The notes below the pieces were generated by a model, which worked only from the letters and a program-made list of their open reading frames with translations, was not told where the DNA came from and did not search any database. Below, piece after piece: positions 1 to 64,000 of a stretch of DNA of 64,000 nucleotides. Positions within the stretch are counted from its first letter, which is position 1, and each line of letters starts with the position of its first letter. Source of the stretch: Shimia sp. Alg240-R146 (GTDB lineage Bacteria; Pseudomonadota; Alphaproteobacteria; Rhodobacterales; Rhodobacteraceae); assembly GCF_947331465.1 (NCBI RefSeq), contig NZ_CAMZOK010000003.1, forward strand, positions 62,001 through 126,000, read 5' to 3'. Made by a program: the position numbers and the translations under genes.

Positions 1-3
1 CCC

Positions 4-798
4 ATGTCAGGGGACGGAACAGTCGGTAAAGCACTGGACGTGCTGGATCAGGTTGCGGCTTACGAGCGGCCTGTGCGCTTTGGTGAATTGCAAGACAACA
101 GCGCCTATCCCAAAGCGACGCTATATCGCTTTCTGCAAACCCTGACCAATCAGGGCATGCTGTCCTATGACGCGGACCGCCAAACCTATGCGCTGGGGAT
201 GCGCCTTGTGCGTCTTGCCCATGCCGCCTGGACCACAAGCTCACTCGCCCCAATCGCGCGCCCGCACCTTGATGCGCTCTCCGCTGAGATCGGCGAAACC
301 GTGCACCTTGCACAGCTGGACGCCTCACAGGTGCTCTATGTGGACAAACGCAACGCGCGCCAGCCGGTCGAGATGTATTCGCAGGCCGGAAAAGTCGGCC
401 CCGCCTATTGCACCGGTGTTGGCAAAGCTATGATGGCCTTTCTGGGCGAGGCTGAACTGGAGCGTGCAATCCAACAACAAAGCTTTCACCGCTTCACCCC
501 AACGACTTTGGCGTCTGAGGCTGAACTGCGGGCAGAACTCGCCAACATCCGCGCGCGCGGATATGGGTTTGACCGCGAAGAACACGAACCGGGTATCGTC
601 TGCGTGGCGGTGCCGATCCTGACCAAAAATGGCCGCCCCCTTGGCGCGCTGTCGGTCACCGGCCCCACAAGCCGGACCTCATTAGAACAACTCGAAGACT
701 GGGCGCCCCGTGTGATCGACACCGCGACCCGCATTGGTCGCGAAGCGCAGGCTTGGCGGTTCCCAGAAACACGACAACAAAAGGTGATGAACCCATGA
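4..798 (+). CDS. IclR-family transcriptional regulator
   Basis: A 264-residue protein with the IclR layout: an N-terminal winged helix-turn-helix (about residues 5-70, including KATLYRFLQTL as recognition helix) and a C-terminal effector-binding domain (about 80-250, with the family segment GVGKAMMAF). Such proteins bind small catabolic effectors and control the adjacent pathway. The ATG lies at the very left edge of the window, so a start further upstream cannot be excluded. The stop overlaps the next gene's start (ATGA), so regulator and transporter ATPase are translated together; the effector is probably the sugar carried by that importer. The effector itself cannot be read from the sequence. 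Confidence 0.88.
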   Translation: MSGDGTVGKALDVLDQVAAYERPVRFGELQDNSAYPKATLYRFLQTLTNQGMLSYDADRQTYALGMRLVRLAHAAWTTSSLAPIARPHLDALSAEIGETVHLAQLDASQVLYVDKRNARQPVEMYSQAGKVGPAYCTGVGKAMMAFLGEAELERAIQQQSFHRFTPTTLASEAELRAELANIRARGYGFDREEHEPGIVCVAVPILTKNGRPLGALSVTGPTSRTSLEQLEDWAPRVIDTATRIGREAQAWRFPETRQQKVMNP

Positions 799-1853
799 CA
801 GGTGTAACGCTCAAAGGCGCGATCAAACGCTACGGCGAAACTCAGGTGATCCACGGCATCGACCTCGACATCGAAGACGGCGAATTTTGCGTTTTTGTCG
901 GCCCCTCAGGCTGCGGCAAGTCCACGCTTTTGCGGATGATTGCCGGTCTGGAAGAAACCACAGAAGGCCAAATCAGTATTGGTCAGCGCGACGTGACCAA
1001 TGTTGACCCCGCCAAACGCGGTGTGGCGATGGTGTTCCAGACCTACGCGCTTTACCCGCATATGACGGTGGCGGAAAACATGGGTTTTGGCCTGAAAATG
1101 AACGGCGTGCCCAAAGCCGAAATCGACAAGAAAGTCGGCAAGGCCAGCGCGATCTTGAAACTTGATCACTACCTCAAGCGCAAACCCAAAGCACTTTCGG
1201 GTGGCCAACGTCAACGCGTCGCGATTGGCCGCGCCATTGTCCGCGGCCCCGAAGTCTTCCTGTTTGACGAACCGCTCTCCAACCTTGACGCCGAATTGCG
1301 TGTCGAAATGCGCGTGGAAATCTCCCGCCTGCATCAGGAAATCGGCGCCACAATGATTTATGTGACCCACGATCAGGTCGAAGCCATGACAATGGCTGAC
1401 AAAATCGTCGTCCTGCGCGATGGCATTATCGAACAGGTTGGCGCACCACTTGATCTCTACCGCGATCCAGACAACCGCTTTGTTGCCGGCTTCATCGGCT
1501 CGCCATCGATGAACTTCCTTGAATGCGACGTGGTGGACGGCAATCTTGTGCATCCCGCCTTTGGCACCCCGCAGGCCTCTCCGGTTGCACTGCGCGAAGG
1601 CATGAGCAAGGTGACCGTTGGCATCCGTCCCGAACACATCGAACTCGACCACAGCGCTGACGAGCTAAAGATCGAGTTGACCGAAGCCCTCGGCGGGGTC
1701 AGTTATTGCTACCTCTCCTCCCCAAGCGGGGAGCAGATGATCGTCGAAGAACGCGGCGACACCCGCAGCCCCGAAGGGGAAACAGTTGGCCTTAGCGTGG
1801 ATACCAAACGTCTTTACCTGTTTGACAGCGACTCCGGTTTGCGGATCCGCTGA
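795..1853 (+). CDS. Sugar ABC transporter ATP-binding protein (MalK/UgpC type)
   Basis: ATPase of a carbohydrate ABC importer. It shows Walker A (GPSGCGKST, near residue 37), the signature LSGGQRQRVAIGRA, Walker B (FLFDEPLSNLD), the H-loop (THDQVEAM) and a C-terminal regulatory extension with the segment VGIRPEHIEL typical of the MalK/UgpC group. 352 residues is the usual length. I chose the ATG that overlaps the IclR stop; a longer frame from 753 would add residues that are not ABC-like. The matching permeases and binding protein are not downstream, so they most likely precede the IclR gene outside the window. Substrate unknown. Confidence 0.9.
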   Translation: MTGVTLKGAIKRYGETQVIHGIDLDIEDGEFCVFVGPSGCGKSTLLRMIAGLEETTEGQISIGQRDVTNVDPAKRGVAMVFQTYALYPHMTVAENMGFGLKMNGVPKAEIDKKVGKASAILKLDHYLKRKPKALSGGQRQRVAIGRAIVRGPEVFLFDEPLSNLDAELRVEMRVEISRLHQEIGATMIYVTHDQVEAMTMADKIVVLRDGIIEQVGAPLDLYRDPDNRFVAGFIGSPSMNFLECDVVDGNLVHPAFGTPQASPVALREGMSKVTVGIRPEHIELDHSADELKIELTEALGGVSYCYLSSPSGEQMIVEERGDTRSPEGETVGLSVDTKRLYLFDSDSGLRIR

Positions 1854-1961
1854 CGCCTTACAAGATTCCCGGCGCCTGTCCCTCCAAAGGATCTTGGTTC
1901 ACGATCACCCCATGATTGCCCACGATCACAGACCGGCTCCGATTGGCAGAAGTCGAAAGGA

Positions 1962-1985
1962 AAGGCCCGCCAACTGGCGGGCCTT
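1962..1985 (+). terminator. Hairpin terminator after the sugar ABC ATPase gene
   Basis: A perfect 10-bp stem (AAGGCCCGCC / GGCGGGCCTT) around a 4-base loop, about 110 bases after the ATPase stop. The stem itself ends in TT followed by CTTGC, so the T-tract is short. Confidence 0.6.
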
Positions 1986-2271
1986 CTTGCATCTGCATGG
2001 GTGCCTTCGAGGCGAGGAGCCTGTATCCGGTCAATATGCGATAGTCACTTGCTCTGAGAGATCGCCTCAAGACGCGAAGCCTGTACAGTGTTGCGATACT
2101 CACAATCCCCATCCGGATTGCCACCGCTGCCAAGACCGCCACTAGGCATCCAAGAGGTGTCGGCCCCAGAGGTCCCAACACCCCTCAAAACAGGCATCCA
2201 AGCGCACCAATGAATGAAATCCAATTATTAGAATTCCAGTTGGCAGGGTTGATTTTGCAAGAGCGTTTCAC
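1986..2271. other. Non-coding interval between convergent operons
   Basis: Together with its flanks, the interval 1854-2314 separates the rightward ABC gene from the leftward dehydrogenase gene. It holds the two hairpins listed separately. A 107-codon minus-strand frame (1858-2181) runs straight through the first hairpin, lacks a ribosome-binding site and resembles nothing I know. I see no other gene. Confidence 0.5.
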
Positions 2272-2297
2272 GGGCAAAAGCCAATTGGCCTTTGCCC
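2272..2297 (-). terminator. Hairpin after the dimethylglycine dehydrogenase-like gene
   Basis: GGGCAAAAGCC / GGCCTTTGCCC pairs over 11 positions with one mismatch around an AATT loop, starting 18 bases past the stop of the minus-strand gene. There is no clear T-tract, so it may act as a 3' stabilising hairpin as much as a terminator. Confidence 0.5.
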
Positions 2298-2314
2298 GAT
2301 CTACCTCGTTGGTA

Positions 2315-4759
2315 TCAGGCTCGCATATTGGCGCCGTTGGCATCATATACCGGCGCGCCCTGCACCACTGCGCGTTTCATCTCACCTAGGATTTCGACAT
2401 CCAGCGACGTACCTGCCCCTGCATGTTCGCGCGCGACATATGCCATCGCCATCGACTTGCCCACGTGATGCGCATAGCCCCCCGACGTGATGTATCCCAC
2501 GGCCTCGCCGCCCAACATCACCGCCTCGTCCAGTGTCACGTCGATCTCGGTGTCGATCACCAAAGTCACCAGCTTGCGCGCAACGCCGCCATCGCGCGCA
2601 GCCTCTGTCGCTGCCTTGCCGACAAAATCCTTCTTCCAGTTGATGAATACATCCATGCCCGCCTCAACCGCGTTGAAGTCCGGCCGGAACTCCAGCCCCC
2701 AAGCGCCCCAGCCCTTTTCAAGCCGCAGGCTCATCAATGCACGGTTGCCGTACCAACGATAGCCGAGGTCGCTCCCCGCCTCCTCAATCGCCTCCGACAA
2801 GCGGATCAAATACTGCGGACGACAGTAGATCTCATACCCCAACTCGCCTGAGAAACTGATCCGGTTCAGCACCACAGGCACGCCACCCACATAGGTCTGG
2901 CGACAATCACGGAACGCCATGCCCTCAGCCGACACATCCTCCCGCGTGATCCGGCTCAGAAGCTCTCGCGATTTCGGCCCCGACACCGCAATCCCATGCC
3001 AGCTTTCGGTCTCGTTGATGTGGCTCACCTCCTCGGGCAAGGTCCGTGCAAAGAACCGCGAATGCGCGTCCTGCATGGCACCTGAACCGAACAGCATGAA
3101 ATGCTCCTCGCCCAAACAGGCCACAGTTAAGTCCCCATACAGGCGACCTTTTTCCGTTAGCATCGGTGTCAGCGTCATCCGCCCCGGTTTGGGAATGTAG
3201 CCCGCCATGGTTTTGTTGAGCCACACCCGCGCACCCGGCCCCTTGATCACATGTTTGGCAAAATTCGCGACCTCGATGCCGCCCACACCTGACCGCACGG
3301 CTGCGCATTCGGCCGCAACATAGTCATGGCTGCGGTTGCGCTCAAACGTCGGGTCTTCATGCGCATCCTCTGGCCCGTCTGCGAACCACAACACATGCTC
3401 CAATCCGAACGATTGCCCCATGCGCCCGCCCTTGGCCACCAACCGGTCATAAAGCGCGGTCGTCTGCTGTTTTCGACCCTTCGGCAAGGTTTCATTTGGG
3501 AAGGTCATCACAAAGCGGCGCTCATAGTTCTCGGTCGATTTCACCGTGCCCCAATCAGGGCTCGCCCAATTGCCGAACCGCGCCACATCCATCGCCCAAA
3601 CGTCAATCGACGGCTCCCCGTCAATCATCCACTCCGCCATCGTGAGGCCCACGCCCCCGCCCTGACAGAAGCCCGCCATGACGCCAACAGCGCACCAGTA
3701 ATTGGTCATGCCGGGCACCGGCCCGATCATCGGATTGCCATCCGGCCCAAAGGTGAACGGCCCGTTGATCGCATCCTTGATACCCGCGTTTGCAAGCGCC
3801 GGAATACGCTCAAATCCAAGTTCCAAACGATCCGCGATGTGCTCAAGGTTCGGCGGCAACAGCTCGTGCCCAAACGTCCAAGGCGTGCCGTCCACCTTCC
3901 ACGGCACCCCAACGGGTTCATAGGTGCCCAACAACATGCCCTCGCGCTCTTGGCGGAAATAGATGTTCGCCTCGTAATCAATCCCGCACGGCAGACGCGA
4001 CCCGAAATTGGCAATCTCGTCGATCTTCTCTGTGATCAGGTAATGATGCTCCATAGGTTGCACAGGCAGGTTCAGCCCGCCCATGTGCCCCACTTCACGC
4101 GCCCACAGACCACCGCAATTCACCACATGCTCGGCATTGATCACTCCTTTGGGCGTGGTCACATCCCACGTTCCATCGGCCCGCTGTTCCGTCTTGGTCG
4201 CCGGTGTGTGGGTGAAATACTGCGCCCCAAACGTGCGCGCCGCTTTGGCAAAAGCATAGGTCGTGCCGGATGGATCCAGATCGCCGTCCTGATCATCCCA
4301 CAGCGCCGCATAGTAATGCTTGGGATCAATCAACGGATGCCGCTCGGCCAATTCCTTGGGACTGATCCATTCCTGATGCAGTCCCATATAGCGCGCCTTG
4401 GACCGCTCACGTTTCAGGTAATCATGCCACGTCTTGTTGGACGCCAGATAAAACCCACCCGTCATGTGCAGGCCCACGGAATGGCCCGACAACTCTTCGA
4501 TCTCTTTATAAAGGTCGATAGTATAGCTCTGCAGGCGGCTGATATTTGGATCGCTGCTGATGGTGTGGATTTGCCCCGCGGCGTGCCAGCTGGACCCGCT
4601 GGTCAGTTCGTCCCGCTCCAACAGAACCGCATCCTTCCAGCCAAACTTGGCCAGATGAAACAGGATCGAGCACCCAACGACGCCGCCCCCGATTATGACC
4701 ACTTTCGCATGGCTCGGCAGTTGCTTGCCCTGCGCACCTTCTTTGACAACCTCAGGCAT
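2315..4759 (-). CDS. FAD-dependent oxidoreductase with GcvT domain (dimethylglycine/sarcosine dehydrogenase family)
   Basis: An 814-residue two-part enzyme. The N-terminal half is a DAO-type flavoprotein with dinucleotide motif GGGVVGCSILFHLAK (about residue 24) and the SGSSWHAAG segment whose His carries covalent FAD in dimethylglycine and sarcosine dehydrogenases. The C-terminal half (from about residue 430) is a GcvT-like folate domain (FSGELGYEIYCRP, RLEKGWGAWG). The family oxidatively demethylates N-methylated glycines and passes the one-carbon unit to tetrahydrofolate in the cytoplasm. The start has a good ribosome site (GGGAGGG). It lies 125 bases downstream of, and probably co-transcribed with, the MttB-like gene, consistent with stepwise demethylation of a betaine-type compound. 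Exact substrate is not determined. Confidence 0.85.
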   Translation of the reverse strand: MPEVVKEGAQGKQLPSHAKVVIIGGGVVGCSILFHLAKFGWKDAVLLERDELTSGSSWHAAGQIHTISSDPNISRLQSYTIDLYKEIEELSGHSVGLHMTGGFYLASNKTWHDYLKRERSKARYMGLHQEWISPKELAERHPLIDPKHYYAALWDDQDGDLDPSGTTYAFAKAARTFGAQYFTHTPATKTEQRADGTWDVTTPKGVINAEHVVNCGGLWAREVGHMGGLNLPVQPMEHHYLITEKIDEIANFGSRLPCGIDYEANIYFRQEREGMLLGTYEPVGVPWKVDGTPWTFGHELLPPNLEHIADRLELGFERIPALANAGIKDAINGPFTFGPDGNPMIGPVPGMTNYWCAVGVMAGFCQGGGVGLTMAEWMIDGEPSIDVWAMDVARFGNWASPDWGTVKSTENYERRFVMTFPNETLPKGRKQQTTALYDRLVAKGGRMGQSFGLEHVLWFADGPEDAHEDPTFERNRSHDYVAAECAAVRSGVGGIEVANFAKHVIKGPGARVWLNKTMAGYIPKPGRMTLTPMLTEKGRLYGDLTVACLGEEHFMLFGSGAMQDAHSRFFARTLPEEVSHINETESWHGIAVSGPKSRELLSRITREDVSAEGMAFRDCRQTYVGGVPVVLNRISFSGELGYEIYCRPQYLIRLSEAIEEAGSDLGYRWYGNRALMSLRLEKGWGAWGLEFRPDFNAVEAGMDVFINWKKDFVGKAATEAARDGGVARKLVTLVIDTEIDVTLDEAVMLGGEAVGYITSGGYAHHVGKSMAMAYVAREHAGAGTSLDVEILGEMKRAVVQGAPVYDANGANMRA

Positions 4760-4884
4760 GATCGCCCTCCCCGTTCTTTATGCTTTGCTCCAAATTTCGC
4801 ACCGACGCGTTACCGACGTGATGCAGCCGCGATACCGAAGCCCCAAAACCGCCAATTCGCATAGCTGTTGCCAATGCGACTTTC

Positions 4885-6405
4885 TCAATACCAGGCATCT
4901 GGAAGCTCCTCCTTGCGGCGTGCCACATAGGCCTCCAGAGCGTCCTTTCTGGCGACATCAATCGCAGGGGCCTCGTATTGCTCCAACATGGTGTTCCACT
5001 TGGCATAGGCCCGTGCACGCATGTCGAGCGAGCCACCCTCTTCCCAGCTTTCAACGTTCTCACTGTCGCTCAAGGCGGGCTCGTAAAATGCGGTTTGATA
5101 ATTGCGCATGGTGTGGCCGCATCCAAGGAAATGCCCCCCTGCGCCCACCTCTTTATAAGCGTCCCGCGCCATCGCTTCATCCGATAGATCCAACCCTTGG
5201 CTCAGCACCTTCTGATAGCCGCCCAAACGATCCGCATCCATGATCAGCTTCTCTAATCCGGTGCACAACCCGCCTTCGAGCCAACCAGCTGAATGCAATA
5301 CGAAATTTGCGCCAGCCAGCATGGTTGAATGCATACTGTCCGCGCTCTCATATGCCGCCTGCGCATCCTCGATCTTGCTGGCCGACAGGGATCCACCACA
5401 CCGCAGCGGCAACCCAAGCCGTCGCGCCATCTGGCCAACCACATAGTTCGACATTACTGGCTCGGGCATACCAAAGGTCGGCGCGCCCGATTTTAGCGAC
5501 ATCGACGACAGGAAATTACCCAACACAAACGGCGCTCCGGGGCGCACCAATTGCGAGAAGGCACACACCATCATGGCCTCGGCCATTGCCTGCGCGACGC
5601 TCGCCGCAGTGCTCACCGGCCCCATCGCGCCGGACAAGATGAACGGCACAACAACAATCGCCTGCCCGCGTCCGCAATAGACCCGCACAGCCTGTGTCAC
5701 CACCTTATCAACCAGCAAGGGCGAGTTGGTGTTGACGTTGGCCATGATGACGCAATTGTTTTCCATGAAATCAGCACCATGCAGGATTTCAGCCATGTCA
5801 ACGCTGTCCTGCGCCCGCTCCATTTCGGTGATGGCCCCAAGATGAGGTTTGTCCGATTGCGTCATATGTGCCAGCAGCATGTCGAGATGCCGTTTGCTCA
5901 CCGGAATGTCCGTCGGTTCTGCGATCACCAACCCCGTGTGATGCAAGTTGGGATGCATATACGCAAGCTTCAAAAGCTTCTCGAAATCCTCAAAGGTCGC
6001 ATAGCGGCGCCCCCCCTTCAGATCGCGCACAAACGGCGCACCATAGATCGGCGCAAAGACCTGATTGTTGCCGCCAATAGTCACCGATCGCGCGGGATTG
6101 CGGGCATGTTGCACAAACTCGCTCGGGGCTTTGGCACATTGCGCCCGCACCCATTGGGCATCGGCTTTGATCAGATCACCAAATTCGCCTTCAGGCGTGA
6201 TGCCGGCGGCCTTCCAGATTTTTAACGCTTCGGGATCATCGCGAAACGCAATGCCGACGTTCTCCAATATCCAATCGACTTGCGCTTCAAGCTTGACGAT
6301 CTGTTCCTCATCCAGCGGATCAAAGAACGGCAACACACGCTTGATATACGGCGCGACTGGCGCCTCGATGCGGCTCTCGGATGTGCGACGCGAACGACGG
6401 GCCAT
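4885..6405 (-). CDS. Trimethylamine/betaine methyltransferase family protein (MttB-like, non-pyrrolysine)
   Basis: A 506-residue member of the MttB superfamily, recognisable from long barrel segments such as GAMGPVSTAASVAQAMAEAM and the C-terminal AYAKWNTML. Archaeal MttB carries pyrrolysine at an in-frame TAG; this frame has none, placing it with the non-Pyl members, some of which transfer a methyl from glycine betaine or similar quaternary amines to a corrinoid protein. No corrinoid protein or activator gene is visible nearby, so its methyl acceptor is open. It is divergent from a LysR gene and upstream of the dehydrogenase/GcvT gene. Function is assigned at family level only. Confidence 0.8.
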   Translation of the reverse strand: MARRSRRTSESRIEAPVAPYIKRVLPFFDPLDEEQIVKLEAQVDWILENVGIAFRDDPEALKIWKAAGITPEGEFGDLIKADAQWVRAQCAKAPSEFVQHARNPARSVTIGGNNQVFAPIYGAPFVRDLKGGRRYATFEDFEKLLKLAYMHPNLHHTGLVIAEPTDIPVSKRHLDMLLAHMTQSDKPHLGAITEMERAQDSVDMAEILHGADFMENNCVIMANVNTNSPLLVDKVVTQAVRVYCGRGQAIVVVPFILSGAMGPVSTAASVAQAMAEAMMVCAFSQLVRPGAPFVLGNFLSSMSLKSGAPTFGMPEPVMSNYVVGQMARRLGLPLRCGGSLSASKIEDAQAAYESADSMHSTMLAGANFVLHSAGWLEGGLCTGLEKLIMDADRLGGYQKVLSQGLDLSDEAMARDAYKEVGAGGHFLGCGHTMRNYQTAFYEPALSDSENVESWEEGGSLDMRARAYAKWNTMLEQYEAPAIDVARKDALEAYVARRKEELPDAWY

Positions 6406-6427
6406 GGGATCACCTTATGTTAGGTCC

Positions 6428-6466
6428 TGATCCTTCATAGTCACAGCCAATGCGCCCGTGATCCTT
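6428..6466. promoter_or_regulatory. Direct repeat in the MttB/LysR divergent promoter region
   Basis: TGATCCTT occurs twice (6428-6435 and 6459-6466) with a 31-base period, about three helical turns, in the 93-base gap between two divergent genes. The place and spacing suit a LysR binding region; the assignment is inference. Confidence 0.3.
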
Positions 6467-6498
6467 GATTATCTCTATGGTTTGAGTAGACAGAACCT

Positions 6499-7425
6499 AT
6501 GCCAAGCATATGGACTCAGATAAACTCGCCCCGCAATCTGGTGATTTTCACCGCCGCCGCCCGCCATGGCAGCTTCACCCGCGCAGCGGCTGAACTGAAC
6601 ATGCAGCAGCCATCGGTTAGTGCGGCTATCAAGCAGCTGGAAGAGGCACTGGGCGTCACACTATTTGTGCGCGGCCATCGCAAGGTCACGCTCACTACCG
6701 CTGGAAATCGTTTATTTTCAGATACTTCTAGATCTCTTGATGACATTGAACGCTCCGTCCAATCGGTTCGACAGATGGGACGCGAAGATCACGTGACCCT
6801 CAACAGTTCTTCAGCGTTCTCTCATTATTGGATGGTTCCGCGTCTACAAAAACTACATGACCAGCATCCATCCATTGATCTGCGCCTGCAAATCAGTGAC
6901 CGGGAGCCAAATCTGGATATGGAAAACATCAGCCTTGGCATACGCTTGGGCAATGGCACATGGCCCGGTTGTCACGCTGCAAAAATCGCCGAAGAAGTTA
7001 TTTTTCCCGTCGCATCACCTCAGGTCCTGGCCGCCGCCCGCAACCTTCGCTCCATCCCGACCCTCATGAACGAGCGGCTTATTCACCTTGAAGAGCCTGT
7101 GCGTGAGAGACCGACATGGGGCGACTGGTTTGCCCATCATGACATTCGCGACCGCGACATCGTCGCTGGATTGCGGCTGAATGACTACGCTCTGGTCTTG
7201 CAAGCCGCCATGTCTGGGGAGGGGTTTGCCTTTGGATGGGAGCACGTGGTGCGAAATCTGATCGATCGTAAACTCCTGGCCGGAAAGCCGGAATGGAGCT
7301 GGCGCACAGGCAACGCTTTCTACGTCGTATGGTCCGCAAACGCCCCTTTGGCACCACATGCGAAACAGGTGCGTGACTGGATCATTTCAGTCTCTGACTT
7401 TCCGGACCATCCGCCGCCCTCCTAA
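6499..7425 (+). CDS. LysR-family regulator (GcvA-like)
   Basis: A 308-residue LysR protein: N-terminal helix-turn-helix (residues 12-70; RHGSFTRAAAELNMQQPSVS) and a type 2 periplasmic-binding fold of GcvA style (residues 95-300), with the ligand-domain phrase MSGEGFAFGWEHVV. GcvA regulators often control amine and glycine metabolism, which fits the divergent MttB-like gene. It probably activates that operon in the presence of a methylated amine. The last codons are embedded in the terminator hairpin that follows. Confidence 0.88.
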   Translation: MPSIWTQINSPRNLVIFTAAARHGSFTRAAAELNMQQPSVSAAIKQLEEALGVTLFVRGHRKVTLTTAGNRLFSDTSRSLDDIERSVQSVRQMGREDHVTLNSSSAFSHYWMVPRLQKLHDQHPSIDLRLQISDREPNLDMENISLGIRLGNGTWPGCHAAKIAEEVIFPVASPQVLAAARNLRSIPTLMNERLIHLEEPVRERPTWGDWFAHHDIRDRDIVAGLRLNDYALVLQAAMSGEGFAFGWEHVVRNLIDRKLLAGKPEWSWRTGNAFYVVWSANAPLAPHAKQVRDWIISVSDFPDHPPPS

Positions 7426-7437
7426 CAAGGGCGGCGG
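7411..7437. terminator. Bidirectional terminator between LysR and TRAP genes
   Basis: CCGCCGCCCT / AGGGCGGCGG, a perfect 10-bp stem with a 7-base loop. The left arm and loop overlap the last codons and stop of the LysR gene; the TRAP operon ends convergently 22 bases to the right. Confidence 0.6.
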
Positions 7438-7458
7438 TTGTGGCGCCGCTAAACCCGA

Positions 7459-8922
7459 TCAGTTCAACAACACCCTTGGCAGCCACAATGCGATGTCCGG
7501 GAAGGTGATGACCAAGGCCAGTCCGATAAGCTGAAGCAATACGAACGGGATGATGCCGCGGTAGATCTCCTGAATTTTCACCTCCTTGGGCGCCACCGCC
7601 TTCATATAAAATAGCGCAAACCCAAACGGTGGGGTTAGGAACGACGTTTGCAAGTTCACCGCCAGCAAAATCGCGAACCAATAAGTGACCTCGAACTTGC
7701 TCACGTGGTCACCAAAATCCAGCTGCGAAATGATCGGCGCAAAAACAGGCAAAACGATCAACGTGATCTCGATCCAGTCAAAGAAGAAGCCCAGAATAAA
7801 GACGATTCCGAGGATCAGGAACAGCAAACCCCATGGGCCAAACCCCATATGGTTCACAAACTCAATCACTAGATCGTCCCCACCCAAGCGTCTGAAAACA
7901 TAACTAAAAAGCGTGGCACCTACAAAAATACCAAAGATCATTGCGTTGGTCATTGCTGTGGCATCCACCACACCTTTGATCACCTGCCAGTAGTGCCGTA
8001 GCTCATTGCGCAACCCGCCACCGACCGCATGGTCATCCAGCTCAACGTTCGCACCAGGAGTGTCTAGCGCAAACTCCTTTACGCCCAACCAAGGCAGCAA
8101 AACCAGGTTGATAAACCCAAGTAACACGGCCCCCATTGCGCCAACACCCGCGGCCTCCGTCGGGGTCGCTAGCCCCCCCAGGATCGAACCCAAAACCATA
8201 GCGATGAGCACAACAGGCGGCACAAAACTGCGCAACACCATCACAATGGTGCCACCCCAAGTTTGCGGCCCGATGTTGTCCTCCAGTCGCGGTGCAAGGC
8301 TCGGGTTTATCCAACACCGAATAACGATGTATGCGACATAGAGGCTAGCCAGTATCAACCCCGGAAACACCGCTGCCACAAACAGGTTACCGACCGACCG
8401 CGATAGCAAATCCGCCATAATAACCAGCATGATGGATGGCGGGATTAGGATTCCTAATGTGCCCGACGCTGCGATGGTGCCGGTCGCCAATTCGTGATTG
8501 TAGTTTCGCTCGATCATCACAGGCAGAGCCAGCAGGCTCATCATGATGACCGATGCCCCGATTATGCCCGTGGTCGCGGCCAGGATCGTTCCCATCAATG
8601 TGACCGCGAGCGCCAAGCCGCCCGGTACTTTACGTAACAAGACCTGCAAACAGTTCAGCAAATCCCGCGCAATGCCGGACCGCTCCAGCATTGTTCCCAT
8701 AAAGATGAACATCGGGATCGCCGTGAGGATTAGGTTTTCCATGATCCCGCCGAATATCCGGCTTGGCAGTAGCCTGAGGAAAATGAACTGAAACTCACCC
8801 AGCACTATGCCAATGAATGCAAATCCAAGCCCGACTCCGCCGAGAATGAACGCAACCGGAAAGCCGGAAAACAACAAAATGCCAAGCGCGGCAAACATGA
8901 ACAGTGGAAGAAATTCGGCCAT
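7459..8922 (-). CDS. TRAP transporter large permease (DctM family)
   Basis: A 487-residue polytopic membrane protein of the DctM family, the transport subunit of a tripartite ATP-independent periplasmic importer. Family segments include MFIFMGTMLERSGIARDLL, the GASVIMMSLLALPVM stretch and the C-terminal AILLAVNLQTSFLTPPFG. It is longer than the usual 430 residues because of a polar insertion around residues 270-320, a trait of the TRAP subgroup whose binding proteins carry keto or aromatic acids. It starts 2 bases after the small permease stop. Import is driven by an ion gradient together with the DctP protein two genes upstream. Confidence 0.9.
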   Translation of the reverse strand: MAEFLPLFMFAALGILLFSGFPVAFILGGVGLGFAFIGIVLGEFQFIFLRLLPSRIFGGIMENLILTAIPMFIFMGTMLERSGIARDLLNCLQVLLRKVPGGLALAVTLMGTILAATTGIIGASVIMMSLLALPVMIERNYNHELATGTIAASGTLGILIPPSIMLVIMADLLSRSVGNLFVAAVFPGLILASLYVAYIVIRCWINPSLAPRLEDNIGPQTWGGTIVMVLRSFVPPVVLIAMVLGSILGGLATPTEAAGVGAMGAVLLGFINLVLLPWLGVKEFALDTPGANVELDDHAVGGGLRNELRHYWQVIKGVVDATAMTNAMIFGIFVGATLFSYVFRRLGGDDLVIEFVNHMGFGPWGLLFLILGIVFILGFFFDWIEITLIVLPVFAPIISQLDFGDHVSKFEVTYWFAILLAVNLQTSFLTPPFGFALFYMKAVAPKEVKIQEIYRGIIPFVLLQLIGLALVITFPDIALWLPRVLLN

Positions 8923-8924
8923 GA

Positions 8925-9488
8925 TCAGTGCCCCCCGCCAAAGAGGTTTTCCTCTTGTTCAGCGCTCAGTTTTCCGAGGTATCCTGCGACCGCTTTGATC
9001 AACTGCGATAAGCCTGCCAGCAATAACAACAGGAACAACGCCAACAGCCCTGCCTTGACGATCCACAAGTTGCTCAACCCGGTTTGTGACTTTGAAATCT
9101 CACCAGAAACGAATGATTGTTTTACAAAGGGCCAACTGAGCCACAGCCCGATCACCGAGTAAGGAACAAGCGCCAGAGAAATTCCAATCGCCTCAATCAA
9201 ATGCTTGGCTTTGTTTGAGAAATTTTCCCGCAACAGGTCAATTCTGACATGCGCGTTTCGCACATATGCGTAGCCAAGAGCGAAGACAATCAAGCCAGAG
9301 TGTAGCCAATATTCAAACTCCTGGATCATGGTTGAGTTCAGGCCTGCGGGCTTTGGCACACCGAAATAGCGTGTGGTTACATCATAGCAGACCACAAGAA
9401 CCAAGGCGAAGCCAAGCCACCCCCCGATTGACGCAAAAAAGCCCAGCAAGCGATCAATTCGCCGGCTGAGTCCCAATAGGCTTTGCAC
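8925..9488 (-). CDS. TRAP transporter small permease (DctQ family)
   Basis: A 187-residue protein with four predicted membrane segments, the usual DctQ layout (WLGFALVLVVCYDVTTRYF in the first segments, AHVRIDLLRENF between). It forms the membrane complex with the large permease encoded right after it. The start codon is GTG, chosen because GGAAGGAA lies 7 bases upstream and no ATG fits. Confidence 0.85.
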   Translation of the reverse strand: MQSLLGLSRRIDRLLGFFASIGGWLGFALVLVVCYDVTTRYFGVPKPAGLNSTMIQEFEYWLHSGLIVFALGYAYVRNAHVRIDLLRENFSNKAKHLIEAIGISLALVPYSVIGLWLSWPFVKQSFVSGEISKSQTGLSNLWIVKAGLLALFLLLLLAGLSQLIKAVAGYLGKLSAEQEENLFGGGH

Positions 9489-9558
9489 GGTTCAATTCCT
9501 TCCATTCAGCGCACCGTTTGACGTAACTAAAAGGCCTTCGGTGCGGCGTATCTAATGT

Positions 9559-9588
9559 GCCGGCCCGATGCTTGAACACCGGACCGGC
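9559..9588 (-). other. Intercistronic mRNA hairpin between TRAP binding-protein and permease genes
   Basis: GCCGGCCCGATG / CACCGGACCGGC pairs over 12 positions (two G-T wobbles) with a 6-base loop. It sits just past the DctP stop. Such hairpins usually stabilise the binding-protein message or dampen read-through so that the binding protein outnumbers the permeases. Confidence 0.5.
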
Positions 9589-9596
9589 AAGACACC

Positions 9597-10622
9597 TTAT
9601 TTCAGGTAGCCAAGTTCGCTCCACACGGCATATTCCGCGCGGAATGTTTGCATGCTGTCCCAGACTTTCTGGAAGTCAGGGTTGGCCGCCGCTTCTTCGG
9701 CAACAACTTCTTCCCATGCAGATTTGAAGGTGCCGAGCATCTCGTCATCCCATTGATGGATGTTGACGCCCTGTGCCTTCATCTCAGCCAACGCTTTGCC
9801 CTGGATGGCTTCACCTTCCGCAAGTTGGTTGGCCACGTTTGCCTTACAGGCGGTCTCGATCAAACCGCGCTGTCGGTCATCCATGCCGTCCCATTTGGCC
9901 TTGGAGATCATCAGCTCCTGAACTGTGGATTGCTGATGCCAACCGGGGAAATAGTAGTGCTTTGCGATGTTGTAGAACCCAAGGTTCTGATCAATCGCAG
10001 GCATGGAGAATTCTGTGGCGTCAATTGTGCCACGTTCCAGCGCCGGATAGATGTCACCACCCGCCAGCAACTGTGTATCCACTCCCAGTTTCTGCATCAC
10101 CTTTGCACCGAGGCCAAAGAAGCGCATCTTCAGACCCTTAAGATCCTCAGCTGACTTGATTTCCTTGCGAAACCAACCGGATGCTTCGGGCGCGATGATC
10201 CCACAGACCAGCGACTGAATGCCGTCGCGGTTGTAGATTTCGTTCATCATCTCTTCGCCGCCACCGTACCAGTGCCACGCAAGGTACTCACCGGCAGACG
10301 GGCCAAATGGCACGGCAGCGAAAAGGTTATACGCCGAGTTTTTCGAACCCCAATATCCGGGTACGGACCAACCTGCATCAATCGATCCGTTGGACACGTT
10401 GTCATAGATCTCCAACGGCGGAACCAGCGCGTTGGGTTCAAAGAACTCAACCTCGATATCGCCACCCGAAATCAGGTTCAGTGTGTCCTGCAACTTGACC
10501 CCTGCCTGACCCAATTGGATCAGCGAGCCGGGGAAAGTTGACGGCATGTTGAGTGTGACCTTGTCGGCAAGCGCCGACGTGGCGACGACCGACATCGCGG
10601 CCGCTGCTATTAAATGTTTCAT
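9597..10622 (-). CDS. TRAP transporter substrate-binding protein (DctP family, TakP-like)
   Basis: A 341-residue periplasmic binding protein. The start at 10622 follows a strong ribosome site (GGGAGGAG) and opens a signal peptide (MKHLIAAAAMSVVATSALA); a longer frame to 10727 has no ribosome site. The family Arg contacting the ligand carboxylate lies in LKGLKMRFFGLGAKV. The phrase FFEPNALVPPLEIYDNVSNG resembles the keto-acid-binding TakP group. It feeds the two permeases downstream. Its promoter carries a copy of the operator-like sequence also found before the GntR gene, so import is likely induced with the sugar-acid operon. Confidence 0.88.
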   Translation of the reverse strand: MKHLIAAAAMSVVATSALADKVTLNMPSTFPGSLIQLGQAGVKLQDTLNLISGGDIEVEFFEPNALVPPLEIYDNVSNGSIDAGWSVPGYWGSKNSAYNLFAAVPFGPSAGEYLAWHWYGGGEEMMNEIYNRDGIQSLVCGIIAPEASGWFRKEIKSAEDLKGLKMRFFGLGAKVMQKLGVDTQLLAGGDIYPALERGTIDATEFSMPAIDQNLGFYNIAKHYYFPGWHQQSTVQELMISKAKWDGMDDRQRGLIETACKANVANQLAEGEAIQGKALAEMKAQGVNIHQWDDEMLGTFKSAWEEVVAEEAAANPDFQKVWDSMQTFRAEYAVWSELGYLK

Positions 10623-10666
10623 GTTTGCTCCTCCCATGGTGCACCCTCGCCAATTAATGGCGACAG

Positions 10667-10692
10667 TAATGCATACGTTATTGAATTTTTTA
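10667..10692 (-). promoter_or_regulatory. Putative GntR operator before the TRAP operon
   Basis: The sequence starting TAATGCATACGTTAT and running into a T6 tract matches the copy before the GntR gene (15918-15943) at 22 of 26 positions, in the same orientation to the downstream gene. The core GCATAC corresponds to GTATAC there. A possible promoter TTGACT-16-TAACGT overlaps it. Confidence 0.55.
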
Positions 10693-10778
10693 AATGAGTC
10701 AATCACCCTTTCGGTGCAAAAAGTCAAAAAAACAAGGGATTATTGGCGCAAGCCACAGCAATCTGGACAACGCGTACG

Positions 10779-10805
10779 CCCCGCAATGCCGATGGCATTG
10801 CGGGG
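10779..10805 (-). terminator. Strong hairpin ending the sugar-acid operon
   Basis: CCCCGCAATGCC / GGCATTGCGGGG, a perfect 12-bp stem with a 3-base loop, 28 bases beyond the stop of the ABM gene. No T-tract follows. It separates the GntR-led operon from the TRAP genes, which have their own promoter. Confidence 0.6.
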
Positions 10806-10832
10806 ACTTAAGCAGGCGTCGACTGCCTGGAT

Positions 10833-11126
10833 TTACGACCCGATGGCGACCTCGCCAAAGGTGGACACAGCCTTATCCGCGATCAATTCGCTGACGGCCA
10901 TGTCAAATTCTTTGAAGTGCTTACTCGCAAGATGCACCTGAAACGCGTCTTCGCTGGCATATACCTCGTAGAGAAACACCTCATTTGTCTGCGCGTTGGA
11001 ACAGACGTCAAAACGCAAGCAATCAGCCTCATGCGCAAGCGAGTTTTCCGCCTGCGCTAACATCAGCGGCATGAACCGCTCCTTGGCCCCGGCTTTTAGG
11101 GTGAATGTCACGCACACCACATACAT
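10833..11126 (-). CDS. Small ABM-domain protein (putative quinol monooxygenase family)
   Basis: A 97-residue dimeric alpha/beta-barrel protein of the antibiotic-biosynthesis-monooxygenase family. MYVVCVTFTLKAG opens the first strand, and the EVYASEDAFQVHLASKHFKEF stretch contains the typical family histidine. I used the ATG at 11126 because GAGGAGGG precedes it and it leaves a normal 10-base gap to the upstream gene. Members include YgiN-like quinol monooxygenases, but many in sugar operons have no proven activity; related small barrels act as sugar mutarotases. Its role in this operon is not known. Confidence 0.7.
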   Translation of the reverse strand: MYVVCVTFTLKAGAKERFMPLMLAQAENSLAHEADCLRFDVCSNAQTNEVFLYEVYASEDAFQVHLASKHFKEFDMAVSELIADKAVSTFGEVAIGS

Positions 11127-11136
11127 CGCGCCCTCC

Positions 11137-12165
11137 TCACAGTTGAATTTTCCGACCAGTGGCATGGCTTTCGTAAGCCGCCTCGGTCGCGCGGATCACG
11201 CTAAGATAATCCTGAACTTCATTTTCCAATGCACCACCCTGTGCTGCAGCAAACGCGACATGCTGGCAAAGATAGGCCACGCACCCGCCGCCAAACGAGG
11301 CATCGTCGATGTCAGCCACCAAGGGAACCGCAAACGCTTCCTGCGTCCCGAATTTTCGAAAGAAAACCTGCCCAAGCCCGGTGAGTGTCAAAGTGCCCGC
11401 TTCCCCCTCAATCCACATCTCGCCCATTGTGCGGCGCGGATTGTCAGTGACGTGGTCCATCAGGCGATTGCCGTCAAACAGGCTGCGTGTTCCGCCCGCG
11501 TGCGTTAGTGACAGCTGACCTGCGTCTTCGCCTTTGAGCGCTGGATTGATCTGTGCAAGGTCGGCGTAAACAGCCGTCACGGGACCGAAAAACCACTGAA
11601 ACAGGTCGACAAAATGCACGCCGGTTTCATGGATTAACAGCCGTGGCATGTCCCGAAAAGCTGGCTGGCGCTCTAGATAAGCGTCGCCACCGCGCCCATC
11701 ACCGGGGCGCAAGTTGAAGCGGCACTGATACACGTCCCCCATCTTGCCCGCATCCAGAAACGCCTTGATCGTGCGGTGCCATGGTTGAAAGCGGAAATTT
11801 TCATGGATCACAATCTTGCAGCCCACCTTTGCAGCCTGAGTGACAACCGCCTCGGCCTCGGCGAGTGACGTGCAAAATGGCTTTTGACAGACAATTATTC
11901 GGCCCGGCCGCAAGCAGGTCTCGATCAGCTCGGCATGTGCATGCGGCGGGGCAACGATGTCGACAATGTCGACATCCGCGTCCCCCAGCGCCGTCGCGAC
12001 GCTTTCAAATGCCTCGACACCAAAACTCTGCCGTGCCCACTCGCGGCGTGTCTTGGACACATCTGTGGTCACAATCCGGCCGACGCGCGGATCGTCCTGC
12101 CATGCTTGCAAATGGAACTGGCTGAAATAGCCCAGCCCGATCACAGCCACCGTCAGCCCCGCCAT
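11137..12165 (-). CDS. Gfo/Idh/MocA-family oxidoreductase (QKP variant)
   Basis: A 342-residue NAD(P)-dependent dehydrogenase-type protein: Rossmann motif VIGLGYFSQFH at the N-terminus and the C-terminal substrate-binding half. The hallmark EKP motif reads QKP here (VCQKPFCTSLAEAE, near residue 97); its Lys is retained. A His-containing segment (RLLIHETGVHFVD) supplies likely catalytic residues. It follows the aldolase gene by 3 bases in the four-carbon acid operon, so oxidation of an aldose or lactone ahead of the kinase step is a reasonable guess. No specific substrate can be assigned. Confidence 0.8.
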   Translation of the reverse strand: MAGLTVAVIGLGYFSQFHLQAWQDDPRVGRIVTTDVSKTRREWARQSFGVEAFESVATALGDADVDIVDIVAPPHAHAELIETCLRPGRIIVCQKPFCTSLAEAEAVVTQAAKVGCKIVIHENFRFQPWHRTIKAFLDAGKMGDVYQCRFNLRPGDGRGGDAYLERQPAFRDMPRLLIHETGVHFVDLFQWFFGPVTAVYADLAQINPALKGEDAGQLSLTHAGGTRSLFDGNRLMDHVTDNPRRTMGEMWIEGEAGTLTLTGLGQVFFRKFGTQEAFAVPLVADIDDASFGGGCVAYLCQHVAFAAAQGGALENEVQDYLSVIRATEAAYESHATGRKIQL

Positions 12166-12168
12166 AAA

Positions 12169-12807
12169 TTAGCACCCCACCGGATAACGGTTGGCAATTT
12201 CATTGGCCTGCTCTGTTGTTAATGGTGCGGTTGGTATGCCTTTCAAGATCAGAAACAACCTCGCCGTTTCCTCAAGTTCCTCGCTGGCATAAACCGCATC
12301 TTTCAACGACTTGCCCGCCACCACAGGCCCATGATTGGCCATCAAAACCGCATGATGGTCCGCCGCCGCCTTGGCCACCGCCTCCCCTAGCGCCGGATCG
12401 CCGGGCGGGAAATACGGCACCAGCGGCAGGTTACCAATCCGCATGGCATGATAGGCCGTCAACGGCGGCAAGGTGTTCGCAGGGTTCAACCCCGCCATAC
12501 AGCTGACCGCCACGGCATAAGTCGAATGCAGATGCACCACCGCGCCCGCCTTGGGGCGCTGTCGATACATCGCCATATGCAAGAATGTTTCTTTGGTGGG
12601 TTTGTTGCCGCCCACATGCTTTCCGTTCAAATCCAGTTTGGACAAGGTCGCAGGATCAAGCGTGCCCATGGTTGATCCAGTGGGTGTCATCAAAAACCCA
12701 TCGTCAACGCGTACCGAAAGGTTGCCAGATGAACCCGCCGTCAGCCCCCGCGCGTAAAGCGAGGCTGCCAGCGCCACCATGTCTTCTCTGTAATTGCTAT
12801 CGCTCAT
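12169..12807 (-). CDS. Class II aldolase family protein, OtnC-like (3-oxo-tetronate 4-phosphate decarboxylase)
   Basis: A 212-residue class II aldolase/adducin protein. The Zn ligands appear in VVHLHSTYAVAVSC (HxH) and a later His in TAYHAMRIG; the N-terminal TAGSSGNLSVR and FLMTPTGSTMG match the OtnC/YgbL group. Known OtnC enzymes decarboxylate 3-oxo-tetronate 4-phosphate to dihydroxyacetone phosphate, right after the DUF1537 kinase. The gene overlaps the DUF1537 kinase stop by 4 bases (ATGA), which strongly supports this pairing. Confidence 0.82.
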   Translation of the reverse strand: MSDSNYREDMVALAASLYARGLTAGSSGNLSVRVDDGFLMTPTGSTMGTLDPATLSKLDLNGKHVGGNKPTKETFLHMAMYRQRPKAGAVVHLHSTYAVAVSCMAGLNPANTLPPLTAYHAMRIGNLPLVPYFPPGDPALGEAVAKAAADHHAVLMANHGPVVAGKSLKDAVYASEELEETARLFLILKGIPTAPLTTEQANEIANRYPVGC

Positions 12808-14069
12808 CGCACCACCGCAAAGGCTTCTTCAAAGAAATTTGGGCCACCAAAATTGCCGGACTTCAAAGCCAGCGCCAAAGGTTGCGTCCCGATGCTTTCT
12901 GACCACGGAACGCCAGGCGCGATTTCCGGCCCGATCCGAAGCGCGTTGACGCGAAGCGCGGACACGACTGCGCCCGACGTTTCGCCACCCGCAACCACCA
13001 GACGCCCAAAGCCAGCTGCGGTCAACCGAACTGCTAAGGCCCCCATGACCTCCTCGACCATAGCGCCAGCTTTCTCGACGCCATAGACGGCCTGCACTTG
13101 CTGCACCTCCTCAGGGTCTGCCGACGCATAGATCAACACCGGTGCATCGTCGTGTTGGGCCAAAGCCCAGTCAGTCAATTCCCCCACGACGTCGTCGCCG
13201 GCAGCGATCCTATCCACAGCGATTTTACGGGTCGGCCATGCCTCTTTGGCCCGCGCAATCTGGCCGCGCGTCGCCGCAGAACAACTGCCCGCCAGCACCA
13301 ATTCGCGCCCCACCACAACTGGCGCTGACGCCTTGGCTGGCGCCCCCAACAATCCGCGGCTGCGAAAGCTTTCTGGCAAGCCAGTTGCGACGCCGGAACC
13401 TCCCGTCACCAGCCGTTGGTCTCGTGCCGCCGCGCCTATCACCCGCAAATCAGCGTCGTTCAATGCGTCAACGACCGCGTATCCAATTCCCTTTGCCGCC
13501 AAGGTAGCTATGGCATTGCACACCGCATCCGCCCCTTCATGCACGGTTTGCAAAGGCACCAATCCGACCTCGGCATCTGACTGTGCGGCCATCAAACGGA
13601 TCAGGCTGCTGTCGCGCATGGGTGTCAGCGGGTGATCCTTCATCGAGCTTTCGTGGAGCGGCATGTCGCCGACAAACAAGTGACCGTTATAGATGGTTCG
13701 GGCGTTTTCAGGAAACGCAGGGCAAATAATCGCGCAGTCCGCGCCCGTTTCTGCGCGCAACGCATCTGCAACCGGCCCGATATTCCCCTCAGGCGTGCTG
13801 TCAAAGGTGGAGCAGTATTTAAACACAATTTGCTCCGCGCCTCGCGACTGCAACCAGCGCAAAGCCTCGAGCGACTGTGAGACAGCCTCGCCAACTGGCG
13901 CTGAGCGCGATTTGAGCGCAACCACCACAGCATCGACATTTTCTGGTGCTGCCGACGCATCTGGTACACCGATGATTTGAACAACCCGCATGCCCTCTTT
14001 GACCAATGTATTGGCGAGATCGGTTGCACCGGTGAAATCATCGGCTATGGCGCCTAACAAGATGCCCAT
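12804..14069 (-). CDS. Four-carbon acid sugar kinase family protein (DUF1537, OtnK-like)
   Basis: A 421-residue protein with the two DUF1537 halves: N-terminal sugar-acid domain beginning LLGAIADDFTGATDLAN, and C-terminal nucleotide-binding domain with VVAGGETSGAVVSAL and EIAPGVPWSESIG. Family members phosphorylate 3-oxo-tetronates or threonate/erythronate at O4. The ATG at 14069 was chosen over an upstream GTG (14087) because GGGAGG precedes it. It sits between the isopropylmalate-dehydrogenase-like gene and the OtnC-like gene, so it very likely makes the substrate of the latter. Which stereoisomer is used is not visible. Confidence 0.87.
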   Translation of the reverse strand: MGILLGAIADDFTGATDLANTLVKEGMRVVQIIGVPDASAAPENVDAVVVALKSRSAPVGEAVSQSLEALRWLQSRGAEQIVFKYCSTFDSTPEGNIGPVADALRAETGADCAIICPAFPENARTIYNGHLFVGDMPLHESSMKDHPLTPMRDSSLIRLMAAQSDAEVGLVPLQTVHEGADAVCNAIATLAAKGIGYAVVDALNDADLRVIGAAARDQRLVTGGSGVATGLPESFRSRGLLGAPAKASAPVVVGRELVLAGSCSAATRGQIARAKEAWPTRKIAVDRIAAGDDVVGELTDWALAQHDDAPVLIYASADPEEVQQVQAVYGVEKAGAMVEEVMGALAVRLTAAGFGRLVVAGGETSGAVVSALRVNALRIGPEIAPGVPWSESIGTQPLALALKSGNFGGPNFFEEAFAVVR

Positions 14070-14070
14070 C

Positions 14071-15171
14071 TCAGCCTCCCGCAACACGACGCAGGATTTC
14101 CGAGGTCACCGCGTTGGTGCCCATGTCGCCACCAAATTCCATTGGCCGCAGCGCGTTGTCGCCAAACCCTTCGTCGACAGCGGCTTCAATCAATGCGCCC
14201 GCCGTTTCCAATCGAGCGTCACCAGACTTTTCCGCCAAGTAGTCCAACATCATTGCACCGCTAAGGATAGCTGCCAGCGGGTTGGCCTTGTCTTGCCCCA
14301 TAATGTCGGGCGCGCTGCCATGTGCTGGCTGGAACAGTCCAGTTTCGTCGCCAATTTCGCCACAGGCCGCCATGCCCATACCGCCGACCAATCCACCTGC
14401 CAGATCACTCAGAATGTCGCCAAACATGTTCTCCATGACCATCACGTCAAAGTCCCAAGGCTTGCGCACCAGATCAAGCGCCATTGCGTCGACATAGTTG
14501 TAGCCCACATCCACATCCGGAAAGGCCGCCTTGGTCTCATTAAAAATCTTGCGGAAAAAGGCCATCGAGGCAAAAACGTTGGCTTTATCAACACAGGTCA
14601 GTCGGGCAGATTTTCCCCGCTCCTTACGCCGTTCCGCCAGCTTGAAGGCAAACTTGTGCAGCTTTTCGGTTGTGGCCCGCGACACCCTTAATGTCTCGCG
14701 CACTTCCTCATCACCGCGCACTTCAAACCGGCCATGCACCGCCGCCGAATAAAACAGCCCCTCGGTGCTTTCCCGCAAAATAATCATGTCCAAACCGGCG
14801 GCCCGCGGGTCTGCCAGACGTTGCGGCGCGTTGGGATAGGCTTTGACCGGACGTACGCCGGCATAAAGTTGAAATCTGTCTCGCAGTCGCAAGTGTGGCG
14901 AAATCTCAGTGCCATCTGCATGGCGGATCGCCGGCAGTCCGATTGCCCCAAGAAAAATCGCATCCGCAGCACCGGCGCGCTCTTCGCCGTCCGGCTCGAT
15001 ATCTTGGCCAGTCTCGGCATAATACCCGGCACCAGCTGCAATCTCGTCGTAGTGCAACGCCGGCGCGCCCACATGCGCGAGGGCCGCATCCACGACCGCG
15101 ATCGCCGCATTGGCCACGTCAATTCCGATTCCATCGCCACGAATAAGCGCGACACTGAGGGGCTGGGTCAT
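14071..15171 (-). CDS. Isocitrate/isopropylmalate dehydrogenase family protein
   Basis: A 366-residue NAD-dependent 2-hydroxyacid oxidoreductase of the IMDH/tartrate-dehydrogenase family. It has the opening RGDGIG, the substrate Arg segment ILRESTEGLFY, the DKANVFASMAFF Lys segment, the metal Asp region FGDILSDLAGG and the cofactor loop HGSAPDIMGQ. Leucine biosynthesis genes are absent, so it is probably not LeuB. In described tetronate pathways the dehydrogenase is from another family (LtnD) or is PdxA2, a distant structural relative; here this enzyme could oxidise the C4 acid. It is the first enzyme gene after the GntR regulator. Confidence 0.8.
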   Translation of the reverse strand: MTQPLSVALIRGDGIGIDVANAAIAVVDAALAHVGAPALHYDEIAAGAGYYAETGQDIEPDGEERAGAADAIFLGAIGLPAIRHADGTEISPHLRLRDRFQLYAGVRPVKAYPNAPQRLADPRAAGLDMIILRESTEGLFYSAAVHGRFEVRGDEEVRETLRVSRATTEKLHKFAFKLAERRKERGKSARLTCVDKANVFASMAFFRKIFNETKAAFPDVDVGYNYVDAMALDLVRKPWDFDVMVMENMFGDILSDLAGGLVGGMGMAACGEIGDETGLFQPAHGSAPDIMGQDKANPLAAILSGAMMLDYLAEKSGDARLETAGALIEAAVDEGFGDNALRPMEFGGDMGTNAVTSEILRRVAGG

Positions 15172-15198
15172 TAAGTCGGGTCTCTTCTTTGCTAAAGG

Positions 15199-15864
15199 CT
15201 ACAACTGCGGCAACCGGTAATTTTCCAACAGATTCAACAATTCGGTGGCGGCGCGTTCTCGGTGCTGACGAAACACACGGCGCGTACCTTCAACGTCGCC
15301 ATCAGCCAACCGGTCGAGAATTTCGCGATGCTCTTGGGTCGATCGCACAGGCGCCTCTCGCAGCCTGAGTGTCACAATCCGCGCACGGTGCGCCTGATCA
15401 AACATCGAACTGACAAACGCATGCATGCGCCGGTTACCGTGCAACTCAAGCAGCGTGATGTGAAACCTGTCATCGGCGGCGGCCCAGCGATCCAGATCAC
15501 CTGCCTCAAGCGCCTCGGCCATTTCGTCCGTGGCCTGACGCAAAGGAGCCAATTCTTCCGCACTGGGCCTACGCTCCGCCAGACTGGCTGCGGCATCCGG
15601 TTCCAACGCGGTCAGGATTTGATAAATCTCTTTCATATCTTCGGCTTTGATCGGCAAAACCCGCGCACCCCTGCGCGGGATCAGCTCCACCAACCCTTCC
15701 GCCTCCAGCCGGATCAAGGCCTCACGCACTGGCGTGCGGCTCATGCCCAGGCGCTCTGCGATCTCAGGCTCTGGCGCCTGATATCCTGGCGGCATCAGGT
15801 TGGAGCGTATATCCTCCTTGAGCCGCGCATAGGCGTCTCCGACACGTGTTTGTTTTTCGGCCAT
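15199..15864 (-). CDS. GntR-family regulator (FCD domain)
   Basis: A 221-residue GntR/FadR-type protein. Winged helix-turn-helix at residues 10-75 (EIAERLGMSRTPVREALIRLEAEGLV) and an all-helical FCD effector domain (85-215) with metal-binding Asp/His positions (DRFHITLLELHGNRRM). The ATG at 15864 is preferred to a GTG at 15900. It heads the sugar-acid operon, and its own promoter carries the palindromic core AATGTATACATT, also present in a variant form before the TRAP genes. It therefore probably represses both units until a sugar acid binds. Confidence 0.88.
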   Translation of the reverse strand: MAEKQTRVGDAYARLKEDIRSNLMPPGYQAPEPEIAERLGMSRTPVREALIRLEAEGLVELIPRRGARVLPIKAEDMKEIYQILTALEPDAAASLAERRPSAEELAPLRQATDEMAEALEAGDLDRWAAADDRFHITLLELHGNRRMHAFVSSMFDQAHRARIVTLRLREAPVRSTQEHREILDRLADGDVEGTRRVFRQHRERAATELLNLLENYRLPQL

Positions 15865-15917
15865 CTTCGTGACTCTTCCCAAGGCTCTCGCGGTGGGCAC
15901 AGCACCTGCGAATACTT

Positions 15918-15949
15918 TAATGTATACATTATCAAATTTTTTATGTAAA
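15918..15949 (-). promoter_or_regulatory. GntR promoter with overlapping operator
   Basis: On the minus strand TTTACA (15944-15949) and TATACA (15921-15926) are 17 bases apart, a good sigma-70 promoter. The -10 box lies inside the palindrome AATGTATACATT (15919-15930), the likely GntR site. The same region is upstream of the divergent MBL gene. Confidence 0.6.
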
Positions 15950-16051
15950 GACCATCACAATCAATGTGCGCATTGGAAAATTTGACAACGTCGAAAAAAC
16001 CTATCCGATATGGAAAGGAAGACCAGCGCAAGAATGGGTCAAGGAGTGGAA

Positions 16052-16849
16052 ATGTCGAATTTTTGGAAGGTTTACGCGATAAAATACGCGGATCGGAACA
16101 CGCGTACCCGTGCAGATAGTTTTATCTTTGACGATCACCCGGCCGCGCAGCATGGCATGGACTATTTTGTCTGGCTTCTCACCAACGGCAGCCAAAGCAT
16201 CCTCGTTGACACAGGATACGATTCCGCCGAGGCCAACCGCCGCGACCGCCCGATCTTGCGGGACCCTTCAAAGGCGCTCGAGGTGATGAATGTTGACGCA
16301 ACCAAGATCGACACGGTGATAATCACCCACCTGCATTATGACCACGCCGGTGGGTTGGACCGCTACCCGAACGCCACTTTCCACCTGCAGGCCGCCGAAA
16401 TGGCTTTTGCGACCGGCCCCTGCATGTGCCACAACACACTTCGAATGCCGTTCACAGCCGACCATATCTGCGAGATGGTGCAACACGTCTATTCCGGTCG
16501 GGTGATCTTCCACGACGGCTCAGCCGAGGTGACGCCAGGTGTACGGGTGCATTGTGTAGGTGGCCATTCCAGAGGCTTGCAAGTGGTGGAGGTCGACACC
16601 GAGGATGGGCCCCTGTGTCTGGCCTCTGATGCGGCGCACTACTATGAGAACTTTCTGCTCCGCAAACCCTTTCCAATCGTGGAAAACGTCGAGGCCATGA
16701 TCGCGGGCTATGACACGCTTTATCAGCTTGGCGGCACGCAAGGCCGCATCATCCCTGGCCATGACCCCTTGGTAACGACCCACTATCCCAAAGTCGGCCA
16801 ATCTGGGTTTGTCTGGCGACTCGACAAAGGGCCCGACAAGCCGTTTTGA
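16052..16849 (+). CDS. Metallo-beta-lactamase-fold hydrolase (N-acyl homoserine lactonase-like)
   Basis: A 265-residue MBL-fold protein with the dinuclear zinc motif THLHYDHAGG (about residue 102), a further His at HCVGGHSRG, the bridging Asp in LASDAAHY and a C-terminal His in IPGHDP. The family includes AHL lactonases (AttM/AhlD). The start at 16052 is set by AAGGAG six bases upstream. It is divergent from the GntR gene across the operator-containing gap, so it may hydrolyse a sugar lactone for the neighbouring pathway instead of quenching quorum signals. No luxI/luxR gene is in the window. Confidence 0.78.
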   Translation: MSNFWKVYAIKYADRNTRTRADSFIFDDHPAAQHGMDYFVWLLTNGSQSILVDTGYDSAEANRRDRPILRDPSKALEVMNVDATKIDTVIITHLHYDHAGGLDRYPNATFHLQAAEMAFATGPCMCHNTLRMPFTADHICEMVQHVYSGRVIFHDGSAEVTPGVRVHCVGGHSRGLQVVEVDTEDGPLCLASDAAHYYENFLLRKPFPIVENVEAMIAGYDTLYQLGGTQGRIIPGHDPLVTTHYPKVGQSGFVWRLDKGPDKPF

Positions 16850-16860
16850 TGACAGCAATA

Positions 16861-16888
16861 AAAACGCCGCCCCGGGGGGCGGCGTTTT
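16861..16888. terminator. Strong bidirectional terminator
   Basis: AAAACGCCGCC / GGCGGCGTTTT, 11 bp around a CCGGGG loop, followed by T on the plus strand and by T (from the A-run) on the minus strand. It serves the MBL gene and the end of the long ABC/sulfosugar unit. Confidence 0.85.
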
Positions 16889-16891
16889 TTG

Positions 16892-18604
16892 TTAAATGAT
16901 TTCGTCCTTGAGACCCTCAGTGGACAACCCTTCAAGCTTGGGCATCAAACTCAGAAGTTCTCGCGTGTAAGCCTCTTTCGGATTTGCAAACAGTTCTTCC
17001 GTCTCGGCCACCTCTACCATCTGACCCTGACGCATCACGCCAACGCGGTCACACATCTGGCGGACAACCGGCAAGTCGTGGCTGATGAACAGCATCGTCA
17101 GGCCCAAATGCTCTTGCAGATCCTTCAGGATATTCAGGATTTGCGCTTGAATAGACACATCCAGGGCCGACGTCGGCTCATCACAAATCAGGAACCGAGG
17201 CTGCGTCGCCAAAGCCCGCGCAATCGAGATCCGCTGACGTTGACCGCCTGAGAACTCGTGCGGGTATTTGCGCCCGGCTTCGGACCCCAACCCAACACGA
17301 TCCAGCAATTCATCCACACGGTGCTGAATGGCGGCGCCTTCCAACAACTTGTGGTGCTTTACCGGCTCGGCAATGATCTCATCCACCCGCATACGCGGGT
17401 TCAGGCTCGAATAAGGATCCTGAAAAATCATCTGGATTTGACGGCGATAGCCTTCAAGATCGCGATTGCTGCTCAACGCAGTCACCTCGGTTTCATCAAA
17501 GGTAATCTTGCCGCCGTTGGTTTCGTAAAGCGTGGCAATCATGCGAGCTACGGTCGACTTGCCTGACCCACTTTCACCAACAACCCCAAAAACCTCGCCA
17601 TCGCGGATATCAAAGCTGACGTTGTCCACTGCTTTGAAATACTTGCGGCGCGACGGGATCAAGGCACCTTTCTGCAAGAAGGTTTTGGTCAGGTTTTCAA
17701 CCTTGAGCAACGTGCCGGATTTGGACGGCTCTGGCTTTTGCCAATTGCGCGCCAGATCATCGATGTGGAACTCGATAGACCGCCCGCCATATGACAGCTG
17801 AGGGAAGCGATGTACCTTTAACGTCGGGCGCGGCACGGCCGCAATCAGCGACTTGGTATAGTCATGCTGCGGATTGCCCATCACCTGCTCAGTCGCGCCG
17901 CTTTCAACGACGGCGCCCTGATACATCACCGTCACTTTGTCGGTGGTATCGGCAATCACACCCATGTCGTGGGTGATCAGGATGACACCGGTCTGCCGCT
18001 CCCGCGCGAGCTCCTTGATCAACTCAAGGATCTGCGCCTGAATGGACACATCAAGCGCCGTTGTCGGCTCGTCCGCAATGATCACATCGGGTTCAGAGCA
18101 CAGCGCCAAGGCGATCACCACGCGCTGCCGCATCCCACCGGAAAATTGGTGCGGATACATGTCGATACGCTCTTCTGGAAGCGGAATGCCAACGCGGTCC
18201 AAAAGCTCAACCGCACGCTTGCGGCTGTCACCTTCGGACAGTTTCAGGTGGAACTGTATGGTTTCAATCAACTGCTGACCAACGGTCAGCAACGGATTCA
18301 GCGACGTCAGCGGGTCCTGAAAGATCATAGATATCTTGGCACCACGCAACGACCGCATGGCTTCAGCATCCCGACCGCTGATAGCTTCTCCCTTAAAGCT
18401 GACTGTGCCGCCCGCGATATGACCGGGACGATCCAGCAGGCCCATGACCGCCGCGCCGATGGTTGATTTACCGGCCCCGGATTCGCCCACAAGCCCGTGA
18501 ATTTCACCCGGTTCAACCGTCAGGTCCGCTTCGTTGACTGCCACAAACACCTTGTGACGGGTCGGAAAATGGACCGACAGGTCTTCAATTGTAAGAAGAG
18601 TCAT
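16892..18604 (-). CDS. ABC transporter ATPase with two nucleotide-binding domains (oligopeptide/nickel type)
   Basis: A 570-residue fusion of two DppD/DppF-like ATPases. The first domain has GESGAGKST, LDRVGIPLPEER and FSGGMRQRVVIALAL; the second has GESGSGKST (about residue 350) and FSGGQRQRISIARAL, each followed by a Walker B (IIADEPTTALD; LICDEPTSALD). Such fusions power family-5 peptide-type importers, which also carry opines, oligosaccharides and glycosides. It is last in a cluster with two binding proteins and two permeases and starts by TAATG overlap with the preceding permease. From context the cargo may be a sulfosugar. Confidence 0.92.
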   Translation of the reverse strand: MTLLTIEDLSVHFPTRHKVFVAVNEADLTVEPGEIHGLVGESGAGKSTIGAAVMGLLDRPGHIAGGTVSFKGEAISGRDAEAMRSLRGAKISMIFQDPLTSLNPLLTVGQQLIETIQFHLKLSEGDSRKRAVELLDRVGIPLPEERIDMYPHQFSGGMRQRVVIALALCSEPDVIIADEPTTALDVSIQAQILELIKELARERQTGVILITHDMGVIADTTDKVTVMYQGAVVESGATEQVMGNPQHDYTKSLIAAVPRPTLKVHRFPQLSYGGRSIEFHIDDLARNWQKPEPSKSGTLLKVENLTKTFLQKGALIPSRRKYFKAVDNVSFDIRDGEVFGVVGESGSGKSTVARMIATLYETNGGKITFDETEVTALSSNRDLEGYRRQIQMIFQDPYSSLNPRMRVDEIIAEPVKHHKLLEGAAIQHRVDELLDRVGLGSEAGRKYPHEFSGGQRQRISIARALATQPRFLICDEPTSALDVSIQAQILNILKDLQEHLGLTMLFISHDLPVVRQMCDRVGVMRQGQMVEVAETEELFANPKEAYTRELLSLMPKLEGLSTEGLKDEII

Positions 18605-19548
18605 TACTGCAACCTCGGATTCAGTGCGTCGCGCAGCCAGTCACCCAGCAAGTTCACCGACAATGCCAGTGACAGAAGGGTGATCGACGGGAACAGGATG
18701 ATCCACCACTCACCGGAGAACAAAAAGCCCTGCCCGATACGGATCAACGTGCCCAACGACGGTTGGGTTGGTGGCGCACCCACACCAAGGAACGACAGCG
18801 TCGCCTCGGCGATGATTGCCAACGCCAGAGAAATCGTCGCGATCACAAGAACCGGCGACAGCACGTTGGGCAGAATGTGGCGCAGCATGATGATGCCTTT
18901 GCCGCGGCCAATCATACGTGCGGCTTGCACATACTCTTTGTCCTTTTCCACAAGTGTCGCACCGCGCACAACGCGGGCAAACTGCACCCAGTCAGACAGA
19001 CCGATGGCAAGGATCAACACCCAGATCGCCATCTTGTCTTGATGCTCAATCGGAGTGATGCCTTTGGCGACCCCGAAAATCAGCATCGCGACCAGAATGG
19101 CAGGAAAGGTCAACTGCACGTCGGCCGCCCGCATGATGATGGTTTCGATCCAGCCACCGACGTAGCCGGCGATCAGACCAAGCGTAATGCCCAGCACCAT
19201 CGCGAAAAGAACCGCTGAGAAACCCACGAAAAGAGAGATGCGCATGCCATAGAGGATGGTCGAGAACACGTCGCGTCCTTGATCATCTGTGCCAAGCCAG
19301 AACACATCACCTGTAAACTCGTTCGCCGCCATAGGCGCCGTAAACCCGTTCATCAGGTTCAAAGAGGCCGGGTCAAACGGGTTATGTGGTGCAATCAACG
19401 GCGCAAAAACGGCGCTCAGAACCAAAAGTGCCACCACCAATGCCGACACAACAGCAACCGGAGTTCGACGGAATTTATAGGCAAAGTCGCTATCCCAAGC
19501 GCGGGCAAACATGGATTTTGGGGCAGATTGAGAGGTTTGGTCGGACAT
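18604..19548 (-). CDS. ABC transporter permease (DppC family)
   Basis: A 314-residue inner-membrane permease with the N-terminal extension and six membrane segments of the DppC family. The ATPase-contact loop reads ARMIGRGKGIIMLRHILPNV, and GTDDQGRDVFSTILYGMR is the typical family opening. The ATG at 19548 overlaps the stop of the partner permease (TGATG), so the two are made together as the heterodimeric channel. Confidence 0.9.
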   Translation of the reverse strand: MSDQTSQSAPKSMFARAWDSDFAYKFRRTPVAVVSALVVALLVLSAVFAPLIAPHNPFDPASLNLMNGFTAPMAANEFTGDVFWLGTDDQGRDVFSTILYGMRISLFVGFSAVLFAMVLGITLGLIAGYVGGWIETIIMRAADVQLTFPAILVAMLIFGVAKGITPIEHQDKMAIWVLILAIGLSDWVQFARVVRGATLVEKDKEYVQAARMIGRGKGIIMLRHILPNVLSPVLVIATISLALAIIAEATLSFLGVGAPPTQPSLGTLIRIGQGFLFSGEWWIILFPSITLLSLALSVNLLGDWLRDALNPRLQ

Positions 19549-20528
19549 CACTTCGCCCCCTTCTGGTCAACGCGCAAGCGCGGGTCGATGGCAAAATACA
19601 ACAGGTCAACGATCAGGTTGATGCCAACAAACATCACTGAAATCAGCATCAGATAGGCGGCCATCACAGGGATGTCGACAAACTGGATCGCGTTGATGAA
19701 CAACAGGCCAACACCGGGCCATTGAAACACGGTCTCGGTGATGATCGCGAAGGCAATGATCGACCCGAGCTGAAGTCCCGTCACAGTGATCACCGGAACC
19801 AACGTGTTCTTTAACGCATGGCGGAAATTCACTGACCGCTCTTTCAAGCCGCGCGCGCGGGCAAACCGGATGTAATCCTGACGTAGAACTTCGAGCATTT
19901 CAGACCGCACCAGCCGCATAATCAGCGTCATTTGGTAAAGCCCGAGTGTAATCGCCGGAAGGATTAGCGCCTTGAGACCGCTTGCGGTCAAAAAGCCAGT
20001 GCTCCACCAGCCTATGTGCACCACGTCTCCCCTGCCAAAGGACGGAAGCCATCCTAACTCCACTGCGAACAAGTAGATTAAAAGGATACCTATGAGGAAG
20101 GTGGGCAGCGAGACCCCGATCAACGAGACCGACATGATCATATTGGCCATAAATCCGTCGCGTCGGATCGCGGTAAACACGCCAAGCCCAATCCCGATCG
20201 TAATGGCAAAAAACCCGCTCACAGCGGCCAGTTCCAGAGTTGCGGGTGCACGTTCCACCAGAATGGTCGACACCGGACGCCCCTGACGATAGCTGACGCC
20301 AAAGTTACCTTCGGCAGCGCCTTTCAGGAATTTCACGTATTGAACCGGAAACGGTTGATCCAAACCAAGTTCGGTGCGCAGTCGCGCGATGTCCGCATCT
20401 GTGCGTTCCTGACCCAACATATTGTCGATCGGATCGCCCACAAAACGGAACATGCTGAAGGCGACAAGCCCCACGATCAGCAAGACCAACGCAGATTGGA
20501 AGACTCTGCGAACAACAAAAGTCAGCAT
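19548..20528 (-). CDS. ABC transporter permease (DppB family)
   Basis: A 326-residue permease with six membrane segments and the DppB-type start (MLTFVVRRVFQSALVLLIVG). The coupling loop is IRFARARGLKERSVNFRHAL. It follows the second binding-protein gene after about 100 bases containing a long hairpin, and it overlaps the DppC-type gene. Confidence 0.9.
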   Translation of the reverse strand: MLTFVVRRVFQSALVLLIVGLVAFSMFRFVGDPIDNMLGQERTDADIARLRTELGLDQPFPVQYVKFLKGAAEGNFGVSYRQGRPVSTILVERAPATLELAAVSGFFAITIGIGLGVFTAIRRDGFMANMIMSVSLIGVSLPTFLIGILLIYLFAVELGWLPSFGRGDVVHIGWWSTGFLTASGLKALILPAITLGLYQMTLIMRLVRSEMLEVLRQDYIRFARARGLKERSVNFRHALKNTLVPVITVTGLQLGSIIAFAIITETVFQWPGVGLLFINAIQFVDIPVMAAYLMLISVMFVGINLIVDLLYFAIDPRLRVDQKGAK

Positions 20529-20546
20529 TTTTTGCCCCTCTTTTTA

Positions 20547-20588
20547 GGCGGTCTCCCTTGATGCCTTTGCAGACAAAGGTCAACCGCC
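20547..20588 (-). other. Intercistronic hairpin between binding-protein and permease genes
   Basis: Nested pairing GGCGG...CCGCC, TTGA...TCAA and CCTTTG-CAGA-CAAAGG forms a long interrupted stem in the gap between the binding-protein and DppB genes. It probably protects the binding-protein message or reduces read-through. Confidence 0.45.
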
Positions 20589-20634
20589 CCCATGCATTAC
20601 GGGCACAGATTTTTAGGAAATTTTCCGTAACACT

Positions 20635-22200
20635 TTAGTTAACGCTCACCCACCGAAGGATGAAGAAGTTGTCAGGGCGTTGAGTTAGCGAGATATTCTG
20701 GCCGGTACCCCAAACAAGCGGCTGTACATACATCGGAACATAAGCCGTTTCGTCCTGCATGATTTGAGCGGCTTCGTCCAACATGGCCTGACGTTTTGTG
20801 GCGTCGATCTCGGACTGGATCATTGGCAGCAACGCGTCGATTCTGGCGTTGGAGTACCCTGCAAAATTCCAGCTGCCCAACTTCTTTTCTTTGTTGGGGG
20901 TCGACGCCAGAAAACGAATTGGGTGCTCTGCATCAAATGTGCCCGGCGACCAACCCAACAGGTACATGTCGTAGTTGTCCGCCCGCAATTCAGGCCAGTA
21001 GTTCTGCACCGGCATCGCATCAAGCTGTGCCATCATTCCGACTTGTGCCAACATCGACGTCACGGCCTGACAAACCGCCTCGTCGTTCAAATAGCGGTTA
21101 TTTGGACACTTCAGGCCAAAGCTGAACCCATCAGGATACCCGGCCTCTGCCAAAAGCGCCTTTGCTTTGGCTTGGTCAAACGCTGGACGGTCCGCATTGG
21201 CGTTGGAATAGCCACGCATCGCAGGGCTCACCAACTGGCTCGCCGGCTCGGCATTGCCTCGCATGATGGTCTTCAGAATAGCAGGAACATTGACCGCGTG
21301 CGAAACTGCGGCACGCACGCGCGCGTCTTTGAACGGGTTTGGCTTGCCTTCGTCATCGCCGTATTTCAACACGTCGCTTTCCTGTGCCATGCCAAGCATG
21401 ATCACGCGCGCCTCGATGCCGCGAATGACTTGCACATCGCCTGATCCCGCCAGACGCTCTGCGTCCTGGATCGGCACAGGGTTGATCATGTCCACATCCC
21501 CAGACAAGAGCGCCGCCACGGCCGTTGCGGGGTTTTGAACGGGTGTGAATTCGGCGCGGGTGATGTTGTGTTCCACCTCACCCCACCATCCGGTGTGCGG
21601 CACCAATTCCGTACGCAAGCCCGGCTCGCGTTCAGACACCATGAAGGCGCCGGTGCCGTTGGCGTTCAGCGTCGCATAATTCCCGTTCTCCTTGTCCGGA
21701 AGCGCAGCTTCGTTGGCCTCAGCCCAACCTTTGTCCACCATCATCCAATTGGCGATGCTGTCAGGAAAAATCGGGTTCGGCGCTTTGGTCAGGATGTCCA
21801 CTGTGTAGGCATCTACCACCTTGACGTCCGACACTGGCGAGAACCAGCTGCGGGTGTCAGACACCTCGTTGGAGGCGCGCTGATAGGAAAACAGCACATC
21901 TTCGGCGTCAAAGCTGCTGCCATCGTGGAACGTCACCCCTTCACGCAGGATAAACCGCCAGCCCTCGCCATTCCCAATCGGTTCCCAGCTGGTCGCCAAC
22001 GCAGGTTCAATCGACATATCCTTGCCGCGGCGCACAAGCCCTTCATAGACATTGTTCAAAAAGCCCAGAACCGGGGCAGAGTTGACCGCATGCGGGTCCA
22101 TAGTTTGCGGATCGGTTGTACCAGCCCACTTAAACTCTTCGGCCAAAACCGGGCCGCCCAAAGCGGAAGCCACCGCCAAAATACTCAAAGCGCGTTTCAT
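20635..22200 (-). CDS. ABC transporter substrate-binding protein, family 5 (DppA-like), copy 1
   Basis: A 521-residue secreted binding protein with a signal peptide (MKRALSILAVASALGGPVLA) and the family-5 hallmarks DPQTMDPHAVNSAPVLGFL and REGVTFHDGSSFDAEDV. It is clearly related to the neighbouring binding protein (shared DAVNSAPV/HAQNEGPT-type N-terminus, ANGTGAFMVSEREP versus ANGTGPYVLVSREP, MAQ-D-M-P near the C-terminus), so the two arose by duplication. It likely delivers a glycoside or oligosaccharide rather than peptides, judged only from the catabolic genes beside it. Confidence 0.88.
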   Translation of the reverse strand: MKRALSILAVASALGGPVLAEEFKWAGTTDPQTMDPHAVNSAPVLGFLNNVYEGLVRRGKDMSIEPALATSWEPIGNGEGWRFILREGVTFHDGSSFDAEDVLFSYQRASNEVSDTRSWFSPVSDVKVVDAYTVDILTKAPNPIFPDSIANWMMVDKGWAEANEAALPDKENGNYATLNANGTGAFMVSEREPGLRTELVPHTGWWGEVEHNITRAEFTPVQNPATAVAALLSGDVDMINPVPIQDAERLAGSGDVQVIRGIEARVIMLGMAQESDVLKYGDDEGKPNPFKDARVRAAVSHAVNVPAILKTIMRGNAEPASQLVSPAMRGYSNANADRPAFDQAKAKALLAEAGYPDGFSFGLKCPNNRYLNDEAVCQAVTSMLAQVGMMAQLDAMPVQNYWPELRADNYDMYLLGWSPGTFDAEHPIRFLASTPNKEKKLGSWNFAGYSNARIDALLPMIQSEIDATKRQAMLDEAAQIMQDETAYVPMYVQPLVWGTGQNISLTQRPDNFFILRWVSVN

Positions 22201-22290
22201 ATTTATTCCCCTTAAATTGGGGCGTCGGCGCGGCCCCTGTTCGGCTCGCGCGCGCCCTCTGCCGTTAACCTTCTCACAAAGATCAACGCA

Positions 22291-22330
22291 AAAGCAAAAG
22301 AAAACCCCGCGCCAAGGAACTGGCGCGAGG
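22291..22330 (-). terminator. Terminator/attenuator after the first-transcribed binding-protein gene
   Basis: On the minus strand CGCGCCA / TGGCGCG (22308-22314 with 22321-22327) is extended by two C-G pairs across one mismatch and is followed by GGGGTTTTCTTTTGC. It lies 26 bases past the stop at 22356 and would let the binding protein be made in excess. Confidence 0.6.
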
Positions 22331-22355
22331 TCAAAGATTGCGGCTGCATCACAGA

Positions 22356-23936
22356 TTAGTTCAGTGTGAAATACTTGAACTTTGCGGTGTCGTCAGGCGC
22401 AACAATTGTGTCAACCTTGGACGACATACCCCAGTTCAGCACCTGGTGGTGAATTGGGATATAGAGCTGCTCGTCCTGCACAACAGTCCAGATCTCGTTG
22501 ATCATCATGTTGCGTTTTTCCAGGTCGGTTTCGCTGGCAAGTGCCTCGATTTTCGCATCCAGATCGGTGTCGCTGAAACGTGTGCCATTCCAGGAACCAT
22601 ACTTTTCGCCTTTGGTGTGGGCGAGGAAGTTGAACACATACTCGGAGTCATAAGTGGGAACACCCCAACCCAGCATGTAGAAGTCGGTTTCGAGGTTGTT
22701 GATCAGCGGGAAGTGCTGCGCTTTGGGCTTCGCATCCAGGTTCACTGTTACGCCAATGCGCGCCAACATACCAACCGACGCCTGACAGATCGCTTCATCG
22801 TTGATGTAACGGTCGTTCGGGCAGTTCAACGTGATGGAGAAACCATCTGCAAAGCCTGCCTCAGCCATCAGCGCCTTGGCGCCTTCGACGTCAGTTTTGG
22901 ACGAGCTGTCCATGGCTTCGTTCCAGCCGTTCACGAACGGAGGCGCGATCATGCCAGCAGGAGCTGACTGGCCACGCATCACAACTTTTTGGATGGCAAC
23001 GCGGTCGATTGCCATCGACATCGCCTGACGCACGCGCACGTCCGACATCGGGTTGATGCCGTCCACGTTGTCACCTGCGATGTCTTCTGCGGCTTGGTTC
23101 ATGCCAAAGAAAATCACACGGTTCTGAGGTGCGGTACGCACTTCCAGACCGTCGGTGCCTGCAACACGACCCAAATCCTGAACCGGAACGTCTTGAATGA
23201 AATCAACTTCGCCAGACAACATCGCTGCAACGCGGGTCGCGGCGTTCTGGATCGGGGTATAGATCACTTCGGTGACTTCCATCGGGAACTCGTCTTTGCC
23301 CCAATAGTTGTCGTTGATTTTCATGACGGTCTTCACGTCGGGCTCGCGGCTGACCAGAACATATGGGCCGGTACCGTTTGCGTTTTTGGCCGCAAACGTG
23401 TCTTCGCCGCCTTCATAGTCCTGAACTTTGACCGCGCCATTGGCCTCTGCCCAACCTTTGTCCATGATGAACATGTTGGTCAGGTTGTTGGCCATGATCG
23501 GGTTCGGACCGTTGGTCTCAATCTCGATGGTGTATTTGCCGGTTGCGCGAACTTCTTTCACGGATGCCAGCAGTTCCTTGTAGTCGGAATCTTCGGTCAT
23601 CGCGCGGTCGAGGCTGAATTTCACGTCTTCGCTGTCAAATTCGGCACCATCGTGGAAGGTCACGCCTTCGCGCAGTGTGAATTCCCAAACGTTGGGGTTG
23701 TCAGCAGACGGGCCCCAGTCGGTGGCGAGCGCAGGCACCATGGCACCGGTCATATCGCGCATTACCAGCGGCTCCATGATCTGATGCGCGAGGGCCGATG
23801 TTGGGCCTTCGTTTTGTGCGTGTGGATCAAGTGTCAGCGCGTCACCCGCACGCGCCCAGCGCAGCGTCTCGGCTTGCGCCATCATTGGCATCGCCATCAG
23901 AGCGGCGGTTGCCAGAAGTGTGGACTTAAATGTCAC
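22356..23936 (-). CDS. ABC transporter substrate-binding protein, family 5 (DppA-like), copy 2
   Basis: A 526-residue secreted binding protein. I place the start at a GTG (23936), preceded by GGGGAG at 8 bases, which gives a clean signal peptide (MTFKSTLLATAALMAM to AQA); the longer frame to 23993 has no ribosome site and a charged leader. Family-5 motifs: DALTLDPHAQNEGPTSALAH and LREGVTFHDGAEF. It is the first gene of the importer set, behind a terminator and a 16-base palindrome. Two binding proteins for one permease pair suggest two related ligands, for example a free sugar and its glycoside. Confidence 0.88.
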   Translation of the reverse strand: MTFKSTLLATAALMAMPMMAQAETLRWARAGDALTLDPHAQNEGPTSALAHQIMEPLVMRDMTGAMVPALATDWGPSADNPNVWEFTLREGVTFHDGAEFDSEDVKFSLDRAMTEDSDYKELLASVKEVRATGKYTIEIETNGPNPIMANNLTNMFIMDKGWAEANGAVKVQDYEGGEDTFAAKNANGTGPYVLVSREPDVKTVMKINDNYWGKDEFPMEVTEVIYTPIQNAATRVAAMLSGEVDFIQDVPVQDLGRVAGTDGLEVRTAPQNRVIFFGMNQAAEDIAGDNVDGINPMSDVRVRQAMSMAIDRVAIQKVVMRGQSAPAGMIAPPFVNGWNEAMDSSSKTDVEGAKALMAEAGFADGFSITLNCPNDRYINDEAICQASVGMLARIGVTVNLDAKPKAQHFPLINNLETDFYMLGWGVPTYDSEYVFNFLAHTKGEKYGSWNGTRFSDTDLDAKIEALASETDLEKRNMMINEIWTVVQDEQLYIPIHHQVLNWGMSSKVDTIVAPDDTAKFKYFTLN

Positions 23937-24007
23937 GTTAAGTACTCCCCTACTTTTGTGATTGTGGCGGGATGATCCACGGACTGCGCGCAATTGACAA
24001 GCCCCTT

Positions 24008-24023
24008 CTGAACAATTGTTCAG
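24008..24023. promoter_or_regulatory. Perfect 16-base palindrome before the importer genes
   Basis: CTGAACAATTGTTCAG is perfectly self-complementary and lies about 70 bases upstream of the binding-protein start, on the promoter side of a terminator. It is a likely operator. I see no second copy in the window; its regulator is unknown. Confidence 0.5.
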
Positions 24024-24069
24024 GTCTTCTTACGGAAACCACCTCAAGATGTTGAATTCAAATAACAAA

Positions 24070-24093
24070 GGGCGCGCCACAACGGACGCGCCC
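24070..24093 (-). terminator. Terminator after the decarboxylase subunits
   Basis: GGGCGCG / CGCGCCC, with inner CC/GG pairing, 24 bases after the stop at 24117. The minus strand continues TTTGTTATTTG; the plus strand continues AAGGTTTTTT. It divides the catabolic genes from the importer genes. Confidence 0.65.
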
Positions 24094-24116
24094 AAGGTTT
24101 TTTCTGTGTCAAAAGG

Positions 24117-24671
24117 TTAACGCCGCACTTCTTCCATAAACCGCTCGCGGATCACGATCGGGTTGGTTTTGATGACCGGAACCTTAACGTTTCCGCTTTC
24201 GCATTTGGAGACGATGATTGTCATCTGATCCGAAGCAATCGCGTCCTCAACAGCTTTTGCGGTGTCCTCGGCAGAAACCGTCAAAACGGTCTCCGCGCCG
24301 CAAGCTTTGGCCACAGCCGCCAGATCGGTGTTCATACCGGCATAGGTCGGCTGATCACCGGTTGAGCCATATGACCCGTTGTCGATGATCAGGAGTGTAA
24401 AGTTGCCTTGGGCGTTGTTGCCAATCGTCGCCAGCGTCCCAAGGTTGGTCAGAACCGACCCGTCGCCATCAATCGCAATGACAGGTTTGTCCTGTGCTGC
24501 CGCCAGCCCAAGACCGATTGAAGAAGCCAGCCCCATCGTGCCCAGCATGTAAAAGTTGGACGCGCGATCATCCAGCGCATGCAGCTCTTGGCTTGGTGCG
24601 CCGATATTACAGACCACAAGGTGCTCGCTGATCAATGGAATCAGGGTTTTGAATACGTCGTTGCGGATCAT
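24117..24671 (-). CDS. comE: Sulfopyruvate decarboxylase-type enzyme, beta subunit (ThDP-binding)
   Basis: A 184-residue protein corresponding to the C-terminal ThDP-binding half of 2-oxoacid decarboxylases. The cofactor motif runs from GDGSVLTNLGTLATIGNN to NGSYGSTG. As a separate subunit next to an alpha partner it matches ComDE sulfopyruvate decarboxylase, which converts 3-sulfopyruvate to sulfoacetaldehyde and CO2; phosphonopyruvate decarboxylase is the near alternative. Its ATG overlaps the alpha stop (ATGA). Upstream genes for a hydroxyacid dehydrogenase and aldehyde dehydrogenase favour the C3-sulfonate reading over phosphonates, as no phosphonate gene is present. Confidence 0.8.
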   Translation of the reverse strand: MIRNDVFKTLIPLISEHLVVCNIGAPSQELHALDDRASNFYMLGTMGLASSIGLGLAAAQDKPVIAIDGDGSVLTNLGTLATIGNNAQGNFTLLIIDNGSYGSTGDQPTYAGMNTDLAAVAKACGAETVLTVSAEDTAKAVEDAIASDQMTIIVSKCESGNVKVPVIKTNPIVIRERFMEEVRR

Positions 24672-25174
24672 GCGGAGGCCCTCCAGAAAGATGCATCACA
24701 CAAGATCGCCACCGGCTTACTCGCCATTTGGCAATATTCCAGAATACCCGGCAGCTCGGCTGCGTCTTCGGGTTTGTGGAAGTGATACGTCGGGATGTGC
24801 ATCTGGTTCAGGATCGCCTTGGTGTGCAGCGCCATCTCCACCTGACAAGCCACCGGCTCGCCCACTTCACCTCGATAGGAAATCAGCATCGGCAGCGGGA
24901 TCTGATAAAACTGGATCAACGTCGCCAGCGTGTTCACAACCACACCAAGTGCTGTGTTTTGCATAACGATGGCGGGTTTCATGCCGCCCATATAGGCACC
25001 GGCGCAAAGCCCCATGCCTTCGTCTTCTTTGTTGGATGGCATGTGCATGATTTCCGGTGTCTCTTCCAAGACCTCGATCACGCCTGCCAGTTGTTTGCAC
25101 GGCACCGAGGTGATGTACTCAATCCCCGCCGCCTTCAGATCCTCCACGATCTGTTTGTCCATTCCTGTCGCCAT
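24668..25174 (-). CDS. comD: Sulfopyruvate decarboxylase-type enzyme, alpha subunit
   Basis: A 168-residue protein matching the N-terminal half of ThDP decarboxylases, with VPCKQL near the start and the catalytic-Glu region NKEDEGMGLCAGAYMGG followed by MQNTALGVVVNTLATL and LISYRGEVGEP, as in ComD. Of three possible ATGs I use 25174 because GGGAGG precedes it; 25186 and 25162 are alternatives. It overlaps the beta subunit gene. With it, it should form the alpha/beta heteromer that decarboxylates a 3-substituted pyruvate made by the dehydrogenase encoded just upstream. Confidence 0.8.
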   Translation of the reverse strand: MATGMDKQIVEDLKAAGIEYITSVPCKQLAGVIEVLEETPEIMHMPSNKEDEGMGLCAGAYMGGMKPAIVMQNTALGVVVNTLATLIQFYQIPLPMLISYRGEVGEPVACQVEMALHTKAILNQMHIPTYHFHKPEDAAELPGILEYCQMASKPVAILCDASFWRASA

Positions 25175-25194
25175 GTTTCCTCCCATTTCCTTCC

Positions 25195-26112
25195 CTATTT
25201 GAGCCGGTCAAGCACCAGATCTGCGATCAAAGCACTCACCCGCACGTTGCTGTCCTGCGTCACACCCGCAATGTGTGGCGTCAGGATCAGGTTCTTGATG
25301 GTCTTAAATTTCTCGGCTGCCGCTTGCGTCAAAGGCTCGGTCTCAAATACATCCAACGCCGCGCCCGCGATATGGCCTGACGCCATGGCCGCCACCAACG
25401 CCGCCTCATCCACAACGCCACCGCGTGCCGCATTGATCAGAACCGCGCCTTCTTGCATCTGCGCAAGCGTGTCTGCGTTGATCATGTGACGCGTGTCTTC
25501 GGTCAGTGGCACATGCAGGCTCACGACATCGGCTTTGGCCAAAACATCAGCAATCTCGCCTTGCGTCGCATTGGCCCAAGCCTTGTGATCTGCGGGCAAA
25601 AACGGGTCATAGGCGATGATCGACATGCCCATTGCCCGCGCCAGATCCGCTGTCGCCTGCGCATTCGCACCAAAGCCCAACAAACCCATCACGCGCCCAC
25701 CAACTTCACGACCCGAACAGGCGGCACGCGGCCAATCGCCGGCAAACATCGCGTCCTGCGCCTGATAGGCATCGCGCAGCAAAACCAGCGTGTTGGTTAC
25801 GACGTACTCCGCCACCGACAACGTATTTGCGCCCAGCGCTGGCATCACCTCAACACCGCGCGCCTTACAGGCATCCAGATCGATATTATCCAGCCCGACG
25901 CCCAAGCGGCCCACACATTTCAAATTCGGTGCGGAGTCCAAAAGCGCGGCGGTGACCTGTGTGCGGTTGCGCACGATCAGCGCCTGCACACCCGCCATAT
26001 GCGCTGGAATATCCACCTGTGCATCCGCAAGCTCCGGCGCATAGGTTGTGGCGTGGGCGGCGCTCAACCGCCCCACTGCCGTATCATCCATGAACTCGGT
26101 GATCAGGATCAT
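25195..26112 (-). CDS. D-isomer-specific 2-hydroxyacid dehydrogenase, (S)-sulfolactate dehydrogenase-like
   Basis: A 305-residue NAD-dependent dehydrogenase of the SerA/GhrB family. It has a Rossmann region GLLGFGANAQATA (third Gly replaced by Ala), catalytic Arg in INAARGGVVDE, Glu in DVFETEPL and His in LTPHIAGVT. SlcC, the known (S)-3-sulfolactate dehydrogenase, belongs here and makes sulfopyruvate, the substrate of the decarboxylase encoded next. The ATG at 26112 overlaps the aldehyde dehydrogenase stop (TGATG). Phosphoglycerate-type activity cannot be excluded from sequence alone, but no serine biosynthesis genes accompany it. Confidence 0.8.
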   Translation of the reverse strand: MILITEFMDDTAVGRLSAAHATTYAPELADAQVDIPAHMAGVQALIVRNRTQVTAALLDSAPNLKCVGRLGVGLDNIDLDACKARGVEVMPALGANTLSVAEYVVTNTLVLLRDAYQAQDAMFAGDWPRAACSGREVGGRVMGLLGFGANAQATADLARAMGMSIIAYDPFLPADHKAWANATQGEIADVLAKADVVSLHVPLTEDTRHMINADTLAQMQEGAVLINAARGGVVDEAALVAAMASGHIAGAALDVFETEPLTQAAAEKFKTIKNLILTPHIAGVTQDSNVRVSALIADLVLDRLK

Positions 26113-27560
26113 CAAAGACCCGCGACGCAAAGGTATTTGCTGACCATATAGTCATCCAACCCTTGGCTGCCGCCTTCTTTGCCCATGCCGCTTTCTTTGA
26201 CACCACCGAACGGCGCTTCCACCGTGGTGATCAGGCCGGTGTTGATCCCAACCATGCCATAATCCAGCGCCTCGTTCAGACGGAAGGTCCGCGCCAGATC
26301 GCGTGTATAAGCATAAGCCGCCAGCCCAAAATCCGTGTCATTTGCGGCCGCGATCACGTCGGCCTCATCCTCGAACTTGAACACAGCCGCCAGCGGCCCA
26401 AAAATCTCTTCTTTGGCAAACATCATGTCCGACGTAGCACCAGTCACAACGGTTGGCTCAAAGAACGAGCCGCCGTTGGCATGACGCTTGCCGCCCTGCA
26501 CAACATCACCGCCTTTGGACGTCGCATCCGCGATGAACTCTTCGACCTTCTCCACTGCACCTTCGTCAATTAGCGGCCCCTGCACGACGCCATCATCAAC
26601 ACCATTACCGATCTTGAGCGCAGCCACAGCCTCGGTCAGCTTCGCCACAAACGCGTCGTGGATACCGGCCTGCACATAGAAGCGGTTTGTACAGACACAG
26701 GTCTGGCCCATGTTGCGGAATTTGGCGATCATTGCGCCTTCAATCGCGGCATCGACATCAGCGTCGTCAAACACGATGAACGGCGCGTTGCCGCCCAATT
26801 CCATGCTGACTTTCTTCACCGTGTCGGCAGACTGACGGATCAGGGTTTTGCCAACTTCGGTCGAGCCCGTGAACGTGACTTTGCGCACCTCTGGGCTGTC
26901 CATGATCGCGCCGCCAATGGCCCGCGCAGATCCCGTCAGGATGTTCACCACCCCATCAGGGTAGCCGACATCTTGGCAAAGCTTGCCCCATGCCAAACCG
27001 CTGTAAGGCGTTGATGTTGCAGGCTTCGCCACGACGCTACAGCCCGCAGCCAACGCAGGCGCCAGTTTGCGCGCCAACATCGAGCTTGGGAAGTTCCAAG
27101 GCGTGATCGCACCCACGACGCCCACCGGATGGCGTGTCACCATCAGACGACGGTCATTGCCGGGGGCTGGCACAATCTCGCCTTTGGCGCGGCGGATTTC
27201 TTCGGCAAACCACTTCACATAAGCGGCACCAATCGCGATCTCGCCACGCGCCTCAAAGATCGGCTTGCCCTGCTCTGCGGTCAGCAGTTGTGCAAGGTCT
27301 TCTTGGTTGTCCATCAAGGCATCATGCAACTTGTGTAACAGTCCGACCCGCTCGGACAATGGCGCGCTGCCAAAGTTCTTGAAGGCCTCAGACGCGGCGA
27401 CAATCGCGCGTTCAGTTTCATCAGTGCCTGCGTTTGGCACAACGCCCAAAACCGCGCCCGTTGCGGGGTTGGTCACATCAATGGCCTTACCGCTGTCCGC
27501 TGAAACCCACTGCCCACCGATCAGGTTGGCCTCCATCATCAAACCGTTGAAGTTGCTCAT
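26112..27560 (-). CDS. Aldehyde dehydrogenase (succinate-semialdehyde / sulfolactaldehyde dehydrogenase type)
   Basis: A 482-residue NAD(P)-dependent aldehyde dehydrogenase of the GabD group. It has GAITPWNFPSSMLARKLAPAL, catalytic Glu in SMELGGNAPF, catalytic Cys in MGQTCVCTNRFY and the C-terminal PFGGVKESGMGKEGG. GabD-like enzymes oxidise 3-sulfolactaldehyde to sulfolactate in described sulfosugar pathways. Here it sits between the mutarotase and the sulfolactate-dehydrogenase-like gene with 4- and 1-base overlaps, exactly where that step is needed. Succinate semialdehyde is the obvious alternative substrate, but no GABA genes are near. Confidence 0.87.
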   Translation of the reverse strand: MSNFNGLMMEANLIGGQWVSADSGKAIDVTNPATGAVLGVVPNAGTDETERAIVAASEAFKNFGSAPLSERVGLLHKLHDALMDNQEDLAQLLTAEQGKPIFEARGEIAIGAAYVKWFAEEIRRAKGEIVPAPGNDRRLMVTRHPVGVVGAITPWNFPSSMLARKLAPALAAGCSVVAKPATSTPYSGLAWGKLCQDVGYPDGVVNILTGSARAIGGAIMDSPEVRKVTFTGSTEVGKTLIRQSADTVKKVSMELGGNAPFIVFDDADVDAAIEGAMIAKFRNMGQTCVCTNRFYVQAGIHDAFVAKLTEAVAALKIGNGVDDGVVQGPLIDEGAVEKVEEFIADATSKGGDVVQGGKRHANGGSFFEPTVVTGATSDMMFAKEEIFGPLAAVFKFEDEADVIAAANDTDFGLAAYAYTRDLARTFRLNEALDYGMVGINTGLITTVEAPFGGVKESGMGKEGGSQGLDDYMVSKYLCVAGL

Positions 27561-28573
27561 GTCTCACCCTTTGAAAAGACGAATTTCGTATGTTGTTTGT
27601 ATAACTCCCCAGGCTGCAAAACGGCCTGCGGGAAATGTGAATGGTGATGCGCATCAGGCCAAATCTGCGGCTCCATCGCGAGCCCCGCGAAGCGCCCCAT
27701 CGGCTTGCCATCAAGCCCACCCACATCAATGTCGATATTGGCCCCGTCGTAAACTTGCAAGCCGGGCTCGGTGGTGTGGCACGTCATGCGCACTCCTGAT
27801 TTCGCGCTGTGCAGCTCTGCAACTGGACGCAAAGCTGTACGCGCATCTGAAACGCAGAAATTGTGATCCACGTCATGAGCCTGCGCCACAGGCGCGGCCT
27901 CGCGGAAATCGAAACCGGTGCCCGCGACATCGCGCTGCTCTCCCGTCGGGATCAAGCCGACATCCACCGGCAAAAAGGTTTGGGCACCAATCTGCAACAT
28001 GTGCTCAGATATTGTCGCCGCATCATCCAGCGTGAAATAGCTGTGGTGCGCCATTGAGCAAATCGTCGTCTTGTCGGTCTCTGCATGCATCTGAATATCC
28101 AGAACACCACCCTCCAACAGCGCAAAAGTCACGCGCGCAGACAGTGTGCCGGGAAACCCCATGTGCCCGTCTTCCAGAGTGATCTTCAACGTAACGCGAT
28201 CTGGCAAGACCTCGTCGATCTCCCAAAGACGTTTGCCCATGCTGTCGGCCCCACCGTGCAGCGTATGCTGCCCGATAAAGTTCTGATCCAACTGGTAAGT
28301 TTCGCCATTCAACTCCAGATGGCCGTCGCGCACACGATTGGCAAACCGTCCTGCCGTGGCACCGAAATAAGGCGATTTGGTCAGATAGGGTGCGAACTCG
28401 GGAAACCCCAAAACCAGCGGCGCGCCGTGGCCAGCAAGACGCAAATCCTGCAGCACCGCACCGTAGGTCATGACATGCGCAATCAGCCCGCCGCCCTCAA
28501 GACGCACCCGTTCAACGGTTGCGCCATCAGGCATCCGCCCCCAGTTTTCGATCTGTGCGGTATTTGTTGTCAT
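27557..28573 (-). CDS. Aldose 1-epimerase (galactose mutarotase family)
   Basis: A 338-residue mutarotase. The catalytic pair of histidines is visible in QHTLHGGADSMGKRLWE (about residue 100) and MAHHSYFTLD (about 172), the Glu base in the C-terminal half, and the Asp in ANIDIDVGG. The ATG at 28573 overlaps the preceding oxidoreductase stop (ATGA); the longer frame to 28636 lies inside that gene. Such enzymes interconvert alpha and beta anomers of a free sugar, and a homologue (YihR) serves sulfoquinovose in E. coli. It fits a role just after glycoside cleavage. Confidence 0.88.
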   Translation of the reverse strand: MTTNTAQIENWGRMPDGATVERVRLEGGGLIAHVMTYGAVLQDLRLAGHGAPLVLGFPEFAPYLTKSPYFGATAGRFANRVRDGHLELNGETYQLDQNFIGQHTLHGGADSMGKRLWEIDEVLPDRVTLKITLEDGHMGFPGTLSARVTFALLEGGVLDIQMHAETDKTTICSMAHHSYFTLDDAATISEHMLQIGAQTFLPVDVGLIPTGEQRDVAGTGFDFREAAPVAQAHDVDHNFCVSDARTALRPVAELHSAKSGVRMTCHTTEPGLQVYDGANIDIDVGGLDGKPMGRFAGLAMEPQIWPDAHHHSHFPQAVLQPGELYKQHTKFVFSKGET

Positions 28574-29655
28574 AGCGTGATGGCCTGGCCCGTGCGGGCG
28601 CTCTCTTCGGCTGCTTCTCCGACACGCACCGACCAAAGCCCATCTTCAAGACTGACTTCCGGCGTGCCTGATCCTGCGCGCACAAGATCACGGAACCGTT
28701 CGTGTTGAAAGAAGGTCGAGCCGTGGTGATCGCCTGCGGCCAGCACCTTTTCGTCTACATCAACCTCTTCGCACACCACTTCTTTGCTGTCTCGGTGGCT
28801 GATCTCGATCTCTGAATGACGCTCTTTTTTGTCGGCTGTGAAACGCGCTGGACCGGGCACCTTTGCTTCTACCCGCGCTTTTTCACCAGTGACCGCAATG
28901 GTTTCCTGCCAATAAGAGCCTTCGGCGAACATGCACAAATCCAACATGCCACGCGCGCCGTTGGCAAATTCTACCGTGACATAAGCATTGTCCAAGATGT
29001 CCGGCGTCTGGCCATTATATGCCTCGTCCAAATGGTTCACATCCACGCCTGCACTGGCGTAAACCCGAACCGGATCGCTTTGCAGCGTCAGACGCATCAA
29101 GTCCCAGAAGTGGCAACATTTTTCGACCAATGTGCCGCCCGTGCGCACGTTAAACCGGTTCCAATCGCCAACCTTTTCCAGAAACGGAAAGCGGTGCTCG
29201 CGGATTGCCATCATGCGCGGGGTGCCAACGATGCCATCTCGCAGCTCCTTCAGCATTCGCTGAACCGGCGGCATATACCGATATTCCATCGCCACCCAAA
29301 CCGGCGCTGCACGGCCTTCGGCTTTGGCCAAGACTTCGGAACAATGTGCCGACGTGGTGCACAGCGGCTTTTCCACCAAGATCGGCAACGGCGCATCCAA
29401 CACATCCAGCAAAATCTTGTGGTGCGTGTCGTTTGGCGCCGCGATTAACAGCGCATCCACCAGCCCTGACCCGATCATTTCTTTGTAGTCGCCAAACGCC
29501 TGTGCCGTGCCGCCCGACGTCTGCATCGACAACTGCCGCATACCTTCGTCCGGATCACTCACTGCCGTCACTTCGCACCCCTCAAGCAAGTTCAGGTTGC
29601 GAATATGCTCCTGCCCCATCATGCCAGAGCCGATCAGGCCATATCGAATTGTCAT
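28570..29655 (-). CDS. Gfo/Idh/MocA-family protein, possible NAD-dependent glycosidase or dehydrogenase
   Basis: A 361-residue protein with the dinucleotide motif YGLIGSGMMGQEH and the family EKP motif (LVEKPLCTTSAHC, near residue 93), then a substrate domain with GTLVEKCCHFWDLMRL. The start at 29655, behind GGAGAT, follows the isomerase stop by one base. Members of this family include ordinary sugar dehydrogenases and NAD-dependent glycosidases; one such group (GH188, SqgA) has been described as sulfoquinovosidase. With mutarotase, isomerase, kinase and aldolase genes beside it and no GH31 enzyme in the window, the glycosidase role is attractive but unproven. Confidence 0.82.
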   Translation of the reverse strand: MTIRYGLIGSGMMGQEHIRNLNLLEGCEVTAVSDPDEGMRQLSMQTSGGTAQAFGDYKEMIGSGLVDALLIAAPNDTHHKILLDVLDAPLPILVEKPLCTTSAHCSEVLAKAEGRAAPVWVAMEYRYMPPVQRMLKELRDGIVGTPRMMAIREHRFPFLEKVGDWNRFNVRTGGTLVEKCCHFWDLMRLTLQSDPVRVYASAGVDVNHLDEAYNGQTPDILDNAYVTVEFANGARGMLDLCMFAEGSYWQETIAVTGEKARVEAKVPGPARFTADKKERHSEIEISHRDSKEVVCEEVDVDEKVLAAGDHHGSTFFQHERFRDLVRAGSGTPEVSLEDGLWSVRVGEAAEESARTGQAITL

Positions 29656-29656
29656 T

Positions 29657-31039
29657 TCATATCTCCAAAAGCGGCAGGCCCATCGCGCCAGCCGCGCCGC
29701 GCAACGCTGCGCGATGATCTCCGTAAGCCAGCGCCATGTGATGTTCCAGCCCGCTTGCAATGATGTCGCCAAGCACCTCGTCCGCGCCGCGATCAAACCG
29801 CAAAACGCCAGAGGTGCCGGTGAAACTCATTGGCCGCTTCAACATCTCGGCACGGCTCAGCACCATATGCGGCCGCCCGTGCGCCTGAGAAATTCGCATC
29901 AACGTGACCTCACCCGCCTTCAGCGGGAACTGGTACAACAGCGGCTGTTTGCGGTTGGTGTGAATGGTCGCCTCGGCCGTCACATCGGGATCAATCATCG
30001 ACAAGGGCGCTTGGCCGCAATGCCAAACAACACCTGTGTTGTCCGTGCCGTCCATGTCCACCAGATCGGTCAGAAACACAGGCGCATCCGCTGCCGCTAT
30101 CAACACCATCTGCGTCAGCGCGCCATAGACATCGGCCTCGCACGCGCAAGGCACCCGCGCCTCACCCATCATCGCGGCGGGTCCACACACCGCACCGCCA
30201 TATTCGGTAAAAGTCTCCGGCCAACAACGAATGGCAAAGGCGCTATAGCCGCCCTTTTCTTTCAACGTATCCAGCCCGACTTTCAGCCGCAAAGACCGAT
30301 CCAGCTCGTCTGGGTCAACCTCATCCAAACCGCTCAACTCTGCATCTGCCTGCTTTCGCAAAGCCGCTGCCGCGTCGGCAGGCGCAGCGCGGGCCAGATC
30401 AAACAGATCCTCCAACGCCAATTCGTCCACCTCGACACCGGAAAGCGCCTTCATGTCCGCCTTGTCATAGGCGCAGGTATCAAACCCCACCGGATGCTCG
30501 CCAATCCGCGCGATCCGTTGACCGTTCACAGCTTCGGCAATCGCGCGTCCGGCCTCTGTCGCCTCGGGCACATCCCCCAACGCCAGCTTGCCTGCCGCGC
30601 GCGCGCCCGTCAGCAAGGCGGCCAAATCGCCCGCCACATTCCCCGCAGGGTCGGCGTAAATCCAACCAAAATCGCGCCCGTTCAAGCCCAACGCATGTGA
30701 CGCCAAGTTCAATCCGCAAAAGGAATTCAGCCGCAAACGGTCGCCAAGCCGTGGCTCGGGAATGGACCAGATCGACAAAGGCACATCAAAGGCCGCTCCA
30801 ATCGCCACTGTCATGGACGCATCCGTGAATGTAACTTGCAGCACCATCACCTGATCCACGCCAGCCGATACCAGCGCCTCAATTCCCGCCCGTGTCGCAG
30901 CTTCGTCAAACAACAATTCACGCGGGCCGACGATTTCATGGCCGGTGGCGTCCAACGCAGCCAACATGGCCGCGAGGTTCTCCTCGGCAAACGGAACGTC
31001 AAACGTCGGACGCCCCAAAGGAAGAATGCCTAGTTTCAT
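29657..31039 (-). CDS. L-fucose/L-arabinose isomerase family protein
   Basis: A 460-residue ketol-isomerase-type protein. The family C-terminal region is clear: AIRCWPETF, GGAVCGPAAMMGE, CACEADVYGALTQMVL (metal-binding Glu/Asp), then LTDLVDMDG and VVWHCGQAP. The ATG at 31039 replaces an upstream TTG. The family interconverts aldoses and ketoses. In a kinase-aldolase operon it should supply the ketose that PfkB phosphorylates. If the pathway handles sulfoquinovose it would be the sulfoquinovose isomerase, replacing the unrelated YihS of E. coli; otherwise a deoxy-hexose isomerase. Confidence 0.83.
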   Translation of the reverse strand: MKLGILPLGRPTFDVPFAEENLAAMLAALDATGHEIVGPRELLFDEAATRAGIEALVSAGVDQVMVLQVTFTDASMTVAIGAAFDVPLSIWSIPEPRLGDRLRLNSFCGLNLASHALGLNGRDFGWIYADPAGNVAGDLAALLTGARAAGKLALGDVPEATEAGRAIAEAVNGQRIARIGEHPVGFDTCAYDKADMKALSGVEVDELALEDLFDLARAAPADAAAALRKQADAELSGLDEVDPDELDRSLRLKVGLDTLKEKGGYSAFAIRCWPETFTEYGGAVCGPAAMMGEARVPCACEADVYGALTQMVLIAAADAPVFLTDLVDMDGTDNTGVVWHCGQAPLSMIDPDVTAEATIHTNRKQPLLYQFPLKAGEVTLMRISQAHGRPHMVLSRAEMLKRPMSFTGTSGVLRFDRGADEVLGDIIASGLEHHMALAYGDHRAALRGAAGAMGLPLLEI

Positions 31040-31049
31040 ACCCAAATCC

Positions 31050-32078
31050 TCAGATGTCGGAATAGTTCAGCCGGAACGTTGCATCATCTGCCATCAAACG
31101 CGCGCCGCCTTCCCCATAACACACATGTTTGGCCCAGTTCGACGCGTTCGCGTCCGCCAGCGCCGAAATGTCTTTCATGTAATCCACGGCGTCGCCTTCA
31201 AGCCCCGCCCGGATCGCATCCCAATCAGGATAGGCGTTGAACGCATCCAGCCAAATCGCACGCCCCGCAAGGAAACCCGACGCGCCTGCCTTAAATGCGT
31301 GATCCAGCACATTGCGGAATTCGGCCTTGCCAGCGCCGGCCGACAACATCACCCAAGGACGCCCCGCCAGACGGCCCATCTCGTCAAACACGGCCTGCAC
31401 CTCGGCGCTGCCATCCGCGTCAGCAGCATTCACCGGGCTTTCCAGCTTGAACACATCCACGCCATACTCGGGTTTGGCAAATTCTTCGACCGACTTCAAA
31501 ACGTCGTCGGCTTTCTTGCCCTTCATTTCGACGTATTCTTTGGTCTGATGCGCATCTGCTGCCAGCGGATAGACCAGCAATTCAAACAGGAACGGAATGT
31601 CGTATTTCGCGCAATCCTCACCGATCTGTTTGACGTAATCCTTTTGCGCCTGATTGACCTCGTCACTGGCATCAGGACGATACCACGCAAGCACTTTGAC
31701 CGCGTCGCCGCCCATACGTTTGATCTTGGCCACCGACCAATTGTCGATGCTCGCGGACAAGCGCCCACCCGGTGTTTCCTGAAACAGGCTGTCTTCCAGC
31801 GTCACCACCAAACCTTTGTGCGGGATTAGCGTGTCAAAGGAATAGGGGATGGCATAATGCGGGTCGAGCAACATCGCCGTCGAATGCCCCTGAAGCGTTT
31901 CAACCAGCATCCCTTTGAACTTCGCGACCTGCTCCCAAGGAGCCTGATCCACACCCAGATGTTTGGCAATCGGGCCTTTGATCGGCGGGCGCTGGTCCAC
32001 GGCTGTCATCTTATAGATACCGTTTGCATCAGCCATGCGGCGCATACCGGCCAGCTTGCCGGGTGTCAGGGTGATCAT
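31050..32078 (-). CDS. Class I aldolase of the tagatose-1,6-bisphosphate (LacD) family
   Basis: A 342-residue LacD/YihT-type aldolase. The Schiff-base Lys is likely that in VDVFKLESPVN (about residue 211); other family segments are TAVDQRPP near the start, GGDAVKVLAWYRPD and WVMLSAGAG. The family cleaves ketose phosphates to dihydroxyacetone phosphate plus an aldehyde; YihT and SqiA-type members are not all related, but YihT (sulfofructose-1-phosphate aldolase) is of this group. ATG 32078 overlaps the kinase stop (TGATG). The aldehyde made would go to the aldehyde dehydrogenase encoded downstream. Confidence 0.88.
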   Translation of the reverse strand: MITLTPGKLAGMRRMADANGIYKMTAVDQRPPIKGPIAKHLGVDQAPWEQVAKFKGMLVETLQGHSTAMLLDPHYAIPYSFDTLIPHKGLVVTLEDSLFQETPGGRLSASIDNWSVAKIKRMGGDAVKVLAWYRPDASDEVNQAQKDYVKQIGEDCAKYDIPFLFELLVYPLAADAHQTKEYVEMKGKKADDVLKSVEEFAKPEYGVDVFKLESPVNAADADGSAEVQAVFDEMGRLAGRPWVMLSAGAGKAEFRNVLDHAFKAGASGFLAGRAIWLDAFNAYPDWDAIRAGLEGDAVDYMKDISALADANASNWAKHVCYGEGGARLMADDATFRLNYSDI

Positions 32079-32962
32079 CACGTCGTCTCCTTCAGGAATT
32101 CAGTCAGCGCGGCGCGGCTCGGTGCTCCGGCCCGCCCGCCTTTTGTCAAACATTTCAGTGCCGCCGCGCCGTTGGCGTGGCGAATTGCTTCTTTTGCGCT
32201 CTGTCCTTCTGCAAGCAGCAACGCGAAAACTCCGTGCCAGACGTCACCTGCGCCCAGCGTGTCGATTGGGGTGATGGCAAAGGCTGCCATATGGTGCGTT
32301 TGTCCAGCATCCGTATACCAAACACCGTCGGCCCCGTCGGTCACACAGACCCAACAATCGTGCTTGGCTGCAATGTCCAGCAACGCCTCTTCGACGTCGG
32401 TATCTGGATACAGATCACGCAAACCCTGCATCGACAGCGCCACATGGCTGGCCGCCGACATCAACGCCGGATCAATCGGCGCCTCGCCATCCAGGACCCC
32501 GGGAATGCCGCGCGCGCTTGCCAACTGCAAAGCCGCCAAAGCCGCATCCACACGCCGCGTGTCTGTGAGGACCGCGCCGACGTCTTCCAATCCGTCAAAC
32601 CAATCCGTTGCCAAGACCAAGCCCGCACCGCGAAAGTTCACGATCTGACGCTCACCTGCTGCATCAATCAACACTGATGAATAGCTGCTTTTGGCGCCTT
32701 TGGTTCGGGTCACATTGGACACATCCACGGCTTCGCGGGCCAAATCTTCAACGATCATATCGCCAATGCTGTCGTCGCCCAGCCGTGCGCCCAAAACCGC
32801 CGTACCGCCAAGACGCGCCACAGCCACCGCCGCATTGGCAGCACAACCACCGCCAACGACATGCGCTTCTTCAGTGCCGTATTTCTCAGGCCGGTTTGGC
32901 AAGGTCTCAAGGTGAAAGACAAAGTCGACCACCGCCGCGCCGACACACAAAATTTTGCTCAT
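32078..32962 (-). CDS. PfkB-family carbohydrate kinase
   Basis: A 294-residue ribokinase-like sugar kinase: substrate-side motif VVGGGCAANAAVAVARLGG and the catalytic anion-hole motif DTLGAGDVWHG (Asp base near residue 238). PfkB kinases phosphorylate the 1-position of ketose (phosphates); YihV, the sulfofructose kinase, is of this family. The gene is joined by overlaps to the upstream peroxidase gene (ATGA) and downstream aldolase gene (TGATG), so kinase and aldolase act in succession. Confidence 0.9.
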   Translation of the reverse strand: MSKILCVGAAVVDFVFHLETLPNRPEKYGTEEAHVVGGGCAANAAVAVARLGGTAVLGARLGDDSIGDMIVEDLAREAVDVSNVTRTKGAKSSYSSVLIDAAGERQIVNFRGAGLVLATDWFDGLEDVGAVLTDTRRVDAALAALQLASARGIPGVLDGEAPIDPALMSAASHVALSMQGLRDLYPDTDVEEALLDIAAKHDCWVCVTDGADGVWYTDAGQTHHMAAFAITPIDTLGAGDVWHGVFALLLAEGQSAKEAIRHANGAAALKCLTKGGRAGAPSRAALTEFLKETT

Positions 32963-34278
32963 TTTGGCACCTCCAAACCGCTTGGCACCTTCTCGGGGAT
33001 GCCCAAACGCCCCTTGATCGACTCTGTTCCCGTCAATGCATGCAGAAACGCCACCACCTGTGACACTTCGCGATCCGTCAACTCAATGGTGTCGATATCC
33101 GCCCGCGCCGAAAGTCTTTCTCGCTCGCGTGCGTCCTGAAACGCCAAAAAGTCCGCCTTCGCCAACCATGGCACCTCTGGCAATACCGCGTGATCCGCGC
33201 TCCACGCCTCAAAACCCGCACGCGGGTTCAGGTGATGGCGCACCATCGCCTCCAGATCGGCATAGGCACCATTGTGGCCGTATGGCGCGGTCAAAGCCAC
33301 GTTGCGCAGCGCAGGCGTGCGAAACTTGTAAGCATCCTCCAGCCTGTCGCTCGCGCCCATCCGGCCCACGTCGCGAACAATCGGATCCCACTGCCGCGTT
33401 TTGCCGGGGCCAAAATGAGGCAACATCAACGCATGAAACTTTTGATCACTCATCAACTGGCCGGAATGACAACTGCTGCACTCTGCTTTGCCATAAAACA
33501 GGTCCATCCCAGCCTTCTGATCCGCATTAAGCGCCGTCTGGTCGCCGTTCAAATAGGCATCAAACGGGCTGTCAAAGCTGGTGAATTCTTGGGTTTCAAA
33601 CGCCGCCAGTGCATTGGCGATATGGGTGATATCGATATCCAGCGCCTGATCCACATCGTCAAAGGCCGCCACAAACATATCGGCGTATTCGGGGATCACC
33701 CGCACGCGCTTGGCCACGATGGGCCACACATTGTCGATCCGGTCATAGACCGCACCTGCGATCTGGTTTTCCTTTGGATTGCCCGCCATCTCAAATTCGG
33801 CAGTCATAGGAAACAACGCCTGCGCCGCAAGGATCGAATCCAACCCCTCGGGCAGCCATTCCTGTGCGGGGCTGTCAAAGCCGTTGTCATAAATACGCGA
33901 TACCGACAGTCTACCGTCGTGAAACAGCACGTCGATTTCACGCGCGCCAAGGTTCCACAACGCAGGTGCGTTGCGCGGGATGCGCTTAACAATTTTCGCC
34001 GCCCCCTGCCCTGGCGTCCGGTCGCGCCCGAGCCCCTCGCCACCTTCGCCAATCCCAAGGCTCAGCCCGTCGCCGGACCCAAGTTCGGGGTGGTGACAGG
34101 TGGCACAGGCGATGTTGCGATTGCCCGACAGGATAGGATCAAAAAACAGCAGCTGGCCGATCTTGGCCTGATCCGCGTCAAAGGCGACAAAATCAGCCTC
34201 TTGCAATGGCGTTGGAAGCGGGCTCCCATACGCGGGCGCGCACGCGATTGCGCCAAGAATGACGACAAGGGACGACAG
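32959..34278 (-). CDS. MauG-type dihaem cytochrome c peroxidase, start disturbed
   Basis: About 440 residues with two c-type haem sites, NIACATCHH and ECSSCHSGQL, and the family phrases LGAREIDVLFHDGRLS and PYGHNGAYADLE. It is a periplasmic dihaem peroxidase/MauG relative; such enzymes reduce peroxide or oxidise protein side chains. The frame has no ATG, GTG or TTG before the hydrophobic leader; I mark the CTG at 34278. In another frame an ATG (34289-34287) starts MRFICRPL, and one extra base in the G-run at 34269-34271 would join it to VVILGAIACAPAYG, a good signal peptide. Either an assembly error or a real frameshift. Its stop overlaps the kinase start (ATGA). Its link to sugar use is unexplained. 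Confidence 0.75.
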   Translation of the reverse strand: MSSLVVILGAIACAPAYGSPLPTPLQEADFVAFDADQAKIGQLLFFDPILSGNRNIACATCHHPELGSGDGLSLGIGEGGEGLGRDRTPGQGAAKIVKRIPRNAPALWNLGAREIDVLFHDGRLSVSRIYDNGFDSPAQEWLPEGLDSILAAQALFPMTAEFEMAGNPKENQIAGAVYDRIDNVWPIVAKRVRVIPEYADMFVAAFDDVDQALDIDITHIANALAAFETQEFTSFDSPFDAYLNGDQTALNADQKAGMDLFYGKAECSSCHSGQLMSDQKFHALMLPHFGPGKTRQWDPIVRDVGRMGASDRLEDAYKFRTPALRNVALTAPYGHNGAYADLEAMVRHHLNPRAGFEAWSADHAVLPEVPWLAKADFLAFQDARERERLSARADIDTIELTDREVSQVVAFLHALTGTESIKGRLGIPEKVPSGLEVPK

Positions 34279-34752
34279 ATGAAACGCATTGTTTTTGCAG
34301 CACTTTTGGCCACTGCCAGCCCGGTGTTTGCCGAGATTGAAACCGGCCGCGACTTGATGGACGCGAAACGCTTTGATGAGGCGATGGCTGAACTGCTGCC
34401 AGCCGCCCGCAGCGGCAACGCCGAGGCCGAAGAATTGATCGGCGTGATGTACGCCTTGGGGCTGGGCGTCGAACGCGACGACGTGCGTGCATTTGAGTGG
34501 TACCTGCGCGCCTCGCTCAAGGGTCACGCGGGCGCTCAAAGCGGCATCGGTTGGTACTACGAGGTGGGCCGTGGCATGCCTGCACCCGATCTCATCCGCG
34601 CGTACATGTGGTACACGCTGTCCGCTATCGGAGGCGATCCGGATGCGGCCATTTCCCTTGAGGAAGTGGTGAAAAAGATGACGCAGGCGCAAATCGACAA
34701 AGCCCATACTCTGGTGGATGACTACCGCGAATGGCTTTATCCATTCCGGTGA
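34279..34752 (+). CDS. Secreted Sel1-repeat protein
   Basis: A 157-residue protein with signal peptide (MKRIVFAALLATASPVFA) and Sel1/TPR-like helical repeats (AEELIGVMYALGLGVERDD; AQSGIGWYYEVGRGM; AYMWYTLSAIGGD). Such repeats mediate protein contacts, here in the periplasm. AAGGG lies 7 bases before the ATG. It is the true gene inside a much longer plus-strand frame beginning at 33190, most of which is the antisense of the peroxidase. Its 5' end meets or overlaps the 5' end of the divergent peroxidase gene, so each promoter must lie inside the other gene. Confidence 0.8.
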   Translation: MKRIVFAALLATASPVFAEIETGRDLMDAKRFDEAMAELLPAARSGNAEAEELIGVMYALGLGVERDDVRAFEWYLRASLKGHAGAQSGIGWYYEVGRGMPAPDLIRAYMWYTLSAIGGDPDAAISLEEVVKKMTQAQIDKAHTLVDDYREWLYPFR

Positions 34753-34759
34753 ATTTGAT

Positions 34760-34802
34760 GCGGTGGGCCGTTGAAGTTTCAGTGCGGCCCACCGCCATTT
34801 TT
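34760..34802 (+). terminator. Terminator after the Sel1 gene
   Basis: GCGGTGGGCCG / CGGCCCACCGC, a perfect 11-bp stem with a 14-base loop, then CATTTTT. Starts 8 bases after the Sel1 stop; the TRAP operon ends convergently at 34820. Confidence 0.8.
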
Positions 34803-34819
34803 CCCAATCACATCAGTGA

Positions 34820-35878
34820 TTAGTTAAGGTCTTTGGCCATGCCAGCTTCGATATCAGCTTCGGCATCAGCAACCGCAGATGTCAGCGCATCAAAGATCTC
34901 TTCGCCGCCCTTTACGTTGCCTTTGAACCAGTCATAAACCGGCGCAGCGGCCTCTTTAAAAGCGGCTTTTTCGTCAGGTGTCGGCACATAAAGATCGCCG
35001 CCACCAGCTACAAAATCTTCATAGGCTTTGATCGACTTACGCTTTGGCGAGGCAAATGTTGCCTGCTGCAAAGCGGAGAAACCGTCGACAATCACACGGC
35101 GCATGTCTTCTGGCATGTCCATGAATTTGGCGTTGTTCATCCACCACAGAGCACCCATGTAGGCGTGACCATCAAGCGTCACATACTGCAGACCCGCATC
35201 GGGGAATTTCATGCCCATGATGTCGGTGATGCCGTTTTTGGAGCCTTCTACAACGCCCGTCTGAAACGAGGTGAACAACTCAGGCCATGGGATCGGTGTC
35301 GGGGACGCACCCAGCGAGCGCACAAGTTCCTGCGGCAGGTCGGCAACCACTGTGCGGATCTTCAGACCTTCCATGTCCGATGGGCTCGCGACACGACGTT
35401 TGGTGTTGGCAAAATTGCGCCAGCCGCCAGTGTTACCAATCGTCATCAGACGGATTGCATCGCCCGAGTCAGCCAATGCCATTTCACGCATCTTGCGTGT
35501 GAAATCACCGGCCAAAACAGATTCCGCAACGCGGTCGTTCGCCATCAGATACGGCAGATCAAGCACCTGCACATATGGGAAAATGCCCGACGCACCGCCC
35601 GAAGTAGAGATGTAGACGTCAATGGTGCCGTCAGCCACACCCTGCAAGCATTCCGCGCCCTTTGCGCAAAGCTGCGTACCGATGAACAGTTCAACTTCGA
35701 TGGCGCCGTTGGACGCGCTTTCTACGAAGTTTTTGAACACGACAAGACCGTCATAGTCTTCGTCATTTTCGTTTGAGTTTGCAGTTGCACGGATCGTGTA
35801 ATCCGCAGCTTGCGCAGCGATCGCCGTGGTCGCCATAAGCGCAGCTGTAGCCACCGCCTTAAAGGTTTTGCTGAACAT
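34820..35878 (-). CDS. TRAP transporter substrate-binding protein (DctP family)
   Basis: A 352-residue periplasmic binding protein with signal peptide ending near AIAAQAAD. The conserved ligand-binding Arg is in DMEGLKIRTVVADLPQEL, followed by the family WPELFTSFQTGVVEGSKNG. It is the last gene of a DctQ-DctM-DctP unit, 35 bases after the large permease, and ends convergently with the Sel1 gene. DctP proteins bind carboxylates. Placed beside a C3-sulfonate pathway it could take up a compound such as sulfolactate, but the sequence gives no direct indication of ligand. Confidence 0.9.
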   Translation of the reverse strand: MFSKTFKAVATAALMATTAIAAQAADYTIRATANSNENDEDYDGLVVFKNFVESASNGAIEVELFIGTQLCAKGAECLQGVADGTIDVYISTSGGASGIFPYVQVLDLPYLMANDRVAESVLAGDFTRKMREMALADSGDAIRLMTIGNTGGWRNFANTKRRVASPSDMEGLKIRTVVADLPQELVRSLGASPTPIPWPELFTSFQTGVVEGSKNGITDIMGMKFPDAGLQYVTLDGHAYMGALWWMNNAKFMDMPEDMRRVIVDGFSALQQATFASPKRKSIKAYEDFVAGGGDLYVPTPDEKAAFKEAAAPVYDWFKGNVKGGEEIFDALTSAVADAEADIEAGMAKDLN

Positions 35879-35913
35879 AATAATCCTCCCTGATAAAGTT
35901 CAAGCGTTTGATG

Positions 35914-37413
35914 TTACTGCACAAATCCTGATAGTCTTGGAATTGTCATGGAAATGGCAGGCACATAGGTGATGAGGAAGATCACGAAGACCTCCACCAA
36001 CAAAAATGGTAGAATTGCCTTGGCAATGGTTTCGACTTTTTCTCCGGAAACCGAACTCGCCACAAAAAGCACAAGCCCCATTGGCGGCGTTGCAAGCCCC
36101 ACTGTCAGGTTCACGCTCATGATGATCGCGAAGTGGACGGGATGCACGCCGAGATCTACAAAGATCGGTCCCAAGATCGGACCCAAAATAATGATGGCGG
36201 GCCCCGCATCCAGAAACATCCCAACCGCAAACAGGAGTATGTTGATCAGGAAGAGCAGGACCAACGGATTGTCGGAAAGGTTGAGTATGAAGCCCGCCAT
36301 CGTCTCGGGCGCATGGCTGAGGCTGACAACGGTTTTGAATGCCACAGCCGCGCCCACGAGGAGAAGCACAGTTGAACTCGACAGCGCCGCCCGCATCAAA
36401 ATACCGGGCAGGTCTTTGACCTTGAGCAGGCGCAGGATGAAAAAGCCAACCAGGAGCGCATAGGCGACGGCCACAGCCGACGCTTCGGTCGGAGTGAAAA
36501 CCCCCACCAAAATACCACCCAAAATGATGATCGGTGTCTGAAGTGGAACGACAGCCTTTTTACAGATGATGCGGAAATCACTGCTCACCGATTTGCGCAG
36601 ACGCAGCAGGATCAAGTGTGAAATCGGCAGGAAGACGAGGAAGACCAAACCGGAATTCACTGACAAATCCACGCCCGCCCCCCGCATGATCGCGGACACC
36701 CCTGCAAAAAGCGCCATCAACAAGCCAGCAAAGTTGATCCGCAAAAGCACAAAGCTACACCCGGCCTCCACTTTGGAAATCGTCTGGCCCTTCGTGACAA
36801 TCCGTTCGGCTTTGGGAAGGTCATATTTATCTGCGAGCACCCGCACCATGACCATTAGACCAACACCGACCAAGATCCCCGGCACGATGCCCGCCAAGAA
36901 CAACGCTGCAACGCTTTCGCCCATGACATAGGCGTAGATGATCATGATGCCCGACGGCGGAATGATCGGCCCGATCACCGAACTTGCCGCTGTGATCGCG
37001 GCGGCGAATTTTCGGGAGTATCCGTTCTTCTCCATCGCCGGAATAAGCGTTGATCCCAACGCCGACGTATCGGCAACCGCCGACCCTGAAAGGCCCGCAA
37101 AAAGGATGGACGATAGAATGTTCACATGCGCCAACCCGCCGCGAAAGTGCCCCATCAAAGCCTGAGAAAACTCGACAAGCCGCATGGTGATGCCACCTCG
37201 GTTCATCAACTCGCCTGCAAGCACAAAGAACGGCAGAGCCATGAGCGGAAAGCTGTCCATACCGTTGTAAACATTGCGATAAAGCAACGCGATGTCACGC
37301 TCTTGTCCGTTGAGCCACAACAACAGGCCCGGTGACAGCAAGAGCGCAAAGAACACTGGCAAGCCAATGATCAGAAAAATCAGGAAGAGCGGCAGAAAAA
37401 ACGCAAGCATCAA
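35914..37413 (-). CDS. TRAP transporter large permease (DctM family)
   Basis: A 499-residue membrane protein with repeated DctM segments: FVLAGELMNRGGITMRLVEFSQAL, GLSGSAVADTSALGSTLIPAM, GIMIIYAYVMGESVAALFLAG and GLATPPMGLVLFV. It is longer than usual, with an extra polar loop near residues 195-290. The ATG overlaps the small permease stop (ATGA). Confidence 0.9.
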   Translation of the reverse strand: MMLAFFLPLFLIFLIIGLPVFFALLLSPGLLLWLNGQERDIALLYRNVYNGMDSFPLMALPFFVLAGELMNRGGITMRLVEFSQALMGHFRGGLAHVNILSSILFAGLSGSAVADTSALGSTLIPAMEKNGYSRKFAAAITAASSVIGPIIPPSGIMIIYAYVMGESVAALFLAGIVPGILVGVGLMVMVRVLADKYDLPKAERIVTKGQTISKVEAGCSFVLLRINFAGLLMALFAGVSAIMRGAGVDLSVNSGLVFLVFLPISHLILLRLRKSVSSDFRIICKKAVVPLQTPIIILGGILVGVFTPTEASAVAVAYALLVGFFILRLLKVKDLPGILMRAALSSSTVLLLVGAAVAFKTVVSLSHAPETMAGFILNLSDNPLVLLFLINILLFAVGMFLDAGPAIIILGPILGPIFVDLGVHPVHFAIIMSVNLTVGLATPPMGLVLFVASSVSGEKVETIAKAILPFLLVEVFVIFLITYVPAISMTIPRLSGFVQ

Positions 37414-37994
37414 TCGGCCCCCATCATCAGTTCCAGTTCATCTTTGCTTGGCTGCTCGATGTCCGGAGAGATCAAGTCCATCAAGGTGCGCAACATCAGC
37501 TCCACTGTGACCGAAATCAGCAGGACAACGCAGGTCAAAAGCGAGCCATACATGTAGCGGAGTTTGACCTTGAAACCTTCCAAACCGACCCACTCAAGCG
37601 GAACACGCAATGAAGAACTGTCAAATCGCCCGCCAAATCCAAACGTGTGGGCATATCCGTGCTGAACTGCGAGCAATAGAACGCCCAATGACATCCCCAA
37701 CAGAACGAACGTAAGCATCAAAGCGAACCTGCGGGGCAATGCACTCGGCAAGGTGTCGATCGCCACGAACCCGCTCCAACGCATGGCCGAAGGCGCAATC
37801 AATCCCACCATCCACAGCATTAAAAATCGCGCGGCCTCATCGGGCCACGCCAAAGCATTGTTCAGCACATACCGGAAGAACACTTGCGTCAAGATCACAA
37901 CGACCATCAACGCCAGCGCGACCACGGCCACCTGCCGCCCAAAACGCAGAATTTTTGTATTTACCCAAGCAAGCGGGCGCAGAATGAAAAGCAT
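37410..37994 (-). CDS. TRAP transporter small permease (DctQ family)
   Basis: A 194-residue membrane protein with four hydrophobic segments and the DctQ phrase FFRYVLNNALAWPDEAARFLMLWMVG. It is the first gene of the TRAP unit and is preceded by an operator-like sequence shared with the DeoR gene immediately upstream. Confidence 0.88.
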   Translation of the reverse strand: MLFILRPLAWVNTKILRFGRQVAVVALALMVVVILTQVFFRYVLNNALAWPDEAARFLMLWMVGLIAPSAMRWSGFVAIDTLPSALPRRFALMLTFVLLGMSLGVLLLAVQHGYAHTFGFGGRFDSSSLRVPLEWVGLEGFKVKLRYMYGSLLTCVVLLISVTVELMLRTLMDLISPDIEQPSKDELELMMGAD

Positions 37995-38058
37995 CGACGA
38001 AACATCCTCCCAAAAGTTGCGCCGGAATCACGCTTAGGCGTGATCTTATTTTCGTATT

Positions 38059-38095
38059 TTTCGATTACTCCACAAAACGAAGCATTTCGTCAAGA
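38059..38095 (-). promoter_or_regulatory. Putative DeoR operator before the TRAP genes
   Basis: TTTCGATT, a 6-base gap, CAAAACGAA, then TTTCG and CAAGA. The same elements in the same order lie before the DeoR gene (38896-38932), with gaps differing by one base. TTTCG/CGAAA half-sites are typical of DeoR-family operators. A small hairpin ATCACGC-TTAG-GCGTGAT lies next to it (38027-38044). Confidence 0.6.
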
Positions 38096-38103
38096 CTTTG
38101 AAT

Positions 38104-38880
38104 TTAGCGTGCGACAACGAACCTGACGTCATAATGATCCGCCAGAGCCTTCATCTCTGGCGCAAAACCCGCGTCGCTCACCAATGTATCAATTTGCGCC
38201 ATCGCCCCAAAGGCGACCGGGGCCATCTTGCCGAATTTGCTGCTATCCACCGCCAGCACAACATTTCTGCCACTGGAAATGATCGCCTCACTGACGGCGC
38301 TCTCTTCAAGATCATAGTCGATCAAGGCCCCATCCGCGCCCACAGCGGCAGCGCCAACAACGGCGACATCCGCACGAAACCGCCGAATGAAATCCACCGT
38401 TGTCGCGCCAAAAATCGCGCCGTCCGCGTTACGTACAACACCGCTAGGCACAATGACCTGCACGCCGATACAGGACCTTAACTCATTGGCAAGGTTAACA
38501 GAATCCACGACAACCTTTAACCCGACATGGTGTACCAAGTGGCGCGCGACGGCCATAGTTGTGGTTCCGCCGTTCAGGATTACGTTTGAGTTGTTGGGAA
38601 TCTCTGCGGCAACTGCCGCACCAATCAGGTCCTTCTCTTCACTCATGATTTCACTGCGCACATCAAAGCCAGCATATTCCGTCCCAGCCGCCAAAGTTGC
38701 GCCACCGTGGAAGCGGATGATCTGGTTGTCCTGCGCCAGAGTGTTCAGGTCTTTGCGAATGGTCTGCGGGGTCGTTTCCAAAAGTTCGGCAAGGTCATCA
38801 ACAATTGCTCGACCGTCGCGCTTAAGTAGCTTCAGAATTTCTGCTTGGCGGGCCTTAGTCGTCACGCGAACTTTCATCAT
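38104..38880 (-). CDS. DeoR/GlpR-family regulator
   Basis: A 258-residue DeoR protein: helix-turn-helix (residues 6-60; DDLAELLETTPQTIRKDLNTLAQ) and a sugar-phosphate-binding DeoRC domain (80-235; NGGTTTMAVARHL, VVVDSVNLANEL). Such regulators sense phosphorylated sugars. It precedes the TRAP operon, with matching operator-like elements before both, so it likely controls itself and the importer. The E. coli sulfoquinovose regulator CsqR/YihW is also a DeoR protein, which makes this a candidate sensor of the sulfosugar pathway. Confidence 0.88.
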   Translation of the reverse strand: MMKVRVTTKARQAEILKLLKRDGRAIVDDLAELLETTPQTIRKDLNTLAQDNQIIRFHGGATLAAGTEYAGFDVRSEIMSEEKDLIGAAVAAEIPNNSNVILNGGTTTMAVARHLVHHVGLKVVVDSVNLANELRSCIGVQVIVPSGVVRNADGAIFGATTVDFIRRFRADVAVVGAAAVGADGALIDYDLEESAVSEAIISSGRNVVLAVDSSKFGKMAPVAFGAMAQIDTLVSDAGFAPEMKALADHYDVRFVVAR

Positions 38881-38895
38881 TCTCCCCCTTTGCGC

Positions 38896-38932
38896 TTTCG
38901 ATTCTTAACCCAAAACGAAAGAGTTTCGCAAG
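38896..38932 (-). promoter_or_regulatory. Putative DeoR autoregulatory operator
   Basis: TTTCGATT, a 7-base gap, CAAAACGAA, then TTTCGCAAGA, followed by another AACGAATTC. Lies 16 bases upstream of the DeoR start and matches the element at 38059-38095. Confidence 0.6.
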
Positions 38933-39382
38933 AAACGAATTCTGGATGCGCCCGATGAACCGCGTCAAAACGCTACACCATCCTCGACGCTCCATCGAAG
39001 AGCCCGAAGGATAAGGCCCTCTGGAGAAAGGGAGCGTGCGGGGCCCAAGCCTTTTAGGCGACAAAGCCCACTCAACCCCAAAATTTCGCTACAGCTCTTA
39101 TCAATGACCGGGCCTCACGCCGTGTTGCAGCGATCACAGACTGTGCGCCAGGAAAAAAGGGTGAACTTTGCAAAGCGTACTTACTGCACAGAACCGCCCT
39201 CGGTGCTAAACCCGTCTAACGGCAGCTCCCAGCCCAGAGCGAACCTGCTGATTTCCGTCTGGGGCGCAGATCTTCGCTGCCGTATTCAGGACGAAAAAAC
39301 GAAGAGCGGGGAGCAGACTTACAGGCGCCAAGCAGATGGCCGCTTACCTCTCGTTACATTTCACGAGTTTCGTCAGAACAAT
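38933..39382. other. Non-coding interval with degenerate intergenic repeat
   Basis: About 450 bases without a credible gene. The part 39225-39350 contains CCCAGCCCAGAGC, TCTTCGCTGC and GATGGCCGCTT in the same order as another gap (47978-48057), so a decayed interspersed repeat is likely. The remainder shows nothing I recognise. Confidence 0.4.
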
Positions 39383-40924
39383 CTATTCACTATACGCCCG
39401 ACGAATGGCCTGCCCACTGCTGGCGTCCAGAACGAGGTCGCCGTCCTTAACCGTGAAGCTTCCGTTCACCAGCAGGGTCTGGACACCCACCGCAGGCTGA
39501 TTTGCATTCTCATACGTTGCGTGATCGGAGATCGTTGCAGGGTCGAACACAACAATGTCGGCATCCATACCCACTTGAATGCGGCCCTTTTTACGCATTT
39601 GCGGTACAAAGTCCTCCAGCACCTCGGCAGGCATCAGCGACATCTTGTTGATCGCAGTCGACATGGACATCAAACCGCGCTCTCGCACATAGCTGCGCAG
39701 AATTTTCGCAAATGTTCCGGCGGCGCGGGGGTGCGTAAAGACGTTGTCCGGGAGCGGCCATTCATCGCCGGTGTAGGTTTCGACCATTCCGTGCTCATTG
39801 AAAAAGGACCAGAAAACAGCGTCTGACGCGATGTTGGTGGCGGGATGGGTGACCGAGGCATCAAGCAACGACAAGCCCGCGGGATCGGCCTCATCCAGGA
39901 AGTGCCATGTGATAAAGGTGCCCGGTTCGTTGGCTTGATACTCTGCCAATTGCTCCTCGGTCATGCGCTCGGTGCCAAGTTGAAAATTCTGTGCGGTGGA
40001 ATCCATTCGATCCCGCCAGCCCTCGCCCGAAAACATTGCGGCGCCCACAACGGTATTGCCCGCGCCGTAGGGATACGCCTCAACGGTGACGTTGATGCCT
40101 TTGGCCTGCGCGCGTTCCACAAGGTCCAGTGTTGCGTGAATGTCGGACAGGGATGAGCTGTTGATATGGCAAATGTGCATGTGTGCGCCTGTCAAAGCCG
40201 CATTGGCGATCAACTCCTTTATGGCTTCAAATGACCCCATCGGCTCAAGATTGCTGGCGTATCTAACGTGCGTATAGGTCGCGACATCATGTTTGGCCGC
40301 CAGTTCGGCCAGCGCAAAATACTCTTTTTGACCATAGCCTGGCGCGTAACCCGCATTGATGCCGATGCCCAATCCCCCCTCTTTCAATCCCTGTTCGACC
40401 AGAGACAGAATGCGTGCTTGTTCATCCTTGGTGGCGATATCAAGCTTCCATTCGGTGTCGCCTTGCGCGTCCTGAAAATAGCCCGCAGTGGCAAGAGGAT
40501 CCGTTTGAGAAAATGTCGCGATCCTTGCAAAGGTCCACGCTGCGGCGGCGCCATAGTTGATCGGGTTGGTGGCCTTGGCCATCTCGTCATACCAATCCCC
40601 AATCGGCAGGATACCCGATTCCAGTTCCAGAATGGTGGTGACCCCTTGCATGGCCTGCATCCGCATGTCCGGCAAAGCCATGCCATGGGCGTGAAGGTCG
40701 ATGAACCCGGGTGCAACCACATGCCCTGTTGCGTCGATGACGATGTCCCCCTCCAGTTCAAACTCGCTCACGGCCGTGATCTGCGCGCCATTGATTGCCA
40801 CATGCCGCACCGCGTCGAGACCGGTTTCCGGGTCAATAACGCGACCGTTCTGGATGACGATGTCATTGGCAAATGCCGGAAGTGCACAAACAAGAACTGC
40901 GGGGAGAGTCAGGAAATGTCGCAT
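39383..40924 (-). CDS. Exported amidohydrolase (N-acyl-D-amino-acid deacylase family)
   Basis: A 513-residue metal-dependent hydrolase with a signal peptide (MRHFLTLPAVLVCALPAFA), so periplasmic. It opens with the urease-superfamily pattern IVIQNGRVIDPETG and the metal motif PGFIDLHAHG; later His residues occur at TYTHVRY and HMHICHINSS. The end NPAVGVQTLLVNGSFTVKDG matches the C-terminal strand of D-aminoacylases. I used the ATG at 40924; the frame to 40993 would bury the signal peptide. The substrate is not known: dihydro-pyrimidine or D-aminoacyl compounds are possible. It is transcribed alone. Confidence 0.82.
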   Translation of the reverse strand: MRHFLTLPAVLVCALPAFANDIVIQNGRVIDPETGLDAVRHVAINGAQITAVSEFELEGDIVIDATGHVVAPGFIDLHAHGMALPDMRMQAMQGVTTILELESGILPIGDWYDEMAKATNPINYGAAAAWTFARIATFSQTDPLATAGYFQDAQGDTEWKLDIATKDEQARILSLVEQGLKEGGLGIGINAGYAPGYGQKEYFALAELAAKHDVATYTHVRYASNLEPMGSFEAIKELIANAALTGAHMHICHINSSSLSDIHATLDLVERAQAKGINVTVEAYPYGAGNTVVGAAMFSGEGWRDRMDSTAQNFQLGTERMTEEQLAEYQANEPGTFITWHFLDEADPAGLSLLDASVTHPATNIASDAVFWSFFNEHGMVETYTGDEWPLPDNVFTHPRAAGTFAKILRSYVRERGLMSMSTAINKMSLMPAEVLEDFVPQMRKKGRIQVGMDADIVVFDPATISDHATYENANQPAVGVQTLLVNGSFTVKDGDLVLDASSGQAIRRAYSE

Positions 40925-41075
40925 GACGCGGCTCCATATAAAGATGACTTTTGAGAACTCCCTTAACCGTAGATAAAATTTGTTTTGCGGCAAGCGTTCT
41001 GTGCAAAATCAAACAAGAACGTGAATGGTAACCGCACCTCTACTTGGCATGCACAACCGCATAGAAGGACAATGG

Positions 41076-41417
41076 ATGGTTTCATTTTATTTGACGGTTT
41101 TCCGGTTGGTAAAGGCGATTGCGAGGTCATGGCAGCATCCTACGTTTAGGGCAGGACTGCTACTGGCCGTTGCCCTGCTGCTTTCCGGAACCTTGTTTTA
41201 TCGAAGCGTTGAAGGGTGGAGTTGGGTGGATGCACTCTATTTCAGCGCAACCACAATTTCGACGGTTGGCCTGAGCGATCTCTCTCCAAAAACCGACCTA
41301 GGGAAGATCTTCACCGTGCTCTATATATTCGTGGGCGTCGGCGTGTTTGTGGCGCTGTTTGCGCAATTTGCGCGCGCGTTGGTCAGAATCCAAGATGATC
41401 AGGACAGCGAAGATTGA
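41076..41417 (+). CDS. Two-helix potassium-channel-family protein with altered filter
   Basis: A 113-residue membrane protein: first segment AGLLLAVALLLSGTLFY, pore helix WVDALYFSATTIST, filter VGLSDLSP, second segment IFTVLYIFVGVGVFVALFAQ. This is the layout of small KcsA-like channels, but the filter, normally TVGYGD, reads TVGLSD. GAAGGA six bases before the ATG at 41076 decides this start; an earlier ATG (41025) has no ribosome site. It stands alone between two amidohydrolase genes on the other strand. Confidence 0.75.
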   Translation: MVSFYLTVFRLVKAIARSWQHPTFRAGLLLAVALLLSGTLFYRSVEGWSWVDALYFSATTISTVGLSDLSPKTDLGKIFTVLYIFVGVGVFVALFAQFARALVRIQDDQDSED

Positions 41418-41488
41418 AGCAGCCAGCCGACCTTTGTTCAGGTACATTGGGGGATGCAAGGCATGTGCCTTGCTCCGCCCAAGCTCAA

Positions 41489-42826
41489 TCAGTCCACCGT
41501 GTTTTTATACACGACGCCATTTTTCATAATCAGGTCGATATTGTCGGTGTCCATCAGGATCCGAATGTCTTGCGTCGGGTCTCCGTCCACCAGAATAATA
41601 TCGGCGTAAGCCCCTGAAGCGATGACGCCCAACGCGCCGTCAGGATAGGGGTTTTTCAAGCCTGACAAAGCCAAGACCGCCCCATTGTTGGCGGAAATCT
41701 GTATAAGCTGTTCGGTGGGCGTAAAGAACATGTCCCGGAACGCAAACTCTTGCCGGAACTGCTCAAAAATGCTGGCTCCGCCAAAGACGTCAGTGCCCCA
41801 CAGCATTTTTAGGTTATGTTTTTTGGCAAGCTCAAATGCCGCGCGCGCACCTTCTGACACCAAGGCCAGTTTGCCCTGTTGTATCGGGTCCTGAAATTGC
41901 GGATTTCCAGACACATCCTGCAGCGCAAGATAGGCTTGCGGGTTGTAGAAAACGTCCAACTCAGCCATGCGTATCACGGTGTCTTCCTCAAGCACCAAGC
42001 CATGTTCAATTGATTTGACGCCTGCGTCCAGTGACGCCCAGACACTGTTGTTAAGCTGCGCATGGGTGGCAACATAGGTGCCATACCGTTCCGCCTCTTC
42101 CACCGCAGCCTTCATTTCACCCGGTGTGTATTGCGCCGCTTGTAGCGGATCTGTGAAGCTGGTCACGCCGCCGCCCGCGTGAATTTTGATATGGGACGCA
42201 CCGCGAAACAGCATTTCACGCACGGCCGCGCGCACATCATCTACCCCGTCAGCGATGAGCGTATGCCGCTGGCGGTTTGCGCTGCCTGAAAACTCGGGAC
42301 CGTCAAAGCGTGGGTGGCCATCCGTGGGCATACGGAAATCGCCATGACCCGAGGTTTGACCAATACTCGCGCCACCGCAGTAAATGCGCGGCCCCTTTGT
42401 GACACCAGCATCAATCGCTTTTTTGATCCCGAAACAATTTCCCCCCATGTCGCGCACGGTGGTAAATCCGGCTTCGAAATAGGCCTGCGCACGTGCCGCC
42501 GCGCGCGCGCCTTGCTCAAATGCGTCCTGTGTCACCAACATGGTTACGGGCTCTGATGCGAGCATGACATGTCCATGCCCTTCGATCATGCCGGGCATTA
42601 GCGTGCGCCCACCGCCATCGATTACTTCCGCGCCGTCAACGGAAATGGCCGTCTCTGAGACTTCAGAGACCAAGTGACCGCGCACCAGAACCTCGCCGCC
42701 CTCGATGATTTGGCCGCTTGAACTGTCAAAGACATTGACGTTGGTAAACAGAATAGGCGCATCGGTGTCTTGCGCACTGGCGGCCGTGCACAGCAATGCT
42801 GTCGCGGCAAACAAAAATACTTTCAT
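41489..42826 (-). CDS. Exported amidohydrolase (imidazolonepropionase/prolidase-like)
   Basis: A 445-residue amidohydrolase with signal peptide (MKVFLFAATALLCTAASA). The metal motif is PGMIEGHGH (usual PGLIDxHxH, with Glu for Asp), a later His region SHIKIHAGGGV, HAQLNNSV and EHGLVL, and the catalytic Asp in LWGTDVFGG. Relatives cleave cyclic amides or X-Pro dipeptides. Start at 42826 follows a GGGGG stretch. The neighbouring exported amidohydrolase suggests both serve uptake of amide-linked compounds, but they are not in one operon. Confidence 0.82.
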   Translation of the reverse strand: MKVFLFAATALLCTAASAQDTDAPILFTNVNVFDSSSGQIIEGGEVLVRGHLVSEVSETAISVDGAEVIDGGGRTLMPGMIEGHGHVMLASEPVTMLVTQDAFEQGARAAARAQAYFEAGFTTVRDMGGNCFGIKKAIDAGVTKGPRIYCGGASIGQTSGHGDFRMPTDGHPRFDGPEFSGSANRQRHTLIADGVDDVRAAVREMLFRGASHIKIHAGGGVTSFTDPLQAAQYTPGEMKAAVEEAERYGTYVATHAQLNNSVWASLDAGVKSIEHGLVLEEDTVIRMAELDVFYNPQAYLALQDVSGNPQFQDPIQQGKLALVSEGARAAFELAKKHNLKMLWGTDVFGGASIFEQFRQEFAFRDMFFTPTEQLIQISANNGAVLALSGLKNPYPDGALGVIASGAYADIILVDGDPTQDIRILMDTDNIDLIMKNGVVYKNTVD

Positions 42827-42856
42827 AGTGCCCCCTAAAAAATCTGAACTCATCAA

Positions 42857-43059
42857 CCGTACCTGAAATGTGCCTATTTGATAAATCTATTTGGTAGACA
42901 GATTACTTAGTAAGCCCGCTGCGCCGAAAACTTGCCTGCCGACCTTAAGCTTTTCTGCCTGAATCAAGAGGGCCACCCGAATGTGGCCGCTTTACGCGGA
43001 GTGAAATGCAGGTCGGCATTTGTCGCTCGAAAGACCGCTCCGGTCTCGTCGCAGCTGGT
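42857..43059. other. Non-coding interval left of the insertion element
   Basis: No gene seen. 43012-43056 (GTCGGCATTTGTCGCTCG and a GACCGCTCCGGTC palindrome) resembles the other decayed intergenic repeats of the window. Confidence 0.35.
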
Positions 43060-43211
43060 TGTCTGACGTCAGCGCTTATGGGTCCAAATAGAGCGATTTG
43101 CTAAAAGAGGGTTTGTTTCTCATCGTAGCCACCAAGGAGTGGACGATGAGAAAGACAACGAAGAGCGCTGGCGATAAGATCGTCAAAGACATTAAGCGCT
43201 GACGTCAGACA
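43060..43211 (+). mobile_element. 152-base deletion derivative of an IS3-family element (MITE-like)
   Basis: Perfect 19-base inverted ends, TGTCTGACGTCAGCGCTTA and its complement, starting TG and ending CA as IS3 elements do. Inside, after AAGGAG, an ATG at 43146 begins MRKTTKSAGDKIVKDIKR and then meets a stop formed by the right end. This 18-residue piece matches the start of IS3-type OrfA transposases as I remember them. The rest of the transposase is deleted. No flanking target duplication is visible (GGT left, CCG right), so the copy is old or rearranged. Confidence 0.65.
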
Positions 43212-43428
43212 CCGTAGGATGCCTTTCGGGCCGGGCAGATTGATGCGTCGCGAATGCTTTCACTGCCGGCTGATTGACGAGTCTGATCAACGGCTTGCAT
43301 TGCCGCTTTGATCGGGCGGCATTGACCCTTTCACCGCCTTGAATGCTGCTAATTCTGTCCGTGTGACCGGTGAATGTAAAAGAAAACGACGGATGATGCT
43401 CGATGCACCGTAGAACACGTCGTACATT
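43212..43428 (-). pseudogene. OmpA-like C-terminal fragment cut by the insertion element
   Basis: The minus strand reads RRVLRCIEHHPSFSFTFTGH, TDRISS, then NAARSKRQ and a run ending ERHPTV exactly at the element border. The GHTD core with following Asn/Arg positions is typical of OmpA/MotB peptidoglycan-binding domains. There is no start, the N-terminal part is missing, and nothing continues beyond the element, so this is a remnant. The similarity is short; moderate doubt remains. Confidence 0.35.
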
Positions 43429-43481
43429 AGACTCTGAACCCGATCCAACACCGCGCCTGAGGTCCGACGAAAGGCTCCAAA

Positions 43482-44618
43482 ATGAAAACAATACTCACGC
43501 TCCTTGCGTCACTTGTCATTGTTGGCGGCGCCTATTTTTTTTCGTTTGGCTTGCCTGACGTGTTTTTTTCCGAAACACGCGACCAACCGACGGAGGCGCA
43601 AGTTCCCGCTGGGCCGGGCGGACCGGGTGGACCCCGAGGAGGAGGCGCGACAACCGTTGTATTGAAGCCGCTGAAGTTGCGGCCCTATGAGGACACATTC
43701 AGGGCGATCGGAAGTTCAGAGGCGGTGGAAAGCGCAGTTGTGACCTCTGATGTGTCTGGCAGAATTGTCGCGCTTAATCTCCCACCAAACGCAAAGGTTT
43801 CACAAGGGGACATTTTGGTGCAGCTCGATGCACGGGCCGCTGCATATTCCCTTGAAACGGCACAGATTGAATTGGAACAAGCCTCTGATACGGTGTCGCG
43901 CTTTGAGCGGTTGAAGCAATCACAAAACTCTGCGGTTTCTGATGTGGCCATATCGGAAGCAAAGCTTGCGCAGCGCTTGGCGGAAGCCAATGTCGGCCAA
44001 GCGCAGCTCGCGCTCGAGGACCGCACGGTGCGCGCACCGATTTCTGGCAAGCTTGGGCTTAGCGACGTCAGTGTGGAAGACTTCATCAGCGCCAATACAC
44101 CAATTGTCACAATCGATAATCCAAGCGCACTTTTGGTTGAATTTGAGCTTCCGGAACGGTCCATCGGTTTCCTGTCACTGGGGCGCGAGGTCATATTGGA
44201 AACCCCCTCATTGACGGGGCGCTTTCTGAAAGGCGAGATCACTTCATTTGACAGTCGGATTGATGCGGTAACCCGCAGCGTTACAGTCAAGGCCACCGTC
44301 GAAAATCTGGACAGAGGCCTCTGGCCTGGTATGACCTTCACGGCCCGTCTCACCAACCTTAGTGATCCGCTTGCAGTGGTGCCTTCGACGGCCATCACAT
44401 GGTCCCGCGACGGGGCAAGCGTCTGGTACGAGGAATCGGGCAAGGCTATGCCAGCCCCCGTGACGATCTTGTTTCGACGCAATGAGACTGTCTGGTTGGA
44501 CGTTGATCTACCGGTTGGAACGCCGATCGTCACCGAAGGCGCGCACAAGCTGCGCTCGGGTGCTGAAATCAAGGATGCAAACCCGCCACGGAAAAATACC
44601 GATCAGGAGCCGAAATGA
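43482..44618 (+). CDS. RND efflux periplasmic adaptor (membrane fusion protein)
   Basis: A 378-residue HlyD/AcrA-type adaptor. An N-terminal membrane anchor ([18 protein letters not shown]) is followed by a Pro/Gly-rich linker ([14 protein letters not shown]), a lipoyl-like barrel with a coiled-coil hairpin (about 95-165) and beta-barrel/proximal domains ([19 protein letters not shown]). It links the inner-membrane pump to an outer-membrane channel. It overlaps the pump gene by 4 bases. No outer-membrane factor gene is nearby, so a TolC-like protein elsewhere must be used. Confidence 0.9.
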
Positions 44619-47600
44619 GCAAACCAGCCATTCACCGTGCCGCCTCAGGATTTGCTGATCTTTTTGTTGCACGTCCAATTTTCGGGATTGTCGTCAACCT
44701 TCTTGTATTGATTGCCGGGCTGGCCGCTCTTTCGTCTGTCGACGTGCGAGAAATGCCAAACGTTGATCGGCCCGTCCTTACGGTTCGCACCACTTATGAA
44801 GGCGCGACGCCGGCAACCGTAGATCAGGAGATCACACAGGTTCTGGAAGATGCGCTCAGCGCGTTAGATGGGTTGTCCTACATGGAGTCCACTTCCACCA
44901 CAGGGTCGAGCCGCATCACCATTGATCTGTCAGAGGTAACGGACATTGACGTTGCCGCAAACGAAGCCCGCGAAATTGTGTCAGCAACAGTGCGGCAACT
45001 GCCCAGCGACCTGGAAGATGACCCAACCGTTTCAAAGTCCGACAGCAACGCAAGTGCGATCATTCGCCTCGCCGTTCTCGGGGATGTGTCTCTCAGTGAG
45101 CTGACCAGTTTGGCAGAGGGTCCAATCTACAACAAACTCTCCGTGATCGATGGCATCGCGGAAGTAACTATCCGCGGTGATCGGGCGAACGAGTTCCGCG
45201 TGAGCCTTGATGACCGGTCTTTGTTGAGCCGAGGGCTCACCATTTTTGACGTGACCAACGCGCTCGAAAATCTGCGTGACGATACCCCTTTGGGTGCGCT
45301 CGAGACATCGGCGCAGACGATTGCACTTCGTGTTGGAAACGCCGACGTCACCGTCGATAGTGTGGGGCAAGTGTTGATCGACAAAAGCACCCGTGTAGCC
45401 GATGTGGCTCTGGTACAATTGCTGCCTGAAGACACCGACGTGACAACCCGTGTAAACGGGCAAACGGCAATCGGGCTGGATATCACCCGCCAATCCGCAG
45501 GCAATACATTGGAGATTTCAACCGCTGTTCGCACCGCCGTTGAAGAGCTGCGCGCAGACCTTCCTGAGGGCGTAGAGCTGCTCATTTCAACGGATGACGG
45601 CGTGTTTATAAGAAGCGCTTTGGTGGAGGTGGTCAAATCCATCGGTTTGGCAACCTGTATTGTGATCCTTGTGATCTTTGCCTTTCTGCGCTCGCTTCGC
45701 GCCACGATCATTCCCGCAGTCACAATCCCTGTCGCCCTGATCGGGACGGTTGCAGCAATTTGGCTCACGGGGTTTTCGATCAATACAATTAGCCTTTTGG
45801 CCTTGGTTTTGGCGACCGGGATGGTTGTCGATGATGCCATCGTTGTGGTCGAAAACATCGTGCGAAAACGGAAAGAGGGAATGGGCGCCTTCGCAGCAGC
45901 AGCTGCGGGCACCAACGAGGTTTTCTTTGCTGTCATTTCGACCACCGCGACACTTGCCGCCGTGTTTATCCCAATCTCCTTTTTGCCTGGACAGGCGGGA
46001 GGCGTATTTACTGAGTTTGGCTTTGTATTGGCCTTCGCCGTGACACTGTCCTCAGTCGCCGCGTTGACATTAACACCTGTGATGGCGGCGCTCCTTGATC
46101 CGGGAAAACAAGCGCAAGAACCGCGTGAAGCAAAAGAACCTAGCCGCCTTTCGCGCGGATTCGACTGGATTGTGGACCATGCCATTCGCGCCCCTTTGCT
46201 TGTTTTGGCCATTGCTTTCGCATTTGCCCTAATCGCGGCAGGGGCTGCAGGCAAATTGTCGTCGACAATAACACCAGTTGAGGACCGTGGATATTTCTTG
46301 ATCCAAGCCCGGGGCGCGACGGACACCGCTCCTGAGTATCTGGACGCGCAAGTGTCGCAGATCGAAGAGGTTCTCGCGCCATATCAAGAAACCGGCCAAG
46401 TCAGCTCCGTGCAAAGCATCATCGGTATCAGCGGTGGCACCAACGCGTTTATCGTGGTGCGTCTGCAAGACTGGGGAGAGCGGGACTGGACACAACAAGA
46501 GCTCATGGGGCAGATCAACGAGCGGATTTCGAGCGTTCCCGGATTACGGGTCTTTGCCGTGTCCCCCAATAGCCTCAATATCCGTGGTGGTGGAAATGGG
46601 CTTACCTTTGCGGTGAGCGGACGAAATGTTGACGGCATTACAGACGCCGCCGCCGCCCTTGTTGGCACCATGGCCACGGACGATTCATTTGTGAACCCAC
46701 AGATGTCGGCCGATAGCGTGCAAGCGCAGTATGAAATCACCGTTAATCAGGAGATGGCAAACGTTTTTGGTCTTAAGGAAGCCGATGTCACTCGAACGAT
46801 CAGCGCGTTTACCCAAGGCTTCGTGGCCGTCAGCGTCTTCATCGACGACACCGAAACCGACGTGCGCGTCGTCCCTGGCGGACGCCCGATTAACGACCCA
46901 ACCGACCTTGAAGGCATTCAACTTCGCCTGCCAAGTGGTAAATATGTGCCGTTGTCGTCCACAGCAACGTTGACGCCGGTGGTCGGCCAATCTTCGATCG
47001 AACGTCAAGGCAGCACGCTGGCGGTCTCGGTTCAGGCCAACCTTGCCGGGGATGTCGATCTCGGTGAAGCGATTGCCCGCGTCCGTGCGCTTGCGGATGA
47101 CACTCTACCTGATGGCATGGGGATTGTGTTTACAGGAGAAGCCGCTGCGCTCGGGGAAAGCCAGGCAGGCATGTTTATGGTGTTTGGCGTGGCCGCTGTT
47201 GTGGTGTTTCTTGTCCTTGCAGCACAATTTGAAAGCATTCCAAGTGCTGTCGTCATCATTTTGACTGTGCCCTTTGGCCTTGCCGCAGCGCTTTTTGCGA
47301 TCGTGATCACGGGCGGCTCGTTGAATTACTACAGCCAGATTGGTTTGGTGCTGCTGATTGGAGTGATGGCGAAGAATGGTATTTTGATTGTCGAGTTTGC
47401 CAATCAGCTCCGTGAGGCAGGACAAGACATCGACAGCGCCATTCGAGGGGCCATGCGTTTGCGCATCCGTCCGGTAATGATGACCATGGTGTCTACTGTC
47501 CTTGGCGGACTTCCTCTTGTGCTGTCCACAGGCGCCGGCGCCGAGGCGCGCATCGCGGTCGGCTGGGTCATCGTCGGCGGGCTCGGGTTCGCCACTGCCT

Positions 47601-47722
47601 TCACCTTGTTTTTGACGCCAGTGTTTTACCGATGGATCGCCGGTTGGGGGGCAAAGCCGGGCGCATCCATCCATCGATTGCAGCGGGAAAGGGATATCCT
47701 GTCAATTGCCGAGCCCGGTTGA
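44615..47722 (+). CDS. RND multidrug efflux permease (AcrB/HAE1 family)
   Basis: A 1035-residue inner-membrane pump with the two-repeat RND layout: two large periplasmic loops and twelve membrane segments. The proton-relay Asp pair lies in [14 protein letters not shown] (about residue 405), and the second-half motif is [20 protein letters not shown]. The long first loop after [19 protein letters not shown] is typical. It exports hydrophobic compounds using the proton gradient with the adaptor encoded just upstream. Substrates unknown. Confidence 0.93.
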
Positions 47723-48073
47723 GAGCCGCGGACGTCTGACTTTGATGTGTAGGAATACTCTTCCCTCGCCTCCCCAGAGTCTCAAAACTGAAATGGGTAC
47801 GATTAGCTGACATCAGAAAGCTCAAAAGTAGAGATCATTGAAAGTCGGCTTCCCGCCCTTCGCGACGGATACTGCTGATTTCACCAAGGGTAAGATTAGG
47901 CTCGAAGCCGCCTTGCGGCGGTGCAGCGCTAGAATTCGTACCATCAGCCCCAAAGAGGGCTTGTCTTGATGACCGGTCCCAGCCCAAAGCAGACATGGTC
48001 AATGAGCACCGAGGGCGGAGAGGAGACCTTCGCTGCGCTGGGTACGGATGGCCGCTTTTCAGCATTTGGCGCT
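47723..48073. other. Non-coding interval with degenerate intergenic repeat
   Basis: About 350 bases between convergent genes. 47978-48057 contains CCCAGCCCAAAGC, CCTTCGCTGC and GATGGCCGCTT, matching the order in 39225-39350. A 95-codon minus-strand frame over it has no ribosome site. No terminator hairpin with a T-run was found. Confidence 0.4.
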
Positions 48074-49087
48074 TTATGTCCCGCTCAGCTTGCGAAATCG
48101 TGTCGGGGAAATACCAAACCAACTGACAAATGTGCGCCGGAAACTGTTCACTTCGCTAAAGCCAAGGTTATAAGCGACCTCGGCGACAGACATGTCAGTG
48201 TCGGACAGAAGTATCCGTGATCTTTCTGCCTGCTCTGTCACGCGCACTTCTTTAAAACTGGTATTCTCGGATTGGAGTTGGCGTTGCAGCTTTCGTACAC
48301 CGACGCCCAAGGTGTCCGCGACAGTTTCGATGTCTGCGCTTCCCATGGCCAAATTTGCACGCAGAGCGTTTTCGACCACTTCTTTTGTCGAAGCTGGGGT
48401 TTGACGCGCACGCACATCACGAATGCCAGTCAATGTCATCGCCAGCCGCTCTTCACTTGAGCGTGGATTTGGGGTTTCAATATCTGACAGAGGGATGGCG
48501 ATTGCGGCCGCGGATCCCCCCACCCGCACCTCGACATTGTAAATGTATTGCAAAGCCGTCTCAGTACCGCGGTGGGCTTCGGGCAGTTCGATCCAACTTG
48601 GCCGCCAGCGGCGTCCGCAGAATTCACGCACAACACTTTGCAAAACAAATGGCAGGTCCTGATCAATCAATTCTGCCCCTGCCGTTCCTCCGAGCATGTT
48701 GTCAAAACCAAGAACAAAGTGGTCACCTGCAACCCGATTACGAAGCACAGAGCCACGTTGAATTGAAGGGAGAATCTTCTCGGCGCGGCTCAAAGCCACA
48801 TCCAATCGGGGCGCGCCGAGCACATATTCCGAATAGGAGCCAAAGGCGGCGTAATTGAAGTCTTCCGTGAGATAGGCACCGATGTGCTTTTCCGACAACT
48901 TCAAGCTGGCGGACTGAAGAAACCGTGCTTGCAACCGGTATGGAATGAATACGGGCGAACCTTCCAACACTGTCCGCGACAGGCCCGCTTCCTTCAAAGC
49001 AAATTCCGTCACACGCGGCGAAGCGATCCGGTCAAGCAGTTGAAGAGCGGGGCGAAATGCCAAGGTGCTGTGCAGAACGGTGTCCAT
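48074..49087 (-). CDS. AraC-family regulator (OruR/ArgR-type N-terminal domain)
   Basis: A 337-residue AraC protein: N-terminal arabinose-binding-like domain of the OruR type (about 20-200) and a C-terminal double helix-turn-helix (245-335) ending SVAEVAYNLGFSEVNSFRRTFVSW. It is divergent from the esterase-led gene group across a 112-base gap and is the obvious candidate activator of it. The ligand is unknown. Confidence 0.87.
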   Translation of the reverse strand: MDTVLHSTLAFRPALQLLDRIASPRVTEFALKEAGLSRTVLEGSPVFIPYRLQARFLQSASLKLSEKHIGAYLTEDFNYAAFGSYSEYVLGAPRLDVALSRAEKILPSIQRGSVLRNRVAGDHFVLGFDNMLGGTAGAELIDQDLPFVLQSVVREFCGRRWRPSWIELPEAHRGTETALQYIYNVEVRVGGSAAAIAIPLSDIETPNPRSSEERLAMTLTGIRDVRARQTPASTKEVVENALRANLAMGSADIETVADTLGVGVRKLQRQLQSENTSFKEVRVTEQAERSRILLSDTDMSVAEVAYNLGFSEVNSFRRTFVSWFGISPTRFRKLSGT

Positions 49088-49199
49088 AAGCGGCAGTTTG
49101 TCGTGAAATGATCACTTTTGGAAGTGGCGAAGATCAGTGGGGTAAATTAACTATTTCTCAACAAAGAAACACACAGCAACCGCAAGTTGGAGACCAAAG

Positions 49200-50273
49200 A
49201 TGAAACGCCGTTCTATCCTGAAAATTGCTCTCACCAGCGCCCTAATCGCCGCCCTTTCTGTGCCAGTGATCGCCACCGCAGAAACCGCAAAGCCAGTGAT
49301 CCAAGGTCTGCCGATGGCGGAAAGAACTGTTCCGGTTCCAGTGGGTGTTTCGCCAGAACTGGCAGAACTCATCGGATCTCGACAGGTTGAGACACTCGGC
49401 GAAGTCCCTGCAACCACCGACGAGTGGCTTGCACTTCAGTCTGCATTTGACGCGGCGTCTATCGAAGGGGTTGAGCGTCTGCTTGAAATGACTGGCGCGA
49501 CGTTCACTACCGAAGATATTGCTGGGGTGACAACCTACCGCGTTACACCATCCGAAATTGCGCCACGGTGGGCCGATACAGTTTTTGTACACGTTCACGG
49601 CGGAGCCTTTGTTTTTAACGGCGGAAAAGCGGCCATGACGGAAGCGATCTGGCTGGCAAACGGTCTGGGCGTCGAAGTCATTTCTGTTGACTACCGCCGT
49701 CCGCCTCTGCACGCATTTCCCGCAGCCACCGATGACGTGATCGCCGTATGGAATGAGGTGATTGAACAATATGACCCCAACCAAATCGCGATGTTTGGCA
49801 CGTCTGCCGGGGGTAACCTAACTCTTTCCACCGTTTTGCAACTTCGCGACATGGGCGCGCCTTTGCCCGGTGCGATTATGGCTGGCACACCTGCGGTTGA
49901 TCTGGCGCATGCCTCTGACAGCTGGAAAACGATGGAAGGGCTTGACCCTTTGGGATCGCGTGATGGGGTGATCGAAGGCACATTCGAGGTTTATTCGGAC
50001 GGTTTGGATCTTGAGGACCCACGCTTGTCCCCTGTCTATGGCGACCTGGACGGATTTCCGGCCACGGTCCTACTAACAGGCACGCGCGACCTGCTTCTGA
50101 GTGACACGGTGCGCATGCACAGGGCGTTGCGTACGGCAGATGTAGAAGCTGACCTTCATGTTTATGACGGCCAGTCACACGGTGACTACATGTCCGGACT
50201 CTTTGTGGACGCGCCAGAAACGCAAGACGCTCTGCGTGAACTGAACACCTTCTTCGACCTGCATTTGGAGTAA
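49200..50273 (+). CDS. Exported alpha/beta-hydrolase (hormone-sensitive-lipase-like esterase)
   Basis: A 357-residue hydrolase with signal peptide (MKRRSILKIALTSALIAAL up to about residue 28). The oxyanion-hole motif HVHGGAFVFNGG, nucleophile GTSAGGN (Ser near residue 200), acid in GTRDLLLSD and His in GQSHGDYM form the catalytic triad of family IV carboxylesterases. It heads a group with an adaptor, an MFS transporter and an antiporter, suggesting hydrolysis of an ester in the periplasm followed by transport or efflux of the product. Confidence 0.87.
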   Translation: MKRRSILKIALTSALIAALSVPVIATAETAKPVIQGLPMAERTVPVPVGVSPELAELIGSRQVETLGEVPATTDEWLALQSAFDAASIEGVERLLEMTGATFTTEDIAGVTTYRVTPSEIAPRWADTVFVHVHGGAFVFNGGKAAMTEAIWLANGLGVEVISVDYRRPPLHAFPAATDDVIAVWNEVIEQYDPNQIAMFGTSAGGNLTLSTVLQLRDMGAPLPGAIMAGTPAVDLAHASDSWKTMEGLDPLGSRDGVIEGTFEVYSDGLDLEDPRLSPVYGDLDGFPATVLLTGTRDLLLSDTVRMHRALRTADVEADLHVYDGQSHGDYMSGLFVDAPETQDALRELNTFFDLHLE

Positions 50274-50279
50274 ATACCG

Positions 50280-51125
50280 ATGGCTGTCCTCGCAAAATTT
50301 CCCCTCCTTTTCACCGAGCGTTTTGCAACTCAATCGGCACACGCGGAACCGGCGCAGGACTTTACCCGGATGCTTGAGGCCGCGACCTATTCGGGACGCA
50401 TTGAATCAAGCGTGCGCGCATTGGTTGCCAATTCGGTACGCGGTATCCTGACCGCCGTTCATTTCAAACCCGGCGACACGGTCGAAAAAGGTCAGGTTCT
50501 TTTTGAAATCGGTCCGCTGGCCTATGAGCAAAAGCTGGCAGCAAACCGAGCCGTCGAAAACCAACGCTTGGTCGAATTGGGAAGCGCAGAAGCCGAAGCG
50601 CTTCGAGTGGCGGAGCTTGGTGCGCGGGCAGCTGTTTCCGATCAGGTGGCACAAGATGCCTCTGATCGGCTGGCTTTGGCCAAAGTGGCGCTTGAGGAAG
50701 CACAGGCAAACCGCGCGTTGGCCGAGCTCGAACTGGCCTCAACCAAAATTAGGGCGCCGATTTCCGGGAAAATCGGATTGTCCAACAAGTTTGTCGGCAC
50801 TTATCTGGACACGGAAAATGGACAGGCGCTGGCGCAGATTGAGCATACCGATACGGTACGTGTTGTCTATGGAATGCCCTACAAGACGTTGATTGCACTC
50901 GATAGATCGTCGCCAGAAGGACTGGATGCCCTGATGCAAAGTTTTCAGGTAGATCTGTATTTACCTGGCAATGACCAACCTTTGGCAAAAGGTGGCCGTC
51001 TGCTGTTTTCCGAAAGCGCCTTGGTGGCCGACGAAACCTTGCGAGTCTGGGCAGAAATACCCAATTTCGAACGAGGCCTGATCCCCGGTTTGCACGTCGA
51101 CGTCAAAGTAACCTTGCCAAACTGA
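50280..51125 (+). CDS. HlyD/AcrA-like periplasmic adaptor without cognate pump
   Basis: A 281-residue adaptor, short for the family (usual 350-400). Lipoyl domain VRGILTAVHFKPGDTVEKGQ, a coiled-coil hairpin (about 85-150) and the beta-barrel segment STKIRAPISGKIGLSNKF. The expected N-terminal membrane anchor is replaced by a weak leader. The start is 6 bases after the esterase stop with GGAG before it. No RND, ABC or MFS-EmrB partner of standard type adjoins it; the next gene is an ordinary MFS carrier. Confidence 0.8.
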   Translation: MAVLAKFPLLFTERFATQSAHAEPAQDFTRMLEAATYSGRIESSVRALVANSVRGILTAVHFKPGDTVEKGQVLFEIGPLAYEQKLAANRAVENQRLVELGSAEAEALRVAELGARAAVSDQVAQDASDRLALAKVALEEAQANRALAELELASTKIRAPISGKIGLSNKFVGTYLDTENGQALAQIEHTDTVRVVYGMPYKTLIALDRSSPEGLDALMQSFQVDLYLPGNDQPLAKGGRLLFSESALVADETLRVWAEIPNFERGLIPGLHVDVKVTLPN

Positions 51126-51180
51126 TGCGAGGTCGCCCGCGAAGGGCGGCCTGCCAATAATTCTATGTAGGAGCTGTCTC

Positions 51181-52443
51181 ATGGCCCGTTTCAGCGAGCA
51201 AATAAACACATTGAAATACCTGTTCATCGCGGTTGCCGCAATTCAACTTGTCACTGCCGCCTCGGGCACCATCGTTGCGCTCTACTTTGCCGAAACCGGC
51301 GCCTCGCAGGAAATTGCCTCGTTGGCGCCTGCAGCATATTCCCTCGGGTTCCTCATTGGCTGTTTCTTTATTGCCAACTGGATTTCCAACATTGGTCACA
51401 TACGGGCCTTCTCGGCAGCCGCGGCCATTTGTACTGCCTCGGCCTTGCTGTTTTCGGTCATCGACCATGAGCAGACGCTTTTGTTTGTGCGCCTTATGAC
51501 CGGCATCGCCACGGCGGGGTTGTTTGCAATCGGTGATGCATGGATCAGCGAGTCGGTCGACAAGTCTTCTCGGGGTCGGTTGCTGGCCGTCTTTGCAATT
51601 GTTCTCGGCATAATGTCTGTGCTCAGCCAGGTCATTGTGATCATCACACCCGACGATCTGAACCAAGCATTTGTGTTGATTTCCTTGCTTTATTGCTTGG
51701 CCATCGTGGTTATCGCTGCGGCGCCGACCACGCCACCGCAGGGAAAGGAAAAGGCCAATGTGCGTGTAAAGGCGCTCTTCAAAGATGCTCCAACCGCCGC
51801 ATTTGGGGCGCTTGCAGTGGGCATGGTTTCTACTGTTTTTCTGAACGTCGTTCCCTACCGCGCAGCAATAATAGGCATCGATACCGTGGACGTGGCCGTC
51901 GGCATAGCAACCATCTACGTGGGACGTATCCTGTTTCTGTATCCTTTAGGGCAGTTGTCCGATCGCATGGATCGGCGTCGGATCATTCTTGTGGCGTCTG
52001 CTGTTGCCACAGGTGCGCTTTTGACATTCGCCATTTTTGCAACCGGTGATGGCGTACGTCATGCAAACATGGTTGGCACACCCTTCTACGCGGCAGTACT
52101 TGCGGGACTGGTCCTGCTTGGAGGCTCGATGCTGACCCTCTATTCGCTGCTGCTTGCGCATGCGATGGACCGAACCGTTCCAGTCTATGTTGCGTCCAGC
52201 GCTGTCACGATGCTTTTCGTTTTTACCATCGGCGGGATCATTGGGCCGCTCCTGACGAGCGCGGCTTCCGCTGTCTTCGCCGATAGGGCCATGGGGTGGA
52301 TGCTTGTCATCGTTATGGCCAGTTTCACCCTGCTGACAGCTGTTCGGATCAAACGTGTCGAACCGGCAGCAAAAGCAGAACAAACCACATTTAAGGCCAC
52401 CGAAACCACAAGCCTTGAATCGGCGCCTACGCAAAAACGCTAA
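51181..52443 (+). CDS. Major facilitator superfamily transporter
   Basis: A 420-residue 12-helix carrier. The motif between helices 2 and 3 is not the classical GxxxDRxGRR, but VGRILFLYPLGQLSDRMDRRR in the second half has the D-R-x-x-R-R pattern. Helix 5 region GLFAIGDAWISESVDKSSRGR places it near the YcaD-like group. The polar C-terminal tail (KAEQTTFKATETTSLE) is cytoplasmic. It begins 55 bases after the adaptor gene. Direction of transport and cargo are not known. Confidence 0.85.
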   Translation: MARFSEQINTLKYLFIAVAAIQLVTAASGTIVALYFAETGASQEIASLAPAAYSLGFLIGCFFIANWISNIGHIRAFSAAAAICTASALLFSVIDHEQTLLFVRLMTGIATAGLFAIGDAWISESVDKSSRGRLLAVFAIVLGIMSVLSQVIVIITPDDLNQAFVLISLLYCLAIVVIAAAPTTPPQGKEKANVRVKALFKDAPTAAFGALAVGMVSTVFLNVVPYRAAIIGIDTVDVAVGIATIYVGRILFLYPLGQLSDRMDRRRIILVASAVATGALLTFAIFATGDGVRHANMVGTPFYAAVLAGLVLLGGSMLTLYSLLLAHAMDRTVPVYVASSAVTMLFVFTIGGIIGPLLTSAASAVFADRAMGWMLVIVMASFTLLTAVRIKRVEPAAKAEQTTFKATETTSLESAPTQKR

Positions 52444-52458
52444 GACTGGAGCACACTC

Positions 52459-53580
52459 ATGCATTCCGCTTTCTCAATTATTCTGCGCAACGAAAAGGCG
52501 ACGCTTCTGATTTGGTTGGTCTTTGTCGCCCTGACGTTTGCCGGAGATCTCATCAAACCGACAGCCATGGGATCAACTATGTCATGGCTTTTGCTGGGCG
52601 GCATTTTCGGCGTTATGCTCGCCGCGGTGTTCCGTGTGGTGCATCACGCAGAATGTCTGGCAGTGATTTTCGGCGAGCCCTATGGCACGCTGATCCTGAC
52701 TTTGTCGGTCATCGGCATCGAAGTCGCTCTCATCACCGCTGTTATGTTGACGGGAGACAACAACCCAACACTCGCGCGCGACACAATGTTCTCGGTTCTG
52801 ATGATCGTGATGAACGGGTTGGTCGGCCTAAGCCTTTTGATTGGCGGTCTCCGCCACGGTTTGCAGGTATTTAATCTGAGTGGAGCAAATGCTTATTTGG
52901 TTGTGCTTTTGCCGGTGGCCATCGTCAGCCTTGTGTTGCCAAGTTTCACGACCTCAGCCCCTGGTGGCGGTCTTTCTGCGCTACAAACTGTATTCATGAT
53001 CTCAATGTCCGTCGTGCTCTATGGGATTTTCCTCGTATATCAGACAGCAGGTAAACCCGAAATTTTCCGCCAACCGGTCGAAGAGCTTCCCACAACAGCC
53101 GGATCTGACGCGCACCACCTTGAGACAAAAGGCATTGTATTTCATGTTCTTTGGCTGGTTCTGGCGATGCTGCCATTGGTCCTGATGTCTAAAAAGCTGG
53201 CTTTGTTTGTCGATTTCAAATTGTTGGAATTCGGTGCCCCGGTCGCGCTTGGTGGCTTCTTGGTCGCGGCTATGATCCTGACACCCGAAGCGCTTGCCGC
53301 CCTGGATGCTGCGCGGGCCAATAAGTTGCAACGGGCCGTGAACATTTGCCTGGGTTCGGCCTTGGCGACCATCGGTCTAACAGTGCCCGCTGTTCTGATC
53401 GCGGCGCATATGGTCGGGTTGCCGATCGAACTTGGGCTCGGCGGCGCGGAAATCGTACTCTTGGCTTTGACGCTCGGGATCAGCATCCTAACCTTTGTCG
53501 GGACACGTACAAACGCGCTGCAAGGCGTTGTGCATCTCGCCGCCTTCATGACCTACGTATTTTTGATTTTCGACAGCTAA
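52459..53580 (+). CDS. Calcium:proton antiporter family protein (ChaA/CaCA)
   Basis: A 373-residue membrane protein with two homologous halves. The cation-binding alpha motifs are FGEPYGTLILTLSVIGIEVAL in the first half and LGLGGAEIVLLALTLGISILTF in the second, with acidic residues flanking the translocation path. Ten or eleven membrane segments, with a polar loop at about residues 205-235. Members exchange Ca2+ or Na+/K+ for protons. Placed between MFS and alkylsulfatase-like genes, 15 bases after the former; why a cation antiporter should belong here is unclear. Confidence 0.85.
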   Translation: MHSAFSIILRNEKATLLIWLVFVALTFAGDLIKPTAMGSTMSWLLLGGIFGVMLAAVFRVVHHAECLAVIFGEPYGTLILTLSVIGIEVALITAVMLTGDNNPTLARDTMFSVLMIVMNGLVGLSLLIGGLRHGLQVFNLSGANAYLVVLLPVAIVSLVLPSFTTSAPGGGLSALQTVFMISMSVVLYGIFLVYQTAGKPEIFRQPVEELPTTAGSDAHHLETKGIVFHVLWLVLAMLPLVLMSKKLALFVDFKLLEFGAPVALGGFLVAAMILTPEALAALDAARANKLQRAVNICLGSALATIGLTVPAVLIAAHMVGLPIELGLGGAEIVLLALTLGISILTFVGTRTNALQGVVHLAAFMTYVFLIFDS

Positions 53581-53652
53581 AAGGCTGAACAGTTCAAAGA
53601 CCATTGCTGCGCTCGAGTTCAGATTCGGACGTCGCTCAAAAGGAAAAGAGAA

Positions 53653-55536
53653 ATGACCTCAAGACGTGAATTCCTGCAATCTTTGCCATCCCTTGGCTTG
53701 ATGATGGCCACCACAAGCCTCACCACATTGACAGCGGGTCATGCATTCGCAAAAAGTAAGGTCGCGCCGACTGATACCTCACATCACCGCCCCTTGTCCT
53801 ATCGAGGGAGTTTCGACGACAACCGTGTTGAGTTCGCCAACGGCGGTATCGCAAATGGCGACTATGTGGACTGGCTGTCTGGCCAACCCAATGAGGCGAC
53901 GATTTTTGAACCGCAAGAGGGCGTGTGGTCAATTGTCGGCTATATGCTTGGCAACTTTACCTTTGTGCAGAGCGAGACCGGGCTCATCGCTTTTGATGCC
54001 GGAAGCAACATCGGAATGGGCCGCGACATCCTCGCATTGCTGCGCACCCGCACAAAGTTGCCCATTGTGGCGATCATCTATTCCCACCACCATTATACAG
54101 CAGGAGCGCGTGCCTATGCCGAAGATCGCGGTGCCGACCTGCCGATCTATGGACACCCAGATGTCGACAGGAATTTGTTACTGACGGCGGGTGAACTTGG
54201 CCCCATGCAGTTCCGCCGAGCCAGTCTTCAACTCGGCTTCTACTTGCCGCACGACGGGCCAGACGCTTACGTTGGCCCAGCAGAGCCAACGTTTGACGAT
54301 CCTGAACTTCAGGCCAATGGACATTTGCCAGTGACGCATCCAGTTTCCGACGGTGAAGAGGTGGTGATTGATGGTCGCCGCGTTATTTTCCATCACGCAG
54401 TTGGCGACACAAGGGACAGCCTGATCGTGCATTTCCCGGACCAAGACCTTGTCTTGCACAACACAAACGTCACGCCGATGGCCTTTTCCATGTACACGCT
54501 GCGCGGAGATTTCTATCGTGCGCCAGATGACATGATCGCTTCCATTGACAAGATGCGCGCGATCCGGCCTGGCGTGCTGGTTGGATGCCACGGCGTTCCG
54601 CTCTTCGGCGATGAGGCTTACGAGGTGATGACCGCACATCGCGATTACTACGCATTCATCTACAACCAATCCATTCGCGCCATCAATCAGGGTATGACAC
54701 CTGAACAGATGGTAGAAACTATTCAGATCCCAGACCATCTTGCCGCGCACCCGTGGCTCTATCCGGGATATGTCGAACATGAGTACAACATCCGGGGCAT
54801 ATACCGGGGTATCGTGGGGTGGTTTGCCGAAGATACCGCTGACCTACACCCGCCAACAGACGCAGAACTTGGTAACGTGATGATCGAAGGGTTTGGTGGT
54901 GTGGATGCCGTTATTGAACGGGCGAGAGAGGTATTCGATCAAGGTAAATACAATCTCACGGCAAAACTCATGAGCTTTGTTATTGGCGCAGATCCGTCCA
55001 ACGGCGAAGCCCGTCAACTGAAAGCCGACGCCTCGCGAGCCATGGGGCAAACCGCTCAGGCGGGCATTCAGGCGCGCAATTTCTTTCTCACACACGCGCG
55101 GCATCTGGAAGGCAAACTGGATTGGACGCAACCTCCTGAAATCGGATTTTTCACCCTTCCTGGTGTTGATCTCGTGATGTCCACGCCGCCAGGCACATAC
55201 CTCAAGCTGTTGCAGTTCAATGTGGATCCAGTGGGTAGCGCCAATGTTAACGCAGTCGCCAAATTCAATTTCACCGATTTGGGGCAATCCTGGGCCGTAC
55301 ATGTCCGCCGTGGTGTTGTGGAAATCACCGAAACCGTTCCGGAAACAGTCGACGTGACCATCGAGTTTGACCGTAAGACCTGGGCACAAATTGCGCTGCG
55401 GCAGATGTCATTGGCCGACGCCGTGCAAAGAGGAATGGCAGCGGTATCTGGCGATCAATCCGAAATGGCGGCGATTTTGGGATCGTTTGACAAGATTCCC
55501 ACAGCTCAACCCGAACCAGAACTGATGAATGGGTAA
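53653..55536 (+). CDS. Tat-exported alkylsulfatase-like MBL protein with degenerate metal site
   Basis: A 627-residue protein of the SdsA1/BDS1 layout: twin-arginine signal (SRREFLQ), MBL domain (about 100-340), dimerisation domain (about 385-510) and a C-terminal SCP2-like domain (about 520-622). Canonical alkylsulfatases carry THSHVDH; here residues 143-150 read YSHHHYTA, so the Asp and last His are Thr and Ala. The later Glu-bearing segments are also changed (AVGDTRDSL, LHNTNVTP), while MYTLRGDFYR is conserved. The sulfatase activity is therefore doubtful; a different metal centre or hydrolase reaction is possible. Confidence 0.82.
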   Translation: MTSRREFLQSLPSLGLMMATTSLTTLTAGHAFAKSKVAPTDTSHHRPLSYRGSFDDNRVEFANGGIANGDYVDWLSGQPNEATIFEPQEGVWSIVGYMLGNFTFVQSETGLIAFDAGSNIGMGRDILALLRTRTKLPIVAIIYSHHHYTAGARAYAEDRGADLPIYGHPDVDRNLLLTAGELGPMQFRRASLQLGFYLPHDGPDAYVGPAEPTFDDPELQANGHLPVTHPVSDGEEVVIDGRRVIFHHAVGDTRDSLIVHFPDQDLVLHNTNVTPMAFSMYTLRGDFYRAPDDMIASIDKMRAIRPGVLVGCHGVPLFGDEAYEVMTAHRDYYAFIYNQSIRAINQGMTPEQMVETIQIPDHLAAHPWLYPGYVEHEYNIRGIYRGIVGWFAEDTADLHPPTDAELGNVMIEGFGGVDAVIERAREVFDQGKYNLTAKLMSFVIGADPSNGEARQLKADASRAMGQTAQAGIQARNFFLTHARHLEGKLDWTQPPEIGFFTLPGVDLVMSTPPGTYLKLLQFNVDPVGSANVNAVAKFNFTDLGQSWAVHVRRGVVEITETVPETVDVTIEFDRKTWAQIALRQMSLADAVQRGMAAVSGDQSEMAAILGSFDKIPTAQPEPELMNG

Positions 55537-55543
55537 GGTTCTA

Positions 55544-55589
55544 CAAGATGTTGCGAAGTGTTGAAACGGCATCACCTCGCAACATCTTG
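55544..55589 (+). terminator. Long-stem hairpin after the alkylsulfatase-like gene
   Basis: CAAGATGTTGCGA / TCGCAACATCTTG, a perfect 13-bp stem with a 20-base loop, 7 bases after the stop. There is no T-tract. Confidence 0.6.
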
Positions 55590-55998
55590 GGAAGGCATCG
55601 GATCCGCAATTCGCAACTCAGGTTGTAAAAGCGGTCATTCGCTTTGAGGCATGTGAATGTCAGCTCTGGGCCGTTCGCGACGCCTCGGAGCAATTGCCAT
55701 AGATGTCAGCTAAGCGCAGATTGCGACCTTTGCAAAGTCTCGGCGTTTCCCCGAAGCAGACTTTGAAGCCGACTGCGGCGAAATTCCACTTAGAGCCCAA
55801 ACTTACCAATGCCGCATGATGCCCCAATGACAGCAACGCGCAGAGAACGGACTTTGCAAAGTCGCGCGGACGGCCCGGAACGATCATTGGGCAATCCCTT
55901 CAGGAATGTCCGGTATATGTCTCCTGCAAACGTAACCGAGCTGTTCAGTTGGCCAGCTTCATTGGCTATAGCAGGTTAGCTCGATGGTCAAACGTAGG
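55590..55998. other. Non-coding interval with degenerate intergenic repeat
   Basis: About 400 bases between convergent operons. Words such as GCGGTCATTCGCTTTGAGG and AATGTCAGCTCTGGGCC (55631-55671) resemble the decayed roseobacter-type repeat seen in other gaps. TTTGCAAAGTC occurs twice (55730 and 55853 region), a short repeat. A 75-codon minus-strand frame looks accidental. No gene called. Confidence 0.4.
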
Positions 55999-56601
55999 TC
56001 ACTGCCCCTTGGAGCGCAGACTTTCGATCTCTTGAGCCATGTCTTCCGTCAGTTCATGGATAGCGCTCTTTAACGATCCCCGGTGCAGTTCAACCCGCAG
56101 GGCGGTGACGTTTGCTTGAAAACGCCGAGCAAGACGATCCGGGTCGGCATTTGATGGCAGCTCTCCCGCCTCACGCGCCTCTGAGAAGGCCGTCGCAAAT
56201 TCTTCCCGCATCTGGTCGAGGTAGATCTGAGTCGCCTCAGCGATCTTCGGGTCCGTCGTCTTTGTATCCACAAGCGTCTTGGTGAGCATGCATGCCTGAC
56301 GCGAGGCGTCTTCCGGGGCGAGGTCGGCGTATGATCGAAAATGCCCGGCCAGCCCAGCAAGCGGGGATGCAGCCCTTGCCATGTGATCGCGGAACCCCTG
56401 GCGGGAGCGTTCGAAATACCGCTGTAGCGACAGCAGGTAGAGGTTCTCTTTGCTGTCAAAGGCGGCATAGATGCTGCCCGGCTTCAGCTTCAGGGCGGCT
56501 TCCAGATCCTTCAGGGACGTCGCGTGATAGCCCTTGCGCCAGAACAGGGTCATGGCGACCTCAAGGGCGGCGTCCCGGTCATAGCTGGCGGTGCGGGCCA
56601 T
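55999..56601 (-). CDS. TetR/AcrR-family regulator
   Basis: A 200-residue TetR protein with N-terminal helix-turn-helix (residues 8-55; KGYHATSLKDLEAALKLKPGSIYAAF). Its C-terminal ligand domain carries a central Cys (SRQACML). The last gene of a leftward operon, 3 bases after the FrnE-like gene. The double palindrome upstream of the operon's first gene (59757-59796) is a good candidate for its binding site, which would give feedback on the whole operon. Confidence 0.87.
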   Translation of the reverse strand: MARTASYDRDAALEVAMTLFWRKGYHATSLKDLEAALKLKPGSIYAAFDSKENLYLLSLQRYFERSRQGFRDHMARAASPLAGLAGHFRSYADLAPEDASRQACMLTKTLVDTKTTDPKIAEATQIYLDQMREEFATAFSEAREAGELPSNADPDRLARRFQANVTALRVELHRGSLKSAIHELTEDMAQEIESLRSKGQ

Positions 56602-56604
56602 GGA

Positions 56605-57249
56605 TCAGTCCTTCATTTTGGCAAGTTGGGTCAGAATGCTGGTGTAGTTTTCCACCCCTTGTGCGCCGGTGACAAGATGCTGGCTGTCAAAGATCACCGC
56701 GGGCACGCCCTGAATACCCTGTTTCAGCCAGAACGTTTCATGTGTGCGGACCTCGTCGGCGTGGCGCTGGTCCTGCAGAACGGCCAGTGCCTGAGCCCGG
56801 TCCAGCCCGACCTCGCCCGCCACATCGGCCAGGACCGCGATATCGGACAGGTCGCGCCGGTCGGTGAAATGGGCGGCGAAAAGCGCCTGCTTCAAATCAA
56901 GCACCCGCCCCTGTTCGCGGGCCCAGTGGAGCAACTGATGCGCGTTGAAGGTGTTGTGCATCCGCATGTCGTCGCTAAAGCGGAACGGGAACCCCAATTG
57001 CTCACCAATGGTGGTCATCTGGCGGCGGGATTGCTCGGACTGTTCGGGCGTGGTGCCGTATTTTTCGATGATATGTTCGCGCAGGTTCTGTCCCTCGGGC
57101 GGCATCTGCGGGTTCAGCTCGAACGGGTGCCAGTGAAGCTCATGGGCTGTACCGGTGTCTTCCAAGGCCCGCGCCAACTGGCGGTAGCCGATCACGCACC
57201 AGGGGCACATGACGTCGGAAACAATGTCAATCCGTAGGGAGTTGTTCAT
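56605..57249 (-). CDS. DsbA-family oxidoreductase (FrnE-like)
   Basis: A 214-residue thioredoxin-fold protein with redox motif CPWC (SDVMCPWCVIGY, about residue 14) and the DsbA helical insertion. The cis-Pro segment GVPAVIF is near residue 185. There is no signal peptide, so it is cytoplasmic, as in FrnE proteins involved in polyketide or disulfide isomerase-type chemistry. It lies between a small membrane protein gene and the TetR gene. Together with AhpD-like genes it suggests a thiol/oxidative response unit. Confidence 0.87.
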   Translation of the reverse strand: MNNSLRIDIVSDVMCPWCVIGYRQLARALEDTGTAHELHWHPFELNPQMPPEGQNLREHIIEKYGTTPEQSEQSRRQMTTIGEQLGFPFRFSDDMRMHNTFNAHQLLHWAREQGRVLDLKQALFAAHFTDRRDLSDIAVLADVAGEVGLDRAQALAVLQDQRHADEVRTHETFWLKQGIQGVPAVIFDSQHLVTGAQGVENYTSILTQLAKMKD

Positions 57250-57260
57250 GATAGGTTCCT

Positions 57261-57677
57261 TCAGACGTGCCCAAGGACGGTGCGGTCACCCCGTAGCCAG
57301 AGGCGTAAATCGTTGATGTCGAAGGCCAGTGAAAACAGGTTCGCGGCCAGCAGGATCGTCAGATAGGTATCATAGGCACCCGTTGCTACAGGTCTGGCGA
57401 AGATCAGGATAAGCACCAGCGGTGTCCAAAAGAAGACATGCCCACCCGAGACCAGCTTCGAAAACCCGCGATGCAGGACCAAGGTGGTGATGCTGGCCAG
57501 CATTCCACCAATGGCCAACGTGGCGATCAGGATGCCTTTGGGTTCGGACATAAAGGCGAAGCTGGCCATGTTGATGGGCCCCAGAAGAAGGCTCATCCAA
57601 AGAATGACCCATGTCGGCAGCGCCCGAAACGAGCGCCAGATGTCGGCAAACAAAGAGAGCTTGGCATTAGTGTTCAT
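57261..57677 (-). CDS. Small integral membrane protein, unknown function
   Basis: A 138-residue protein with four predicted membrane segments (WVILWMSLLLGPINMASFAF; ILIATLAIGGMLASITTLVL; VFFWTPLVLILIFA; and LTILLAANLFSLAF). I do not recognise the family. The N-terminal amphipathic stretch LFADIWRSFRALPTW and a basic C-terminal tail put the ends on the cytoplasmic side. It is in the middle of the operon, 12 bases before the FrnE-like gene. Confidence 0.75.
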   Translation of the reverse strand: MNTNAKLSLFADIWRSFRALPTWVILWMSLLLGPINMASFAFMSEPKGILIATLAIGGMLASITTLVLHRGFSKLVSGGHVFFWTPLVLILIFARPVATGAYDTYLTILLAANLFSLAFDINDLRLWLRGDRTVLGHV

Positions 57678-57729
57678 TCATGGGCTCCTTGGAAGAAAGG
57701 GCGGCCGGATACCGGCCGCCCCGCGAGGA

Positions 57730-58299
57730 TCATTCAGCCGCGACGGCGGGTTTCTTTTCCCAGGCGAATTTCTGGAACACTTTATCGACCGGGGTCTGGG
57801 CAAAGTGGTTGGTGTAGTTCGACATCACCTTCTGAGACACGCCCAGGATCACTTCCAGGATGTTGCGGGGCTCGAAGCCCGCGTCGAGGAAGGCTTGGGT
57901 GTCGGCATCATCCACGAAACCGCGATTGCGGACGACCAGCAGGGTGAAATCACGCAGCGCTTCAAGTTTGGCTGTGGGCAGCGGAGTTTCGTTGCGCAGG
58001 GCTTCGGTGATGGCGTCATCGACCTTCATCATCTTGGCGATGCCGGTGTGGGCGGGCACGCAGTAATGGCAGTTCTGCTCGACGTTGACGGCCTGCCAGA
58101 CCACGGTCTTTTCCTCATCCGTCAGGCTGGTGGCCAGGAACTGCTGATGGGCAAAGTTATAGGCAGCCAAAAGCGGCGGAGCGTCGGCCATCGTGCCGTG
58201 CAGACCGGGAATGCGGCCGTTGTTCTTCAGCGAGGTTTCCAGCAGCGGCTTGCCAGCCTCGGGAGAGGTTTCAATGGTGTGGATGGTAAAGTCAGCCAT
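57730..58299 (-). CDS. Carboxymuconolactone decarboxylase family protein (AhpD-like)
   Basis: A 189-residue all-helical protein with the AhpD-type motif ENCHYCVPAHTG (about residue 78): two redox Cys two residues apart and a following His. Members are peroxidase-coupled thiol reductants more often than true decarboxylases. A paralogue with the motif ECTYCMAAHT lies in the adjacent operon (61150-61785), and both open alike (TKFTTHTVET versus ADFTIHTIET), so they are duplicates. Confidence 0.87.
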   Translation of the reverse strand: MADFTIHTIETSPEAGKPLLETSLKNNGRIPGLHGTMADAPPLLAAYNFAHQQFLATSLTDEEKTVVWQAVNVEQNCHYCVPAHTGIAKMMKVDDAITEALRNETPLPTAKLEALRDFTLLVVRNRGFVDDADTQAFLDAGFEPRNILEVILGVSQKVMSNYTNHFAQTPVDKVFQKFAWEKKPAVAAE

Positions 58300-58335
58300 G
58301 GGATTTCCTTTCGTTCATGGAGAGTTGAGACAGGG

Positions 58336-58887
58336 TCAGCCGAACGGGCTGTAGCCCAGCCAGGTGTGGATCTGGCCGACCACCCACAGGGCGATCACGC
58401 TGGCCAGTAAGAAGGCGCCGTCCCAGATGATGGTGCCGCGGGGGCGGGCAACCCAGGGGCCTTCGGCGCGATTGGTTGCAAGTTTGGAAACCGGCACCCA
58501 AAGCAGCAGGCCTCCGAACAGCAGAATCGAGGCCAGGTCGCCATTGACCAGCAAATGGGCGACAGCCCAGAGCGCGAAGCCGGTCAGCATGGGATGACGC
58601 ACCCCATTCAGAATCACGCCGCGCTTGGCCGCCGGAGTGAAGAAGAAGATCGCGACCAGAACCAGCAGGTTGTTTGCATGGGTCAGGTAGGCAGGTGGGC
58701 TCCAGACATGGACGAATGGCGTTGCGCGAAAGCCGATGGTCATCAGTGCGACCGAGATCAGCACTGCGACGGCCACCAGCCGCCACCCGGTTGTGCCTAG
58801 GGCGGCCCGGGTGTCGGGGGCGATGCGTTTGAACAGGTGCGCGGCCCACCAGAGGGCGATGCCAAAGATAAGAAGGATCCAGCTCAT
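58336..58887 (-). CDS. NnrU-family membrane protein
   Basis: A 183-residue protein with five or six membrane segments and the NnrU-typical opening (LLIFGIALWWAAHLFKRIAP) and GVRHPMLTGFALWAVAHLLVNGD. NnrU relatives were found with nitric-oxide metabolism and are also related to isoprenylcysteine methyltransferase-type folds (NGVRHPML). No denitrification gene is near, so the role here is open. A competing frame at 58292-58849 is out of register and not protein-like. Confidence 0.8.
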   Translation of the reverse strand: MSWILLIFGIALWWAAHLFKRIAPDTRAALGTTGWRLVAVAVLISVALMTIGFRATPFVHVWSPPAYLTHANNLLVLVAIFFFTPAAKRGVILNGVRHPMLTGFALWAVAHLLVNGDLASILLFGGLLLWVPVSKLATNRAEGPWVARPRGTIIWDGAFLLASVIALWVVGQIHTWLGYSPFG

Positions 58888-58907
58888 TGGTATGTTCCGA
58901 GTGAGGG

Positions 58908-59708
58908 TTAGATTTTGGCGGGATTGATGCCCATGCGGACCATCTTCTCGCTCATGCGGATGGCGAGTTTGGCCGGGGTCAGACCCATCATGCGGATCAT
59001 CAGACTGTTTCGGCGGCCCGGTACGACGGCAAAACGACTTCCAAGCGCATTCAGACCTGCGGCCGCAACGTCAGCCGGTTCCATGCCCTTGAGCGGCATC
59101 TTCGACCAGTCCACGCCATTATCGGCAACCATGGGTGTATTGGTCAGGCCCGGAGACAGCACGGATACGTCGACGCCCTTGGGGCCAAGTTCGCCATGCA
59201 GGGCCGCGCCCAGGTTCAGGACATAGCCCTTTGCGCCAGAGTAATTGGCGAAATAGGGGAATGCTGCGTGCCCCGCCATCGACGAGATCAACAGGATGCC
59301 GCCTTTGCCGCGCGCGACCATGTTTCGGCTGAAGTGGTGGGTCAGTTCGAAGGTGGACAGCACATTGATACGCAGGGACTGTGCCTCTTTCGCGGCATCT
59401 GTCTTTTCGAAGGCGCCATTGACCTCCATGCCCGCGCCGGGGATCAGCAGGCCGATTTCCTCGTCCACGGATTTGACGGCTGCAATCCCTTCATCGGTGG
59501 CCAGATCTGCCACGATGTATTTGGCCTGAATACCGTGCATGGACTGCAGGTCAGCAACCTTGGCTTTCAACTCGGCCTCCTTGCGGGCCACGACGACCAC
59601 GTTCAGCCCCTTGGCTGCGACCTGGTCGGCCAGTTCGGCTCCAATGCCCGAGGTTCCCCCGGTGATCAGAGCCCAGTCTCCGTATTTTTCTTTGAACGGT
59701 GTGGCCAT
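58908..59708 (-). CDS. Short-chain dehydrogenase/reductase
   Basis: A 266-residue SDR. Cofactor motif TGGTSGIGAELA (about residue 18), catalytic Ser in LLISSMAGHAA and the YSGAK tetrad (Tyr near residue 158). Its C-terminal region ends with basic residues. It is the first gene of the operon that runs through NnrU, AhpD-like, membrane, FrnE-like and TetR genes, directly downstream of the TetR-type double palindrome. Substrate unknown. Confidence 0.88.
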   Translation of the reverse strand: MATPFKEKYGDWALITGGTSGIGAELADQVAAKGLNVVVVARKEAELKAKVADLQSMHGIQAKYIVADLATDEGIAAVKSVDEEIGLLIPGAGMEVNGAFEKTDAAKEAQSLRINVLSTFELTHHFSRNMVARGKGGILLISSMAGHAAFPYFANYSGAKGYVLNLGAALHGELGPKGVDVSVLSPGLTNTPMVADNGVDWSKMPLKGMEPADVAAAGLNALGSRFAVVPGRRNSLMIRMMGLTPAKLAIRMSEKMVRMGINPAKI

Positions 59709-59756
59709 CGTTTCGAATCCTTTGTTCGTTTGGCGTTGGAGGATGAATAGATATTC

Positions 59757-59796
59757 TTGAGTGATCGCTCAACATTATTCCTGAGCGATCACTCAA
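59757..59796 (-). promoter_or_regulatory. Double TetR-type operator
   Basis: TTGAGTGATCGCTCA (59757-59771) and its exact complement TGAGCGATCACTCAA (59782-59796). Each half is itself a near-palindrome TGAGYGATCRCTCA, so two dimers can bind with centres 25 bases apart. It stands between the DUF2798 stop and the SDR start. Confidence 0.75.
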
Positions 59797-59804
59797 ATGT
59801 GAGA

Positions 59805-60287
59805 TCAGCTGCGCAAAATGGCGATCAGTCGCGGCCGGATCAGGGTGGTCATGACCAGCGCCATGGCCAGACCGATGGGGAAGGATGTCACAAGTGCGTT
59901 CCACCAGAGGTCCGCGAAGATTTGGGTGTCGCCAAACCCGGCGGTGGTTCCGGCGGTGATCACCGCCATCAGGGATTGCATGACAAAGGCCATGATGATG
60001 CCGAGCACGAGGTTCTGGCCCAGGGGCGAGATTTTTGGCAGGGCTGCCTCGATTACCCGGGCCAGAAGGCCCATCACGATCAGGGCAAATGGCATCAGGA
60101 CAAAGAGGGCCTTCAGGAACGAGACGCTCCAGTCGGCAAGGAATGCGTTGCCAAATCCGGTGTTGGCCCATGTCATGACCCCGGTCAGGATCGCCGCGAC
60201 CGGTGCCATGACGGAAAGGGCGATGGCGATCTTGGTCGGGGTGGAACGTTTGGTTCCGGGTGCGGTGGTGTACGTGCTGTCGGTCAT
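59805..60287 (-). CDS. DUF2798-type membrane protein
   Basis: A 160-residue protein with two similar halves of two membrane segments each (IALSVMAPVAAILTGVMTW...SFLKALFVLMPFALIVMGLL; LGIIMAFVMQSLMAVITA...WWNALVTSFPIGLAMALVM). The tandem arrangement fits DUF2798 proteins. Function unknown. It is the last gene before the double operator. Confidence 0.75.
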   Translation of the reverse strand: MTDSTYTTAPGTKRSTPTKIAIALSVMAPVAAILTGVMTWANTGFGNAFLADWSVSFLKALFVLMPFALIVMGLLARVIEAALPKISPLGQNLVLGIIMAFVMQSLMAVITAGTTAGFGDTQIFADLWWNALVTSFPIGLAMALVMTTLIRPRLIAILRS

Positions 60288-60374
60288 TTTGGTTCTCGCA
60301 TGTTTGGGAAACGAAGGCCGGGCAATGAGCCCGGCCAGTTTGGGAGGTTGGGAATACTGGGTGCCGTTGGCACG

Positions 60375-60911
60375 TCAGGTCCAGGCAGCGACCAATGTGG
60401 TGTTGCGGCGGCGCAGCCAGGCGTTGACCATGGCCAATCCCATAACAATCAGGGTGACAACCGGCGGTTTGGACTGGAACGGCAGAACTTCAGCCGGAAC
60501 ATTCGGGTGCAGGTGGACATAGACCGCCACCAGCATGATCACGACGATCACAAGGTTGGTCAGGTAGAAAACCGCATCCGCGAATTGCCCCTGCAGGCGA
60601 CGCCCCAGGATAAAGAAACCCAACAGGACAAGGCCGACAGAGATTTCACCGGCTTGTCCGGCAAAAGCCGACAACCTCGGGAAGGGCAGCTCGCTCAGCG
60701 CGATCTGCTGGGCGAACATGTTGGTGAAGGGCATGAAGAATTTGGCCACCCCGCCCAGTAGCAGGAAGGATCCCATCACCCCACTGAGAACACGTTCGGC
60801 ATTTTGTGACGCTGTCCCGCCTGAGCGGCGAATAACCAACCAGGCCACACCGGTGACGCCCAGAACGATCCCGATCAGGATGGCTTCGCGGAGGATTTGT
60901 TCGGTATTCAT
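60375..60911 (-). CDS. Membrane protein, DoxX-like
   Basis: A 178-residue protein with five membrane segments. GVMGSFLLLGGVAKFF and AGQAGEISVGLVLLGFFIL resemble the helix pattern of DoxX/DoxD proteins, which act with thiol oxidation and quinone-linked redox reactions. The match is from pattern only. It sits between a 58-codon ORF and the DUF2798 gene. Confidence 0.65.
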   Translation of the reverse strand: MNTEQILREAILIGIVLGVTGVAWLVIRRSGGTASQNAERVLSGVMGSFLLLGGVAKFFMPFTNMFAQQIALSELPFPRLSAFAGQAGEISVGLVLLGFFILGRRLQGQFADAVFYLTNLVIVVIMLVAVYVHLHPNVPAEVLPFQSKPPVVTLIVMGLAMVNAWLRRRNTTLVAAWT

Positions 60912-60938
60912 ATCGAGGTTCCTTTTGGAGGTCTCCGG

Positions 60939-61115
60939 TCAGCGAAATTTGGCCGGAAGGTAATGAAAGGGGTGCGAGACAAAGCCCTGGCCAAGGTCAC
61001 GACGCAGGGCTTGCCGTCGCTCGGTGATCTCCAGCCGGTAAAGCGCCGAGCGGATCATCAGTTCCGCCAGGACGTGGATGGCTGAGTTGGCGGCATGGGT
61101 GACGCTGTGTTTCAT
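60939..61115 (-). CDS. Small hypothetical protein, 58 residues
   Basis: A complete small frame starting MKHSVTHAANSAIHVLAELM and ending YLPAKFR. A ribosome site GAGAAGG lies 8 bases before the ATG. It fills the gap between the AhpD-like gene (34 bases upstream) and the DoxX-like gene (27 bases downstream), and its basic, helical composition (RLEITERRQALRRDLG) looks like a real soluble peptide. I recognise no family. Position, ribosome site and spacing support a gene. Confidence 0.55.
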   Translation of the reverse strand: MKHSVTHAANSAIHVLAELMIRSALYRLEITERRQALRRDLGQGFVSHPFHYLPAKFR

Positions 61116-61149
61116 GGCTTTTGCCTTCTCTCGCGCTGGAGTTTCCGGT

Positions 61150-61785
61150 TTACGCGGCGCGACCGCGCCAAAAGTCGACGGACAGGTAATGCTGGATGGC
61201 GTATTGGCCGTGAGCCTCGTGCTCTTCGTCGCTCATGTCGGGCGACCAAGTGTTGGGTTTGAACCCTTCATCGGGTTCGGTCCCTGCCAGGTGGTTGGTG
61301 TAGTTCGACAGGACCTTGAGGCTGATCCCGACGATTACTTCCAGCATGGTCTGGCGCGTGTAGCCCGCCGCCAGGAAGCCCTCGATCTGCGCCTCAGACG
61401 GATAGCCGCGGGTGTCATTGACGACGGTGGCAAAGCTGCGCAGCGCCTCGAGCTTGGGGTCTTTCAGCGGCTTGCCGGTGCGCAGGGCCTCGATCACGTC
61501 GATATCGACCTTGACCATCTGGGCGATGGTCGTGTGGGCGGCCATGCAATAGGTGCATTCGTTCAAACGGCTGATGGTCAGCAGGATGACCTGGCGTTCG
61601 GTCTCGGACAGTTTCGTTTTCTGGAAGATCTGGCTGAGGGTCACATAGGCCTCAATCATCGCCGGCGCCTCGGCCATGTTGGCCAGAAGGTTGGGCGTAT
61701 AGCCGTATTTCTGGGTCGCCATTTCAAGGATCGGCTTCGAGCCTTCGGGGGCAGTTTCTACGGTGTGGGTGGTGAATTTGGTCAT
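61150..61785 (-). CDS. Carboxymuconolactone decarboxylase family protein (AhpD-like), second copy
   Basis: A 211-residue AhpD-like protein with NECTYCMAAHTTIAQ (about residue 95) as redox-Cys/His motif. It is the first gene of the upper operon, divergent from a TetR gene, with ACCG-type palindromes in between. Compared with the paralogue at 57730-58299 it has about twenty additional residues at the C-terminus. Likely a thiol-dependent peroxide or electrophile defence enzyme. Confidence 0.87.
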   Translation of the reverse strand: MTKFTTHTVETAPEGSKPILEMATQKYGYTPNLLANMAEAPAMIEAYVTLSQIFQKTKLSETERQVILLTISRLNECTYCMAAHTTIAQMVKVDIDVIEALRTGKPLKDPKLEALRSFATVVNDTRGYPSEAQIEGFLAAGYTRQTMLEVIVGISLKVLSNYTNHLAGTEPDEGFKPNTWSPDMSDEEHEAHGQYAIQHYLSVDFWRGRAA

Positions 61786-61818
61786 GGGGTGGCTCCTAAC
61801 ATCGGCGCTTGAGTTTAT

Positions 61819-61859
61819 ACCGTTCGGTTTAATCTATATGATAGTTTGTACCGACCGTT
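61819..61859. promoter_or_regulatory. Putative TetR operators in a divergent promoter region
   Basis: ACCGTTCGGT (61819-61828; reading ACCGAACGGT on the minus strand) and ACCGACCGTT (61850-61859) share the pattern ACCGAMCGKT and are 31 bases apart. They lie between the AhpD-like gene and the TetR gene at 62024. Confidence 0.5.
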
Positions 61860-62023
61860 CAAGGCTGTTTTTGCGGAGAACCGTTTGAATCGCGTTAACC
61901 TTTGATTTCACGCGGATTAAAACTTCTGAGCGCTGGCAAATTCCGGCCCCTAATTCGGATTTTGTTGAATGGCCGGTATAAAAGCCTATGTTTGAGGCGA
62001 CTCAGTAGACGAAAGATCCTTCC

Positions 62024-62608
62024 ATGCCGTGGGAAAAAGCATTCGACACCGATGAGGCCTTGGAGCGGGCCGCCGACGCCTTCATGGCGAAGGGGTATGA
62101 AGCAACGTCAATTACCCATTTGACCAAGGGGATGGGGATCAACAAGGGCAGCCTCTACAACGCTTTCGGCAGCAAGAAAGAGCTGTTCAAAGAGGTCCTG
62201 ACCAAATTCGTGCGCGACAACCAGGGGCCGCTGTTGGCGCAGTTGGCGGCGCTGGATGATCCAATTGCCGCGATCGCGACCCTATTCGACTCCGTAGTGG
62301 CGCAGGGGCTGACCGATTCCGAGAAAAAGGGAAACCTGATCATCAACACGGCGCTGGAGATGCCCAACCATGATGAGGACGTGCAAGAAATTGTCCGGGG
62401 TGCGCTGGACAACCTCGAACAGTTTTTTCTGGTCCTTGTGCAACGCGGCAAGGACCAGGGGCGCATTCCCGAAACCATCGTGGCAGAGGACGCAGCCCGC
62501 TCTCTGGTCTCATTGACCGTTGGTATCCGGGTTCTGGCGCGCGGGGCATTTGACGGCAACCAGATGCTGTCGATCAAGGCCAACGCCTTGCGCCTTGTCG
62601 GGAACTGA
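62024..62608 (+). CDS. TetR/AcrR-family regulator
   Basis: A 194-residue TetR protein: helix-turn-helix at residues 10-55 (KGYEATSITHLTKGMGINKGSLYNAF) and a C-terminal domain of the TetR_C type (DSVVAQGLTDSEKKGN). It is divergent from the AhpD-like operon and likely represses it through the ACCG palindromes. The N-terminus MPWEKAFDTDEALERA is typical for this subgroup. The region 61860-62023 ahead of it shows nothing else. Confidence 0.87.
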   Translation: MPWEKAFDTDEALERAADAFMAKGYEATSITHLTKGMGINKGSLYNAFGSKKELFKEVLTKFVRDNQGPLLAQLAALDDPIAAIATLFDSVVAQGLTDSEKKGNLIINTALEMPNHDEDVQEIVRGALDNLEQFFLVLVQRGKDQGRIPETIVAEDAARSLVSLTVGIRVLARGAFDGNQMLSIKANALRLVGN

Positions 62609-62625
62609 AGGGTGCCGGGCACATC

Positions 62626-63492
62626 TCAGGACGTGGCTGATATTTTGGTAAATTCCAGGAATGCACTGACACCTGCCGACCGGGGTTCCTTCCAGCAGCA
62701 GATCAGGTTCCGTTTCAGTTCGTGATCTTCGACCTCAAGGACATGCAGATCATCGCTGACCAGGCTTTTCGGAAAGAGGCCGACACCCAACCCCGCACGG
62801 ACAAGATCCAGGGCGCGCTGATCCTGCGAGGTGCGATAGGTTACCTTGGGACGGATGTTTTGCTGTGACAAAAGCTGTCCGAAGACCTTGCGGTATTCGC
62901 AATGCCTACGCGCGATGAAGGGGAGGTCATGCAGCGTGGTGAGTGGAGCCGATTTCTGCTCAGCGAGGCGGTGGTCTTGCGCCGTGGCAATGACATAGTG
63001 CTCGGTCGACAGAACGTGTTTTTCCCAGGAAGGCGGCAGATTTTCGTCTCCTGTGTCGGCCAGGAACACGATATCTTGCCGTCCGTTGGCCAACTGGTCG
63101 ATCAATGTCTGACTGTTGTCTTCCCAGACCTTGAGGCGGACAAAGCCATGGTTGCGCCGGAACTGCTCCAGCGTGGCGGCCAGGGAGGGCAGATCCATCG
63201 TGTCGCAGATACCTATGGACAGCACCTCGCGCTCGGCCGTCTGTTTCAGGGCCGAGCGAACAGTCTCGCATTCACCGACGATGGTCTTGGCGCTGGCCAT
63301 CAGGCGATGGCCTTCTGACGTCAGGGTGACCTGCCGAGCCAACCGATTGAACAGTTGCACCCCAAGATCATCCTCAAGCTTACCTATGGCCGTGGACAGC
63401 GCGGGTTGAGACACATGCGCCCGGGCAGCCCCTTTTGAGAAACTGCCGGTTTCGGCCACGGCGAGGAATTGTTCGAGCTGTCTGAGGTTCAC
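62626..63492 (-). CDS. LysR-family regulator
   Basis: A 288-residue LysR protein: helix-turn-helix (residues 1-60; GSFSKGAARAHVSQPALSTAI) and a periplasmic-binding-type effector domain. The start is uncertain: I use the GTG giving VNLRQLEQFL, the usual LysR opening, but GTG 63501 and TTG 63522 are possible and none has a clear ribosome site. ATACATGATGTGTAT (63495-63509) just ahead may be part of its operator. It is divergent from an SDR gene, which it probably controls. Confidence 0.85.
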   Translation of the reverse strand: MNLRQLEQFLAVAETGSFSKGAARAHVSQPALSTAIGKLEDDLGVQLFNRLARQVTLTSEGHRLMASAKTIVGECETVRSALKQTAEREVLSIGICDTMDLPSLAATLEQFRRNHGFVRLKVWEDNSQTLIDQLANGRQDIVFLADTGDENLPPSWEKHVLSTEHYVIATAQDHRLAEQKSAPLTTLHDLPFIARRHCEYRKVFGQLLSQQNIRPKVTYRTSQDQRALDLVRAGLGVGLFPKSLVSDDLHVLEVEDHELKRNLICCWKEPRSAGVSAFLEFTKISATS

Positions 63493-63591
63493 GTCATACA
63501 CATCATGTATATCAGAGATCAAAACTATAAATTGGATAAATGAAAAGGCGTCGGGTAGTCAAGAGACATGGCCACCAAAAGGACACGCCCC

Positions 63592-64000
63592 ATGACCCAG
63601 ACCGCCCTTGTCATTGGCGCCGGAGACAATCTCGGCTCTGCGATTGCCCGCAGGTTTGCGCGGGAAGGTCTGCATGTGGTGGCCTCTCGTCGGCGAGGAG
63701 ATTTGTCGCCTCTGATTGACGAGATCGAAACTGCTGGCGGGCAAGCCACTGGGGTGCATTCCGATGCGCGGGATGAAGATGCGGTCAAGCAGGTGGTCGC
63801 AGAAGCCGAAGATATAGGCCCCATCGCGGCATGTGTCTTCAACGTCGGCGGTAACGTCCGCTTCCCCATCACCGAGACCACGACCCGTGTGTATCGCAAG
63901 GTTTGGGAGATGTGCGCGCTGGCCGGGTTCCTGGTGGGCCGAGAGGTTGCGGGACGCATGAAAGAGCGTGGCGAGGGCACCATCCTGTTCACCGGCGCCT
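63592..64000 (+). CDS. Short-chain dehydrogenase/reductase, partial (runs off the window)
   Basis: A 136-residue N-terminal part, open at the right edge. It begins MTQTALVIGAGDNLGSAIA with a Rossmann motif (GAGDNLG; usual TGxxxGIG replaced) and continues through FNVGGNVRFP, the NxxG position, to ILFTGA. AAAGGA lies 8 bases ahead; an in-frame ATG at 63568 would add eight residues. Divergent from the LysR gene. Catalytic Tyr is beyond the window. Confidence 0.8.
   Translation, partial: MTQTALVIGAGDNLGSAIARRFAREGLHVVASRRRGDLSPLIDEIETAGGQATGVHSDARDEDAVKQVVAEAEDIGPIAACVFNVGGNVRFPITETTTRVYRKVWEMCALAGFLVGREVAGRMKERGEGTILFTGA

Follow-up and report, generated by a model that had tools for sequence, protein, structure and literature searches.

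A stretch of 64,000 nucleotides from Shimia sp. Alg240-R146 (NCBI RefSeq GCF_947331465.1, contig NZ_CAMZOK010000003.1, positions 62,001-126,000 of the forward strand; "the window" below) carries on its minus strand a gene cluster that spans 38880 to 24117, as located by profile searches of the window's open reading frames (ORFs). The order is DeoR regulator, TRAP importer, MauG-like protein, predicted sulfofructose kinase, class I aldolase, SqvD-like isomerase and Gfo/Idh protein, and then mutarotase, GabD-type dehydrogenase, SlcC-like dehydrogenase and ComDE. What the analysis shows directly is which genes are present, in what order and how widely they are kept, to which families they belong and which key residues they carry. 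The features are these:

38104..38880, minus strand: DeoR-family regulator, the cluster's first gene (PF00455/PF08220)
37410..37994, minus strand: TRAP DctQ, small membrane subunit (PF04290)
35914..37413, minus strand: TRAP DctM, large membrane subunit (PF06808; TIGR00786 above cut-off)
34820..35878, minus strand: TRAP solute-binding protein DctP (PF03480)
32959..34707, minus strand: MauG/CCP-like di-haem protein (PF03150; start uncertain)
32078..32962, minus strand: predicted sulfofructose kinase, YihV-like PfkB (PF00294, PDB match)
31050..32081, minus strand: predicted class I sulfofructose-1-phosphate aldolase, LacD/DeoC family (PF01791; start perhaps 32078)
29657..31045, minus strand: predicted sulfoquinovose (SQ) isomerase, SqvD-like, AraA/FucI fold (NF048012; start perhaps 31039)
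28570..29655, minus strand: candidate GH188-type NAD-dependent sulfoquinovosidase (PDB matches; longer ORF to 29796)
27557..28573, minus strand: mutarotase (aldose-1-epimerase), likely SQ mutarotase (PF01263; longer ORF to 28636)
26112..27560, minus strand: GabD/SlaB-type aldehyde dehydrogenase, likely sulfolactaldehyde dehydrogenase (TIGR01780, 642 bits, cut-off 646)
25195..26112, minus strand: SlcC-like 2-hydroxyacid dehydrogenase, predicted (S)-sulfolactate dehydrogenase (PF02826; longer ORF to 26130)
24668..25174, minus strand: ComD, sulfopyruvate decarboxylase alpha (TIGR03845, 159.9 bits, cut-off 147.95; longer ORF to 25186)
24117..24671, minus strand: ComE, sulfopyruvate decarboxylase beta (TIGR03846, 232.6 bits, cut-off 221.5)
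24070..24093, minus strand: terminator-like hairpin behind comE (9 pairs, 8 of them G-C, T-rich tail)
16892..23993, minus strand: peptide/nickel-type ABC importer with two SBP5 binding proteins
22356-23993 and 20635-22200, minus strand: the SBP5 binding proteins (SBP1, SBP2)
16892-20528, minus strand: ABC permeases and fused ATPase

From the kinase gene to comE, neighbouring genes overlap by at most 4 bases or sit at most 20 bases apart, and this run may be co-transcribed. The gene order is not accidental, because it is retained in named relatives from other genera. A preliminary description of the segment 16892-34289 had named kinds of genes all of which are indeed found, on the minus strand and in the place that it gave them. 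Its collinear, mostly overlapping block holds for the run from kinase to comE but not for the ABC genes, which are set off from comE by 123 bases with the hairpin (24093-24070) between. It omitted the MauG-like gene, which lies partly within its range, and the TRAP importer and DeoR genes upstream. (A technical note: as a terminator the hairpin is a hint alone, because the terminator scan as a whole, with 20 sites found against 23.3 expected from shuffles, is not above chance.) The E. coli sulfo-EMP regulator CsqR/YihW is also of the DeoR family, and the DeoR protein would be a candidate regulator of the cluster; a search for an inverted-repeat operator near deoR gave one 18-base arm pair, 78 per cent complementary and 278 bases apart, which is unconvincing.

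Which importer belongs to the cluster? The loci compared are the best 80 of 253 relatives found in genome contigs, a choice biased toward near relatives; 55 of the 80 are "wide", reaching at least 8 kb to either side of the isomerase gene, and genes beyond the ends of a locus are invisible. DctM and DctP are each found in 47 of the 55 wide loci, DctQ in 46 and a DeoR match in 38. SBP1 of the ABC importer appears near the cluster in three (L055, L056, L057), all of them near Shimia relatives, and these make up 3/14 of the loci extending at least 2.9 kb behind comE; counts for SBP2 are constrained by where the loci end, and neither binding protein has a match in stretches from 17 relatives. It is the TRAP system that accompanies the cluster, beyond the coordinates of the preliminary description, which had taken the ABC system to be built in. 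Its conservation (3/55 against 47/55) led to the rejection of the ABC importer as a pathway member; it is probably a neighbour outside the conserved pathway. DctP is likely to be the binder of a sulfosugar or sulfosugar glycoside.

The MauG-like gene occurs in 44 of the 55 wide loci, in each case together with DctP, and its product has two CXXCH motifs in 52/52 aligned rows. Where it begins is uncertain: the first near-invariant residue does not come before 184, a hydrophobic stretch lies near residue 145, and ATG, GTG and TTG are absent among codons 121-160. A MauG-dependent residue in DctP finds no support in the comparison of six DctP rows lacking a MauG hit with 52 that have one: the two sets do not differ in any tryptophan, and in the four columns where they do differ the changes are conservative or mixed.

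The Gfo/Idh protein resembles GH188 sulfoquinovosidases. Its PDB matches are 8zn9 (417 bits), 8qc3 (ArSqgA, 404 bits) and 8qc2 (FlSqgA, 392 bits), with the next at 74 bits. By this analysis's own mapping, in which every position lies 36 further on, the reference sulfonate residues Arg166, Leu170 and Lys172 correspond to R202, L206 and K208, and the active-site residues Lys107, Tyr136, Glu189, His193 and His321 to K143, Y172, E225, H229 and H357; all are kept in 69/69 aligned rows. The genome has no second GH188 copy (next matches, 29% identity). With a protein of this kind, the pathway probably starts from a glycoside of SQ, for instance sulfoquinovosyl glycerol.

The kinase has as its best PDB match 7ag6, the sulfofructose kinase YihV (169.4 bits), followed by the unassigned sugar kinase 2rbc (168.1 bits). 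The sulfonate-binding residues of YihV, Lys27, Asn109 and Arg138, have K27, N109 and R136 at their positions, conserved in 72, 65 and 72 of the 72 rows (seven kinases lack N109); none of the genome's six kinase paralogues has all three, and 2rbc, in an alignment read by eye, has the Lys and the Arg with Pro in place of Asn. The aldolase belongs to the NCBIfam subfamily PRK12858, tagatose 1,6-diphosphate aldolase (340 bits against a cut-off of 184), with lysine 212 in 71/71 rows. It falls outside the YihT subfamily: YihT scores 59.5 bits, LacD 148 and 8tnf 331 (papers found in a literature search on the latter code were unrelated by title). Set against proven SQ enzymes, then, the kinase is nearest YihV, if level with 2rbc, while the aldolase is far from YihT.

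The isomerase may work like SqvD. The SQ isomerase model NF048012 is its sole NCBIfam match, but the score of 241.5 bits is far under the cut-off of 700 and the protein is not filed as a member; PF02952 is matched below its cut-off too (24.9 bits, cut-off 29.3). A search of the PDB by sequence gave a single chance match (E 0.73). A predicted structure (pLDDT 89) resembles those of arabinose and fucose isomerases (E 4e-23 to 3e-12), if distantly (TM about 0.57, printed rmsd about 23 A). E303, D327, H435 and H436, presumably the metal ligands by analogy with FucI, are invariant in 18/18.

The two dehydrogenases are less distinctive. The aldehyde dehydrogenase is indistinguishable by sequence from succinate-semialdehyde dehydrogenase; inspection by eye suggests that it retains the Arg/Arg, Trp-Asn-Phe and Cys positions of RlGabD, but the same Arg pair is reported for the human succinate-semialdehyde dehydrogenase. 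The SlcC-like protein, found in 41 of the 55 wide loci, is not separable by score from phosphoglycerate dehydrogenase: it reaches 268 bits against TIGR01327 (under the cut-off of 454), its NCBIfam matches include no sulfolactate model, and its nearest solved relatives are phosphoglycerate dehydrogenases. Roughly half of the wide loci lack the aldehyde dehydrogenase, and roughly half the mutarotase (28/55 and 30/55 have them, respectively), so other enzymes must serve there.

ComD and ComE are encoded by adjacent genes, and both lie above the curated NCBIfam cut-offs. This ComE is the genome's sole match at E 1e-40 or better, and among 14 control genomes ComE matches occur only in the archaea M. 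jannaschii and M. acetivorans. The expectation that the chain runs through sulfopyruvate to a C2 sulfonate is thereby strengthened. Nor need it stop there, since a search of the genome finds xsc and a pta-like gene outside the cluster: Xsc scores 907 bits against TIGR03457 (cut-off 676, exceeded in none of the 14 control genomes), and a Pta-like gene adjoins. As judged from these genes, the cell can convert the C2 sulfonate further, to sulfite and acetyl-CoA. A MocR-type regulator gene, as judged by eye, also lies alongside xsc.

How general is the ComDE ending? Among 18 genomes with a close isomerase, eight have ComDE alone, eight SuyB alone, one both (G197) and one neither (G171); Xsc is present in 9/9 of those with ComE and 5/9 of those without. 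The 55 wide loci contain ComE in 14 cases, SuyB in nine, both in none and neither in 32. Named strains with the ComDE form are Shimia haliotis DSM 28453, Aliiruegeria lutimaris DSM 25294, Tropicimonas sediminicola DSM 29339 and Actibacterium pelagium JN33. Across 198 genomes of the family, Xsc is found in 124, ComE in 48 (46 above cut-off) and both in 44 (the 44/48 count being read by hand from lists), with a Fisher p of 7e-7 that is overstated, as it ignores kinship within one family. On a tree of isomerases (66 of 81 rows labelled) the link to ComDE changes 10 times, at least seven of them by starred branches, and its clustering exceeds 500/500 shuffles. (The name SuyB is given here on the strength of PF04295/PF20629, of neighbours that resemble SuyA and ComC, and of the sulfonate setting: the one NCBIfam model that it matches at E 1e-20 or better is that for galactarate dehydratase, at 138 of a cut-off of 731, and the ComC-like neighbour reaches 177 of 500 bits against the L-sulfolactate dehydrogenase model. 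No SuyA ORF was found beside SuyB in locus L048 and none is listed in L143; in L137, L138 and L144 an ORF of 95-96 aa lies directly upstream of SuyB.)

The reading that we favor, with a probability of about 0.72, is that the cell takes up an SQ glycoside or free SQ through the TRAP importer and degrades it completely. A sulfosugar pathway had been proposed in the preliminary description, and the ComDE scores, the YihV-like kinase match and the SQ isomerase model match bear this out, with SQ the likely substrate. Substrates, activities, import and the hand-over to Xsc are inferred here, and the scheme would run as follows. The TRAP importer would bring in free SQ or the glycoside, of which sulfoquinovosyl glycerol is the probable one; GH188 would release SQ from the glycoside and the mutarotase supply its right form; the SqvD-like isomerase would convert SQ to sulfofructose, the YihV-like kinase sulfofructose to sulfofructose 1-phosphate, and the class I aldolase would split the latter into DHAP and (S)-sulfolactaldehyde. 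The GabD-type dehydrogenase would then yield (S)-sulfolactate, SlcC sulfopyruvate, and ComDE sulfoacetaldehyde and CO2; Xsc, encoded elsewhere, would generate acetyl phosphate and sulfite, and Pta would pass acetyl phosphate to acetyl-CoA. With SlcC feeding ComDE directly, the inversion by SlcC/ComC on which the R-specific SuyAB depends would be avoided.

Might the sugar be another sulfohexose, such as sulfofucose (6-sulfo-galactose), degraded in EMP-like fashion via sulfotagatose with the later steps unchanged? The aldolase subfamily is, after all, named for tagatose 1,6-diphosphate, the isomerase has the AraA/FucI fold, and a Paracoccus grown on sulfofucose had PF00294 and PF01791 cluster proteins, for which an EMP-like route was considered. 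In the text of that report, however, the ED-like route was the one supported; the GH188 enzyme that was tested cleaved SQ glycosides but not the glucosides or glucuronide tried (with sulfofucosides unmentioned in the text seen); the residue contacting the SQ C4 hydroxyl, E225, is kept; and, among solved structures, a sulfofructose kinase matches the kinase best. This alternative is unlikely. A substrate that bears no sulfonate at all, a sugar or sugar acid, is very improbable: the kinase, aldolase, mutarotase and dehydrogenases do come from broad sugar families, but the sulfonate residues of GH188 and of the kinase are kept, and in 17/18 genomes the cluster is accompanied by ComDE or SuyAB, whose names both refer to sulfonates.

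A different question is where the chain ends. It could end at sulfolactate or sulfoacetaldehyde, which would be excreted or reduced to isethionate, with Xsc reserved for taurine or other C2 sulfonates. Described sulfo-EMP organisms, as far as their reports were available in text, excrete sulfolactate or DHPS; Xsc sits in a separate locus, beside the MocR-type gene, and is found in 124 of the 198 family genomes regardless. Yet there would be no sense in SlcC and ComDE behind sulfosugar genes unless the cell used the C3 sulfonate, and all nine ComE carriers among the 18 close-isomerase genomes have Xsc, which makes an early end distinctly unlikely and favors complete degradation.

The individual parts are known already; ComDE within an SQ operon is undescribed in the literature searched (passages of running text in papers on sulfoquinovose and sulfopyruvate). 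SQ is the plant and algal sulfosugar. Known degraders of the sulfo-EMP type usually discard its sulfur-bearing half, which here would apparently be passed toward sulfite in the same cell; according to a 2025 paper (PMC12421959), it is unusual for one bacterium to hold both halves. This operon and its relatives point to the two halves being frequently linked in marine Rhodobacterales and Rhizobiales, with ends that can be exchanged. Isomerase, GH188 and comDE could serve together as gene markers for metagenomes. One can go further and picture marine Alphaproteobacteria with a fixed SQ core and an exchangeable desulfonation end (ComDE-Xsc or SlcC/ComC-SuyAB), one-cell SQ mineralization as a common trait, and a TRAP importer that needs the MauG-like protein as a periplasm-acting partner to modify or oxidize something; this is tentative, and on balance doubtful.

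By its kinase and aldolase families the predicted pathway is a hybrid. The comparisons that follow hold for those parts of the cited reports that were available. Sulfo-EMP2 (SqvD, SqiK, SqiA; PMC9594981) also has a FucI-like isomerase and passes through the same intermediates, but its kinase is PF00365 (SqiK) and its aldolase class II, PF01116 (SqiA), where PF00294 and class I PF01791 stand here, and its mutarotase is mostly SqvB rather than GalM-type; the resemblance to sulfo-EMP2 suggested in the preliminary description fails on the kinase and aldolase families, and membership is rejected. The sulfo-EMP pathway of Arthrobacter sp. AK01 with its GH188 enzyme SqgA (PMC10755693, PMC8873060) shares GH188, PfkB kinase, class I aldolase, sulfolactaldehyde dehydrogenase and the product sulfolactate; it differs in using YihS in place of an SqvD-like isomerase, in excreting the sulfolactate that SlcC and ComDE would follow up here, and in the TRAP importer and MauG-like gene found only on the Shimia side. 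A Jannaschia faecimaris cluster included in Fig. 5c of PMC10755693 could be of the same kind as the Shimia cluster. The GH188 "Y160" cluster of Actinobacteria bacterium IMCC26103 (PMC11465081) has in common, by prediction, fucose isomerase, kinase, aldolase, sulfolactaldehyde dehydrogenase, a phosphoglycerate-dehydrogenase-like gene and a desulfonating end, with sulfolactate sulfo-lyase where ComDE stands here, Tyr at the Leu170 position that is Leu here, and ABC rather than TRAP transporters. The sulfofucose pathway of Paracoccus wurundjeri (PMC12421959) likewise joins sulfosugar breakdown to C3-sulfonate mineralization in one cell and uses SlcC, but it is ED-like, acts on another substrate and has an SlcC/ComC-SuyAB end. 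Lastly, the lower half has precedents nearer home: Roseovarius nubinhibens, of the Roseobacter group, is reported to degrade sulfolactate by way of sulfopyruvate, decarboxylation to sulfoacetaldehyde, and Xsc (PMC6278857), and Roseobacter DHPS catabolism applies GabD-type and SlcC steps to C3 sulfonates (PMC11131964), as proposed here, although these routes start from sulfolactate or DHPS and not from a sulfosugar.

The candidate sulfoquinovose (SQ) operon lies in a 4.19-Mb genome, of which the window covers C3:62001-126000, and runs from a DeoR regulator through TRAP importer genes and a MauG-like di-haem gene to nine enzyme genes, which encode eight enzyme functions and of which comE is the last:

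38880 (DeoR regulator) to 24117 (end of comE), minus strand: the cluster, from open reading frames and family searches
32959-34707, minus strand: MauG/CCP-like di-haem protein with two CXXCH motifs, adjoining the TRAP importer in the SQ clusters that many marine Alphaproteobacteria carry

From the kinase gene to comE, genes overlap or are spaced by at most 20 bases. The 123-base gap between comE and the first ABC gene holds a terminator-like hairpin, only a hint of a terminator because such hairpins are not over-represented across the whole region. Among the best 80 of 253 relatives, the closest named isomerases are those of three Shimia genomes (88-89% identity), so the window probably belongs to a Shimia or a near member of the Roseobacter group. 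Locus L055, from Shimia haliotis DSM 28453, has its genes in the same order.

The kinase finds its top solved match in the sulfofructose kinase YihV (169.4 bits), with the sugar kinase 2rbc level at 168.1. What we take to be the sulfonate-binding Lys, Asn and Arg of YihV were mapped onto the window kinase: in an alignment of 72 rows, Lys and Arg are kept in 72/72 and Asn in 65/72. The replacements of Asn109 (six Ala, one Ser) occur in these operon kinases of relatives:

L094, L100, L105, L116, L122, L127, L133: Ala or Ser at Asn109

No other PfkB protein of this genome (there are six) combines all three residues, and 2rbc has Pro at the position of the Asn. In NCBIfam the isomerase hits the SQ isomerase model and no other, with 241 bits where the cut-off is 700. 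As modelled by AlphaFold (mean pLDDT 89), it resembles arabinose isomerases, and fucose isomerases less so; the TM of about 0.57 in the structure search fits membership of the same superfamily and no nearer kinship to these enzymes. Sulfofucose, instead of SQ, is a possible substrate of the cluster. The aldolase is predicted to be class I from a lysine kept in 71/71 aligned rows, whose role is presumably that of its LacD counterpart; a PDB search puts the protein closer to 8tnf and LacD than to YihT. The preliminary description had thought of a resemblance to EMP2, but kinase and aldolase belong to other families than those of sulfo-EMP2. Judged by its sequences, the SQ core mixes components of sulfo-EMP with components of sulfo-EMP2. 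Such mixtures are known from other bacteria, according to the available portions of three papers (PMC9594981, PMC12890257, PMC13372026).

Silicimonas and Boseongicola loci (L059, L061, L062, L065, L069, L070, L075) keep kinase, isomerase, aldehyde dehydrogenase and SlcC; neither class I aldolase nor GH188 was seen in these stretches, some of them short on one side, and a different aldolase may serve there.

The Gfo/Idh protein, noted earlier but left without a role, matches solved GH188 enzymes at 392-417 bits, the next Gfo/Idh structures in the PDB search reaching at most 74; 8qc2 is FlSqgA and 8qc3 ArSqgA, and GH188 enzymes have already been reported in sulfo-EMP clusters (PMC10755693, accessible text). 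The window protein and each of the 68 aligned homologues (from 80 named loci, the best of 253 relatives; 12 loci gave no row) retain the three sulfonate-holding residues.

How might the C3 sulfonate be shortened? A SlcC-like dehydrogenase gene lies upstream of, and adjoins, comDE, and ComD and ComE both score above curated NCBIfam cut-offs, so that the chain first proposed from sulfolactate through sulfopyruvate to a C2 sulfonate holds up as a prediction. The excerpts at hand state that SQ-derived sulfolactaldehyde is the S form, because its centre is C5 of the sugar (PMC12421959), and that SlcC is an S-sulfolactate dehydrogenase (PMC11131964); given these two configurations, SlcC and then ComDE would carry S-sulfolactate to sulfoacetaldehyde without detour. 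The preliminary description had called for a genome search for xsc and pta. Xsc is encoded in the same genome (907 bits; cut-off 676), and a Pta-like gene adjoins it, though neither of its Pta matches reaches the model's cut-off (229 bits against 311, 246 against 310). Sulfolactate use by a C3-to-C2 route with Xsc is reported, in the part of the paper available, for Roseovarius nubinhibens (PMC6278857). We infer that Xsc acts in the SQ pathway, and not on taurine or other C2 sulfonates alone.

An isomerase match was found in 25 of 198 genomes sampled from the family; identity is at least 46% in 18 (own genome counted) and at most 29% in the other seven. The 18 divide into ComE only (8), SuyB only (8), both (1) and neither (1), so that ComE and SuyB are each found in 9; the latter name, denoting a putative sulfolactate sulfo-lyase subunit, is one we infer for tail genes of relatives. 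Xsc accompanies all nine ComE carriers and five of the remaining nine. ComDE lies directly 3' of slcC in 6/18 genomes (own genome counted) and elsewhere in the genome in three. A wider view comes from 55 named loci that extend 8 kb or more to either side of the isomerase gene ("wide" loci, out of the best 80 of 253 relatives):

Genes present in the 55 wide loci
Kinase: 51
GH188: 50
Aldolase: 50
SlcC: 41
Mutarotase: 30
Aldehyde dehydrogenase: 28
ComE: 14
SuyB: 9 (0 with ComE)
Neither ComE nor SuyB nearby: 32

On a quick isomerase tree (66/81 rows labelled), ComDE linkage changes 10 times, at least 7 of them on well-supported branches, yet it is more clustered than in 500/500 shuffles. The tail therefore behaves both as an exchangeable and as an inherited module. 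In one SuyB-type locus, a gene resembling aldehyde:ferredoxin oxidoreductases (L048:15619-17853) adjoins the sulfosugar genes; such an enzyme might oxidise sulfolactaldehyde where a GabD-type enzyme is missing.

What travels with the sulfosugar core is the TRAP importer; the ABC genes do not. The ABC importer had been regarded as built into the pathway, but its first binding protein occurs in 3/55 wide loci, against 47/55 for the TRAP solute-binding protein DctP; the second occurs in 1, a count limited by locus ends. The MauG-like gene is present in 44/55, always with DctP (44/44), and in some relatives (L082, L087, L101) it is inverted jointly with the TRAP genes; for both reasons the two look like one unit. 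A comparison of aligned DctP rows found no residue tracking with the MauG-like gene.

Other gene groups in the window are the following:

7459-15171, minus strand: second TRAP-linked gene group, whose class II aldolase, SBD_N/NBD_C kinase, Iso_dh and Gfo/Idh genes resemble those of a C4 sugar-acid (tetronate) pathway
2315-6405: MttB-family trimethylamine methyltransferase-like gene adjoining a DAO/GCV_T dehydrogenase gene, which suggests methylamine or betaine demethylation

In the partial text of the literature searched, no description was found of an SQ operon that closes with comDE. Two known systems end differently, as far as the available text of each paper goes: the Actinobacteria clusters predicted in 2024 combine a fucose isomerase and a phosphoglycerate-dehydrogenase-like gene with a sulfolactate sulfo-lyase (PMC11465081), and the sulfofucose degrader described in 2025, whose authors term the coexistence of both halves in one cell unusual, has a SlcC/ComC-SuyAB end (PMC12421959).
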